DNA of 64,000 nucleotides. Source: Crossaster papposus (Eukaryota; Echinodermata; Asteroidea; Velatida; Solasteridae). Below the pieces are notes generated by a model. It was given only the letters and a program-made list of their open reading frames with translations, ran no database searches and was not told the DNA's origin. The position numbers and the translations under genes were made by a program. Positions 1 through 64,000 of this stretch are shown in pieces. The first letter of the stretch is position 1. Every line of letters starts with the position of its first letter. Location: NCBI GenBank assembly GCA_037893245.1, contig JBAIAA010000252.1, positions 526,501 through 590,500 of the forward strand. Direction: 5' to 3'.

Positions 1-30
1 TTCATATACTGTACAGCTCTGTGTTTGTGG

Positions 31-238
31 TTAACCAGTTCGTGCCGGAGGTAGTATATACAGGCAAAGTTTTCCCCAGATTCAAAACGGATGACGCATA
101 AACACGTCACGAGCAAGGCCAGAAATGTCTGTCAGCAGCGAGCAAGGCCAGAAATGCTTGGGTGTGCTTCCCGGTACCATCGGCCTGAACCCGCCTCTGC
201 TCGGTGATGTTAAAATAATCCCGGCGCGAACTGGTTAA
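31..238 (-). mobile_element. MITE-like element, family A (TTAACCAGTTCG termini)
   Basis: Perfect 12-bp terminal inverted repeats TTAACCAGTTCG / CGAACTGGTTAA bound 208 bp. The interior is alike but inverted relative to the copy at 22420 (segments gagcaaggcc agaaatg, tcccggtacc, caaaacggatgacgcataaa). TTAA at both ends could be the target duplication. No coding capacity. Confidence 0.85.
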
Positions 239-1320
239 AGAGAAAGAAATGATGGAGTTTGTAATGTTACAATTTAGAGAAATAATGGTCAAATCTTGAA
301 TTGTTATCGCGTCAACTGTTTGGGTTGGTTCTCGTTATAGAATTATTATGGTTTTTGTTGATTCATTATGGTATCTAACATGGGATGAGTGTGAAAACTC
401 CATGAGTTATTTTAGAGTATAGACTAGTATAGACTATTAGATATCTGTTCAGTTTTGATGTTTATTTTACGATGTAGATTTCTCCACAAACATCAGTGTC
501 AGCATGCTTGATTTCCTGCATGACGTTTCCCTATATATGTCAACCTGTATTTAACCAACAAATGTACAATTAGATATCGTGTACAATTGTTTTGACTTGT
601 TTTTGACCTTTCAACTCAAATATATGGATTTTTCTTTAAAAAGCTGCAGATTTGTTGACGACGAACAGATGTATTACTAGATCTAACATTTGTTAATTGT
701 TTTGGGTGGTGGGGTTGAAGGGTTTTCGTTCATGCAGAACACTTTAAATTAACTCGGAACTAAAATTAACTTGAAGCTTAATTCAAGAAACAGCCTCAAG
801 TTAGTTACACAAAATATCTTCACTTCACACAAAGGATGCTGCAATGGTGTTGCACTCTTACGACATCATTATCTAAGTACACACACTAGAAACATGTTGT
901 TCATTATAGAAACTTAGCACTTTTTCTTTTACCTAGTAAATTTTAAAGATTGAAAAAATGTACTTTTGTAATTAGCGCAACTTGTACTCTTACGTCATCG
1001 GTAATTGGTTAATACACCTCCAATTCTAACCCCATTGGACCAGAAGTACAGCCTCTTACAGCCTGTTTGTACTGATAGCATAGGTAATTGTTGGACCATG
1101 TAATTGGTCTGCAACCTGTTTACTTGTAATACACCTGTCCATGTTTTTTAAACACCTTCTACTCTGGGAACTCTACTTGTAAGTGTCCATGTGCTGTATT
1201 CTCATAAGAATGTGTGTGCAGACTTGAACAACTACAAGTGACAAGAAAGAACATATCTGTATTTGTTCTCATTTCTCATGTACTCGTACTCTTAGGAATG
1301 TAAGTTTTTGTAACACTCCT

Positions 1321-1420
1321 ACCGTCCATCTTTACTGATGATGGGCAGAGCATACTGTCTGAAACGTTGAGTTTCCTCCGGTTCTTTTCAGAACCACACA
1401 ACTCACGAAGAAAATTTACT
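1321..1420 (+). repeat. Structured dispersed-repeat fragment with hammerhead-like core
   Basis: CTGATGA at 1335-1341 and GAAAC at 1361-1365 flank a possible 6-bp stem (GGGCAG/CTGTCT). A perfect hairpin GGTTCT-TTTC-AGAACC follows at 1380-1395. The combination resembles repeats of retroelement origin. A complete ribozyme could not be folded by eye. Confidence 0.35.
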
Positions 1421-1496
1421 GCGTGGTGTTAGCGCAAACAACTTATCTTTTTTCCTTTTTATCATGCAAACCTTCAAATCTTATCTTTACTGATCA

Positions 1497-1822
1497 ATTA
1501 TTATTATTATTATTATTTCTTTTCGGCAATGAAACCGAGGATTCCTCAAAAGCGCCCAAGGCACTGTAGCTCGTAAGCCTGAAGAAACCCGAGTAGGAGG
1601 ATGAACGAAATGCCAGAAACACCGGGGCGAACCCTTTCTCTTAGCGATAAGCGTAACTGGGTTCTTTTACGTGCGTGTCCTGGTTCAATATATACACAAT
1701 ACACACACACGGGACCAACGGCTTTACGTCCCATCCGACGGACGAAGCAATAGTGGTTTAATTGCCTTGCTTAAGGACACACGTGTCGACGGCCGGGATT
1801 CAAACTCACGCTCTGATAACAA
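1497..1822 (-). mobile_element. tRNA-derived SINE, minus strand, with (AAT)n tail
   Basis: Minus-strand sequence runs from tcccggccgtcgacacgtgt through ccttaagcaaggcaatt and gcttcgtccgtcggatggga to a (TAA)n tail at 1497-1517. The internal blocks match the plus-strand copy at 21985, including aacccagttacgcttatc. Confidence 0.8.
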
Positions 1823-2795
1823 ATGTCACAGTTTGCTGAAGACTTGATTTTGTAGGTGTTTTTTTTGTGCTTCATATTTCTTGTTAGCCAGGTACTGTTA
1901 GATTTGGTCGCCCAGTTTGCTTGGTGTTTCTTAACTCAAACTTTTCTGTTGTCAGATTGTTTAGGATTCTGACGGCTGCACTTGGTTTTTAGAAATCTTG
2001 AAATCAGTAGAGTTCCTACATATTTTCTGTGGTGTACGAAGGGTTTTGTAGGTTTTAACAAACCGTGTAATAGTCTAATCTGCCTTTATTGTTTCATCAA
2101 CATATTTGTAATGCACACGTCAATTTTGTAATTTGTGTTGTCTGAAATGCCTGTACAGTTTACTAATACACAAATATTTAACTTAACTAAGATGATTGTT
2201 AGCAATTACCACTCTATTTATTGTGCTGATTGCCTGAAACTTTGTGTATAATTGCATCAAATAACGGACCCATTAACTGTATATTCAAACAGTTTTTCGT
2301 ATGAAATCTAATCACATCATTTTAATGACACATATCATTTCAGCTAACATTTTTTTGGAATGGTAGTTTGGTACTCCGCAACATTTATAATCCGAATGTA
2401 ACTGATTTGAAAACTTTTTTTAACTTTTAACTTTTTTTCAAATTCTGAATTTATTTTGGCTGTCTTTGCCATCAGTGTTCACGCAAGTTTTTATTGCAAA
2501 AAGTAGGATATTTTCCCCACAAAATATAATTTTTGTTTGCATTATAACATTTGAGCCATTTTTGTTTGCTTTATAATTGTCTTATTGTTATTATTTATAA
2601 CAGTAAGGGGACAAAAACAAACAAAAACCAAAAAAGTATAATTGACTAAATCTACAAACATTGCATTGTCTGAACCCTCTTGGCAATGACTTTTTCCATC
2701 TCATTTCCCCTGTTTCATCCATTTCGTTCTCCTAAAATTTCTTCTTTCTAAAGTTACTTGCTACAATGTAAATCTTTTCTGTAATCTATGGCTGC

Positions 2796-2893
2796 TTAAA
2801 GGTAGGGTACATCATTGGTAATTGCTTGAATTATCATGAATAGTTCAGTAGTACAAAAAATTGATGTCTGCAAATGGTGTGTCCTACCTTTAA
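2796..2893. mobile_element. MITE-like element, family B (TTAA-AGGTAG termini), short
   Basis: 98 bp framed by TTAAAGGTAGGGTAC and GTCCTACCTTTAA. TTAA lies at both ends, as in piggyBac-type target duplications. The same termini frame the 313-bp element at 44743. Confidence 0.75.
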
Positions 2894-3577
2894 TTTAAAT
2901 CTTAACCTCTTTCATCAGCAAGAAACTGTCTTGTCATCAGTCCATTCATTGTTCAAAAATGCCTTATTAAATGTCACCAACCATTTATAAAAATATAAAA
3001 AAGCAAGTGAAATAAAGTACTCTGATCACTTTTTAAAGTTAATCCTTAGAAGCTTTCAAAGCAAACTCACTGAATATGTTACAGAGCTCATCCTGGTCAG
3101 CAAATCTTAGTCCAGGTTTACTTGATTTGCATGTTTCATCAAAAGAAAGTTAAGAAAAACTAACAAAATCTTTTAGATTTAGGCAATTGTGTAAATTATT
3201 TGTAACACTAAGCCTTCAGGGTGCCCCATAAAACACAACCCTTTGTGTTGAAGACTGTAGCCCCCCCCCCCCTACTGCTTTTAGGAATGGTCTCCTGTCC
3301 TAAGCTTTGAACCTATGTTATAATCATGCATTTGCTATCTCATAAATAAATTTGAGCAAAATATGCAATAAAATGGCTGCAAAACTAGTGATTGAATTAA
3401 AATTAGGGCTTAATTATCTACCCCGTCCCCCATAATACCCCCACCCCATACTGCCCCCGTTCCACCCGACCCATGTTTAATGGATTTAAGTGACTTGTTT
3501 TAATATCTGCATTTATTATTTTGTTCCTTATTTCTGAGTGTTTGTTTGTTTCTAACTTGCCGACTTCTTTTCTCCAG

Positions 3578-3628
3578 TGCTCCAGATGACGGTGTCAAAG
3601 TGATGTTTCTTCCTAGTAATATGGCTGG
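3578..3628 (+). CDS. LIM gene candidate exon (linker)
   Basis: A pyrimidine-rich acceptor (cttcttttctccag) precedes 51 nt that read APDDGVKVMFLPSNMAG after one phase base, followed by a gtaatt donor. The frame joins exactly to the next exon. The coding content is short and has no domain, so it is supported only by splice sites and phase. Confidence 0.55.
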
Positions 3629-6600
3629 GTAATTGATTCATTAATGCAATTGTCTCAGTCAAATTTACTTGTTAATTAGTTTCGTTGAAATAGTGTTTTT
3701 TTCTTTTTTGCTATATTTGTGTCGGTAGTACATGTAGTAGTTTCGTTACACTGATGTTATCGACCCTATTGTATTTCAAGTATTTTGAGTTTCTGCAACA
3801 AATGTTTTTCCCGCATGCAGCAAAAAGTGAATGTTTATACTTATGATTTTAGTTAATTTGAAAAAAAGGCTAAAAGAAATAAAACACCAAAAGTAAAATG
3901 ACAGAAAGCAAAAAAAATATCAACATAAGATAATTTAGTTTTCCAGTTAAAAAAAAAAAATTGATATATTTTGCATGATATTTAATCTGACCACTTGTTT
4001 TGTCATCAGATGAAATAAATTTGCTCAACAAAGAACAAAATATCTTGCCCTTTTTATTACTCTGCAAGATTTAATTTGAAATTTGGTTGATTTTTAATTT
4101 TTGTCTTTAGTCATAAGATTAATTTCAGCCTAAAATAAATATAAATAGTAAAGCTTAGTAGTGAAGTCTTTTATTTTTGCTGTTTTAGTCTAGTTTTGGT
4201 TTTTCCAACTGTAAAGCAATTTTACTTTTACTTTTACTTTGTAGGTGAAAGAAACATCCATTCACACTGTTCAAATTAATCATGGGTTAATTGTACTATC
4301 GAAAGATTAAGACAATTTCCAGAACTGTTTGTTTTTCAGCTACATAACACCTGACATGACAAATACAAATCATGTGCCACATGTCATGTGACACCAATCA
4401 CATGACGCCAATCACATGATATTCACATTGCTACATTCACAACAAAGTAATGCTGAGACTTTGTTATATTTTTGTTGTGAACAGTTTTCATTTGCAATCT
4501 GGTGGCAGATGTAAAAATAGTTTGTGGTTTTTTTCAACTCCAAACAAAATGTTTCAATTATTCTCAAAATGTTACAACTTTTACAATTTTATGTTCTCGT
4601 CCTATTTTTGTCAAGTTCATCAATTCTTTCTTATTTGAGACAACACTAATTGAGTCTTTTTGTTTGTTTCTATCCCTGGTTCCCATTAACTGTATTCACA
4701 GCAAACAGACTCCAAGTCAGATCGCCGGCCAGGCCCGTAGCAACCCGGTAGCCCGCCCAATGAGCAGCCAACCACCAAGAGCTCCAGGTAGGATAATCTC
4801 ACAGTCCCCTGGGCACCAGCTAAGAGATAAAATTTGTGGGACTTAGTTCTGACTTAATTATGTCATTAGGTTCTGTTAATAAACAATTTTTTAAGTGAGT
4901 GTCTTCAGCCACGCCTTCATCCTAGAATTCTTTTATTATCTATCTGTAAGCAGATGGGGAGGGGCTGACTAACATAAAATAGGGGAGGGATCGGGAAAGT
5001 GGAAAAATCACTTGAGTTCTGGAGCTTAAATGAACCCCACCCAGTCAATAATAGGTGTGAACCTTGATATTCAGTTATTCACTAAGGTCAAGGACTATAG
5101 AAGGCACCATTTGTTTTCATAATTCCTATCTAATCTTGACACTTATGGAGTGTTCAGTTGAATGAATAAATCATCAAGAAACGTGCGTCATTTCCTGTCT
5201 AAAGGTCTGCCCTATTATTGAACCTTGTGAAATTTAACAGACTGAACTAGGATTTGAACCTGCAACCACTGACATTCTAGTACCCACTCTGGCATTATAG
5301 TACCCACTCTGGCACCCACTCTGGCATTCTAGTACCCACTCTGGCACCCACTCTGGCATTCTAGTACCCACTCTGGCACCCACTCTGGCATTCTAGTACC
5401 CACTCTGGCATTCTAGTACCCACTCTGGCATTCTAGTACCCACTCTGGCATTCTAGTACCCACTCTGGCATTCTAGTACCCACTCTGGCACCCACTCTGG
5501 CATTCTAGTACCCACTCTGGCATTCTAGTACCCACTCTGGCACCCACTCTGGCATTCTAGTACCCACTCTGACTTTCAGGATTTTTGTTTCCTCCCTGGC
5601 AGCCTGCTAGTTTTTCAGGTGGCATGAATACTGTTTGATTTTGTATAACACACCTTTTACTAGGGGTGTAACGATTCACCGATGCATCAATAATCCCGAT
5701 ACTAAAATGCCCTGGTACGACTTAGAAGCGTGATAGAGGCAGAGGACAACAGGCTAAATGAGCCATAATATTTGCACACTATTTTCGAGAAAAAAATGCA
5801 TGCATTTATTTTTATTTTGAGTGGCAATGAAACTTGAATTTGAAAGTTTAATTCGGAAGTGTATTTTAGGGTATTTATTGGTTGTCTTGTTTTCTTGTTT
5901 GTTTTTTATTCTTTTTCTTGTCTGGTTTGGATGATACATGTACATATCGCGACACATATTGTATCGCCACCCAAGTATTGAGGCCACAGACTTATCAATC
6001 GCTTCTTGTATAAAATGTTTGACACATTCTTACCCTTTCATTCTCTCTCACTTTCTTCAACCCAACTCCACAGGCCCCCCACCCGCCCCTGCCTATGCCA
6101 AATCATCCCCTCGTCAAGCCCCCATGAGCAAGCCAACGTACCAACAACACCCCCCTTCCCCAGTGACCTCAGCAGGAGGCGGGGCTGCGGCGGGACGTAC
6201 TCCGATGTGTGATGGCTGTGACAGCATCATCAGGTGAGAAGCCTCAGCCTTCCAACAATGAGCTTTGGTTATTTCAGGCAATTTGCAACATGATGATGAC
6301 AAATATTGAGGGTTAACTCATAACTACATGTTCAATTTGACTTAAGCCGTGTTCGCACTGGACTTTTTTGGGGAAGGTTTTACTGAGACGATGGTAAAAT
6401 AAAAAATGGTCAAATGTTACCACTGTTCGCACTTGGACTTTCGGCACGGGAAAATTTTAGCGAGACCGTGGGAGAAGTAGCCAAGCTGTCATTATAATGA
6501 CTCGTGAGGGCGCTTTGAGTGACCTTTTTGAATTGACCCCGGTGTACCCATTCGCGATCGCGCACGCGCGTTTTTTTGTTACGATGCGATTTGCATGTAT

Positions 6601-9600
6601 CAGCGTGCCCGCATGTAAACAATGCCTTGTATAGCGTGACCTTGCACTGGAGGGCCGGGTGGACATTTTCCTGGGACGCTTTTACCGAGTCGCGCTGTTC
6701 GCACTGAACTTATCGTCTAGGGAAAAGTGACCAGGGACGTTTTCCTGGGCAGCAGTTGGCCGGTAGAAGTACCCACTGGACTCTGGAGAAGTACCTGAGA
6801 GGAAAACGTCCTAGGCTGTCCGCACTGGACTTAAAATGGGAAAAGGACCCATCGTCTAGGTATGTTTTATCATTTTAAGTCCAGTGCGAACATGGCTTAA
6901 GTTTCCATCTTGACTTAGTTTTCATCCATGCATCTATAACATAGCGCATACATGTATCACCGTGTAATAATGTTGCAATCTCATATTATTAGCTCCGCGA
7001 TCTACCGGTACAAGGTGCGCATTCAATGGGGCAAAACAAATGGAACAAAAATGCACGGTGTTCTAACCAAATTACACGATGTATGACGTAAATTATAAAA
7101 TAGACTATCTGTCAGTGAAATGGGGTAAATGATTCCAATGTCATATTTTAACCGCTGTGACGTCATTAATTTTGGTGTCTATTCAGAGGTCCGTTTGTAT
7201 CTGCCGTGGGCCGTAATTGGCATCCGGAGCACTTTGTCTGTGCTCACTGTCATCAGAACCTCTCCACCCAGGGTTTCGTAGAGCAGAACGGTAAGGTGTA
7301 TTGTGAGAAGGACTTCAACAGCCTGTATGCGCCCACGTGTGCCATCTGTAATGGACCCATCTCTCAAGGGGTAAGGAGACACGGCTACGGCTACGGCTAT
7401 GGCTATGGCTATGAGGATAACACACCTGTCTATGGGATGTGGCTGCAGCTACTTCCAAAGGCTCATGTGCAGTTGCTAGTAATGATGTGCAATGGGTTGG
7501 ATTGGTCATGCCAAACCGACCAAAAACATTACAAATATAAACCGAATCTGAACCCAAACCAATCTGAACTCCGACCCAACCCAACCCGACCCGACCCGAC
7601 TTGACTTGATAAAAATTCAGTTGAAAACTGACCCACACCGACCCAAATCAACCCCCAAAACCTTGAATATTTGGCTTGGGAAATCGTCCTGTATTTCATA
7701 AACACTGTCTCAGATGTTAACATACCCGCACCACGTGATTTTTTTTGAAAACCTTTGTCTGTCATTAAAAATGAGGAACACTTCTAATATGACCTACCGG
7801 TGGTTCTACACATTACAGACTGTGCATCGTACTGCAAACCACGTACAGTCGCACGTGGTTCACAGGCGCGGGATTATTTTTCACAAACATCGACCCTAAC
7901 GGGCCCAGGCCAGCAGTCCATGGTCAGCACACACCCACATATTGTCAGCTGCGAGCCGGTCGCTGGCTGCTACCGGTAGAAAATTCCAATGCAATTACGG
8001 ACATAGTGACTCTGTAATACAATGTACCACGTGATTTCCAAACCGCCCACCCTGAAAATTGCAAACGCACAACTGAAATTGACCCGACTCGACTGTAATA
8101 ACTGAAAAACGAAACCGACCCGATGGTCATGACGAGAATTCTGACCTTAACTGATTATTATTTCTCCTGACTGGACAGGGTTGTGTTCAGGCCATGGGTA
8201 GTCAGTATCATTCTGATTGCTTCGTGTGTCATCACTGCCATCAACCTATCACCGGGACTGCCTTCCACATCAGTGAAGGCAAACCATATTGCAAAAGAGG
8301 TAAACAATCAACAATTATTATAATAATAGTGGACATTTATAGTGCGCTATGTCTGTCATATTTGGCACTCCTGGCGCAATCACTTATTGGTACCTAAGCT
8401 CATTGGGCCCACAAAACATTCCAAATACCATCTCGGCTCTCTGGGGAGTAGACAGCTCAATGCTGCCGTTTCAGCGCAAAGTAGCCAATAACGCATATCT
8501 TTGCCCTCATAGGTACTTTTTTACTCCTGGGTGGGAACTAAGCAATGAGTGACAAAGTACCTTGCTCAAGGGCACACGCACTCAAACAGGACTCGAACCC
8601 ACAACCTGCAGCTTTACCCACAGAACGTGAATTCGATGCTCCAGACCACAAGTCCACGGCACTTCACAATTCCCGATTCCAAAGGGCCAGGGGTTCGAAT
8701 TCAGCTTCTGTTCATATGTTGTGTCTTTGGGCAAGCCACTTCACCCCCACTTTAATCCCTACTTCAGTCCTACTTTTATCCTGATTTTGTCCACCAAAGT
8801 CCTAAGTTTGTCCTACTTTCGTGAAAATGTTGATCTTACATTACTCCTTTGTCATCTGGGTCTGTTTGAAATCCAACCAACTAAGTTGATTGTCCTCCCT
8901 CGTTTCTTGCCGTTAACAGACTATCAACAACTGTTCTCGATTCGCTGTTCTGCCTGTAACTACCCAGTGGAACCTGGCGATGCTTGGGTCGAAGCTCTTA
9001 ATAAGCAGTGGCATTCCAACTGCTTCACATGCTCCAATCAGGTAAATCTTCTCATAACATACCTGCGTTACTATGTCTCATACATATTCATGAATATATA
9101 TAACCTGGCGATGCTTGGGTCGAAGCTCTTAATAAGCAGTGGCATTCCAACTGCTTCACATGCTCCAATCAGGTAAATCTTCTCATAACATACCTGCGTT
9201 ACTATGTCTCATACATATTCATGAATATATATAACCTGGCGATGCTTGGGTCGAAGCTCTTAATAAGCAGTGGCATTCCAACTGCTTCACATGCTCCAAT
9301 CAGGTAAATCTTCTCATAACATACCTGCGTTACTATGTCTCATACATATTCATGAATATATATAACCTGGTGATGCTTGGGTCGGAGCTCTTAATAGGCA
9401 GTGGCATTCCAACTGCTTCACATGCTCCAATCAGGTAAATCTTCTCATAACATACCTGTGTTACTATGTCTCATACATATTCATGAATATATAAAAGTAA
9501 GATAGCACTTTGAATGACTAACAAGAGTAAAAATGTGCATTAGCTTTCGAAGCTACAGCTACTTTATCAGATGAACGAGAGCAAAATACCAACTGGTGTG

Positions 9601-9857
9601 CATCGGAACTAGATCAGTGACTCGGAATTCGGCTTTCGGTCGTAAATATGTATGAGGTATAGTAATTGCAACTATTCTCCCTAAAACCATCATTTAATTA
9701 TTGGTATTATAGTTGACAACAGATGTTGACACATTAACTCTAAAGAAATGACCCTCTAACATAAATCTTTTTTCCCCAGTCATGCGGAGTTCCTTTAGAA
9801 GGTCAAGCCTTCTACGCTGATCGAGGACAACCGTACTGCAAAATGCACGCCCCATAG
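3578..9857 (+). CDS. Enigma-family PDZ-LIM protein (PDLIM5/PDLIM7/LDB3-Zasp type), 3' part, seven exons
   Basis: Joined exons 3578-3628, 4702-4787, 6074-6233, 7187-7370, 8179-8299, 8920-9041 and 9780-9857 keep one frame and end at TAG 9855-9857. The product has a Pro/Ser/Gln-rich linker and then three LIM domains, each a double zinc finger of about 50 residues. The entry RTPMCDGCDSIIRGPF and the short tail after LIM3 (KMHAP) match the layout of vertebrate LDB3, PDLIM5 and PDLIM7, which place three LIM domains at the extreme C-terminus. Members of this family bind alpha-actinin and actin structures through an N-terminal PDZ domain and bind kinases and other partners through the LIMs. The PDZ domain is not in the window, so the gene starts upstream. 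Which vertebrate paralog is closest cannot be settled by eye. Oddities are the C-x4-C spacing in LIM3 and a tandem duplication at the end of the sixth exon. The family is clear; exon 3578-3628 is the least certain piece. Confidence 0.88.
4702..4787 (+). CDS. LIM gene exon, Pro/Ser/Gln-rich linker
   Basis: Acceptor ttcacag, donor CAG|gtagga. The 86 nt read KQTPSQIAGQARSNPVARP and on to PPRAP, a flexible linker typical of the region before the LIM domains in Enigma proteins. It ends one base into a codon, which the next exon completes as Gly. Confidence 0.75.
4788..6073 (+). other. LIM gene intron between linker exons
   Basis: Holds the compound minisatellite at 5272-5572. The rest is AT-rich without coding signal. 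Confidence 0.8.
5272..5572 (+). repeat. Compound minisatellite (20-bp and 12-bp units)
   Basis: An array built from ggcattctagtacccactct (20 bp) and ggcacccactct (12 bp, an internal deletion of the former), mixed in irregular order over 300 bp in a LIM gene intron. The copies are nearly perfect, indicating recent expansion. Confidence 0.95.
6074..6233 (+). CDS. LIM gene exon, Pro-rich linker and start of LIM1
   Basis: Starts after ccacag and ends AG|gtgaga. It encodes GPPPAPAYAKSSPRQAP, a Gly/Ala stretch, then RTPMCDGCDSIIR, which holds the first two zinc cysteines of LIM1. Human LDB3 has RTPLC at the same place. Confidence 0.9.
6342..6900. mobile_element. MITE-like element, family C (TTAAGCC termini)
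   Basis: Inverted termini ttaagccgtgttcgcactgg and ccagtgcgaacatggcttaa bound 559 bp in a LIM gene intron. The interior repeats the terminal motif several times (near 6425, 6698 and 6817), suggesting a foldback or nested structure. TTAA occurs at both ends. Confidence 0.85.
7187..7370 (+). CDS. LIM gene exon, rest of LIM1 and start of LIM2
   Basis: Acceptor attcag, donor GGG|gtaagg. It encodes RGPFVSAVGRNWHPEHFVC, C-H-H-C, YCEKDF and the LIM2 start CAICNGPISQG. LIM1 zinc ligands are C-x2-C, H-x2-(x3)C and C-x2-C...C-x2-D in the usual order. A (GGCTAY)n microsatellite begins about 12 bases after the donor. Confidence 0.93.
7380..7412 (+). repeat. (GGCTAY)n microsatellite
   Basis: Five to six copies of ggctac/ggctat begin just after the donor of the LIM1 exon. 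Reading through would encode a Gly-Tyr repeat, but the donor makes it intronic. Confidence 0.85.
7852..7982 (+). mobile_element. Partial family A element in LIM gene intron
   Basis: The block gcgggattatttttcacaaa, gggcccaggccagcag, gctgcgagccggtcgctggc resembles the centre of the copy at 31387. The TTAACCAG termini are missing or mutated. Confidence 0.6.
8179..8299 (+). CDS. LIM gene exon, most of LIM2
   Basis: Acceptor actggacag; a phase 0 entry gives CVQAMGSQYHSDCFVCHHC and ends SEGKPYCKR plus one base. The Asp that completes the LIM2 zinc site comes from the first codon of the next exon (DYQQLFS). Confidence 0.92.
8310..8665 (-). mobile_element. tRNA-derived SINE-like element, minus strand
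   Basis: The plus strand shows a (TAA)n-like start (8314-8330), then attatagtgcgc-type sequence, ccttgctcaagggcacacgc and box B complement GGACTCGAACC (8589-8599). It lies in a LIM gene intron. Box A is not clear. Confidence 0.6.
8680..8835 (+). mobile_element. SINE fragment with pyrimidine-rich tail repeats
   Basis: Box B-like GGTTCGAATTC at 8692-8702, then tgtctttgggcaagccactt and units of the type cagtcctacttttatcctga. The tail is shared with 46485-46700. Confidence 0.55.
8920..9041 (+). CDS. LIM gene exon, end of LIM2 and first half of LIM3
   Basis: Acceptor gttaacag, donor AATCAG|gtaaat. It encodes DYQQLFSIRCSACNYPVE and ends WHSNCFTCSNQ. The last 71 nt of this exon, with its donor and 60 nt of intron, are repeated three more times immediately downstream. 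Confidence 0.92.
8971..9494 (+). repeat. Four-copy 131-bp tandem duplication of a LIM exon end plus splice donor
   Basis: The unit begins aacctggcgatgcttggg at 8971, 9102, 9233 and 9364, an exact 131-bp period. Each unit carries the last 71 nt of the LIM3 exon, a gtaaat donor and 60 nt of intron, but no acceptor. Copies 1-3 look identical; copy 4 has a few substitutions (ctggtg, tcggag, ataggc). Donors lie after 9041, 9172, 9303 and 9434. Only the first donor preserves the frame usefully: the extension meets TAA at 9174-9176. Confidence 0.95.
9780..9857 (+). CDS. LIM gene terminal coding exon, end of LIM3
   Basis: Strong acceptor (cttttttccccag). It encodes SCGVPLEGQAFYADRGQPY and then CKMHAP and TAG. 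It supplies the final C-x2-H zinc ligands and the short Enigma-type C-terminus. Confidence 0.92.
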   Translation, partial: SCGVPLEGQAFYADRGQPYCKMHAP

Positions 9858-12150
9858 GAACCACCTACAGAAACACAACAGGACAACAAACAAACAGATG
9901 ATTACAGAACAACTGGTTTGAATATAGGAAATATTTATAGGCTTATTGACAAAGTTGCTGAAACAAAGTTGTCGACAAAGTTGTGTAGTGAAAGCGAGGC
10001 TGTGGACATTTGCATTTTGTATCGCGCTAGGTCACATCTTAAACCTCAGAATCCGCAAATTTCCTTTTAAGATACGAGTCCTTTGAGATACCAGTCTCTA
10101 TAGTAGAGCAGACGGGCTTCTCGAAGGACTCGTAACATATTGCACGTGAGCGAGTTGGGGTACAGTACACGTTCGTATCGGGCTCGAGGTTCTCTTATTT
10201 CTGGGGAATGACAGCTAGGTCATGTGCAACAATTCACAGATAGCCTTATGTGATGTACTTCCCACCAAATTCAGCTCAGCTCAGCTCAGAAAATGCCATA
10301 GATCTAAAACAAAAAATAGTGTGTTAGTTTTCTTTTTGGTGACTTGGTTGATCACCAGCCTTTAAATGGAATAAGGGTTGAACATTGTGTGAAACAATTT
10401 TTGGAAACAATTGGGTGGCGGTGTAGAAAAGGGGTATAATCTGCTGAATTCTAAAAATTTTCGTTGAATTAAGGATACTTTTTTTGTTTAATATTAAAAT
10501 ACTAATATTGGAAAGGACTGTTAGTTATACAATGTAGTTGTGGTATATTGGCATTAGATGTAAACTTTGCAATATTGTAACGTGTAGGGCAATCAGTGAC
10601 GCTACTCGTGTTTTGAGGTATGCCGTGAACTCAGTTATTTATTTGTAGGTCTGGCTGGAACTTAATTTGCCTTGAGACAAAGGCTAGCACAACATATGTG
10701 ATATGCCTCACGGAGACTACAACCCTCTTTCACAAGGCTATAGTAAATAAGTCGCTGTGTAGTTTATTCACTGTATCATAATTTGTTTAAGCATACTTGA
10801 ATTGCACTCTGCACCGCGCAGCAATATTTTATAGTCTCTTATGATTATGACAATTTGATATATTTTATTTGAAAATTGATTGAATTAACCTGAAAAGTGT
10901 ATAATAATTATGATAAAATAGCTATGAATAGATATCATGAGTGTGTACACATAGTGTTACGTGAACGAAACAACGGTGTAATTATATGACTACGGCTATG
11001 TTGGCTATGGTAAACCACAGTGAATATCCATAGCCATTTCCGACAATGACTTTTTCAGGCAAAATTCTTATTAGGCGGCAATATAGGAAAATGGGCAGGT
11101 ACCTGTGATGTCATAGTCAGCCTTATGGGGATTGCAATTACTTGCCCTCAGGAAACCTGACCATCAAAGATGGCCCACCACTTGAGGTTTATCCCTAAAA
11201 AATTAAAATAATAATAATATAGCTAGTAAATAAAAATAGAAAGAAATCCATGTCTTCCAGTTTTGATGTTAGGATTGTCGTATTAGGAGTTGAAATTTGT
11301 GGGTGGTTTCATTTGTTTATTTTTGTTTGACATTTTTGGGTTAAAACTTCCTCATATTTAATTGCACGTTTTGCAAATACCCTCTGTTTAGTGATTTTGT
11401 AACAAATACTTTGAACTCCTTTCCAGCGTTTAACAGTCCGTGCATAGATGAATGATTAAGTTACAATTTTTGATATTATCAAAAAACTAAAAATCTATTT
11501 GAAGCATGTTCATACAAATATTGATTTGGTGTTGTTTTTTATAGAAAACAACAACAAAATGCAGAATAACATCACTTTTTTGTATCATGCCACAGCTTTA
11601 GGCTAAACAGTGTAGTTTTTTCCCCTAGAATTTTCAGCTTTTCAATATTCGGTTAAAATTTAATATTTTTTAACATTTAGGTAAATTACAAAATTTGACC
11701 TTATTTTTTGTTTCCTAAACACTTTTTTTATTTGTAGTTTAAATTAAAAACAAAAACTGTTTAACATATTTTTCTTGGGGGTTCTATTTGTACCTTAAAA
11801 CAAAATATTAGTTTTTGTTTCGTAGCTAGCAGTAATCGTATGCCTTAATAATAAATCTAAAATTACTTAGAAATTAACAAACATAATCTTAACAGTACTT
11901 CATTTTGTATAGTTGCTTGAAATAATTAGTATTTCACCAGAGCCCTCGTGTCTTTATTTTTAACATTTCTCTTGACACTGCAAATTATGTTTTCTTTCAA
12001 ACTTTAAATGTACTTTGATTTTATTTAATTTGCTTTTAAAAATTTAATATGGATTGTATTTATTAGAGTGCCTATCTGTAGCTGCCTGCTTTGTGTACAT
12101 GTCTAATTACTGTGAGTATATAAGTGCAAATAAATGTATATATTTTACTG
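9858..12150 (+). other. Probable 3' UTR of the LIM gene
   Basis: AT-rich sequence with no ORF of note follows the LIM stop. AATAAA hexamers occur at 11850-11855 and 12129-12134; the second, followed by a T-rich stretch, is a plausible polyadenylation signal. No transcript data are available, so the exact end is inference. Confidence 0.5.
12129..12134 (+). terminator. Candidate polyadenylation signal AATAAA
   Basis: The hexamer in gcaaataaatg lies 2.27 kb after the LIM gene stop, with a T-rich segment (tatattttact) after it. An upstream alternative is at 11850-11855. Confidence 0.4.
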
Positions 12151-13516
12151 CTCCATGGCTACTGCATACGTTAATGAGAAAATCTCTCTAGAAATCTTTT
12201 TAGTAATCGGAATAAAAAGAAATAATTAGTAATGCAAGATAGAATCAAATTATACAGTTTTTTGTTTAAGATGTGTAGCATTGAAGCACAAATTAAAATA
12301 CATATCGTGTAGAACTGTATGTAACAATTATTATTGACTAACGGGAGAAAACAAGTAATGAAATTGGTGATGGAAAACATTATTATTTATTCCTTATTTT
12401 TGGGATCAGGGTTTCTGTATTTAATTCATTATTTTACATGGCAATAATATTATTTATTCCTAATACTAAAAAAGTAGATTTTGCAGATACATTTGGTTTT
12501 GTTGTTTAGCATTTATTGCAAACATTTCTTCAGAAATTGTAAGTTATGAGTCATTGTTTGTTCATTTTGAAATATTTCTCTTTAGTTTGTAATAATTCTT
12601 TGTTTATTACCAGTGCCTTCACTTCCCAAAAAAATTATCCTTGTTATACTGGTGATTTTCACCAAATATTTTCCTGACTTGAATTTTGTGATTTGACTCT
12701 GAAGTAGATATCTTTACAGTAGACTTTGTGCCTTTTAAGAAAAATAAAATGCCTGCACATTTTTTAAAGGAAATTATTTCCAGTCTTGCCTCCCAAAAAA
12801 ACACCCCCATTAATTTCACAAACTGTTTTCCCTTTTTTTCCCAAGACAAATCTTATTGTGAGTTATATAGATGGCCATTTACTGCACTAGAACCTTTTTC
12901 TAACAGACAGAAACCTTGTAATTTGTTCAAGGAATACAAACAGTACCAGAAATGCAGTTTTATAGGAGCTCACATGAACTCAAAAATTGGTTTAGAAGTA
13001 ATGTTCTTTCTAAGAGTGATATAAAAAATAAACAGCTTTGAAACAAATTCGAAGTGTGACAATTGTGTTCATTGGTGAAGTTACTTGTGAAACTTCCTGA
13101 AGGAATATACAAATAAACGGTGGGAATGAAAAAAAGAAAGAAACCAGTCATAAATTGGGGTGAATCGATTTGGGGCAGTTTGCAATTTTAGTGGGACCGT
13201 TACTGACGTAGAGGGCGCTATAGCAGACACCTAGAAAGAGAATTTGGGCAAAGCTAGATGCTGACCATGTACCAGTCAATTGTACCAGTCAATTTCCTGC
13301 AAAGCGGGACAATTCGAGATTTGCGCGCCGCTTCAAATTCTCTGCTAATAGTAGAATAGAGCATATTGTGAGCCAAAACTGGAGGGTTTGTTAAAATGAA
13401 AAAGAGTAGAAGCTGTGCACAGGACTGCCAGTTTGTGTTATTGTGAAATTTAGATGACAATTGGGCCTCAAGATAAATTATCTATTTTGCAATGGATCGA
13501 GCGGAGGCGTCATTTT

Positions 13517-13526
13517 AAGATGGCGA
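13517..13526 (+). promoter_or_regulatory. YY1-like motif
   Basis: AAGATGGCGA matches the core AAGATGGC bound by YY1 in many TATA-less animal promoters. It lies about 850 bp upstream of the DLG5 start codon. Confidence 0.4.
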
Positions 13527-13540
13527 TAGATCACATGACT

Positions 13541-13550
13541 GCCATCTTGG
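13541..13550 (-). promoter_or_regulatory. YY1-like motif, reverse
   Basis: GCCATCTTGG reads CCAAGATGGC on the minus strand. It is 15 bp from the previous motif and in the opposite orientation. Confidence 0.4.
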
Positions 13551-13987
13551 GTGGTCATCATCTACCTCCATGGATGAACTAAGCTCCAAATCATTGTGTA
13601 TTTTAGACACCTTGGAGAGTTGCAAGTATTGTTTTTCTTCATTTTTGGAAGTTGGTGTATTTATCATTGGAAGGGGGGGTCTTTTATCGGATACAGATTT
13701 TCTGTGAAACATAAAACAAGAAAAACGGACGAAATAGGAAACTCGTTAAAATTATGAATTATCAGGAGAAAAAATAGTTTATTTCAACAAAACAAGTTAA
13801 TAACTGCATGACAATGCCTGATAATTAAAAAAAACCTTTATGGAACTGTATTAAAAAATGCCCTTGTACTTTCTTATATGGCAGCAACATTTCCTTATTT
13901 GGCAAGAATTCTCCGCCTATTTTTCCTTATATGGAACAGACGTCATTTTGATTGACAGCCGAGTGAGGGAGCTATTGTCATAAATTC

Positions 13988-13999
13988 AAGATGGCGACT
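13988..13999 (+). promoter_or_regulatory. YY1-like motif near DLG5 5' UTR
   Basis: CAAGATGGCGAC is the best of the three matches and lies 374-385 bp before the CARD-exon ATG. In vertebrate promoters this motif often sits just downstream of the transcription start; that placement here is inference. Confidence 0.45.
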
Positions 14000-14216
14000 A
14001 TCAAAGGGTTGCAAAATAGTGGCACTCGTTGCAAATTATCGCTCTAGTCTACTCTAACTGGGCTTGATATCTTCTCATTCGTAATATTCGGGTAAAGTAT
14101 TAATTGTGTTATCAACTTTGATTATTTTAATCGAAACTAATTGGTTGGTTTGTCCAAAAACGAACTAGGAGTGTGATGTTTTGAGAGTTCACGAACGGAA
14201 CAGAATCTAAAAAAAA

Positions 14217-14282
14217 ATGGCCGACCGCACATCTGTTGTTGTTGAAAACAGATCGACCAAACGTGACAATAAACATGTCTGA
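14217..14282 (+). other. Upstream ORF in the DLG5 leader (21 codons)
   Basis: ATG in aaaATGGCC opens a 21-codon ORF ending TGA 14280-14282. It reads MADRTSVVVENRSTK and on. The Kozak context (A at -3, G at +4) is good, so if the leader is unspliced it could reduce translation of DLG5. Confidence 0.35.
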
Positions 14283-14310
14283 AAACGAACAAGATTTCAG
14301 GCTGAAGTGA
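14275..14310 (+). other. Second upstream ORF in the DLG5 leader (11 codons)
   Basis: ATGTCTGAAAACGAACAAG opens an 11-codon ORF (MSENEQDFRLK) ending TGA 14308-14310. It overlaps the first upstream ORF by 8 bases in another frame and ends 62 bases before the main ATG. Confidence 0.35.
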
Positions 14311-14372
14311 TGCCCAACTTTTCCCAACAAGGCAGCAGTCTGTAGATAAACTCTTCCACGCCAGCTGTAACC

Positions 14373-14682
14373 ATGGAGGAGAGACACGCCCAGATTCTTA
14401 AGTTCCATCGAGCAAAGTTTGTGCGGTCGGTTGAAGTCGAGAGACTTTACCCGATGTTGCATAACAACATGCAACCCAGCGTACTGAGCCAAGCAGACAT
14501 GGGGGATATTGAGCAGCAACCCACCCCGCAGGCAAAGGTTCAGAAGCTGCTGGACCTACTCCCAAACCGCGGAAGTCAAGCATTCCAGATTCTATGTCTT
14601 GCCTTGGAGACTACCTATCCACACCTGCTGACAGTCATGTTTCTAAGCAGTGATTCTATGTCCGTTTCTGCAGTGGGAAAAG
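14373..14682 (+). CDS. DLG5: DLG5 exon 1, CARD-like N-terminus
   Basis: ATG in a strong Kozak context (accATGG). It encodes MEERHAQILKFHRAKF, YPMLHNNMQPSVLSQADMGD and VQKLLDLLPNRGSQAFQILC, a helical pattern typical of a CARD, ending TYPHLLTVMF as in human DLG5 (TQPHLLPILY). The donor AAAAG|gttagt leaves one base (phase 1). Confidence 0.85.
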
Positions 14683-16559
14683 GTTAGTATGTATTTTGTA
14701 AACAAAAATTGTGATTATCATGTTTGTTGATTTGTTAATTCTGTTGCAAAAAACTTGCATTCAGCCCAGACGCCACTTTTTTCATCATGTATTATCCCAA
14801 TGGCAGTCAGTTATTGCAAAAATGTTTTAAAAGACATGGTTTTATGACTGAGAAACATTTCCACAAATTCCAGAAAAGCTGAGTCAACTCGTACCCCGAG
14901 TCAACTCGGACCCCAAATCAGCTCGTACCTCAGTCAAATCATACCCCAAGTTATAGGTTTTTGTCTTAAGAGGTTTGGTGGATATTGTGGGTCATATTTT
15001 ATAGTAAATATCGTTTAACAGACCTGTTCAAAGTTTACAATTATGGATGCCGAGAAAAAAGCAAAAGAAAACGGCGTTCGTTTATATGGGCAAAGGTATT
15101 GCTAATGCCTTGTGGTGGAAATGAACAAGAAAGGTATAAAACCAGAATGTAAACAAAATGTAAACAAAATGTAAATGTATATTGAAAAATTATAATCAAA
15201 CAAAATGTTGCAAAAGTCTGGACTAAGGACATTTGTGCTGTCAAACCATCCATTGTACCGGTAGGTTTTTCTTGAAAACATTGTTGGGAAAAACCAATGT
15301 TGGTTCTATGCTCTATTCCATTATTATTGTTTGATCACATTTGGCTCAACACGTACTGTTCGTTGAGTGCTTTATCTGCTCGCCAAAATCAAAACGTTAA
15401 CAATCACATCAAAGGCATAAACAATTGACTGCACCCACGCAAAGGCCTGTCGAGCAGACGTCATATATATTTACACATAGGCTCCAGACTAAAGCCGCGC
15501 CAACAGCCTAGTTTTATTATGTACGCTCGTACATAGTGAGGAGGCTATTATTTCCAAACACAAATGATTGAGTCACCCACACTCGACGGGATCAGATTAC
15601 CAAAAAATTGGCTGCTTTTAATGGTATAGTCTCTGCCAAGCTCTGTTCACCTACCGTAGATTTACATGGTACCAGTATCATACCGGTACATACACTGCAA
15701 ACATCATGATAAGCTGATTTCTTTATTTTTTTACTTTACTTTATTTCATTTCAAGGCATAACCAGTTGGTTTTCTTTTTCAAACTATTATAATATATTAT
15801 TTCCTAACTCAATCAGAAAATACAGTGTATATGGTACACTGTATGTCATTCTAAGTTTACAGCACATAAGACAAAACTGGCAAAAAAATTGTTATCAATC
15901 ATCGGTATGGCAGAGCCATCACTCAGCCAGCTTCTATTGTTACGACCCCCATTGTTATCCAACTAACCCAGTCTGGTGCAATGAAGGTCACCTGTTCCTT
16001 TCTCTATGTTCTTACCATAGAGACCGCCCTACTACTTGCCCAATATGGAGGAAATTATTTCATGTTGCTCTAATCTCCCATTCAGACCCCCCCCCCCCCC
16101 AACCCACAACTCCAATCCAGAATCATTTTTTTCAACCAGTTTACTTTCCCAACCCAATACACATACTGAATTAGTTTTGATACTTGCATGTAATTACTTT
16201 TTAAGAATTGTTGAAAGTAAAACATGGTTGTCTACAGCCTACAGGTTTCATGTGCAATTGGTGAAAGTACGGCAGTGTATAATGTAGCCATAAAGAAGTA
16301 TAAATTTATTTTCCTGGATCCTGTTGATACATTTTATATTCATTGAAATAGAACGGACATTGTCAATCATGGTTTTTACATTCTCTACATGAATTTAGAA
16401 ATAAGAAATTTATAAATAGTTTAGTAGTTCCTTCAGGGTAAATTTTAATGCAACTTTTATTTCTCTGCAATCCATTTGATCAAGCCCCATCCTGGACCAC
16501 GGTTTTATTTCGTCCTCGCCTCTTCACGCCAACCAACATCCTCGCTTATTTCATTCTTC

Positions 16560-16592
<33 letters not shown>

Positions 16593-19500
16593 ACTTTCTC
16601 TGATTACACTGGCCCAGATTTCAGCTCCTGATCCTCAAGACTAATAAATCCAACCCCATGTTTATTTATTATGCCAGCTCTGATTCTATGGTGTAGCTGT
16701 ATTGATGAAACTGCTTAAGAGTGGCCCTGGTATCTGATGACCAAATTAGGTCATTTGATGGTCTGTGGTGTACTGGGTTTCTTTGGTGCTGTAATTGCTC
16801 AAGTAATAAAAATAATTAGCAGAGTTCTACTTAAACCCTTTTAGGACATTTGGTATCTTTTCATTTTCAAATCATTTCTACAACAGAAAATATTTAAACA
16901 TATTAATTGGGATGGGGGGAGGGGGGGGGGGGGGGGGGGGGGGTTGAGGAGGATGCTTCAGAGGGGGGCCCCCTAGTGATTGATTGGCCCATCTGTAAAA
17001 CCCATCATAACGTTTTTCTACAAGTTCTTCTTCAAAAAATTAAGCTACCTTTGTACTCATAATCTGTGATGCCTACTTGACAATAAATGTCCCTAACCCT
17101 ACCAAATCCTTAAAAATCAATATGATTTTGCACACACCCTAGAGAGTTAGGGTTCCACTTGAACAGGTATATTTTTCCAGTCAGTATTATAATTTCCGGT
17201 AGTTAGTTAGTTAGCACCATAAATGTAGATATCACAAGATTATAGAAGTTACGTTGTAGATCGGAAGCTCGTTTGACTGTGCACAGAATTTAGTTGTGCA
17301 TGGGCATGCTACGCAGCACTATGGACTAAAGTTGATTTTTGTTTGGGTGGGGGTTGAAAGCTAATTGTTCACACTTCACTCATCCTGCTCGGAGTACCAC
17401 TGTGAACAATTAACAATGAATTTCCATTGTTAGTGCAACGCTTTTCTTTAGTTGCATGTTCATTCAAAAATGTAGTTTACGTGATGTGAATATAATTTGT
17501 TGCAACATCGCATCTATAGAAACTGTCGCTCTCCAGAATAAATTGACTATTCATTGATATTATCGTCTATGGTTAGACACTGTCCTCCAGAATAAATTAA
17601 ATATTCATTGATGTTATCGTCTACAGGTACATTGTACGTGTGTTTGTAGAACTGAATCCACACAACAATATTGCATTTGGCCTTGTGCTCTGCACGCACC
17701 TGTAGTAATTGTCAATATTATTATTTTGTTATACCAGTAAATTTCAGAGTTGTTTTATGTTTTGTTTATTTCTTTATTTGTCCATGACCTGGCTACATGT
17801 GTATTTTCGAATAGAGAAATGGCTGATTGACACATGTACCGGTACATGCACGTACAGCAAACATACGGTATTTTGTACACGTGTACCGGTGTATGAAGTG
17901 TATACCGCACTTTTTTATAATGTACACGTATTATGTGAACATGCAAAAATGCATTGATTCCCACAACTCCAGCTTTAAAACACACACAAACATTTAAAAT
18001 CTTTTTCTACCGCCAGAAACTGTTTAAAATTACCCTAAAATTATGTTAAATTAAGAGAAGTCTGCTTTTGGAATGAGGGAAAAAAACCCACCCTTGACTC
18101 TAAATTTGATCAAAAATAAAGAGGGGGCCGACATGTACCGGTACGGTACATACTGTACATGTAACACAGCCGCCGACTATGTACATGTACCTGTGCGTTT
18201 ATCGTACCAGTAGGTGCACGTGCGTACATGAATAATAAACAATATGTTTGTTGTCTGCATATATAGTGTCCTTGCTTGTCACGGCTCGTGACTCATCTAA
18301 ATTTAGTACTGATATTAGAATGACTGATGCTGAAGGCAACGGTACATGGTTGGTTGCGTTTACTTCAGGTATACATTTATACTGTATGGACTGAATGAGT
18401 GATCGCTATAAGCAAAACTGACATTTCTGTTAAGTTGTCACTCCATAATGTGCAGACCATTCAGGGTTACTGTTTATCTACCAATACATTGACAAACGAA
18501 TATTTATATTTCAGACATCTCAGTGAAACATTACAGTTTTTATGGCATTCACTGCGACAGCCTAACTATACAGCACAGTCAGCTGTTCATTATATCCACT
18601 CACTGGATCGTAAAAAAAAACCAACTTTTTTTTCTCCGTTTTAACTCGGTTACCATTCAGTGCTTTTTCATCAGCATGAAACCTCTGCATGCACTTCTGC
18701 CCGCACAATGGCCGTCTGTTGGCATGAATGAGGGCCACCTTTCAGATAAACCGCTATTGTCAGTCTCTCATTCTCTCCCAATCTGCCTTTGTCCAAAGTT
18801 CCTCAATGTGTTAATGGCCCCAGGGACTGTTGAACAGTGAAAAAAGTTGGCGGCTTGACCCCACTTTATAAAACCAGTACACTTCATGTAAATGGTTGTA
18901 ATTTAACCCTAAATGGTACTCTACCCATGCATCTAAAGTTCTATAACAGTCGCCAAAAACCTGTACATTTACACCAATCACGGAGCTATAATTTAGCTCC
19001 ATAAACCAACGTACATACACCCTGAGCTGTTCGCAATTGCAATGCGTGGTCACATTGTCCTCAATAGGCTAAGGTACATGTACCGGTACACAATCCCCCT
19101 CAATGGGGTTATTCAAATTTTGGTCAAACCGAATAACGATTATTTTATTTTCACCAGAAGTTCTCATTTAGCAATGGCCTCCCAACGACTGGATGTAGGT
19201 AGCAAGATTCAGTGACCACTGGGTTATTTAAAAAAAAACACTGGGGTTGTAATGTGAGGGAGAAATTAGGGAATTTCAGGGATTTTGTTTTCATGAAATA
19301 TTGGGTAACCTGTTTTTTTTTCTTTCCTGCTGACACCAACAGAGTCCCACTTGTCGTTATTTACCAGAACCAGAATGTTGTCAGTTACTACACAGGAATC
19401 CAACAGATTTCAGCAGGAACTGCCTAGCTGACTAACCGAGTTCAAACAATTCAAGCGTCTATATTTGTTTTCTTTATAGTAAAAAAGGCAATATCCTGTT

Positions 19501-22500
19501 TACTTAAAAATTTGTCACAGTCCAAATCAAAGTCCTTGGCATTATCATTTTTCATGTCAGTGACAATAAGCCATATTTTTTTTGCGGATGGGGGCGCTGT
19601 AACAATGTCACTCAAATTACACTGAAAAGAATTATTCTGGCGAATTGTGTAAAAGTGGCATCAGGCGTGTCGCAGACTCCGCTCATAATGTAGGGGTAAA
19701 TAAGGGAGTAAACTACAAAGTACGAATCAGTAACAGGTTCAGCTCTGCTGAACACGACTCATTCAAAGTAGTTTGTAAAGTCACGTTTTTGTTTCCAGGT
19801 TTGGCTTTAAGAGAAGATATCTTTAGTCTTTTGACTTGGCAGGCTCTGGCTCCATGTGTTTCTCTGTTTCCTTAAGGAACATCAAGACCTATAATTTAAA
19901 GTCTTGATGAAAATATTTCCCAACTACCGGTAGTTTGAAATATCCTCAGCCAAAGAGTAGGCTGTTTCTGAAGACAAACCCCTAGTTTCATAAACACTCC
20001 AAGTGATAACCTTAGACTGGTCAATATGATCAACATGTTTCACTAAACAGGAGAACCAGACAGTCAGTAAAGTAGTAGACGTATTGGAAGGCTCCATTGT
20101 GCGGTGCCACTGGCTGACATCACACCCGCTAAAACTCCACAGGAGAGCTTTGCTGTGGGCCCAAAGGGCGTCCTTTAGAGGAGCTCTGTGGAGTGGGCGT
20201 TTGTTGTCAAAATTACAGATCCCCTTTAGCGTGGGCGTGGGGGGGGTGTCTCTGAATCGCTGCCTAGGTTTTTTTTATGTTTAGGGACGAGCTGTAAAAC
20301 TGTTAAATTGAATACAGTAGAACAGTGAGCTTCCTCCCCCTTTTTTTTCAGCTCAAACTTGTTTTATAAAATGATCCCGGTAGTACATGTAACTCTACCC
20401 CTTTGTACCAGTAAGTTGAACATTTTAAAATGTGAAATGTGATGAGTACTTGTATGTGTACAGGTACCAATTTTTTTCGAATCAACAGGACATCTCTTTT
20501 AAATGGATTGAATTTTCACTAGTATTTAACAAGTGTATGGCTTTTTACTTGTACCTTTAAAATTCAAACTTGAGTTTCCAGTTGATTTTTAAGTTGAGTT
20601 GCCGTCCATTTTTTAATCTGTATGTTAAAGTTTCAGACTTGAAGAGAAGTTTCACTAATACCACTTTCTACCTACATGTAGTCCATACACAATCCAGGTC
20701 ATTTGTTAAAAGGCCTTTCTTTACGGGTATTGTCTGGTGCTACCAGGACTCCATGTTGATTCGGCTCCAGTTTCGTAGAGAAAAACTCCTGACCCGTATC
20801 AGCAGGAGTGCTTCAAATTATAGTCGGTTCTTGGCGTCATTCTGCAATATTCTGTCGCCTCCTTTTGTGATTATTGTTTTAAGTCAGAATCCCAAAGCAC
20901 CACTTTGAACTGTCTAGGTCACAGACCCTGTTTTTACCTTGTATTTGTCCAAGGCATCAAGCTGCGGTGTCTATTTCAAGTTAAATTAGCTCTCCCTGGG
21001 AGGTTTTTCTCTCTTAGATGTTATACAATGGTTGCAGGTGTCCGATTTCTAAAATGATCGCATTTTCCTCCAGTGATTAAAACCCCAAGTGCCCTCAATC
21101 CTGCAAAATACTGCATTTTGCAAAAAGGATTTTGGAGGATTTGGGATGGTTAGGGTAAATAAAATACTTTTATCGTCACATTGTGACCTTTAAGCGCGTG
21201 GTTTTTTTTGCAGGATTTTGTAGGATTTAAGAGCAATGATTTCACTATTGTCACACAGATTTCACAGCCTTTATTCTATCGCCCTTTTTTCTAATAAATA
21301 ATCTGCCGTGTTGAAGTCAAAGCAACTCTATCAGCTTCGAGGTAAAATTGATGAGATTTTGTCTTCAAAGGCCTGCCGCAAACTCACGAAATTGCCGCGT
21401 TTGATAATAGCAACAGCAACACTTTAACCCTAACAGTCCTGATTCCTCCAATTTTAATAGGAATTTGAACACATCGTAGGGAGCCAGGGTTAGAGCTGGC
21501 ATCTGCCACCCTGCTCCTAAGAGGAAATTGTCACACCTTGGGGAAAATTACAAACGCACTAAAAGTCCATTATTTTACCTCTTTGAATAGAAAAACCCCG
21601 AGCTGTTATTGAGAGCACTCTTGACATAATACTGTGCCTCTGTAAATGTGAACGTGTAGACATGATAGAGTTGTCTGGATGCGCTGGGGGTCGTTGGAGA
21701 AAGTGATATCTTAATGGACCATTTGCAGATAGTTGCTTGGGCTACTTCAGGGTACATGTATATGTGCCATTATTGGGTCCTTGTCCGCGTACAATTGAAC
21801 ACCAGCTGGGTCTGTGGAAAATATTCAAAATATTCCAAACAATGGAACAAGGACAGATATATGTTGAGGATGTACCGGTAGTCCGAACAATATTTGCATG
21901 AGTGCATTCTAGCATCACAGATCCTACAAATCAGTCAATTTTTTATTTTGTTTTATTGTACTGTATGTCGCACCATCTTGTTGGTGGCGTGTTATGGCTG
22001 AGCAGTTAAGAGCATGCAGACTCAAGCTCTGGTGTTTCAGATCAGCAAAGTGTGGGTTCAAGTCCCGGTGTTGACACGTGTGTCCTTAAGCAAGGCACTT
22101 AACCACTATTGCTTCGTCCTTAAGCAAGGCACTTAACCACTATTGCTTCGTCCTTCGGATGGGACGTACATGTAAAGTCGTACCGGTAGGTCCTGTGTGT
22201 TGTGTAATGTACGTAAAACAACCCAGTAACACTTATCAATAAAAGTAAAATCTAAATTTAACCCCTTCAAAATCCCTCGGGCGATTTTGGAGGATTTTGG
22301 AGAATTGTGGCGGAATCTGATTTTGCAGGATTGAGGATCGTTCCTAGCCAGAGGGCCGAGGGAGGTTAGGTTTAATAAAGATATCATGGTTATAATTAGC
22401 TCCGTCATGGACATTACATTTAACCAGTTCGCCCTGGGATTGTTTTAACATCACTGAGCCGAGGCGCGGGATTATTTTTAACGAAACTCAATCCGAGGCG

Positions 22501-25500
22501 GGTTAAGGATGATGATAGTACCGGGAAGCACACCCAAGCATTTCCGGCCTTGCTCGCTGCTGACAGACATTTCCGGCCTTGCTCGTGGCGTGTTTATGCG
22601 TCATCCGTTTTGAATCTGGGGAAAACTTTGCGTTTATATTCTTCTTCCAGCGCGAACTGGTTAACCCTAACTCTCTAGGGGGTGTGGAAAATCATAGAAT
22701 CACAGTACAAGATATAGTACTGTAATTACCTGTTAGTGAATATAGATGGTGTGCCATTGAAGCTTCTTGCAGGAATATGTGAGAACATCTGCTCTTCTAA
22801 TACAAGAAAAACCTGTGGCAAAATCCCATCCAACATTGCACCGTGACCCCTACCTTTCCTTAAAAAAAAAAATACTTCATCTTATTCTGACAGGGAATTG
22901 ATTTCCTGACAATTTCCCTCGAGCCTCGAAATTGCAATTTGCAGTAGGTTTTTCAAGACAAGCATCGAAAAAAAAAAAAAAAATTGCAGCTACTGTACAG
23001 ATAGCTCTTTGCATTAAGTTTCTTATAATTTTGACACGAGATAAGATTTCAAGAGAAAACTAAAAACAAATGCACTTTAAAAAGTATGTACATGTACATA
23101 CCTTAGGTTAAATTATCTTCCGTCTCCACAAGCAATTTCACTTTAACAAATTTCCGCAGCCCTGTTTTTTTTTTTTCTCGTTAAATAGAATGGGCAGCTG
23201 GGGAAATGCATAGAAAACCTTGCCGCAAGGTTTGTAGCAACTTTTCTTCATCTGCATAAAAGACGTGCTGCACGCACTGAGATAAATATTCCAACGAGTA
23301 CAGCATCGTTTCTTAACTCGCTTTCCCTGTCCGCTCATATTACCCAAAGCTCACTCGAGTTGACATCCTGGTCAACCTGCAGAATTTAATAAGAAGGCTA
23401 ATGAAAACACCCAGGTTTTTTGGGCAAACGTGCGGTGAATCATGAATTTATAGCTGTTGCTTATTATGCTACGCCGTTTTATAACCAGTTGTATAACCAG
23501 TGCAGTTTGAAGGTATAAATCTGCAAAATTAGACGACACTCAATCCTGACTAATTACTGTCACTGGCATCTAGAGTGATCTTTCAATCATCAATTCCTAG
23601 TATCTCTTGTGGGTTTGTTTTTTTCGCTCCGCCCCGAAACCAAAAACCAATCATGTTAGGGCTGCAGCACAGTTGAGGGTTTTTATAATCCGACTGGCTC
23701 GTATCTCCTCGGCGATTTAGGTTTCGTCGGCACAGCCTCTTCTTTCGATCGTCGCCGGATATATTAAAAGCCGATCTACTTGGATTCGCTCCAAATTGAG
23801 GGATTGATTTTCGCAACCACTGGTTTCTGTATTCTGTACGTATGCAGATTCAGCATCGGTTTTTGTGCACGTGTAGTGTACACCTTGGCTTTTCTCTGAA
23901 AAGTTGGCTTTTTATGAAATTGCATTTTTAAATTTGATCCCACTTGGAGTGCAGAACAAGTGTGCATACGTGTACAAGTATGATAAGTATGCAAGGAGGG
24001 TTTGTTCGTTTGTTTGTTTGCTACAAAACGACAATTTATTCTTGGTGCATGAAAAAGTCTTCATTTACATTAAGTATTCATGTTCTAGTGGAATTATTCA
24101 ACAGGGATAGATATGCTGTGTTCTCATTCTGTCTCTGTGCAGTCTTTGAATTTGTTCATCAGGAATCGGGACAGACGGTGTGCGGACAACGTGTTTATCG
24201 CATTCTGTGTTTTGATGCTTGTCTGCGCGATACTTCATGTGAGAGGAATTATGCACATGAAATTGCGCTTTCACGGTCTGTTTACATCGTCTTTACGGCT
24301 TATTGACGGGATTTATTCTTTCCTAATTTCAGCTATAAATGTGTATTTTTAGGTTAACAATGATTGGACGTTTGGGGAAAATACATGTTATGTACTACAT
24401 GTATGTATCATACTGAAATTTCGCTATTTCCTGTCAGATTTTCTTGTTTGTGGTGGAAGTAGATTTCTGTGTAGGTTTGCTTTCAAATGATCTGAAAACA
24501 AAAACAGCATGCGATTCAAGTTTCATGTAGTCTTTTGCACTGAGCAGTGTTTAAATTGCGTTGATGTCAAGATATGCACGCGTGCCTCTACACGCCGGCA
24601 TCAAAATGTAATTCTAACTAGAGTAAATACTTGTCCACCGCTTCGACAAAGCAGATGCCTTGCATTTCTACCGTGGCTCCACGATCGTTGTGTTTGCTTT
24701 GACATCTCAAGGGGGATGGATGCGTACCGGTCTGACCGGGGATTGCCCAACATCCGACTGTTGGCGTGGCGATGGGAACACTTGTTTGCTCGTTTCTTCC
24801 GTCTCTCCCTACGGTGACCGGGACTGGTGCGTTACCGCCGAGCGTAACCCCCCAACACCTAATTGGATAGGACAACCTAATAATCGGGCTAGCATATTGC
24901 AGGACAATGTACCGTGGATTCATCATCAGGTGGATTATGTGTTGGATAAAAGTACACAACATTAAAAATGGCATCACTATTTTTCTGAGTAGCGCCAGTG
25001 TGCTGGCTTGCGCATCACTTTTTCCTTCTTTCACGATGTTTGATCTCGTTTCAATTTTCCAGGAAACTTTTGTTATCAGATTCGTTCGGACTACAGTATG
25101 TGTTTGCCAACAGTACTCAACGTTAAAAACGACATCACCATTTCTCTCAGTAGAGCAAGTTTGCTGGTTTGCTTTCTCCTTCTTTCAAGATGTTTGATCT
25201 CTTGTCAAGTGTCCAGGAACACTTTTCCATCACTACATTTCCAGGTGGGATACATGTGATTACCAAATCCCAGTCATTGTTTAGTTTGGCCAGCGACATC
25301 TAAACAACATCTCATGGAGAGGAAATGAGTTTTTGTGTAAGTGCTTCCCTGAAACTGTATCTCTGGTTATATCTTATAGTCCGCATGAAAGGAATTTGTA
25401 TGTATTTGAGGATTACATGTAGATACCGCTACACATTGTGCGACTACTACAATTGCACTAAGAAACCTGATGTACCGATACTTGTGCGAAAACTGTCCAA

Positions 25501-28500
25501 GAAAACAGCTCAGGTACATGTACATGTAGTATTATACAGACATGTACGGGAACATGTATGCACCATCACTTCTGGTCCATGATTTTCATGCATGTGTACA
25601 AGTGTACTTTCTCAATGATTACAAAGGGAGAGTTTTTAGAGACTTTGGAGTGGAACCTCTTGAATGCATTGCTGCTTAGGTCTTAAACTCATGAGAAGAT
25701 GCTACAGGTTGGTGACATTTAGAATTAAATTAGTCTTGCGTACTTGCACTTTGTGCCATGTACGCACATCAACCAGTACGTGCACGTGACGTCTACATGT
25801 ACCTTCCACTGGACCTCTTGAAAGTCGCCGCAAAGCGCCCTCACTTGTGTTGCACAAATTCAAGTTGCGCAAATGTAGAATTTGAATCTTGTGCAATTTC
25901 TTTGTGTCTTAAGGTGTTGAAATGAGCTTGAGATGAGCTTGAGATGAGCTTGAGATGAGGTGTGTTTTAGGCAAACCTCCTGTGCTTATAAGTCACTCAG
26001 TTCTATTGTGAACCTGCGGTAATCTGGATGGCACTGTATCCATGCATCGTGTATTGACGTGAAGAGATAATCATTTACTGCATCTGCGTCTGCATATGTG
26101 TGAGTTGCCTATTTCTTTGACGCGGCACTTAAAATCTTTGTATTGTTGATCAAACGAATGCATTTACCGTCTATTGATACCCAAATTACGCATTGAGCTT
26201 GCTACCATGGAAACCCATCACCCAAACCAATCTCCTTGCAAGGATCTGTATCTGCCCGATCGTAAAAAGCTTTCAGGAAGTCCTGGGAGAGAAGTCTTCT
26301 CGATTTATTCACTCGTTTATTTAAATCGTCTGTTCACCTGTCATCCGTAATAAATGTACGTCTTGCGTTTACAAGCAAGTGAACCGATGAGAGTAAGTGC
26401 AAACTGCTAGAGGACAAGCAGCAGTACATGTACCAAGACATTAGCAGGGTACCATCAGAGACTGCTTTGACTGCTCCACGTCCAGTCTTGAGGTTGAATG
26501 CGTTTTCTCTCATGCGCCCATCATTTACAAGTAAAGTGCCTAGATGCAGGCAAGTTGTCCTATCCAATGTTTCATCAGTTTACAAGTTTTTATCTCATGC
26601 GCATGAATTCTGCTGATTGTTGCAATGTACATGTTGAGAGTAACTGAGTAAGCTGCAAGCTGGACACGATCATCGTCATTTCAATTGTCATCATTTGCAA
26701 AAGCTAGCCGCATATGTGCAGGTTGCATAGTCGCAGAGTAGACATGAGCGAATTCATGTGAAATCTTAAGATATCAAACAGTTTTTCTCCAGCGGTCTGC
26801 ATACTTAACAAGGCTCTTAACCATCAAAATGCACGACCAACACTTTGTATCATCTACATGTATGTTGTGTGCCATTGCTTTGATAATATGTCTCATGGAC
26901 GAAGATGCATTTTTGTACACATTCAGTTGGAAATTGTTAGAAATGATTGTATAAATGGCTACAGATGGGACCCAATTGTGTACATGTATAGCGTCCTCTA
27001 GCGAGTGTGCACACACAAGATAGTCTATATGAGTTCACATGTACATGTATGGCCGGCTGTATGCAAAGCTCGGGCGGAGCACCCTGTTCCTTTAACGTGT
27101 GGAGATTTATGCGTAAGAAAATCAAAGAACAAGAGGCCTTGAGGAGACTGGCCTACATTAGGAGTCATCTCCAAAGATGTACGTATCAGTTTCATGACTT
27201 TCATGAGGTGTAAATTTGCAAGTGGACGGTTCATCGATTTGCAGACAGAGTCTAAGGAGATAGCAGCTTTTATCTTATTGGCAGAGTTGTTGAAGTACAT
27301 GTTCAAGTAGATCAGAGACCTACAGAGAAATTGAATACTTCTGATTCTTGACGATGTTGCGCCAAGTGGCGTCAAATATTGAGTGTTGTAAACACTCGCA
27401 ACATCAGTCATCGTAATGCTGTCAAGAGGGGATTGTCTTTGGAGTTTAATTGTAATCTTTTAAAAGGTTGGTAATCCTCACCATTTTTGTGTACGTGGTC
27501 TGATGTTCGTGAGTTGACGAATTACCGGTAGGGTCTTCGTAGTGAAGCTTCTTTTATCAACATGACGTTTTTAGTAAATTGGGTTGAAAATCTTCAAGTT
27601 TGTGGTTAATATTAGCCTGGATTCCTTCTGAACACGCTGTCAGTAGTTGCGTGTCTTAGAGGCTCTCAAAGGACTTTAGTCAAAAAAATCGCTTGGGGAG
27701 TTTTTCTTCCCCTTCAAAATAGCAGCATCGCGGTGATTAATACATGCACCTCAAAAATATGCCTTGAAGAAAGAAAGGGAGGAATATCTCAACAAGAAGT
27801 GTGGTCCGATTGACCCGTTCCTGCCAGGCTTTAATTAATCCCTCGCTGCGCGTGTACTCAAACTCCGTCGCTCAATAGTCCGGGAGAGAGAGAGAAGAAG
27901 ACGAAATATTGCTTAGAGCTAGCTCACAAATCATTTACATACTGGTGCAAAAAAAAAGGAAAAAAACAGGAGAAGCTGACGGCGGGAAGCCAGGGGTTAT
28001 TTTGAAAAACAATAATCAGCTGCATTTTCACTTGAAAAGGGTTCTTCCTGCCCGGCAGCAATATCCATGTTTACCACCTAATTAATGGATGAAGAATGAC
28101 CAGACTTTTTGTATTATTCCCTCGTCTCTCGTAATGCCAGAAATGCATCCTCCTTGGAGAATATTTTGGGGAGTTCTTTGTGGAGAGGATTAAAGTCTGC
28201 CGAGGTTTGGAAGTTTCTTGTCTCGACAGGAGCGAGACTACTCCGATTGTGTCAGGATTGTACGGTAGAATGTGAAAAGGAACAGTTGTGATTGTTGAAC
28301 AAAGATCTGCTGCTCGGAAATTTGTTTTGTAAAACTGGCTGCGTGTACAAACTGTTGTATGCCATCAAACAATGTTTGATACAGGTGATCAAGATAATTT
28401 CTGCAATAGATGATGAGATATTGCGACTTAGACAACTACCAACGCAAACTCTGAGGAGAAAAGACGCCTTCTCATTATTTTCGCACTGAAACAAAACCAC

Positions 28501-31500
28501 CATTTAATCTACACTACCAGAGGCCATTGGTTTATCAACGTTTCCAGTGTGGATGGTTAATTTTCAACTAATTAATATTCATCGAAATACAACTTCAATC
28601 AGTGTTTTTGAATATTGACGATGTTTTCTCACAAACTGATGTACTTTACTGATTCGCCAGCAAATCCCCAGACGATGTTCCCGTTTAGTTGTTCACTGCC
28701 TGCTTTGAGTGTCTTCTTCAAAGGGCAGCTGCGTCGAGGGCACAACTCACCTCTGCCCAAAGTGCAGTGAATCCATAAAAAGGTCAATGAATTTTACTTC
28801 CTTGTGTGATTCTCTCTTACAAAACGGTAATTTGCACAGGAGGATTCAGAGAAGCAGGGTGGATCCAGTGGCTTTATCTACCTGCACAATACCGTAGTGC
28901 ACACTTTGGCAATCATTGATCCGTTGCAAACTCCTGAGAGAAAAGTCGTATATTCAGTAAACAGGTACAAAATCTCAGCCCCGTCTGGGATGCCTGGAGT
29001 CTGGAGTACAGGATCCTGCATTCATAGGAGTGTTAGAGTGTCAACCTGTCGGAACGACACGTCATGTTTAGGTTTTTCGTATTCTTTTTTGTTTTCATCT
29101 TTCATGTTTCTTCTGCATTGTGTACTGGTATCTCTCAGTACCGTACCTCCTTGAGAGATGATGCTAATCTGTTGCATTGAAATTACACGAACCTTGACAT
29201 CTTAGATGTGTGGTACCACAAGAAACCTGCGCCGAGACTGTCATTTTCAAGTTAATACACTTTTGTGGATTTTTTTCCCAACATTATTCACAAGTTTTCT
29301 CTATCTACATTTATTGCCTGAGTAGTTCTCACCCTTTACTCTTTCTTGTTGTTCTCTGTTTCAACAGAAATCTCCTGAACCATGCATGTTATTGCAATAT
29401 CCAGTGTATCCACAGAGAATAACAACATATCAATTTATCCAAATCATACCCCAGAAACCATGGCAACGGTAACACTCTAAGGAACACAATATTAATAATT
29501 GTATTCATTTCCCCCAGGCATCACTGTAATATAAGGGGGGAGTGGGCTGCATAGTAGGAGTTAGAGAGTACATGTATATCATGTATATCAATGCCTTTTT
29601 ATGAATACGCCTTATTTCTTAAGTTGAGATTGAAATTTAAATGAAAAGCAGGTACATAACAGTGTCCATGCAGACAATCAGCCCCATGGCCTTGTGCTAA
29701 ATCGCCAGTAGTGATTAATTAGTGTCTCACCATCCACTCATAATCACAACGCGACCCCATCCCTTGCGCAGGAAGTCTCCTAATAGTCAGTTTCTATCGA
29801 GCGGGCTGTCGGCAATGAACCACTTAAATCCAACGCGTCGGCTGCCGTGCGGAGAGATTGCCAGCTCAAGACGGAGAATCAAGGATGCATGGAAGTGCGT
29901 GGATTTGAAGAATGTCGTTGGATTAAAGAGATAATTCTTGGACAATGCTAACAATGATTGTGCAGGATGGACGTGTGCACAGTGGAAGCTGTGCCCAGAC
30001 CAAGGTGTCCAGTGATATGGCCGCCACGTGGAGTTTGGAGACTAGGTACAAAATGGCCGCCAAGTGGCCGAGTCTGTCGTTTCTCCAGCGACTTCCAAAA
30101 CGTCGGCGGAAAGGAAAAGGTGAGAATGTGTTTACTTTCATGTTTAATACTGGACATTCGGTATTGTCTGTAAATGTGGGTAGGCACTCACCGCGTTAGG
30201 GGGACAGGTTCTTTTGTTTGGAAAAGACAGACCGAGTAGTGGGGACATTTTCGAGTCCCCATAGCGCGTTGGGTGTTCAGTAAAGGTAGAACAAGGTAAA
30301 ATCGGGTTAGGGTATAATGAAAGAAAATGTAGAAGAGGACAAATTAGGGTGATGCTGAAAATTTTAGAATTTTAGAGTGTTCTGAGTTTGAGATTAGAGA
30401 GATTTCAGTTTATGCACAAACCCTATGGGTTGTCCCCATAACGCTATGTACCACACGAGTGCGTGTTCTTGAATGTACACCCATTATGTAGACAGTGTCA
30501 AGTACACACACATTTCTTTTAAAGTTTTGAAACCTACTTTTATTCACAGCAGTGTAAAAAAAAATGAATTCTTCCATCAGCCTTAGTTTTCATTAACTCT
30601 TGCTTTTCCAGCTCCATCCAAATCCATCCCCCATTTTTTGTGGATTTTGTGGTTTGTGGTGGGCCTATAGGCCTGGCTTGATTAAATTTGGATGAAGTAT
30701 GACAGACTTGGGCCAGGCGGGCCTGAAGCACTGCTTGGGGAAACTGATTGATTTTGTCCACCAAGAAGTACACTACCGGTAGTGTTGTCATAAAATTGAT
30801 GTGTACTACATAATCCATCAAAATCATCCAGCACTTCATTGGTAGATTACCGGCATATCATGTATAAGAAGCAGAGTGAGTGATGGATTTTGATGGAAAC
30901 GGTTCTTTCCTAAAGTAACTATAGATAAACATGTAGGGTTAAGAGTTAAGACTCTTCAAAGCATTTGTATCTTGATCATAGAAAGGTTTAATTTGTTGGC
31001 GTTTCGCCAATATTACAATTACCAGTACAATCTTCCTGATCTTAACTTACGTAAACTGTCGTGAATATTTGATCGCGTCTTGTAAGATCTTGACCTCAAG
31101 ATAGTCAGTGAGTGGCGTCGTTCATCGTCACCCTCTGTCTGCATTTTTATTGTGATGTGCCTCTCTGCATGAACAAGAAACAAGAGCCAAGGAAAACACT
31201 CCATGTCCATTGAAAACCTTGTTCACCAGGACGCATCCTTGTTTTTAGAAGCACGCAGCTGGGGTAAAGAAAGACACGTCAGGCGTGTCTTAAAAAGTAC
31301 TTGTAGTTTGCTTAGTCACCATCCTGTCCAATACTGCCCTACATGTTAAAGTGTTGCGTTGCGTTGGGTTGACCAGGCTAAACCGATTAACCAGTTTGCG
31401 ACAGGATTATTTGATTGGGTCCAGGTGCGGGATTGTTTTCACGAACCTCAATCCTAGACGGGTTCAGGCCAGCATCTGTGGATAGCACACCATAATATTT

Positions 31501-34500
31501 CTAGCCTTGCTCATTGTAAGCTCATTGTAAGCTGGTTGCTGATAGACATGTACCGGTATTTCCGGCCTTGCTCGTAACATGTTTACAGACTGCGTGTTTA
31601 TCTGTCACCCGTTTTAAATTCCCCCGGGAAAAACTTACATACACATCCTTCAATGTGAACCATTGGTGAACTGGCTGAATAAATGTAACAGTACATGCAT
31701 GTACATGTACATACATACCCTGTCTGATTATTCTTGTATATGAACCACTGCCTGTGTCCTTGTATACTGATATACATGTATCATGAGTACCTGTCAGATT
31801 GGGTAAGGACTAAATGATTGATAACTGCCATTATTATTTAATGAAAGTGCAGTGTATCTGTTTTTGGTTTTATAAGCTGAGAATTAATTACTCTGATTTC
31901 AATCTAGAAATAAAGTTTCACGCCGGAACGTGCGAGTATTGTGGATAAAGTTGAGATAAACAAAATCAATTTATTCCTAGTGGTTCACTATAATGCCTAT
32001 TGAAATCCAAGCTGCCGGTAGCGTGAACGTACTTAATTAGCATTATGAATGCAAAGCCATCACATTTCCTTTTCAGAAACGTTGTTTTTTCATCAAGAAA
32101 ATTGCAGATGCTTTTTTACAAAAGTACATGTAAATCTACTGAGATGAAATCTTCACAGGTTTTAGTGAACCTGCCTCAACTTTATGGTATTTTCATTCCT
32201 GGAATCGGTAAACATACATTTTTTTCCCCCAAATTGTAAATCACTCATAATTTTACTGCAGTGGTAATAAGAAATTATCAGTTAACAACGTTCCTTCGTT
32301 GTCTCAACAACAACAGTTCTTGGCTTTTCATCTACACGTCATAATTGAAAGAAAGACAAAAAATACCTTTCTCCAGGCACTTGATTTGCCGACGAGCCGA
32401 CGAGCGAGAGGTTTTTACACGCGTTTCATTGTCAGTTATTGGCTCGTGTTGGTCATTATTGTAGTTACACACTAATTGGTTCTCTACAAATATCCAAATT
32501 CCTGTTCTCTCTTCCACTAAACCAATTTTGTGCTTGCATGACAGGTAATTATTTTAGACACAGGAAAAAGGCTTAAATACACTCGTACTATTCACAAAAT
32601 TCTTGGAGCAGAAATTTTACTTAATTTAACTTCATGTTGGTGAACACATTTTTTATTGCTAGAAAAACACCAGAATCAATTGGAAAAAAAATTAAAAAAT
32701 CTTGTTAACATGATTGGGAATACACAAAATTGCATGTGGGGAAAACGCACGTTAAAACTTTGATTCAGAATCACAGGTTTTGTAGATACATGCAAAAGCA
32801 TACACATCTTTAGACTAACAAATTTGGAATTTTTGCAATTCTAGTCATTTGTGATTTAGTAACTTAAACTTGGTACTTTGTGTACATGTACTGTATGCAT
32901 AAAAAAACATGTCAATATCACTTCGTAGTGTAAGCCATAATGCATGACATAAAGATTTTCTGAAATGTTTGATCACCCACAACTGGTACGGTAGTGTGGC
33001 CATGCACGACTGGTGGTGCGACCATGCACAACTGGTGGTGCGACCATGCGCTGGTGTAACCCCTGTCTGCGAACTCTTACGATTTATAATCGCAAGTCAA
33101 AAGTTTTGAACATGACCATTAGCCTTGCTGTGACTGATTTTGCTCTGGTGATCACCTACGACTTTGCGCTCTTTTTACGGTTTTCCCGCGATTCCAACAT
33201 TTGTCGGTCGCAGCTACTGTAGGTTGTAACCTTGACTGGGCTTTAACCCCCCCCCCTATTACATTTGTTCTTGAGGTTCTGACTAATATAACTGCAAGCC
33301 ATCCAAATTTGTCTCCCAGCGTTAAATGTTTGCATTGTTTTCCTAGCTCATCGCAAGAGCCACTATGTACACACTGCAAAAATCCATTCCCTTTTGGAAA
33401 ATTTAATCCACTAATGGCAAAAACACTGAGGCTACATGCAAAGTAAATATCATGGGAGGATGCCTTTGAAGAGTCTCATGAATTAATGAAGGATGATATT
33501 AATATTAATATTGTAAAGGCTTTTGTTAAGGGCTTGCAGTAAAATCCACTCTGGGGAATTTCGTACAAGTAAGGAAGTTACATTTTTTGGTTTTTTTTAT
33601 CTCTAAGGAGCTTTGACTTAGGACTATACTGAAAATTAAAGATCGCTGCAGATTTTTTTATTTTTTAGAAAAGGATAAAATATGGCCGCTTTATCGCTTT
33701 GATCTTTTCCCGATTGAATTACAAATTATGTTCATGTACGCTAGCGGATGAGGCCTTTTGGTTGATATCTTCAGAAAGCAAAATATGGATATCTTGACAA
33801 TTTTTTTTCAGTCAAGCCTATTTTTCTAAACATTTTGTTTATTTGCCAAGCCATTGCAAAAAATAGATTTTACTTTCTTCCCCAAAACTTCAAAATCCAT
33901 CTGGATGTTTTGACAAATTGTGTTAAAAAATAACTTTAAAAAACATTTAAAATTATAAATTATTTGTCTCTTATTTTTCTCTAGGTTCGTCACAGTCCAC
34001 TGTTTCTTCCTACACCTCAGAATCCGACGTGGAAGATCCAAGGAGTAAGTAGTGATATTCATTGTGAACTCTGCAGCGAAATCCAACAAAATCCAACAAA
34101 ATCCAACAGAATAATAACATTTTTATAGAATTTGAAAGGGTCTGTTGGGTTTTGTGGGTTGTTGAATTACACGCTTAAATCTAACAAATTTAGCTCTTGC
34201 ATGTTGCGAACAGTACAAATGAATTTGTGTTTCTTAAACTTTACTGACATTTTTGTTAATTCTTAAATCGTGTTATGTTTTTGTGTAAATATTTCGCCTT
34301 AATTTCTGTGTTCAATCTGTCTCCATTCGGTATATGTGAGGCGTTCTGGCAAAATGAGACGGAACTGGGCACAGGGCATAGTGGAGAAAATTGCAAAATA
34401 ATGAATAATGGGTGTTTTTTTTAATTTGCAGATTTATTGATATTTGTAATCTTTAGTATGCCTACTAAGAAATAACAGGGAATTAGTGGAATAAAGTGTA

Positions 34501-37500
34501 AAAAAAACCAATTGGCATTTGTTCATATATCACATGCACAAAACCCGAAAATTCAAAGGACTTTTTCTCAACATTTTACTTTTGCTACCCGGTACATATT
34601 AATCAATGCAAACGAAGTGCAACAAACGGCATTGTAAGGAGAATTTTATTCTCTTTCCTAATATCTGCAAACCCTTATGTCGATTTCTGCCCAGTTCCAT
34701 CTCATTTTGTCAGACTTTCTCACTCATTTGTTCCTTCTGTGATTCTTTAAGAATACTAGTTTTGTTTGTGTTGTTAAATCTTAGTAATATTCTCCAAAGT
34801 AGGTTGAGAAAAATCCATCAACGAAAATTCCATTTAAAGTTATTGTCTACATGAAGTTGGATTCTGACCACATGTAAAATAGTTGGATGGTCGAAAGGTA
34901 AGGCAGGTGTACATGTTAGGAGAGGGTCGTGGGTTTCAAAAATTAGGCCAAGCTTTCTGACAAGTAACATTCTTTTGGAGAAACTGACTATGGTAAAAGA
35001 GGAAATGAGATGCACAGGTAAGTGTATTGTTCAATATCGGTATTACATTGTATATAATAGGACCAATAACAAGCAATATTCTCCTACAAACCCCCTCCCC
35101 CCCCCCCCCCCCCCCCCTCAAAAAAAATATTGCCATACCCATGATACAACTGTACGTGTTAAACAACATCCACAAACAGCTGACGTTTGTGATGTTGGCA
35201 CCATCTGAACATGGGCTTGAAGGATCTATATCAGTCATGTAAGCTGATTTTCTTGACTTTCCTCTATTTTTCTTCACTTTCTGTGTACAAAAAACTATAG
35301 GAAATATCATCATTGCTGCTTTTTTTAGCCTAGTTTCCATTTGTCCTCTTATTTCATTGGTAGTACTGACATGCCTACAACATGTACATGTACCCTGCAT
35401 GAACACAATCGTGGATATTTATCCAACCCAATAAACAATATTCCCATGGGAAGCTTCTTTCAATTGTTCTGATTTGACCTGTCTGGTTAGGGGGGCCCTT
35501 GTTATTCCCTGATGTACAATGTATGTGGACAGTGTACTTTGTCAACTTGAGTGTGTTTAAAGACTTTTCAGGGAATTCAGTGTCAGGCAGAGAGCGTGCT
35601 GGTTGTTTGTGTCTGCAAACTATTGCTTGTCTGTCTGTGACAATTGACTCAAAATCAGCTGTGTGGTTTAGACATGGAGAAACTTTGTCTTGAAGATGTT
35701 CAGTTTTTGCATCGCTGATTGGATAAATTAAAAGATCTTTTAACCCCAACCCTGTGCTGTGGCTCCTTTAACTTTGAAGAAACCTCAATCTTGCAAAATC
35801 CTCAAGTTAGCACCATGTAAAAATTGGATTCAGCCTTAATCTTCCAAAATCATTCGTTTTTCTTAAATTTGTTCAGTGGAGGTGTGACCATTGCCTCAAT
35901 CCTTTAAAATCAGCCAGCACTTCACTGTAGAAGAATGAGGCAGTGCTGATGACATTTAGAACCAGTGCGAATGATATTAAGCATGAACAATCCTGTGTAC
36001 AACACTCCCAGTCAGCCTTAATCTTCTAAAATCCGCCAAAACCACCGGAGGATTAATAAAACTAGGAATAACAGTGCACAATTTAAGTCATGTTTATTTG
36101 GATGTTAGTTCCCCACATTATATAACCCCAAATGCATTTGTTTTATTTTAAAATGATGCATTGTGTTTGAAGTGAACTTAATAGTGAGTCATAAGTTCAA
36201 TTAACTCACAACAGTGACTGTACATGTACGGTACCAGTACTGTGCATTTTCAAATGTCAATTTTCCCAAATTTGTCAGCTGTACTCAGACTTTTCAAGTG
36301 TTGTTATTAACCCTCCTTGTCTTGTCCCAGTATGGTACACACATTGAACCATATTGAATAAAATCTAGTTCGCCAGGGCGAACATCAAACCATCTATCTC
36401 TATTTTTTTATTTTGTTGGGTCAAAGTCCAAAGTGTGCATAAATATCATTGTGTAATTTGTGTGTCTGGATTAATGTTGGCGTTTTGCCAGCAAGCAAGC
36501 TGTGATGTGTAGACCAGTCCCAATCTGTGGACGCACAACAACAATGGTTCAACTTAAGTATAAAAAGAAAGTTGAACAACAAACACAGAAATAAGCAATA
36601 AAATCAGTCTGATCTTTGTAAATTGTCTGAAAATTCAACCTTCCTCTCTCTACAAAAAGAGGAGTCTGTTTTTCTCAGTGAATAGTATTATTCTTGCTTG
36701 ACTAAGCCCCCCCCCCCCCCATCTTTTATTGATGATTGTACTAGTATATAATTCATCACAAGGTTATCAGATGAATTTTATTTAGGCCAAGGGTACTGTA
36801 CATGGACTGTGTTTGTTATTTATATGTTTGATCAGTTTAATGTTGGTGAATTTCCTTTGTTTGCTCATGGAGGAATAAGTACTTATTCCTCCATGTTTTC
36901 TGAAGCTAAACAGATTAAAATGAAAGACTAACTCGATCCTAACCTTTAAAATGATTACCCGATATCATAAATCATTAATGTTCAATGTCTGCCACATTTA
37001 TGTGCAGACAGCTGTTATAAAACCACGACGGGTTCGATTAAAGTGGTAAAGTCAAATCCATTCAAACAACAGAGGGCAGCAGAACATATTTCTCTGTTTT
37101 TCAATTCACGGAGTGACTTGTTTTTGTATCAGAGTTGTTACCAACAGAGGGGGCTATGCATGCACATTGTATTTTGCACAAGTTGTGGTGAATCATGGTA
37201 CCAGTACATGTACAGTACAGGGTACGTGTAAGACAGACGAGTTACATGTACTCATACATGTACTCTAGACATGTCTTAGTATTTCGTGACATCCCTGATT
37301 CATATCTTCAAGCTTTTGGCATTTGTATGCATGGACTGCATTACCTCATCCACTATCCTTTCCCCTGCCCCTTATAATAATAATAAAAATAACATTTATA
37401 TCTCGCACTTTCCATTGTAAAAATGATCAAGTGCTCCTTACAAAATATACAAAGTAACAAAAATTACAAGAGTTAAAATAATTGGTACAAGACAAATTAC

Positions 37501-40500
37501 AATACTCAATGGTTACAACAATTAAAGTATATTACAATTATAAGGTTATAATTTAATGTTAATCTTTAATAATGTTAATATTTTTATTCCCTTGAACCCT
37601 AACTACCCCAAACCCATATTAATTAATATTAAAAATAATGTATTTTACGTAAAGACAACAGTGAAGGTTTTTTTTAAGGTACATATATATTGTTTGTATT
37701 TTTTTATTTTTTTTATTTTTTAGTTTTCTAATTGTTATATGTTTTTAATGTAAATGACATGCAATTCAGTTTTTAACTGCTATATGTTTTGTTTTTAAAT
37801 AATCCAAAAACTATAAACCACAACCAACTAGATAATCTAGATTAAAAAAGAAATTGGACTTCCAGTTCCTCAACCACTCTCCTTTAAAAAAAATCCTGTC
37901 TCCGCCACTACAGCCTGTCTTTGAGGTTGTAAGATACCGGTATATATGTACATTTACCCTGTAGCACAATTGTCAGCTTTCGTGCGCTATACCGGTACAC
38001 ACTGATACGATTGCAGGTATTGGTTTCTTCATGGTCAGAAATCGGCTTTGATGAAGCAGGACCAACAGCGTCACTTGATCTGGTGAAATGGGGTCATGAA
38101 TTGCAGGCAGAGAAATGAAATGCTGCTTGAGCACGTACATATATATATGCATCAACGTGGAAGCAAAAAACTACAGTACGGCGTAACCAAACCAACTTAG
38201 GAAATTAAATTTAACAACACATTCATGGGATGGATGCACAGTACAGTAAAAAAAAAACCACCATGCACACACACAAAAACCGCTTGTTGAAATATCTTCA
38301 AACGTAACTTCACATGAAAAAGTGTTAATCTTTTATTCATGGTCGTGATTTACTTTAATAGTTTTCAGGTTTGTTGCTTGATTTGAATTGTGATATTAAG
38401 CTGTGATTCCAAAGAAAACTCCCTACCCTGGTAAAATACATTGTAACTACCCTGGATTCCGTGGGTGAAGTAAAGGGGGAACAAATCTTGTATAGACTTA
38501 TTTGCAAGTGTAGTACCCTGTAAAATGTTCAGATATTGTACGCTTAACAAGACCGTCATCAAAGGAATATTGCCCCGAGATATTTTGTTGGAGAGATTAT
38601 TGGGCCAGATTTTTTGTATTCCTGCACGTGGCATTAAGAATGAGTGAGAAACACTAATAGTAATAGGGTTCACAATCCTTGTTACATGTACCGGTATATC
38701 CTAGGGCTGGGAGTCTGCTTCCAGTCTATACAATCCTGCTGCGTTTTTTGTCGGGGAAGGGAGGGAGAGGAGGGAGGTTTTGAGTCACAGGGGAAAAGTG
38801 TTGCATTTTTATGTCGGAAGCATTCGTGATTTTCATGCTTTTTTTAACTCGATGTGTGTGTTGGGGGGGGGGGGGGGGGGGGGGGGGGGCGGGGGGGTGG
38901 CACAGGTCTTGGGTAGGTGGTGTGTGTTCTTGGCTTGACCATTGGAAGATGGCTTGGCCATTGGAAGATGGCTTGACCATTGGAAGATGGCTTGACCATT
39001 AATAGATGGCTTGACCAATGGAAGATGGTTTGGCCATTGGAAAATACGTACATTTGAAATGGAAACACCTTCTAAGACAATTGTCAGGAATCCACTGTCA
39101 TACGCACCGGTATATGTATCTGTTGTAATGGGATGTAAATGGCATGTACCGGTAGGTCTGCATCCTTTTCATCTTCTAGCGATTACATGACCTGTGTCTT
39201 GCGTTACTCCCCATCCCCCTCCCCCTTCCCAAACTTGTTATTCCGCACACATCTCCCTCATCCAATATTCATGAACGATGCCAAGGCGTCCAGTTTCTGT
39301 TGTCATCATGAATGATGAGATTGCACGCCTTGCGTTATCCCCTCGCGTCTGGAGTGGATTCTCTTACCCAATTGTTACTCTCTGTAGGATCTTCACACTC
39401 GCCTCATGGGACGCTCATTAGTCTTATGCTGAATAACGTGGCTTTTGAATATTACATGAGCATTGCTTGGAAAGTTTCAAGATGGTTAGAGGGGATTTGA
39501 TACTCCTTTGAAATATTGTAACAAAGTGTATTTATGCACTTGATTTGCATATTTACCCTGGAATTTATTCATTTTATGGGAACAGCTACATGTAGTGCAT
39601 GTCGCATTGCTGATAACCGGATTTGAACCCGGGTAATAGTGGTGAAAGGCGAGGAAAGAACCGCTAGGCCAGCCTGACTCCCCAATTTAGAAGAGTAGAC
39701 TCACCTTATGTAAATTACAACACACCTTGGAGAATGGCAATCTCTATTCATGGAACTTTCTATCATTATATTCTGCCCTCTAGACAGTATTTGATAAAAA
39801 CTGAGATGGCCATCAATTCTAACCGAGGTGGGTGAAATTGAAGATGAATGTCCAAATGAAATTGCACAAGTATCGTCAGGGGTTGATTGGGATCAGGTTT
39901 ACAGGTTGGACAGCACCCTCTGGTGATGAAGATGATCAAGTGGCAGTCAAGAAAGAGTGGCTAGGTATTTTGTTTCTTATTGTACACTCCACATACACAC
40001 CCAAGTATGTAAACACTTTTAATCATGGACGGGGCATTGTCCGACTGTTATCCCTCTTTTGTTTGTACTTTAACGTTTTCGGAAGACCTCCATAGGATTT
40101 GTACACGATTTGGAATCTTGGACCTTCTGTCAATCGTGGACCAATTGTTTGGTACCCCCATGCTTGCCTGAACTGCAGGAACACAAACATAGTGCACTAC
40201 ATGTACCGGTACGTGTAATAGAGCAATTATATGTTACTTAATAATCTCATCTCATCTCGATTCATGACTGGTTTAATCTCAGCTCTCTCTGTCACCTCTG
40301 TCCCCTAAGTGATCTTTCTACACCTGTTCCCCACGATTAATTCAATATTTTGTATGAAATTTGTCCTGGCAGGGTGCACTGTAAGGGAAGGAATTGCTGG
40401 AATAGATCAGGTGCATAAGTTCCTTATTGGCAGCGTGTACATGTACGGTATGTACCGGTACATGGACTCGCCACAGTGGACCTCCACAGTTTATTGAAAT

Positions 40501-43500
40501 ATTTTGCTTGTAATTTGTAGGCGGTTGAGTTTCCTGTTGCATTGCATTTGAATTACTGCTGTTTAATTTTGTTGTTGTTACGTGACTAGTGTTTATTACA
40601 TGTACAGTGTACCGGTACATGTACATGTACATCACGACAACATTGCAGAGAGTAGGCCAATAACTGAGGGTTTACAAATGACATTAATTATCTGAATAAC
40701 AACAAAATAAATATTAATGCAAGAAAATTCAGAATTAAACTTTAGACCGGTGTACAGCAAATAGAAACATTTGTCTCAAAATATTGTACAGTAAATAAAC
40801 TACTACTACTTACCAGAATACATCAGACTTGATTAACCCTAAACCATGTAACCCTAACTCAACCCATTGAAATCCAACTGCCTGGTTTGTTGAAATCTGT
40901 TAGGACCAAACTGAGGCAAAACTGATTGTTCTTTACATTGAGTTTGGCATACCACCAGAATCAGAGTACAACACTCTGGTTTCTAGTAAAATGCACTAGG
41001 GGTTTACGGTTAGTTAATACTTCACAATTCTTTGCCCATTCAATTCAGTATTCTCCCAGTGTAATGCACTTTATATAAAAGAAACTGTCGTTTAACCGTT
41101 TTTAACAAAAAGTAGCCAAATTTGAATAGTACCGGTACATGTAGGTCATGACTTGTTATTTACACCACTGTACATGTACGTTCAATTCATATTGACTTTC
41201 CAACATTTTTTCCTGCAAATGCACCTTTCTTAGCAAACACCTTGGTATTGTCTTGAGAACCCAGGACAATGAGGCCAACAGTAACCCAACCCGCAATGAC
41301 TCTTCCTATTGTATCTCCCCATGGATGCACCTCTCTGTTACTTGATCCAATGGTCCTGCTCCTCCGAGGAACGAAAAAGAAAAAAACAAGATCAAGGATG
41401 GAGTTGTGGGGGGGGGGGGGGGGGGGGGGTGGGGGGCTGAGTACTCCTCAAGGAACGCGATACATGCCTGTACCTGATTGACTGGGGAATCAAGGTGATT
41501 GGTGAATATGAGTCACCGCGATGGGTACCGGGCAAATAAAAATCGCACCTTTGTTCATCAAGGCTTTTGTTTCACCGGTGCTCGATAATCTCGCTTCTAG
41601 GGTTTCATTCTTATGGTAATAATGTTTCATGGAGAGGTGGACTGGGCTTGGCCCATTAAGGCCAAGAATTGATTTTTTGCGCGCTGTGTTGGACGGCTGT
41701 GGTCAGTTTGCTACGACTGACCGAAATGTTGGTGTTAAATTGTGTGCATCTGTTTTTAGGAGAAGGCCTGCCACCTGCAAGTCCCAGCTGCAATTTGGAC
41801 AGTAAAACATCAAACTGATTAATTTTTGTAATTATAACCCATGCTTTTAGTCTGATGCTCTGGTGTTTAAAATATATATTTCCTTTTGTGGAACGATTTT
41901 AAATTGGGCTTACTATTTTGCTTAAAGTGTAATAATTATTGAATGCAGAAGTGTAATTGTTTGTGTAGAGGAATTGCTTTAAAATAAAATACACTGAGTT
42001 TTTTCTTGTGACCTTCTAATTCTAAATTGACAATTAATTCTTTTCATTTCAAGACCAAGAAAATCGAAACAAAGTTTGTTTAGTTTAATTTTGTACTGTG
42101 AGGACGATAATGCTGGCAATGATAAAATGTTCATTCTGAACAGACAGGTTTTGCGTGGCATCCTAATAAATTGATTGCTTCTAAGAATCCTGTTATTTTC
42201 ATATTTTGCAAACCACAATATTTTAATGGAAGTGTTGCACATGTATACAGGTACACATGACATATTGGAGTAGAATTTCAAGTGCAGGTATCATTAATAT
42301 CATTCTGAACCTAAGACGGTGTAATAATGTGCTAGCCAGACCGGATGCAAACAATGAAAACAAAACACAATTCATTTATTATTCAAGGACTTGGCTGGGT
42401 ACATTGAGTCGGTTAATTAAACTTCAGAATGAAACAGCCCATAATTAAAATATGCCTCAACCTCGTCACTAATGAAAAAACAAACACACACGCGAGTTTA
42501 ACCACAGTAGATACCGGTATATTCATTCCTGCAGTTTTTTCAATTTTTCATGGAGGATGGAGCACATTTACAAACATGGAAATAAACTGTGAATATTATA
42601 TCTACAGTTATAGCATTACAGGTTTGCCCCAATCTATCTACTGTACATGTACTTGTAGGTCTGGAATCTGATTCCATTCGTGCGTCATAATGATAATCAA
42701 TGGCCCACACGGGACCAGAGGGAGGCCTGGACCAGTGCACTTCTTATTCCTACAGCTCAGTGATTAACATGGTTATAAACGATGTGTGCTGGCGTAAGGT
42801 ACGCATTGCCGTTGGTAGTACAGCTAGTCTCTGCTCAAGTGGTTTCGTCTTCAGTCTGTGAGTGAGTGTACCGGTACACCGAGGCAATAACTCTGTTGAT
42901 GAGGTCGGTTGCTTAAGAGCTGGTGTTCTCTCTTCTCCTTGTCACTCGAGAGGATGCAGCCTTAGGATGCGGGTTGTCGTGGCGACGATACAGCCATCCC
43001 GCGCTCCGTCGGTGCATCTTTAAACATCTGTGTGTCACTCGGGAGCAGTTGGCTTGGTCTGGAGGTTGTTTTTGTGGGAAGGAAACGTTGGCCAACAGTG
43101 GATTTGGACTTTTTGTTTGTTTGCCGAGGTTTTTCTGGCCGTTATATTTTATTCTCTTGGTGGGCCAGCTTTTGAAGAGAGTCTTCTAGATGTCTTCATG
43201 TTTGTACTTGGACCTGATGGGTTTGTACTCGTAGAAATATGGCAGAATAGTTTAGTCTTGTTGGTATTTCTATGACTACATGATGCCTACCTACATGTAC
43301 TTATGATGCCTATATTCTTGTGCTAATTTATAATCTGCTTCACAAGTAAACCCTAATCACCCCAACCCTGCAAAAACCAATTGCATGTCTTGTTGTAATT
43401 TGTTTACTTTTTTTAAATTTTGTTTTCATAATTTTTTTTTTACATTTAAATAGTACATTGAAAGAATATGCGACACTCTTCCATATAATTTTTTTACGTA

Positions 43501-46500
43501 CGAGCACAAGTAAAACCCGACATAAATTTGCATTGCATGGACTTTTTCTTTATTTGATTGTTTTTCATAATGACCTTGTTTGTATCTTGTGTTTATTGCA
43601 AGAAAGGGCTCTCAGAATCTCCAACTTTATTATCATGTTATGTTTTTACGGAATCATCAAGATCTTTTGCATATATGCAAATGATGTTGATCATGAGGTT
43701 TATGATTAGATGTACATGTACTGGTACAAATTGCATCCAAAGTTTTGATGTTTATTGAATCAGAATTAATATTCCACAAAATCTTTTAACTTTTAGACAT
43801 CTTCATGTACCACGTATGTACAGTAATTTGTTGTTTTTAATGATTAACTAAACAATTTATAACTAGCAGGCAATATATTGCATCGGTGGGGCTGAGATTA
43901 AAAAAAATCTTTCCAGACATAGAAATTCAATAATAATGTACTATGATCCGCCACCGTATTGCATACATGTCAAAACATGTAACAGAATACGAGACAAACA
44001 CACATGGATGACTATAAGGCAGGTGCAGGATAGGAAACATAATCTTCACGTTCGAGTTACGTACTGGTATAGTATGTGCCGGAAGGCATTAAGTAGTATA
44101 GATGGTACATGTTTACGCACACTGTGAACGAACCCGGTACATGTACAGTTGGTCTAATTCAGTCAAAATGGAGAAGACACAAGGCTTTTTCAACTCTGGT
44201 CCGTTTTATTTATTGCTACTTTATGTAGAACTGCTATTGATTCTTTATTAGAAACAAAAAAAGGTTTTTACTGTCATTTTGGTGCTGGACTTGAAAAAAA
44301 TGCAATGTCCACTACAATTTTGGTGGTATAATGCTTATCAGCAGATTGACAAATTGCAGTAATATACCCGAAAAAAATATCAAGATATAATAAGATGGTA
44401 GGTTAGAAAATATTGTGCAACTTTGTTTCTCTCCGCTCGTTAGTCTTAATTGCTACTTTGTTCACTGTAGTTTAATAGCACCAATAACTTGATTTTTTTA
44501 AAGAGGATTTTGGAAAAAGTCTGTGTGTTAAGTAGATTGTAACAAAAAACGTACGCCCTTTTTGTACAATGTACGTGTGTTGGAAATGATAGTCTTTATC
44601 ACCGTGTGTATGCCGTAATTTCACCAACATCTAATTAACTACTCTATTGAGTTAAACTACGGTACTGTTATACCGGTACTACCTACCGTACAGCTCAATA
44701 TTATTGTTTACAGAAGTGTTGAAAATATAGCAAGCACTGTGCTTAAAGGTAGTATACACCATTTGCAGATATCGAAAATATTTACTACCGAATTATAAAG
44801 AAATATCTTACTTATTTGAAAGTAAATAATGATTGTAGGCATCTAGCAAAATGATTGCGCTAGATATCCTGTAATTATTGTGAAAAATTGAATTTTATAA
44901 AGAAAAAATCGCTCTCGCGATAATTACAGGATATCTAGCGCAATCATTTTGCTAGATGCCTAGGATGATTATTTACTTTCAAATGAGTAAGATATTTCTT
45001 AATAATTGGGTAGTACCTTTTTTTGATATCTGCAAATGGTTTATTCTACCTTTAACCATTGTTCAAGCAGTACGGTAATTATCCAATGTAACCATCCACT
45101 CCCCTTACAATCCTACTGGTAGACGTTAATTGTTAGTGATCCGTAACTTGAGATGAATTCATCCTGCATTCATGTCTCACCATGGCCTCAGGGTACTCTA
45201 TTCTGGCTTGTCTAAGCCCAGCTTTACAGCGGTCCAGAGGGTGCAGTCCTAATGAAGGTTTACTCAATGTGGTATTTGATAGGGTCATCATAAACAAAGG
45301 AAGGCGTTTAGGGTCCTGTTTGGCCCAAACTGTTCTCCCTAAGTCATTCATTCCAGAACTGTGGTGTCTTAAGTTTTTTCTATTTTCCCTCCTCCACGTC
45401 TGAGTAACACTAATATTAATAACTAGCTCCCTCGTTTATTGTAGCCTACATGTACCCTCCCCCTTGCCCTGTCCTCCCCTTGCCCTGTCCTCCCCTTGCC
45501 CTGTCCTCCCCCTACCCCTTGCCCTGTCCTCCCCCTACCCCTTGCCCTGTCCTCCCCTACCCCTTGCCCTGTCCTCCCCCTACCCTGTCCTCCCCCTACC
45601 CTTAGCCCTGTCCTCCCCCTACCCCTAGCCATGTCCTCCCCCTTACCCTGTTTTTTAATGTTTTAATGAGTATTGATTGGTCTTTTTTGGTTTATTCCAC
45701 CACAATCGAGACAGGCGCTGATTTACTGAGCAGCATGCAGCTGGGACCAAGTTATTACAATTTTCAGGCTGCTTTTTCATGATACAATTTCAAACTTTAC
45801 CGGGGATGGACAAAAAAAATGGAGTGAATTAGGAGATGGGGGAAAGGGGGATGTATGGATTTGACGTGTATGCAGGCAGGTGATGAGTATTGTGCTGGAA
45901 GGGGCATAGAGATAGACGAGGGGTGATTATTGGGTTAGATGCAGCGATAATGGGAGGCTGAGAAAACTAGGGTGAATGATGAACGCAACGGGAGAATGAA
46001 ATGCTGACAGAGCAGCAGGAGGTCCTGGGGTCTAAGAAAAGATGAAGAGATAGAAGGTGGGAGATTTATCAAGCTGCTTTGATTCGTGAAAGAGAACTGG
46101 ACTGGGGGATATTTTCAGTTTTGTAAATGGAAGTGGTCTGATGTAAGGATCTAGATGTGAGCTGCTAGATGTTTGGGGGGTTGTCTTTTATGTAGTAAGA
46201 TAGAGATGGGATAAGTGGGATAGCCATTGAGATAGAAGAGAAGTACTTGGGGATGTTTTCAGTTTTGTATAGGAAGCGATCTGTTGTGTTTTTTCTTTTG
46301 GAGATTGGAAAAAAGAGAACCACTCAGTTTGTAAAAGAATTGGACTGGGGGATGTTTTCATTTTGTAAAAAACAGCTGCTGTACAAAATTAATGGGTTTT
46401 GCCTTTTAGTGAGGTTATACCGTAAGTTAGAATAGGACTAGTGGCTGCATTTCAGCGGTTTTTAGAAAGGAAAACTAATGAAAGCTTGCCAAAGTCTTAC

Positions 46501-49500
46501 TTTTATCCTGAAGTTGTCCTCCAAAGTCCTATTTTTATTCTGATGTTGTCCTCCAAAGTCCTACTTTTATCCTGATGTTGTCCTTAACAGTCCTATTTTT
46601 ATTCTGATTTTGTCCTCTGAAGTTCTACTTTTGTCCTGCTTCTAAAAGAAATGTTAATCAAACTTTTCTCCTTCTCTTTCACCTGGGTCTGATTCAATGC
46701 CTGAGGATGGAGAATGGTTTGCATCCATGTACATGTAGTAGGGGAAATTTGAATAAACACTCTTTGGGGAATTTGATATTTCTTTGACTTTGAAAGGAAA
46801 GTACAGTACTAGTACTTCCCGGGAAAAAGATATCTCGGTAATGATTGTGTAAGTTCTATAGGCTAGTAATGAGGATTGAGGGGAAAAACATGTTGATAGC
46901 CATCAGGCAGATGCTCATGACGAAATGGACTGGGGGATATAATATTTGGTCTGGAAATGGGAAGTGATCAGATAAAAATGAAATGATGCTTGATGGGCCA
47001 GCTGCAGTTCTCAAATGACCAAGTTCAAATGGAGATTGAACATTGATAACTTGGGAAGAATCATCAACCTAGTTTGGTGATTTATTTGTTTTTTAATATT
47101 TTGTGCAGAGTCGTCAATTTGTTTTGTGTTTTGAGATGGGCAATAATCGAGAAATATTGGCATCTGATTCAGAAAAGACTGGGGAATTATGACTTTTATA
47201 AAAAATGTTTTAAAAAATAGGGGGGAAGGACTGTTTTTCTCGTGCTTTTCAGTCGCTACAACCAAATTAGTTTAGGAGCAGTGTTTAGGGACTGAAAGGG
47301 AAACTAATTCCAAGTAGAAAATGGGAAACAATTTAATAAAAGGCAGCCGGAGATGGAATAAGCAGAAACATTGATATAATTTTTGTTTCAGAGAGAGTAC
47401 ATTACTTGGGGATGTTTTGCTTTTTGAGTGTAAATTAAAAGATAGCCCCAGGTTGTGTAATCATGAAGAGGTGGGTAATCACGTTTGGTTATTCATTTGT
47501 AAGAATGTTGGTTCCAGAGGGAGAGGGTAACTATCTTAGATTGGTTAAGGTCTTGGAGGCTTTTGTAGTCTACTTTTCAGAAAGAAGATGGTATTCCATG
47601 CTGTTTTTTTGTTTTAGTTTGGAAGGAAAAGAGGTCAATTTGGCAAATGAAGGGAACATTAATGGTCACCGGTTACAGGTTAAGTAGGGGAAAGGGGGGG
47701 GGGGTGTGTTTAAGGCAAGGTGATGAAAAAGGTAGAGTTAAAACAAATAAGCTACAATGTAAATTCAGGGTAGCTATTGACATAGCTTCTATTTTCAATT
47801 TTGTTTTACAAGGAAAATTGGATGATCAGTTTGGGTGGTCAGTCAACTAGACTCATGAACAATACATGAGAACACAAGCAACTGACATTAGAACACAACA
47901 TGGTACCAGTACCATAGTTAAAATGTTTAGAAACCCATAGCATCTTGGCTTGAGTGTCCGGCACACTTGAATTGCCCCTCCTAGCAGTTTATTAACCCAA
48001 CTCTCTCTTCTAAACTGTTGAGGTACCGGTACATCCTGCACGGAGCCCATCTATAGACTAAATGGCCTCCCAGAAAAAAAATCATGGCAAGGCTTTGTAC
48101 CACTAAATTAATTGATCTAATTAAACTCCAAATTTCACTATGCAAGGATGCACCTATCAAGTTCAATGGCTGTCTTTCAGATCGTCGTCATTTGAAATCG
48201 TTTCCTAAATGAAGGTTAATTAGCCTCAGTCAATCTCTCTTTGTTTGTACAGTGACTAATAGACGCAGATTGTCCGTCCCTCCTCCATATTTTTTCAAGG
48301 TCTGGGGAGATGTGTTGCCACCCCCCCCCCTTTTTCTATCCCCCCTCCTTTTTCTATCCCCCCTCCCTAGACTGTTATTGTTCCATTATGACTCAATCTA
48401 CATGTACATGGATGTGAATGTAGTCCTGTTTCTGAATTGGACAGAAGAATGACAATGCCTGTCATCGAGTTAAGGCTGCTAAACTTGTATGTTTAAATTG
48501 GGTTCTATCTTAATGTTTTAGGTTTTCTAAACACTTATGTCATTGTGGACCAGTTCTGATTGCTGCTCTACATGTATACTACATGTATGTACATGTATGC
48601 ATGGCCCTAACCTTCCTTAATCCTCCAAAATCCTACAGGCAGTTTGGAAGGATTTTAAAGGATTGAGGTTGAATGACTTAACAAAATTGTCAGTTGATTT
48701 TGGAGGATGCATTGCGTCAAGATCTTTGTAACGCAGTTTGTATTTTTTGTTATTCCTCTGTTTTCTCACAAGTAAATTGATTATAATTAATTACATGGCT
48801 ACAAACATTTTTTGAAAATCACAAGAAAAAAACAAAATGAAGGGACTTGCATTGTTGAATATACATGTACAATGTAGGGCTGTTTCTTCAATTCCCTGTA
48901 GTGTAGTCCCCTCTCGAATCTTAACAGTGCTGTGTTTATCAATATCCCACCCTCCCTCTGGACACCCCCATGTCAGGACCCCATGATCTCTCTAATCGCT
49001 GCAGATTTGTTTCCCATTCCGGTTCTGGCCCAGCCACAATATTTGGATTGTGTTTCCCTGGGCTCTGGTTGAAAACATGGAGGGATCGACCAGCTTCATG
49101 TTACCACCTGTCCTGTGATTGTAGCTGGGTTTGCATAATCTTTCTTTAATTAGTCTTTTGAATAAGGAGCCATAGGCTGTATCTCAAATATTTGAATCAT
49201 CACCCGAATATCTACATGTAATTAGCCATTTTACTATAGTCTTGATCTTGAAACTTAAATTCGTGAATTTTCTGATATGCAACATTTTGCAATTGAACTT
49301 GAAGTTGACCTTATTCTGTTAAACCCAGAGGTCTGTTTCATCAAGCACGGTTAAAGAGGGTTGGACTTTATTGCCTAAAAGCCTCACCAAGAAGGTCAAC
49401 AATCTTAGCCAAGCACTTGGCCGCAATATCCTTTACACCAAGAAGAGAGAGAACAAATGTCTTCCTCAGGAGTCAATAAAATATGGATTTCAAAAAAATC

Positions 49501-52500
49501 CATAGTTGACATCAAGGAAAGAGAAATAATTCCAGTGGCTAACCCGGAAAATACTGGAGTGGTCACGGATCATGGTGTCATCAAGATTGTGACTCATCCC
49601 AAGGGTTGACAACACATGCTAGCTACTGGTCTGAAGACTGTCAAACTATCAGTGGGGTAGGGGGGGGGGGGAGGAAAGGGAGCGAAGAAAGGAGATAAAA
49701 GTACACGTATGATGAGAAATGACAGTTAGGTTCTCTCGCAGCAGGAGCCAAGAAAAAATTCAATACGGAGACTGGAGTATTAGTAATCGAGGCACGCGTT
49801 AATGCCTGGTTCTTGCAAGTAGTAAGAAATATATGCCAGGTTCCTGAAAATACAATAGTACCTTGAGGTGTTTTGGAGGACAAGCCGTGGTGAAAAGGCT
49901 TGGCTTGTATTTGAAGGAAAGCGCGGGCGTTTTCTTGATTATGGTATTGATTTTCAAAATCTCTTTGGAACATTGCAGAAAGGTAATGGCTGGGTTTTTG
50001 TGTAGGGCTTTTTGTGTAGGCTAAGGCCGTGAATTAGGAACCTGTCTCGTAAGAATGGTACCCTTAGGATGCGTTGGGTTTAATTGCTGAATCGGTCCGC
50101 GCTACTGAGTAAACACAAGGGGGGAAAACTCTCTGGTACTTATATATTTTTGTCAAGGAATTATTATTATTATTTTTTAAACAAATTTATGTTTTGCTGG
50201 AAAATAAAAATAGGGGATTAATGTAGAATTGTTTTAATCACTCAAAATATAAGTCTTTGCTAAAATTATGCTGGGAACAGAATTTGAGGCAAAGGGGAAA
50301 CAAATGTACAAAACATGGAGAATGTAATTTGTTAGGATTAGGATTGTGATAAACTGGTAGAAACACCAAACCTTCCTGACCTTTATGTACCGTACCTGTT
50401 ACTGGAGCTTATCTCTGATTGGTTGTATCTCTGATTGGTTATATCCTGATTGGTTATACTGAGCAGCCAATCAAAGAAAAGGAAATTGTTTGGCAGGTTG
50501 TTTGCTTTATCAGGACTGTATGGAGGTGTATCCATTAAGACCTTGAAATAACCTCTCTAAGAATGACAACCCCCCACCCCCTTGAAAAAAAGGAACAATA
50601 AGTCTGCATTGTCATGTACAGACATTTACCCGGGACACACATTTACCCGGGACACACCTGGATATGATTAAACACAGTCAAATACTGGAAAGCAGTATAG
50701 CAGGTGTAGGCCCTACAACATTGTACATGTACAGTATGTATACGTACAATGGCGTATGTACATTGTACGGTACATGCACCTCCCTAAAAATTGTGTGGGG
50801 CTCACACAAGACTAAATCTTTTGGCAAATATTTTGTACATTAAAATGTATGTACCAAGACATGCATTATGTATGATATTTGGATTATTTAACTTGGTGTT
50901 ATTTATGAAATTATTGGTTTTGAAACCTTGTACCTGTAGGTACATGTACCTGCACAGTCTAATGTGCAATCCAAATCCTCAGGATTGAAATTCAATATTC
51001 AACAGCGTTATGTACTGCACTGTTTATGTCAATCAACTCCAAGTTATCATATATCCCTGCATATATTGTTGACACCTTGGTTGGTAGAGACTAGAAGACA
51101 AATGTAGGCCAACATATCTCAGACTGACATTTAGACTCGTATTAACAAAAATATATAACTGGAATCTGGAGCATAGATTACATGTCAGAGGTTGATTTCC
51201 TGTGTAGTAAGACTTGTCCTAGTTCTCACAGAATTCATTTTTTTCATAGTTCATGTACTGTAGTTTGCTTGATTTATCGCAGTGATTTTGTAGCTTTAAG
51301 CATGCTCATCTGTCAGGCAACTTCCGAAGAGTCACAGTTCTCACGATTTGTTTTTTCTTCTCCTAAATCGCCTCCCAACCGGAAATCACAAAGGGAGTCA
51401 TTGTCGGGATGTGTAAATCCCTGTGTCAGTTGGAATAGAGATGAAAGATGAGACACCATTTGGTGAAATCATTGTCAGGACTTCTGATCTGTAAATTGAG
51501 CCCTCGGTTGTTACAAAAATCAAATGGTCATGTCTCTACAATTGCAGGTAATCCTGGATTGCTGAGAGAGTAGGTAACCTGTGAATATATCTTTGCCATC
51601 CACTTATCTCACGAGTGAATTAGTTTTCTAGTGTGGCTATTGACTGCCGGTTGTTTTACCAATTCCTGAGCAGACTACCCGGTAGCATGACTAATTACAA
51701 GTTTAAGATCATAGAGCTTCCCAAATTTTGACTGAAGTTATTCTCGAGGGATTTCTTGAATGTTAAAAGGCCTTCTCTTTAAAAAAAGAAAGAAGTAAAA
51801 CCAAAAAAACTATTTCACTTTAAAAGAATAAGATTAAAACTGCTGCAAACTGCTTACTGGCTGGAATGACCTGAACTTATATACAAATAAGTTAAGAGGG
51901 CCTATTATTTCAATCTTAACAAGATCTTCTTCAAAGACACTTTAAAAGACACTTTAAAAGAAGTTAATCTGCTGTTGCAGTTGTCATGGTTGTTTGATCT
52001 GTTTTCCATTGGGCATTTTGTCTAGAGGATAGAGATAATGTCCACAGCTGATCATTCATTCCCATCATGTACTTGTTCTCTTATCTGTAGAAGTCAGTTC
52101 CCACAGTTGTCAACATTGAAATTGTGCATTCGAGGGGCCGGGTACTAGGTCACGCAGGGCGGGGTTAGAGGCACAACTATTATAACAAGCATTAGTAGGA
52201 GATCATTTTATCATGTGGTGATGTACCGTTGGAGTGGATCGGCTTGTCAGATTTTGCGAGACCGTGTCTAGGTTTGCTTGGAGGTGGTGTTTGTTACAGT
52301 TGCTCCTGTTATGTCGAACATTGAAGCTGTTCTTCTCTAGGTGTTGGATAGTATTGGAAAACAAATATTGTCATGGCAATACTTTGTTGGTCTTAATTTT
52401 AACAGAGCCAGCGGAAAGAGTTTCTGAAGTGAATGGTTGAGTAACTGGGTATTAGCAGTTTGTTATTGTTGTTTGGGAAAGCTTCATGTGTTCATTTGAA

Positions 52501-55500
52501 TTTCGATTTTATCGGACAGAGTCATCATGAGAACTTCTCTAAACAGTTGCTGTCAAGGTATCTGCAAATTCGTCATTGTTACTTCGGAATGGTTTGAACT
52601 ATACCGGTATCTCAGGCTTGATTATTGAGGAGGATTTATTAGAGACATCATGGCAAGCCAGTTGGCGACGAGGAAGCAAAGAGAAAAGCCTTCCAAGGCA
52701 CTAACACTTGCCAATCCGTGGGCTGTATGCCTCGCTAATGGTAAAGGTAGAGCTATGAAGAAGGACAGTAAGTTGTCTGCCAAGGATAACGACGGAGCAG
52801 TGAGGCTTTCAAACGTCTCACCGCTGAGGACTTGGTGCGGCAAGATGGGCCTTGTTAAACTCTTCCTTCGAAAAGCTCAGCCATTTTATTACCTTGAACT
52901 TGCCGGGGACTTAGTCAGCCTGTCAGGTAGGTTAAAATAGGGAAATCGTCTTGATGATTGTCTTTGTTCGTCTGTCTGCCGTGGTCGAGTTCTTGTCCTC
53001 GTTATGTCTGTCTAAATTCTGTCTTGAAATTTTGGTAATTATTGAAGTATTTTGTTTCTTGACAGGTCCACGGTTACTGCTTCCACCTGGCCAACAAAAT
53101 GGCCACAGCAGCGTAGGCAATCGAAGCTTGGAGTTATTCAAGCAGGAGCGTGTCATGAGGCAGTCTGGGGAAAACGTTGGAAGGAACTCTCCGTTACCTC
53201 TGACAAACAGGATGGAGAACGACCCAGTCGTAAAAACCAATGGAAATGGGTCCGGGGCCGAGGATCGATGCCACCATCACAGTCACCGGAATTATGAACA
53301 GTTGCGGAGTGAATGCAAGAGAGCTATCGTGGAGTTGGAGAACCTAAAGCGGCAGCATTCGGAGGTGATGGAGAAGTTTGATCATGCTAATCGGGAGGCT
53401 GAGTACTGTCGCAACAAGTATCGCTCTTCTGCCGAAACTGTGGAACAACTTCGCATGGAACTGCAAGCCAAGATGTGCGAATGCGCCGAGCTGAATGCAG
53501 ACTGGGACCAGGCTAAGCAGGAGATCATTGACCTGAGACAGACTCACGAGAACGACTTGAAAGAGCTGTCGGAACTCAGGATGCAGAACCGAGAAGTCAT
53601 GAACCAGCACGGGTCCTCTGAGGTCCTGAATAAGATGTACGACACAGCCTGGGACAAGTACGAAGGATTGAAAAGAGAGTACGAAGCTCTGAAGCAGAGA
53701 AACGCTGACTTGACATCCAGGAATAGTATCTCCAACTTTAATATTGAGAGGATGGAGCAGGACAACAAGAGACTGAAGGGACAGTTAGAGACGGCTTATG
53801 CTGAAAGGGATCGGTTGGTTTCTGAGCGTAATGCGCAGAAGCAGCAATGCACGGCAGTAATACGCAAATATGAAAATATCAAACGAGAAATGGACGAGTC
53901 ATTGCAGAGCACAAAGCTTGCCAATCAAAAGTACGAGAAAGCGCAGCGGGAACTAAACCACGTTAAACACGTCAAACACGAGATGGATAAGAAGATTGAG
54001 CGCGTGACCGAGGAACGCAACGCTGCCGTGCGTGAGTACACGTTAGTCATGAGCGAACGTGACGACGTTCATAAAGAGATGGAGAAGCTTCAAGAGGAAG
54101 CTCAGACGGAAAGCTCATGCAGGAAGAACATCGAGGAGAAATACCGGAATGTCTTGGCCATCAACGATGCACTTAAAGGCAAGATGTACGTGATGAGTAA
54201 GGAGCGCGATCACGCTTTGAGGGAGTACAATGAACTGAGTGATCGCTATCGCAACATCATCAGCAATACAGCGCTAGCTCAAAAAGAACGTGACAAGGCA
54301 CTGTTTGAGTTTGAGAAGTTTAAGGATGAGAGGGATGTTGCACGACAGGAAAGGACTGAGGCTTTGGATCAGCGGGACAAACTTCTTCAAGAATGCTACA
54401 ATGCCGTCCAGCAGCAGAAGTCCATTAGTTACGACTACGACTTAGCTTTCAAAGAAGCCGAGGTCCTCCGACGAAACCTAAACACTGCCGAGAAGGAACT
54501 CAAAGAGGTGCAGTCGGAGACAGACGATGCCAAACGGCAGCGAGACCGGGCGTTCCAGGAGCGCGTCAAGATCATGATGGAGCGGGAGAGCATCCGGACA
54601 TTGTGTGATAAACTCAGACGGGAACGTGATCGGGCTGTCAGTGATTTTGCCGAGGCCCTGAGGAATCTGGACGATGTCAAGCGACAGCGGAATGATGCCG
54701 GGAAGCAGCTTAAAGAAATGAAGTAAGTACAGTACATGTATACAAATAAAGTATCATCTTTTGTCCAATATGTAGTAACGTTTTAGTGAAACATGTCTAA
54801 GAAATATTGTTAAGAGCCTGGAAAAGTATCGGCATTTTGTGGTGTAAGAAATCAGAAGAAGTCCTTAAAATCCTAAGCTGTGTTTTCCTTTAAATTTTTA
54901 GACCAAATTTAAGAAGTGTAGCAGTTTTTAGATTTACAATCTTCATGTGCATGTGTGTGTATGTAATATAGTGCTATCCTTATAAACACAAAAAGTGGAG
55001 TTGAAAAATTAAAATTTTGCCAATTTTGTCAGTCCCGTTCATGTTGGAAAAAGTTGGTAGATGAGAATTCTAAAAATACAAAATTACACAATGAACGTTG
55101 TCTCCAACTCTCCATTGCATAAGAATGAGCAATATCATTTGTTTTCACAGATTTTCGCATTAATCGGTCACGATGGCAACTTGTGCATTTGGTTTCAGAA
55201 CGAAATAGAGAGCCAGATGTTGTGGTGTGCTAAATGAGCCGTTTAGCTGGCAAAATTTGATGAATGGATGACTAGGTTCCATTTAACTGTGACAGCTACT
55301 GTACATGTACCAAGGGCACATCTGTAGAAAAAAAAAATAGTTGGCCGTACACGACTGGTACATGTTGTATTTATTTTTTTTTGTTTTATTTTTTACTAAG
55401 GTAGCCCCATCAGTTATCAAGGAACTGAACTGTTCTCCCCAAGAGCCCTACGTTAAAAAACACTAAAACAGTACATATCATAGGAAATTAAAAACTAATT

Positions 55501-58500
55501 AGTCAATAAAGCATAATTAGTCATTAAAACAAACATACATTGATTTAAATGAATATTAAAAATATGGTCCATACTCCATACACAAAACAAGAGTTACATG
55601 TACGTATTTAAAATGTTATATTCTAATTGTGGATTGATGAAAAAAAAAACATAACAATTTTTTTTTACCAAAATGATGAATGACAATGACAATACATGTA
55701 CCATGTTTGTGTCTGACTTAGAATTTCTAATTGGGACCTACACATTTTCACACAATGTACAGGTCTGTACCATACATTGCCCCATTCCCTTGGATATTTG
55801 ATATACATGTACATGTACATGTAGATCAACCACAAACTGTAGGCCATCGGCCTCAGTCCAAAAAATGGGTCACCGATATCAAATAATCCAGAGGGGTGTA
55901 ATACTCAGAGCAATACAAAAAATATAAAAAAAATCATAGGGTACACTAAAAGAAATGTGGAAAGTTGAAGCTAAACACATGTATTTCAGCATACCGGTAT
56001 GAATAAACCAAATGACATGTATATTGTACGGTACGTGTAAAGGCACGCTGAATTAACTTAACATTCGCAATCAGATTATCCTTTTAAGAATGGATTCAAA
56101 TTAAAATATTTGACTTATAAATGTTCTTATTGGTAACTTCCAGAGGGCAGTAGGGAAATCTCTGTAATTTAAAATGTCAATTTGCATGCTTGAGACAGAG
56201 TCCCAGGGACTCGGTGCCCGTCAGTCAATTTTTCTACTCGAGTTGGTTCAATTATCTCTCTGACTGGGTTGTGTAATCTTCTCCCGGCCCGTAAGGGACG
56301 CGTCTGAGACGGACAACGCAAAATTAGTTATCACTCAATGCTGTAATGGGTTTTTGTTGAAACAGTCGGTAAAATGAGCTTAGCGGTTTATACCGTAAAT
56401 ATCTAGAATTATGCTCCGAGGAATTGAAGGTAATGAAATTGCGCTGGATTAGTGTGAGTCTGGCATTGAGAGGTACAAATGTAGATGGAGAAAAGTAGCA
56501 ATTAAACCAAAACAAGAAATATTTTGAACAAATGAGCAAAACTGAGTTGTAATGGCTTGGAGGGACAACAGATTTGCTGTGTGATTTTAACAATGCGTGT
56601 TGATATGTAACTTTGTACAATTCCAAATATTTTGGCTTAAACCCATGTGAGGTCACATACCGGTACATCAATACATACATATTTGACACTTGTTATTTTG
56701 TCTCTACATGTAGGTTGCATTCAAAATGACTATGAATGCTGGCAGTCGTAGCCATTTCATTAATGGGAAGTGGATTCAGCTGTTCCATACATTATGCGTG
56801 TGTTATTGCAAGCCATATAGTAAAGTAATCTGGACGTGACCTAATTCCCAGTGCATAGGCCTTTGCAGTAAAGCGCACATTAAATACATGTATACATGTT
56901 TCTTCCAGTTGATGAAAGAAACATCTGTTACTGTCGTTTGCTGATCTTGTACCTCATCTCTCTTCCCCCCCCCCCCCCCCCCCCCTCCCCCCTCCCCTCC
57001 TTCCCAGGGACAAGATGCAGAAGCAATCTGAGAAGGACCTACACACAGGAATGAAGAAACTCATGACGCACCACAGCCGAGATTCAGCAATTGATGCCGA
57101 CTCGCAGGAGTGGGAGACGGAAACGGTTGCCATAGAAACCGAACGGGTCAGTAATTGCTTTTGAAATAAAAACAAATTCTTCTTTATAAAGATATTAAAA
57201 TAAACATCTGTATAAATTAAACAAAATCATCCTGCCATAAGGGGCTTCATCTGAAAACAAGAGAAGGCGCTGTTTAAAAAGCTTTTTTAAACCTTTTTTT
57301 AAACACTTTTTTCAACCACTTTTTTTCAACCTTTTGACTTTGTCTTCTGTTTAGGAGGATGGTGATGTGAGTGTGCTTGGGTTTGACTTTGGTGACAGTA
57401 AAGACTACACCCAGATCCCTGACGATTGCTCATTAATCATCAGTAAAGTGGACAAGGGAAGCCTGGCAGATGGAAGACTCAAGTGAGTTTAAAATCTTAA
57501 CTCTTCATCCGTTATAACTAACACAACCTATCAACAACAAAAACACCTCCTTCCTCTCACATGACACATAGATATATTGACCATTGTCCTTTCTTGACCA
57601 CAGAGTCAATGACTATGTTCTGAGAGTTAACGACATCGACTTGACTAACGGTGACCGGTCTGTGGCTCTGCAAGCCGTTAAGAAAGCCAGGGGTGTCATC
57701 AACATGGTGAGTATGCTGTTATTAAATGTCTACTATTTAAGAAATGTTGTCCACTATTTGAAGAAATTTGTTTATTGGCTCAAGCTTCTAAAAAAAAATC
57801 TTTGTGTACAGTTTATTTTGTCTTCAACTATGCACTCACTATCTTGTGTTTATAATGTGCAATGCCCCCGGACTTCGGTCGCCAATTGTCATTGCATACT
57901 TTTATTGTCGACAGGTTGTAAAAAGACGTCGCTCCTCTGGTGCCAAGTTCTGCCCAGTCACTCTCTTCCTAACCAACAAGGACCATGGAGTGACCTTGGA
58001 GTCTGGTATCTTTGTCAGTCGTATTGAGCCTGGGTCCGTCTCTGCCAAAGAGAGTGGTCTCATGGTGGGAGATCGCATGGTCTCGGTGAGTTAGAAGGAA
58101 AAAAAGTGTTCAGCTTAGCAGCAAATATAAAACAATAAAAATAATAATGCATTTTTATGAAGTTTTTAACTGGGTTCTCCTTAGATTATATCCTCAATTA
58201 TATTTAATTTAAAATGTTTCTATCCTTCTGGTTTCTAAAAATGTTATGTGACTCCCTATTATATTAAAATCAAAAGATTCAAGACTGAGAATATCTTTTT
58301 GTTTTCTCAACTCATGAATAGTTTCAGATTTCACATACAAGCCGCAAATTTTCTCATATTTTGCATTTTGAAAGTGCAAATTTTTTCAAATTTGCAGTGA
58401 AGAGTTTATTTTTATTCTTCATCTTAGGTGAATGGGGAGTCTGTGGTCAACAAACAGGCCCAGGCAGTACAGGAGTTATTAGACACCGTTGGGGAGGCAA

Positions 58501-59011
58501 TCACCCTCAACATCATGCGTGTCTCGTCTCCGTCATCCTCCTCTGGTCTGCCGTCAAACGCCAGCCCAACGGTAGAATCAATCAAAAGCCACGAGACGTT
58601 ATCCTCCAAGTCCAGCCTGACGCCCCTCATGTCCCCCTGTGACGACTCGGAAAAGACAAAGAGCGGCAGGAATATTAGCATACAGACGGAATTGACACTG
58701 TCGCAAGCACTGCCACCCCCAATCTCATCCCCGCTGATGCAACGCCATCTAGATACAAACCACTTTGAGGACAAGGTGATTCAGAATTTCCACTTTCAGG
58801 GTGGAGACTATCCTTCCTCTGTCTCCAGAGGTCAGGGGTCGCCCGACTGGCAGATGAACCAGAAGGAGCCAGTTCAGTACTCGAGCTCGAGGCCGCACGC
58901 TAACAGTGAGCCTGCTCGCAGACAGGATGGAATGATGGCTTGGGACGGTAAGCATCAACCACAGTGCAATCTTGAGGATGCTTGGGCATATCCTTCACAG
59001 GGACAGTTACC

Positions 59012-59047
<36 letters not shown>

Positions 59048-62000
59048 GCAGCAGCATTCACATCAGAGCTCACAGGACTTTAACCCTCATATGGAGGATT
59101 CCAGAGACAACGTCAGACACTCGAGGGAGGGCTCCTTCGTGAGCTCGTCTCCCTCTCGACAGGGCTCCACCCACTCCCGGCAGAGCTCTCGTGAGTCATC
59201 GGGAAGGCATTCCGGCTATCACACCTCCCACAGCAGTCACGAGAGTTTCCGAGAAAACAAACGACAGAACAGTTTGGAGTCGCGAGATCATGGCGGCCAC
59301 AACGCCGCTCACAATCCACACAGTACCAAAGAAAACTCCTATTGGTCTCCACCACCGTCAAATCACGGTAACCACAAGAAACAGGACTCCAAGGAAAACT
59401 GCCCGTCTGCCCAATCTCAGACAAGCGGCCCTCAGGAGTACAAGACCTCCCCGGCCATAAATCTGTCTCGAAGAGCACGGGATGGTAGTCCAAGGGTTGA
59501 CCCCTACACAGAACACGGGGAGTTCTATCGCGGGGGCGGCCACGCTGAGAAAACAGAAAATAGCACATGGCCCAAATCAAGAGGACCCCCAGAAGTGTAC
59601 CTGGCTAACAGGAAACGACAGAAGCGTATCACTACCATTCCAATCATGAATCCCCCGTATGAAAATGTGCAAAGTGACAAAAAAGCTGATGGAGAAATGG
59701 TGCCTCCAAAACCTCCAAGTCGCAACTCTTCCTTGAAGGCATCCAGAGATCGTCGACGGGAAATTGTTGAAAGGCGTCAGAGATCTTCCTCATCCTCTGG
59801 AGGACCAGAACACATGGGAGGTTCAGAGCAGGCTTCGAGTTACGGGCCACCGCAACCAACTCTCGAGTATAACGAGGGTGGGAATAAAAACAATAATCGA
59901 GACAGCCAGTCCTCTGTGGTGCACTACCAAGCTGGTTCCTTGCCGGATACCAGCGTCGATTACACTGTCGTCAGCGCACAGCCAGAGGTAGCCACTCAAT
60001 TTAGACCGATATCAACCCCAGTGATCCCTGGTTCTCAAGACAAAAATTTATCTGATTCCAAACGTGCAATGCGGCGTCGTGCTCCCCGCCCCAATCAGTT
60101 AGAACTCACCTCCTACGCACCTCTAACACCTCCACCCCACACAACAGGTGGTAGACCATCGTGGGAGCATGCCCATTCCACAATGTCGCAACATGTTGAA
60201 TTCCGATCCCAACCGGCCGTCACACACATTGTCCGACATTCGGACAAAGTCCCATGTTATAAAGTCTTCAGTCAGCCGTTGACGATTCCTGCCCATCCTC
60301 CAATTTACATGCCGCTGTACGCATCCTCAAACCGCTCCATTTCCCCCTCCTCGACCCACGAAGATGAGCGCTCACCATCGCGAACCTCTCTGCCAACCAC
60401 CCCTCGAGGTTTCCAGACAGACAGCCGACGGAACTCCAACCAGAGCTTTGACTTTGACCAATCCCCCCAGGGTTACAACCCAAGGGACGATGGGTTTGGC
60501 ACTTTCCCAAAGAAAAACGAGAAGAGAATGTGGATGACGCAGAAATATCGTTACAGTCCAGGACCTTGCGTGTCCACTAGCTCCGTAGAAAAGGGTAAGA
60601 TATAAGAACTATACATTTTTCTGTTAGTTTCTGACTATTTGGCCACCACTGATTGTACAATCAATTATTATTCCCAAAGTTGCTAACATTTGATAAGCCA
60701 TACCGGTATTGTGGCACCTGTTATTGACTCTTCCTCCATCCCGACAGGTTCTGTGTCGTCAAGTTCTGGTGGAAGAGACAACCAACTCTCTCACAGTCTG
60801 CACAGTAACCAGTCGGTCAGTTCGTCTGGCCGTAGCTCGGTCAGTTCGTTCTCTGAGCCAGAGGTTATAGTACGGAGGTGTCCTGGGTAAGTCAGTGTTC
60901 CATTCCTAAAATAAGACACTTTCTTGCAGAATGAGCCAATTTCTTTCGCTATGTAGTATTTGTACCTGCCACAATACTCGTACTTTTTCCTTTGTCTATG
61001 CCACAGTTCCTCGACTCGCACCATTGAGATAGAAAAGAGCAATGAACCGCTAGGTATCAGGATCATCCGAGGAAATCGTGGAGGAATCTTTGTCCATACT
61101 GTCACACCGGGAAGTCTGGCTGAGAGGGCCGAGCTACAATATGGAGACCAAATCTTAGAGGTAATATAAATTTTCTTGGGGAACAAAATTACATTGTAAG
61201 GGGTTAACCTTGCATTCTTATTCAAATTGGCGAGAATTTAGTCGTCAATGGTCACATATGGGGGAGCGTGGCTTTGAGGTGAGGGTTTGTGTGTCGTGAT
61301 CAAAGGGTCATCAGTTTAAATTCTAGTGTAAATTTTTGTTTTACAGTTCAACGGATTGAACTTACGCCAAGCGACGTACGACCAGGCAGCCATTATATTG
61401 AGCCAGGGAGGAAACAGCATCAGTATGCTAGTCAAGTACAAAATTAAAAGTAAGTCAATTCAATGAGAATTCCACAAAATGTGAATGATTCAGGATTGAG
61501 GGTTAGGTGTAGGTTTGTAGTACCAAACGTCTTAGCTACAATACTGTAACTCCGCCCTTTTCTTTCAGAGATGCAGAGAGATTCCATGTGCGATAGTGAA
61601 GAAACCACACCCACTTCCACGCCCGGAAGTACACGCACCAACTCGCCTATGCCCAGCCGACCCCAATCTGAAGTCTGCTCTGACACGGGAACGATGACCC
61701 CACCCACCCCAAGGGCTAGCCGCATATACACGTAAGTTTGAAGAAAAAACTCCATCCTGGTCAAATGGATTGCCTAGGGACACAACATGACTTACATCTT
61801 GGACATAAAGTTCTCAGCCAACATGTTTGAGATGCTTTTCTACTTCATTTGTCAGGAATTCATTATTTAAAAAAAAAGTTTGTCATGAAAATAAAGTATT
61901 GTGGGTTCCCCCCAATTTTTCTTTGAAATCCAAGTATTTCTTAGAAATCTCTACAAATCTTTCATTGTAGATTGTCCTTAGCATAACAAAAAAAGAATAC

Positions 62001-63978
62001 ATGATGCCAAAAGATGAACAAAACAATAATATTTGTTGCCTTGGTTTTTGTTTAATAGTGTACCCAAAGAAGAGAACCTTCCTTCGCCCAGCGAGCCTCG
62101 ATTTGTGTTTTTAGAAAAGAGTGGCAACAGTTTGGGAGTTGGGGTATTTGGCGGAAACGCCGTTGGAATCTTTGTCTATGAGGTACAGCCAGATGGAGTA
62201 GCTGCTAAGCCGAACGGATTACAAGTTGGAGATCAGATTCTAGAGGTACGCAGCGATTACTTGAATACATTTCTTTAAAAAAGAAATCGGGTGAAGTCTA
62301 AAAAATATTATTGTGGTGCTTATATCGTGCTTTATACAAATGTACTTAATTTGTATTATTAATCCAGCATATGCATTACAGAATACTAACATATCGTGAA
62401 TCATTTCCTGGTATTTTTGCACACACTGTAGAGATTTAAGCTAACAAAAATAACATTTTAACATGAAATTTGTATTTGTGGAAAAAAAATAAAATAGTTA
62501 GAGATCAACCTGATATTGAAGAAAAAAATGAACGTGTTGGATAAGATTTGTGGATTTGGAAACTGGAATTGGTTGGCAACTTTCTCTTCCGATAAATTGC
62601 GTGTTTTTTTCTGTGGTTGAATCTTTTGCAGTTCAATGGAGTTGATTTGCGCAGTGCTACTGCTGAGCAGGCCGCAGTGGAACTACAGAAACAGACAGAA
62701 AAAGTCTCCATACTGGCGCAGTACAATATCGCAAGTGAGTTCTTAATAACCTCTTTAGCCAATCAAACACCTGTATTAGACTATTTGAGATTCCCTTGTT
62801 AATCAATAAAACTATGTGACGGTGCTCGGGGAGTCTTGGGCTATACAGAGAGTAACAATAATATTAGTTTCAATATTATAAATCGGCAAGGCGGGACTTA
62901 AACTTGTGACCTCCGGAGGTCGCAGATTAGCCGATTTCTTTGTTTACTTGGAAATTAATGCAAATTTACCTAGTCAGTTTCTCTGTTTTTACCTGCAGAA
63001 TTCAACAAGATAAAAGACCAACATGGCGACTCAATGTACATCCAAGCCATGGTAGATTATGAGGCTGAGACAGTGGACCAGCTATCCTTCCGTAGAGATG
63101 ACATCCTGTACGTTGACGACACCATGTACAATGGCGAAGTAGGAGTGTGGTCAGCCTGGTTGCTGGATCCTATCGGCAAGAAGACAAGGATGGGACAGAT
63201 ACCTAGCAAGGCACTGTAAGTAGGACAGGCAATCACAAGTCAATCATAAGATAGTCACAAGCCAATCATAAGATAGTCACAAGCCAATCATAAGATAGTC
63301 ACAAGCCAAGCAATAGCCAGTTGTAATCCAATCATAATCCAGTCGCAAGCCAATCAGAAGCAGGTCGCAAGCCAATTATAAGCTGGTCACAATCCAATCA
63401 ATAGCCGGTCGCAATCCAATCATAAGCTGGTCGCAAGCTAATCTTAAGCCGGTCACAATCCAATTAATAGCCTGTCACAAGCCAATCAATAGCCAATCGC
63501 AATAAATCGTAAGCTGGTTGCAATCCAATCATAAGCCAGTCACGATCCAGTCACAAGTCAATCAAAGGCAACCACAAGTCAAACATAAACATTGAAATCT
63601 GTAATCGCTAATAACAAAGCAATCACAAGTCAATCAAAAACATTTACATTGTAATTACAATCAGATGCCAATCATAGGCCAATCACAATTCTAAATCAAG
63701 AGAGTCACAAGCAAATCATTACAAGTCACAAACCAATCATTACAAGTCACAAACTACTGCACTGGTTATCATTTCTCTGTGCAGACTTCAGAAGGATCAA
63801 GCCCGCAAGCGTACCATCTCCCAAGGTCTTCAGGAGGAGGAATTACGCAGCGCCTCGTCAAGACGCAACGCCGGCCCCGCCCGACGCAGCCTCTTCAGAC
63901 GTAAGAAACACCAGCGCAATAACTCTGACAGCAAAGAGCACAGTGAAGGATCAGTGACCGATGTTCCTATTCAGGAGG
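14373..63978 (+). CDS. DLG5: DLG5 (Disks large homolog 5) MAGUK scaffold, 16 exons, 3' end beyond window
   Basis: Joined exons encode about 1998 codons in one frame. Approximate residues: CARD-like 8-95, Ser/acidic linker 104-123, coiled coil 150-700, PDZ1 729-803, PDZ2 809-887, disordered linker to about 1624 with polyQ 1052-1065, PDZ3 1628-1708, PDZ4 1778-1860, SH3 1873-1934, basic hook region from 1940. The guanylate-kinase-like domain is outside the window. The domain order is unique to DLG5, and motifs known from human DLG5 recur: GSSEVLNKMYDTA, IRTLCDKLRRERDRAVS, DSAIDADSQEWETE and FRRDDILYVDDT. The family acts at the plasma membrane and cell junctions in polarity, cadherin trafficking and Hippo/Hedgehog signalling. 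The first two introns are about 19 kb each and the rest are short. Two further first exons could give alternative N-termini. Confidence 0.95.
16561..16590 (+). repeat. Poly(C) run, 30 bases
   Basis: Thirty C in a row within DLG5 intron 1. A G-run of 23 lies about 330 bp downstream on the same strand. Confidence 0.9.
16921..16943 (+). repeat. Poly(G) run, 23 bases
   Basis: Twenty-three G, preceded by ggggga. It is complementary to the poly(C) run at 16561. Confidence 0.9.
21985..22245 (+). mobile_element. tRNA-derived SINE, plus strand
   Basis: Pol III box A TGGCTGAGCAGTT (21995-22007) and box B GGTTCAAGTCC (22055-22065) are correctly ordered. The tail contains ccttaagcaaggcacttaac twice (a local duplication of about 37 bp at 22081-22154) and aacccagtaacacttatc. 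The 3' end is truncated relative to the copy at 1497. Confidence 0.85.
22420..22664 (+). mobile_element. MITE-like element, family A
   Basis: 245 bp bounded by TTAACCAGTTCG and CGAACTGGTTAA. Shared blocks with the copy at 31-238 include ccgggaagcacacccaagca, tttccggccttgctcg and tgcgtcatccgttttgaatc (the last on the opposite strand there). Confidence 0.88.
24951..25235 (+). repeat. Diverged tandem duplication, offset about 160 bp
   Basis: 24951-25080 and 25111-25230 align: agtacacaacattaaaaatg with agtactcaacgttaaaaacg, ccttctttcacgatgtttga with ccttctttcaagatgtttga, tttccaggaaacttttgtta with gtccaggaacacttttccat. Confidence 0.75.
25921..25965 (+). repeat. 12-bp tandem repeat
   Basis: Three to four copies of gagatgagcttg in DLG5 intron 1. 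Confidence 0.85.
29945..30119 (+). CDS. Candidate alternative first exon of DLG5
   Basis: ATG at 29945 opens 58 codons plus one base, ending AAAAG|gtgaga, a good donor in phase 1. That phase fits the next DLG5 exons (33985 or 53066). The peptide begins MLTMIVQDGRVHSGSC and ends with a basic LPKRRRKGK. Two ATGGCCGCC motifs and a CACGTG E-box lie inside, so it may instead be a non-coding promoter-proximal exon. There is no similarity support. Confidence 0.3.
31387..31679 (+). mobile_element. MITE-like element, family A, diverged
   Basis: Starts TTAACCAGTTTG, contains gcgggattgttttcacgaac, cgggttcaggccagcat and tttccggccttgctcgtaac, and ends with a degraded terminus (gtgaactggctgaa). It has a tandem doubling of gctcattgtaa. 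Confidence 0.8.
33985..34044 (+). CDS. DLG5: DLG5 exon 2, Ser/acidic linker micro-exon (60 nt)
   Basis: Excellent acceptor (cttatttttctctag) and perfect donor (gtaagt), length 60, phase 1 at both ends, so it can be included or skipped without a frame change. It encodes SSQSTVSSYTSESDVEDPR. Human DLG5 has a similar Ser-rich acidic stretch (GSTYSVLSTMPSDSESSSS) directly after its CARD, which supports the call. Confidence 0.8.
35097..35117 (+). repeat. Poly(C) run, 21 bases
   Basis: C run followed by tcaaaaaaaa in DLG5 intron 2. Confidence 0.9.
37372..37450 (-). mobile_element. Truncated SINE 3' end
   Basis: (TAA)n at 37372-37386 followed by aacatttatatctcgcactt resembles the start of the 8310 element (gtggacatttatagtgcgct). 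Only the tail end is visible. Confidence 0.4.
38863..38889 (+). repeat. Poly(G) run, 27 bases
   Basis: Twenty-seven G, then c and seven more G. It has G-quadruplex potential. Confidence 0.9.
38935..39042 (+). repeat. 20-bp minisatellite
   Basis: About five copies of gaccattggaagatggcttg, slightly diverged, just after the poly(G) run. Confidence 0.92.
39606..39690 (-). mobile_element. tRNA-like SINE head, minus strand
   Basis: On the minus strand, box A TGGCCTAGCGGT and box B GGTTCAAATCC are about 30 bases apart. Flanks do not form an acceptor stem, so a functional tRNA gene is unlikely. Confidence 0.55.
41408..41429 (+). repeat. Poly(G) run, 22 bases
   Basis: G run in DLG5 intron 2, followed by t and six G. 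Confidence 0.9.
44743..45055. mobile_element. MITE-like element, family B, near-perfect hairpin
   Basis: 313 bp from TTAAAGGTAG to CTACCTTTAA. The two halves (roughly 44743-44883 and 44918-45055) are inverted repeats, for example ctagcaaaatgattgcgcta paired with tagcgcaatcattttgctag, with a short AT-rich centre. As single-stranded nucleic acid it would fold into one long hairpin. No ORF. Confidence 0.88.
45452..45650 (+). repeat. Pyrimidine-rich minisatellite
   Basis: Copies of ccccttgccctgtcct and ccccctaccccttgccctgt with variable length. The minus strand reads as a Gly/Arg-rich ORF, which is only a product of the repeat. Confidence 0.92.
46485..46640 (+). repeat. 32-33-bp tandem repeat
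   Basis: About four to five units of gtcctacttttatcctgatg-ttgtcctccaaa. The same unit is seen twice at 8765-8825 after a SINE box B, which links this array to a SINE family tail. Confidence 0.85.
49323..49655 (+). pseudogene. Unidentified decayed coding fragment
   Basis: A coding-like frame (…LPKSLTKKVNNLSQALG, LYTKKRENKCLPQESIKYG) runs from 49323 to an A7 run near 49493. One frame over, it continues as SIVDIKEREIIPVANPENTG and DHGVIKIVTHPKG to a TGA at 49607, with more sense codons (QHMLATGLKTVKLSVG) after it. Codon third positions look coding-like. I do not recognise the protein. It would be a pseudogene with one frameshift and one nonsense change, or chance. Confidence 0.3.
52650..52926 (+). 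CDS. DLG5: Probable alternative first exon of DLG5 (CARD-less N-terminus)
   Basis: ATG at 52650 (atcATGG) follows an in-frame TGA at 52626 and opens 92 codons plus one base, ending TCAG|gtaggt. The phase 1 end fits exon 3, which starts only 140 bp downstream, giving LVSLSG joined to PRLLLPPG. The peptide begins MASQLATRKQREKPSKAL and is basic, with no known domain. Codon use looks coding-like. It would replace the CARD by an unrelated 92-residue N-terminus from a promoter near 52.2-52.6 kb. Without transcripts this remains inference. Confidence 0.5.
53066..54722 (+). CDS. DLG5: DLG5 exon 3, long coiled coil
   Basis: Acceptor tttcttgacag, donor AA|gtaagt, 1657 nt. It starts GPRLLLPPGQQNGHSS, has a His-rich patch (CHHHSHRN), then about 480 residues of charged heptad-like sequence full of ERD/ERN repeats. 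GSSEVLNKMYDTAWDK and IRTLCDKLRRERDRAVS are nearly the same as in human DLG5. The coiled coil serves for self-association and partner binding in this family. One exon encodes what I expect to be several exons in vertebrates. Confidence 0.95.
54723..57007 (+). other. DLG5 intron 3
   Basis: 2.3 kb, AT-rich, no coding signal. It has ACATGTAC repeats near 55.8 kb, and ends in an extreme C-rich pyrimidine tract (C21 at 56965-56985, then CT-rich) directly before the acceptor. Confidence 0.8.
56965..56985 (+). repeat. Poly(C) run forming the pyrimidine tract of a DLG5 acceptor
   Basis: C21, then tcccccctcccctccttcccag, leads directly to the acceptor of exon 4 at 57007. There is almost no T in the 40 bases before the splice site. 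Confidence 0.9.
57008..57146 (+). CDS. DLG5: DLG5 exon 4, end of coiled coil
   Basis: Acceptor ccttcccag, donor CGG|gtcagt. It encodes DKMQKQSEKDLHTGMKKLM and SRDSAIDADSQEWETE. The DSAID-DS-EWETE block is a DLG5 signature just before PDZ1. Confidence 0.93.
57355..57482 (+). CDS. DLG5: DLG5 exon 5, first half of PDZ1
   Basis: Acceptor ctgtttag, donor AA|gtgagt. It encodes VLGFDFGDSKDYTQIPDDC and SKVDKGSLADGRLK. The carboxylate-binding loop is the DLG5-type VLGFDF, unlike the usual GLGF of other MAGUKs. Confidence 0.93.
57604..57706 (+). CDS. DLG5: DLG5 exon 6, second half of PDZ1
   Basis: Acceptor cttgaccacag, donor ATG|gtgagt. It encodes VNDYVLRVNDIDLTNGDRS and ARGVINM, the helix and last strand of PDZ1. 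Confidence 0.92.
57915..58085 (+). CDS. DLG5: DLG5 exon 7, end of PDZ1 and most of PDZ2
   Basis: Acceptor attgtcgacag, donor TCG|gtgagt, 57 codons. VVKRRR closes PDZ1. PDZ2 runs from KFCPVTLFLTNKDHGVTLES to GLMVGDRMVS. A phase 0 intron cuts just before VNG, as in PDZ3 and PDZ4 before FNG. Confidence 0.93.
58428..60594 (+). CDS. DLG5: DLG5 exon 8, end of PDZ2 and large disordered linker
   Basis: 2167 nt (722 codons), acceptor tcttag, donor AAAAG|gtaaga. The first 30 residues (VNGESVVNKQAQAVQELL...) finish PDZ2. The rest is Ser/Pro/Gln/His-rich and probably disordered, with NISIQTELT (human NNSTQTDIF), STWPKSRGPPEVYLA (human has TWPK), a PPKPPSR SH3-ligand-like motif and a run of 14 Gln. Many Ser-x-x-Ser and Arg-x-x-Ser sites suggest phosphorylation. 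Vertebrate DLG5 also has one very large exon here. Confidence 0.95.
59013..59054 (+). repeat. CAG/CAA repeat encoding polyglutamine (14 Gln) in DLG5
   Basis: Fourteen in-frame Gln codons, thirteen CAG with one CAA interruption, follow GQLP and precede HSHQSS. It is likely length-polymorphic. The surrounding sequence is low complexity. Confidence 0.95.
60748..60886 (+). CDS. DLG5: DLG5 exon 9, Ser-rich region before PDZ3
   Basis: Acceptor catcccgacag, donor GG|gtaagt. It encodes SVSSSSGGRDNQLSHSLHSN and SVSSFSEPEVIVRRCPG. Human DLG5 has a comparable Ser-rich stretch before PDZ3. Confidence 0.9.
61007..61160 (+). CDS. DLG5: DLG5 exon 10, first half of PDZ3
   Basis: Acceptor tatgccacag, donor GAG|gtaata. 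It encodes RTIEIEKSNEPLGIRIIRG and GGIFVHTVTPGSLAERAELQ, ending GDQILE. The binding loop is PLGI. A phase 0 intron precedes FNG. Confidence 0.94.
61347..61449 (+). CDS. DLG5: DLG5 exon 11, second half of PDZ3
   Basis: Acceptor tgttttacag, donor A|gtaagt. It encodes FNGLNLRQATYDQAAIILS and NSISMLVKYKIK. It is 103 nt, the same length and phase as the PDZ4 counterpart (62632-62734). Confidence 0.93.
61569..61731 (+). CDS. DLG5: DLG5 exon 12, linker between PDZ3 and PDZ4
   Basis: Acceptor ttctttcag, donor ACAC|gtaagt. It encodes KMQRDSMCDSEETTPTSTPG and TPPTPRASRIYT, a Thr/Ser/Pro linker. Human DLG5 has a TTTPEHPS/STPPAK linker here. Confidence 0.9.
62059..62245 (+). CDS. DLG5: DLG5 exon 13, first half of PDZ4
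   Basis: Acceptor gtttaatag, donor GAG|gtacgc. It encodes EPRFVFLEKSGNSLGVGVFG and GIFVYEVQPDGVAAKPNGLQ, ending GDQILE. The binding loop is SLGVGV. Confidence 0.93.
62632..62734 (+). CDS. DLG5: DLG5 exon 14, second half of PDZ4
   Basis: Acceptor cttttgcag, donor GCAA|gtgagt. It encodes FNGVDLRSATAEQAAVELQ and VSILAQYNIA. Confidence 0.93.
62999..63215 (+). CDS. DLG5: DLG5 exon 15, SH3 domain
   Basis: Acceptor tacctgcag, donor CACT|gtaagt. It encodes SMYIQAMVDYEAETVDQLS, FRRDDILYVDDT and WSAWLLDP ending GQIPSKAL. The MAGUK-type SH3 with ILYVDDT is near-identical to human DLG5 (FKKDDILYVDDT). Confidence 0.95.
63216..63784 (+). repeat. Intronic minisatellite of about 22 bp (DLG5 intron 15)
   Basis: Almost the entire intron consists of diverged copies of a unit such as aagccaatcataagatagtc, with variants such as aatccaatcataagccggtc. 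Period varies around 20-23 bp. The array starts about 20 bases after the donor and ends near 63750, before the acceptor tctctgtgcag. Confidence 0.9.
63785..63978 (+). CDS. DLG5: DLG5 exon 16, basic SH3-GUK linker (hook)
   Basis: Acceptor ctctgtgcag, donor GAGG|gtaagc. It encodes RKRTISQGLQEEELRSASSR and ARRSLFRRKKHQRNNSDSKE. Human DLG5 has ARRSFFRRKHKHKRSGSKDG here. The frame continues past the window to the GUK domain. Confidence 0.93.
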
Positions 63979-64000
63979 GTAAGCAGTCTTATGGCTGGTC

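Follow-up and report, generated by a model that had tools for sequence, protein, structure and literature searches.

The DLG5 gene of Crossaster papposus (Asteroidea) opens with a firm CARD-encoding first exon and, on the reading that we tentatively prefer, has at least one alternative first coding exon, at 52650–52926. The gene was analyzed in a window of 64,000 nt (contig JBAIAA010000252.1, positions 526,501–590,500, forward strand), and coordinates below count from the first base of this stretch. It can be regarded as settled that the gene is an animal DLG5. Its 5′ part occupies the + strand from 14.4 kb onward up to the window end, and its 3′ end lies outside the window. The features are as follows.

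14373..14682, + strand, first coding exon with CARD, 103 codons plus one base (G), recognized by Pfam, PDB, structure model, and donor
29945..30119, + strand, candidate for an alternative first exon or for a leader exon, 58 codons and one further base, open frame with donor
33985..34044, + strand, DLG5 exon 2, 60 nt, acceptor score 8.47, phase 1 in and out
52650..52926, + strand, candidate for an alternative first coding exon, 92 codons and one further base, able to join only exon 3
52927..53065, + strand, putative intron of 139 nt, GT at 52927 and AG at 53064–53065
53066..54722, + strand, DLG5 exon 3, open for 551 codons, coiled-coil region common to all forms
57008..57146, + strand, DLG5 exon 4, from a mechanical search, the sole solution closing the phase gap between 54722 and 57355
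57355..63978, + strand, 12 further DLG5 exons, a single stop-free chain with four PDZ domains

The identity of the gene, proposed in an earlier note on this DNA, is borne out by its domain content. Pfam places PDZ domains (PF00595) in two stretches of each of two pieces of the 12-exon chain, and exon 3 gives weak matches, to coiled-coil families only. Among the best 60 of 75 PDB matches, the third PDZ taken alone is closest to human DLG5 (1uit, E 4.4e-22), and for the PDZ3-to-SH3 part the best matches, which cover longer stretches, are PSD-95 (E 1.3e-26) and ZO-1 (E 2.8e-23). With a long coiled coil ahead of PDZ domains that most resemble those of DLG5, the gene falls into the DLG5 class. Pfam detects no SH3 domain at E ≤ 0.01 after PDZ4 in the part of the gene inside the window, past the end of which the gene continues; the alignment with ZO-1 PDZ-SH3-GUK chains does extend beyond PDZ4. 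No relatives of exon 3 in the viral collection were confirmed by tblastn, as expected for an animal gene.

The splice-site matrices used throughout are built on vertebrate-like consensus frequencies; as a check, the same scores gave one missing exon only (57008–57146) for the gap between exon 3 and 57355. Twelve of the 13 introns after exon 3 measure 119–569 nt, and the remaining one measures 2285 nt. The 569-base intron after 63215 carries a 22-base tandem array of ∼15 diverged copies (63233–63557). Elsewhere in the window are a 320-base near-perfect palindrome (44740–45058, 85% self-complement), which resembles a folded-back mobile element, and a 200-base inverted pair (29–223 and 22467–22666, 88% identical) that represents a dispersed repeat. 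No tRNA (ARAGORN, bacterial code) and no Rfam RNA at gathering score were found within the window.

The exon at 14373–14682 is certainly the real first coding exon of DLG5. The CARD that it was said to encode is recovered both as a sequence profile (PF00619, E 2.1e-13, 50.5 bits against a cut-off of 23.9) and as a bundle of six helices in a single-sequence model with a mean pLDDT of 73.9; the best PDB relative is the RAIDD CARD (E 1.5e-4). An in-frame stop lies upstream at 14343, the donor reads AAG|GTTAGT, and no stop interrupts the path from this exon through exon 2, exon 3, and 13 more exons. By the likely CARD start, at 13985–14052, is found CAAGATGGCGAC, which opens a short upstream ORF and which we take to resemble a TISU/YY1 element. 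Directly upstream of DLG5, on the same strand, is a LIM-domain gene (5900–9200, two LIM matches). At 8971–9496 the end of a LIM-domain exon, with the donor and the intron start, is present in four near-identical 131-base tandem copies, reflecting either a recent duplication or an assembly artifact.

The earlier note further proposed that this exon and two others, at 29945–30119 and 52650–52926, are three phase-matched candidate starts of the same gene. All three open reading frames exist as described, with 103, 58, and 92 codons, each ending one base (G) into a codon and each joining exon 3 in frame. Exon 2 enters and leaves in phase 1 and can therefore be skipped in frame; it keeps the frame from the CARD exon into exon 3, and both exons 2 and 3 are preceded by AG acceptors. 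Five N-terminal versions are possible, all open from their ATG via exon 3 and 13 exons to 63978. The proposal that every start could splice to either exon 2 or exon 3 is sustained for the CARD and 29945 exons but not for the third; 52650–52926 lies 3′ of exon 2, so ordinary cis-splicing to 33985 is impossible, and it can join exon 3 only. As an alternative first exon should be, each of the two candidates is an ATG-initiated frame that ends at an in-phase donor, the assignment being ambiguous for 29945. Their donors score 6.60 and 6.57, above all 15 DLG5 donors scored on the vertebrate-like matrices (1.68–5.92), and we therefore consider both to be good consensus sites, predicted rather than proven. 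Also as claimed, no domain is recognized in the candidate peptides, neither giving a Pfam match at E 1. No second copy of either candidate, as a repeat or transposon origin might leave, is present within the window.

How readily such exons arise by chance was estimated for the interval from the CARD exon to exon 3, counting as an object any first ATG after a stop that opens a frame of at least 50 codons ending at a donor scoring at least 6. On the + strand the only two phase-1 objects are the 52650 and 29945 candidates, and the sole other object is a second frame of the donor at 30119; the opposite strand of this interval has no such object in any phase. The null consisted of 300 dinucleotide-preserving shuffles in 1-kb blocks. 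At thresholds of at least 58 codons and a donor of at least 6, one or more objects appeared in 16 of the 300 shuffles and two in none; at 92 codons and a donor of 6.5 or better, a single shuffle of 300 gave an object. When the 2 kb directly upstream of exon 3 were shuffled, an object like 52650, by these same stricter thresholds, arose in 1 of 2000 shuffles. With a loose cut-off (50 codons or more, donor of 3 or better), four objects are seen against a mean of 0.88, a count reached by 1 of 300 shuffles. Because the cut-offs were chosen after the objects had been seen, these figures flatter the candidates. Two phase-matched open exons with donors of this quality are above chance, by cut-offs set post hoc.

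This excess bears on the possibility, which we take seriously, that the CARD start is the sole real one and that the other two are frames left open by chance next to good GT sites within 38 kb of intronic sequence, any CARD-less forms not originating here. That the objects exceed the shuffles speaks against it, as does the rarity with which the 52650 frame stays open when its own bases are shuffled (7 of 1000 shuffles; 13 of 1000 for the CARD exon and 71 of 1000 for 29945). The loose cut-off, which also yields two phase-1 objects on the opposite strand, speaks for it, and so does the donor at 30119, which is open in two frames.

Codon usage divides the two candidates. A codon model was trained on 13 DLG5 segments and tested on 116 intronic ORFs of at least 45 codons from both strands. 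By total codon score the CARD exon and 29945 exceed all 116 intronic ORFs, which for 29945 is a further point against a CARD-only origin of DLG5 proteins, and 52650 is reached by 1 of the 116. When synonymous choice alone is considered, the share of intronic ORFs reaching each exon is 0.017 for the CARD exon, 0.000 for 29945, and 0.060 (∼7 of 116) for 52650. GC content raises the codon scores of all three. Measured against shuffles of their own bases, z is 1.76 for the CARD exon, 2.29 for 29945, and 0.72 (p 0.25) for 52650; when the 13 training segments are scored by leave-one-out, their z values span 0.58–2.54. For 52650, another forward frame, with seven stops, outscores the open one (0.14 versus 0.06). 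From these z values and frame comparisons, codon usage mildly supports 29945 and is neutral for 52650, neither supporting nor excluding it. Both this neutrality and the top-scoring intronic ORF, at 42700, which reaches a z of 2.04 with no other sign of coding, fit the possibility of chance frames.

The anatomy of 52650–52926 makes it the better of the two candidates, and as a second coding start, one that would lead into exon 3 only, we rate it fair. It has, as the earlier note described, an upstream in-frame stop (52626), a good ATG (here A at −3, G at +4), and 92 codons; its donor reads CAG|GTAGGT, and the putative intron of 139 nt that separates it from exon 3 fits the sizes of DLG5 introns. 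The 300 nt upstream of 52650 contain five ATGs, a point against this start. The exon was also considered as a cassette exon, a reading rejected because none of the five AG acceptors scoring above −1 between 52250 and 52659 gives a length divisible by three. The encoded peptide has no relatives confirmed by tblastn in the viral and prokaryote collections, where none are expected, and its three PDB rows (E 0.031–1.9) are led by an ankyrin protein of designed sequence, for which no single stretch passes alone. A single-sequence model has no confident fold, and its mean pLDDT of 49.5 makes it too poor for a fold search. The 52.6-kb stretch, or the one at 29.9 kb, could alternatively be a 5′ untranslated first exon, with the CARD-less protein starting at ATG 53212 in exon 3. 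That ATG is in frame in a context of A at −3 and G at +4, while the 29801–30200 interval is CpG-rich for the window; a 92-codon frame behind a good upstream ATG would normally be translated first, however, and we consider the untranslated alternative improbable. Both the anatomy and the statistics make a CARD-less start right before exon 3 plausible.

The segment at 29945–30119 is the weaker candidate and could perhaps be a leader exon. An in-frame stop lies upstream at 29924, and the donor reads AAG|GTGAGA. The context of the ATG at 29945 (A at −3, C at +4) is bettered by that of a rival ATG at 29967 (A at −3, G at +4); from the latter, the donor at 30119 is also open in phase 0 for 51 codons, out of frame with DLG5. 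The codon score over 29945–30118 is 0.26 for the phase-1 frame versus −0.05 for the rival frame. The peptide has no PDB match at E 1. Within the candidate, ATGGCCGCC (30017–30074) occurs twice, 36 bases apart, and is absent from the rest of the window on both strands. We give very little weight to a further alternative, in which the segment would be an internal exon of CARD transcripts (29772–30119) that adds stops and lowers output rather than a start. An acceptor at 29772 scores 5.96, and the resulting 348-nt exon would have four in-frame stops if the CARD exon were spliced to it in phase 1, yet the CpG content of the segment points to a promoter as readily.

Promoter signals were sought as CpG observed/expected ratios in 400-base windows. 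The ratio is 1.19 at 13901–14300 and 0.97 at 29801–30200, the window centered on 30000 falling at the 93rd percentile of 637; around 52.5 kb it is 0.61, at the 54th percentile of the same 637. Windows with no known gene start score as high (1.21 at 44601–45000, 1.13 at 24001–24400), and matches to TATA-like and CCAAT elements are too frequent in the window for placing promoters. The CpG pattern therefore provides mild promoter evidence for the first two starts and none for the third. The earlier idea of separate promoters spread over 38 kb thus retains a mild CpG signal at ∼14 and ∼30 kb and lacks any rise at 52.5 kb, an absence that again favors the CARD start being the only real one. The most far-reaching reading is that three promoters over 38 kb would drive one scaffold with the CARD and two that lack it, the latter with N-terminal peptides of their own, such that promoter choice would separate CARD signaling from polarity scaffolding in this animal; we regard it as doubtful.

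Returning to the preferred reading, in which 52650–52926 is a second first exon, the observed anatomy, phases, open joins, and excess over chance suggest the following scheme. A transcript would start from a putative promoter within a few hundred bases 5′ of 52650, translation would begin at ATG 52650, and the message would be spliced across the 139-nt intron to exon 3. The CARD and exon-2 segment (124 residues) would thereby be swapped for a 93-residue peptide, with the coiled coil and PDZ chain unchanged. If used, the 29.9-kb exon could add a third start, or else serve as a leader, for the most part untranslated, that joins exon 2. From what is generally known of CARDs, the CARD-less scaffold would probably be barred from CARD–CARD assembly. 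CARDs are best known from innate immune assemblies, and DLG5 couples one to a polarity scaffold. Should promoter choice set the presence of the CARD, the role of this domain in DLG5 could be tested by the removal of one exon or promoter.

Both kinds of variation proposed here have precedents. For human DLG5, a CARD-encoding exon has been identified and its expression in colon confirmed (Friedrichs 2008, as told in PMC3775315), and p-dlg and the large-type lp-dlg have been named, with a larger variant seen on blots (PMC3335148). A 2007 survey describes DUF622 or CARD domains for Dlg5 of mouse and human and for none of the other species that it covered (PMC1978500), and a 2010 survey places a sponge CARD protein as sister to the group of DLG5, CARMA, and ZO (PMC2859873). 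Drosophila Dlg5 is described with an N-terminal coiled coil, four PDZ domains, SH3, and GUK, a list that does not include a CARD (PMC4876392), which speaks for the 52650 reading. N-terminal switching is likewise described for fly dlg, which yields DLGA and DLGS97, and for DLG2 isoforms, in both cases through an N-terminal interaction domain (PMC5004195, PMC7962242). Among the literature matches listed, from a collection with few subscription papers, none visibly reports alternative first exons for DLG5 of any invertebrate.

Compared with these systems, the window gene is like human DLG5 in being predicted with and without the CARD exon; its two candidate peptides have no match that could be compared. 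Drosophila Dlg5 has the architecture predicted for the 52650 form, whereas the gene in the window encodes a CARD form too. The switching of DLG1–4 is alike at the N terminus, but the optional domain there is L27, not CARD, and the MAGUK class is different. DLG5 forms that have or lack the CARD are a known kind, and so is the switching of N termini in the family. The second start, if real, is a new instance of known MAGUK N-terminal switching, and the novelty would lie in the peptides and start sites of this animal. If the reading is true, the split between CARD and CARD-less forms extends beyond human DLG5.
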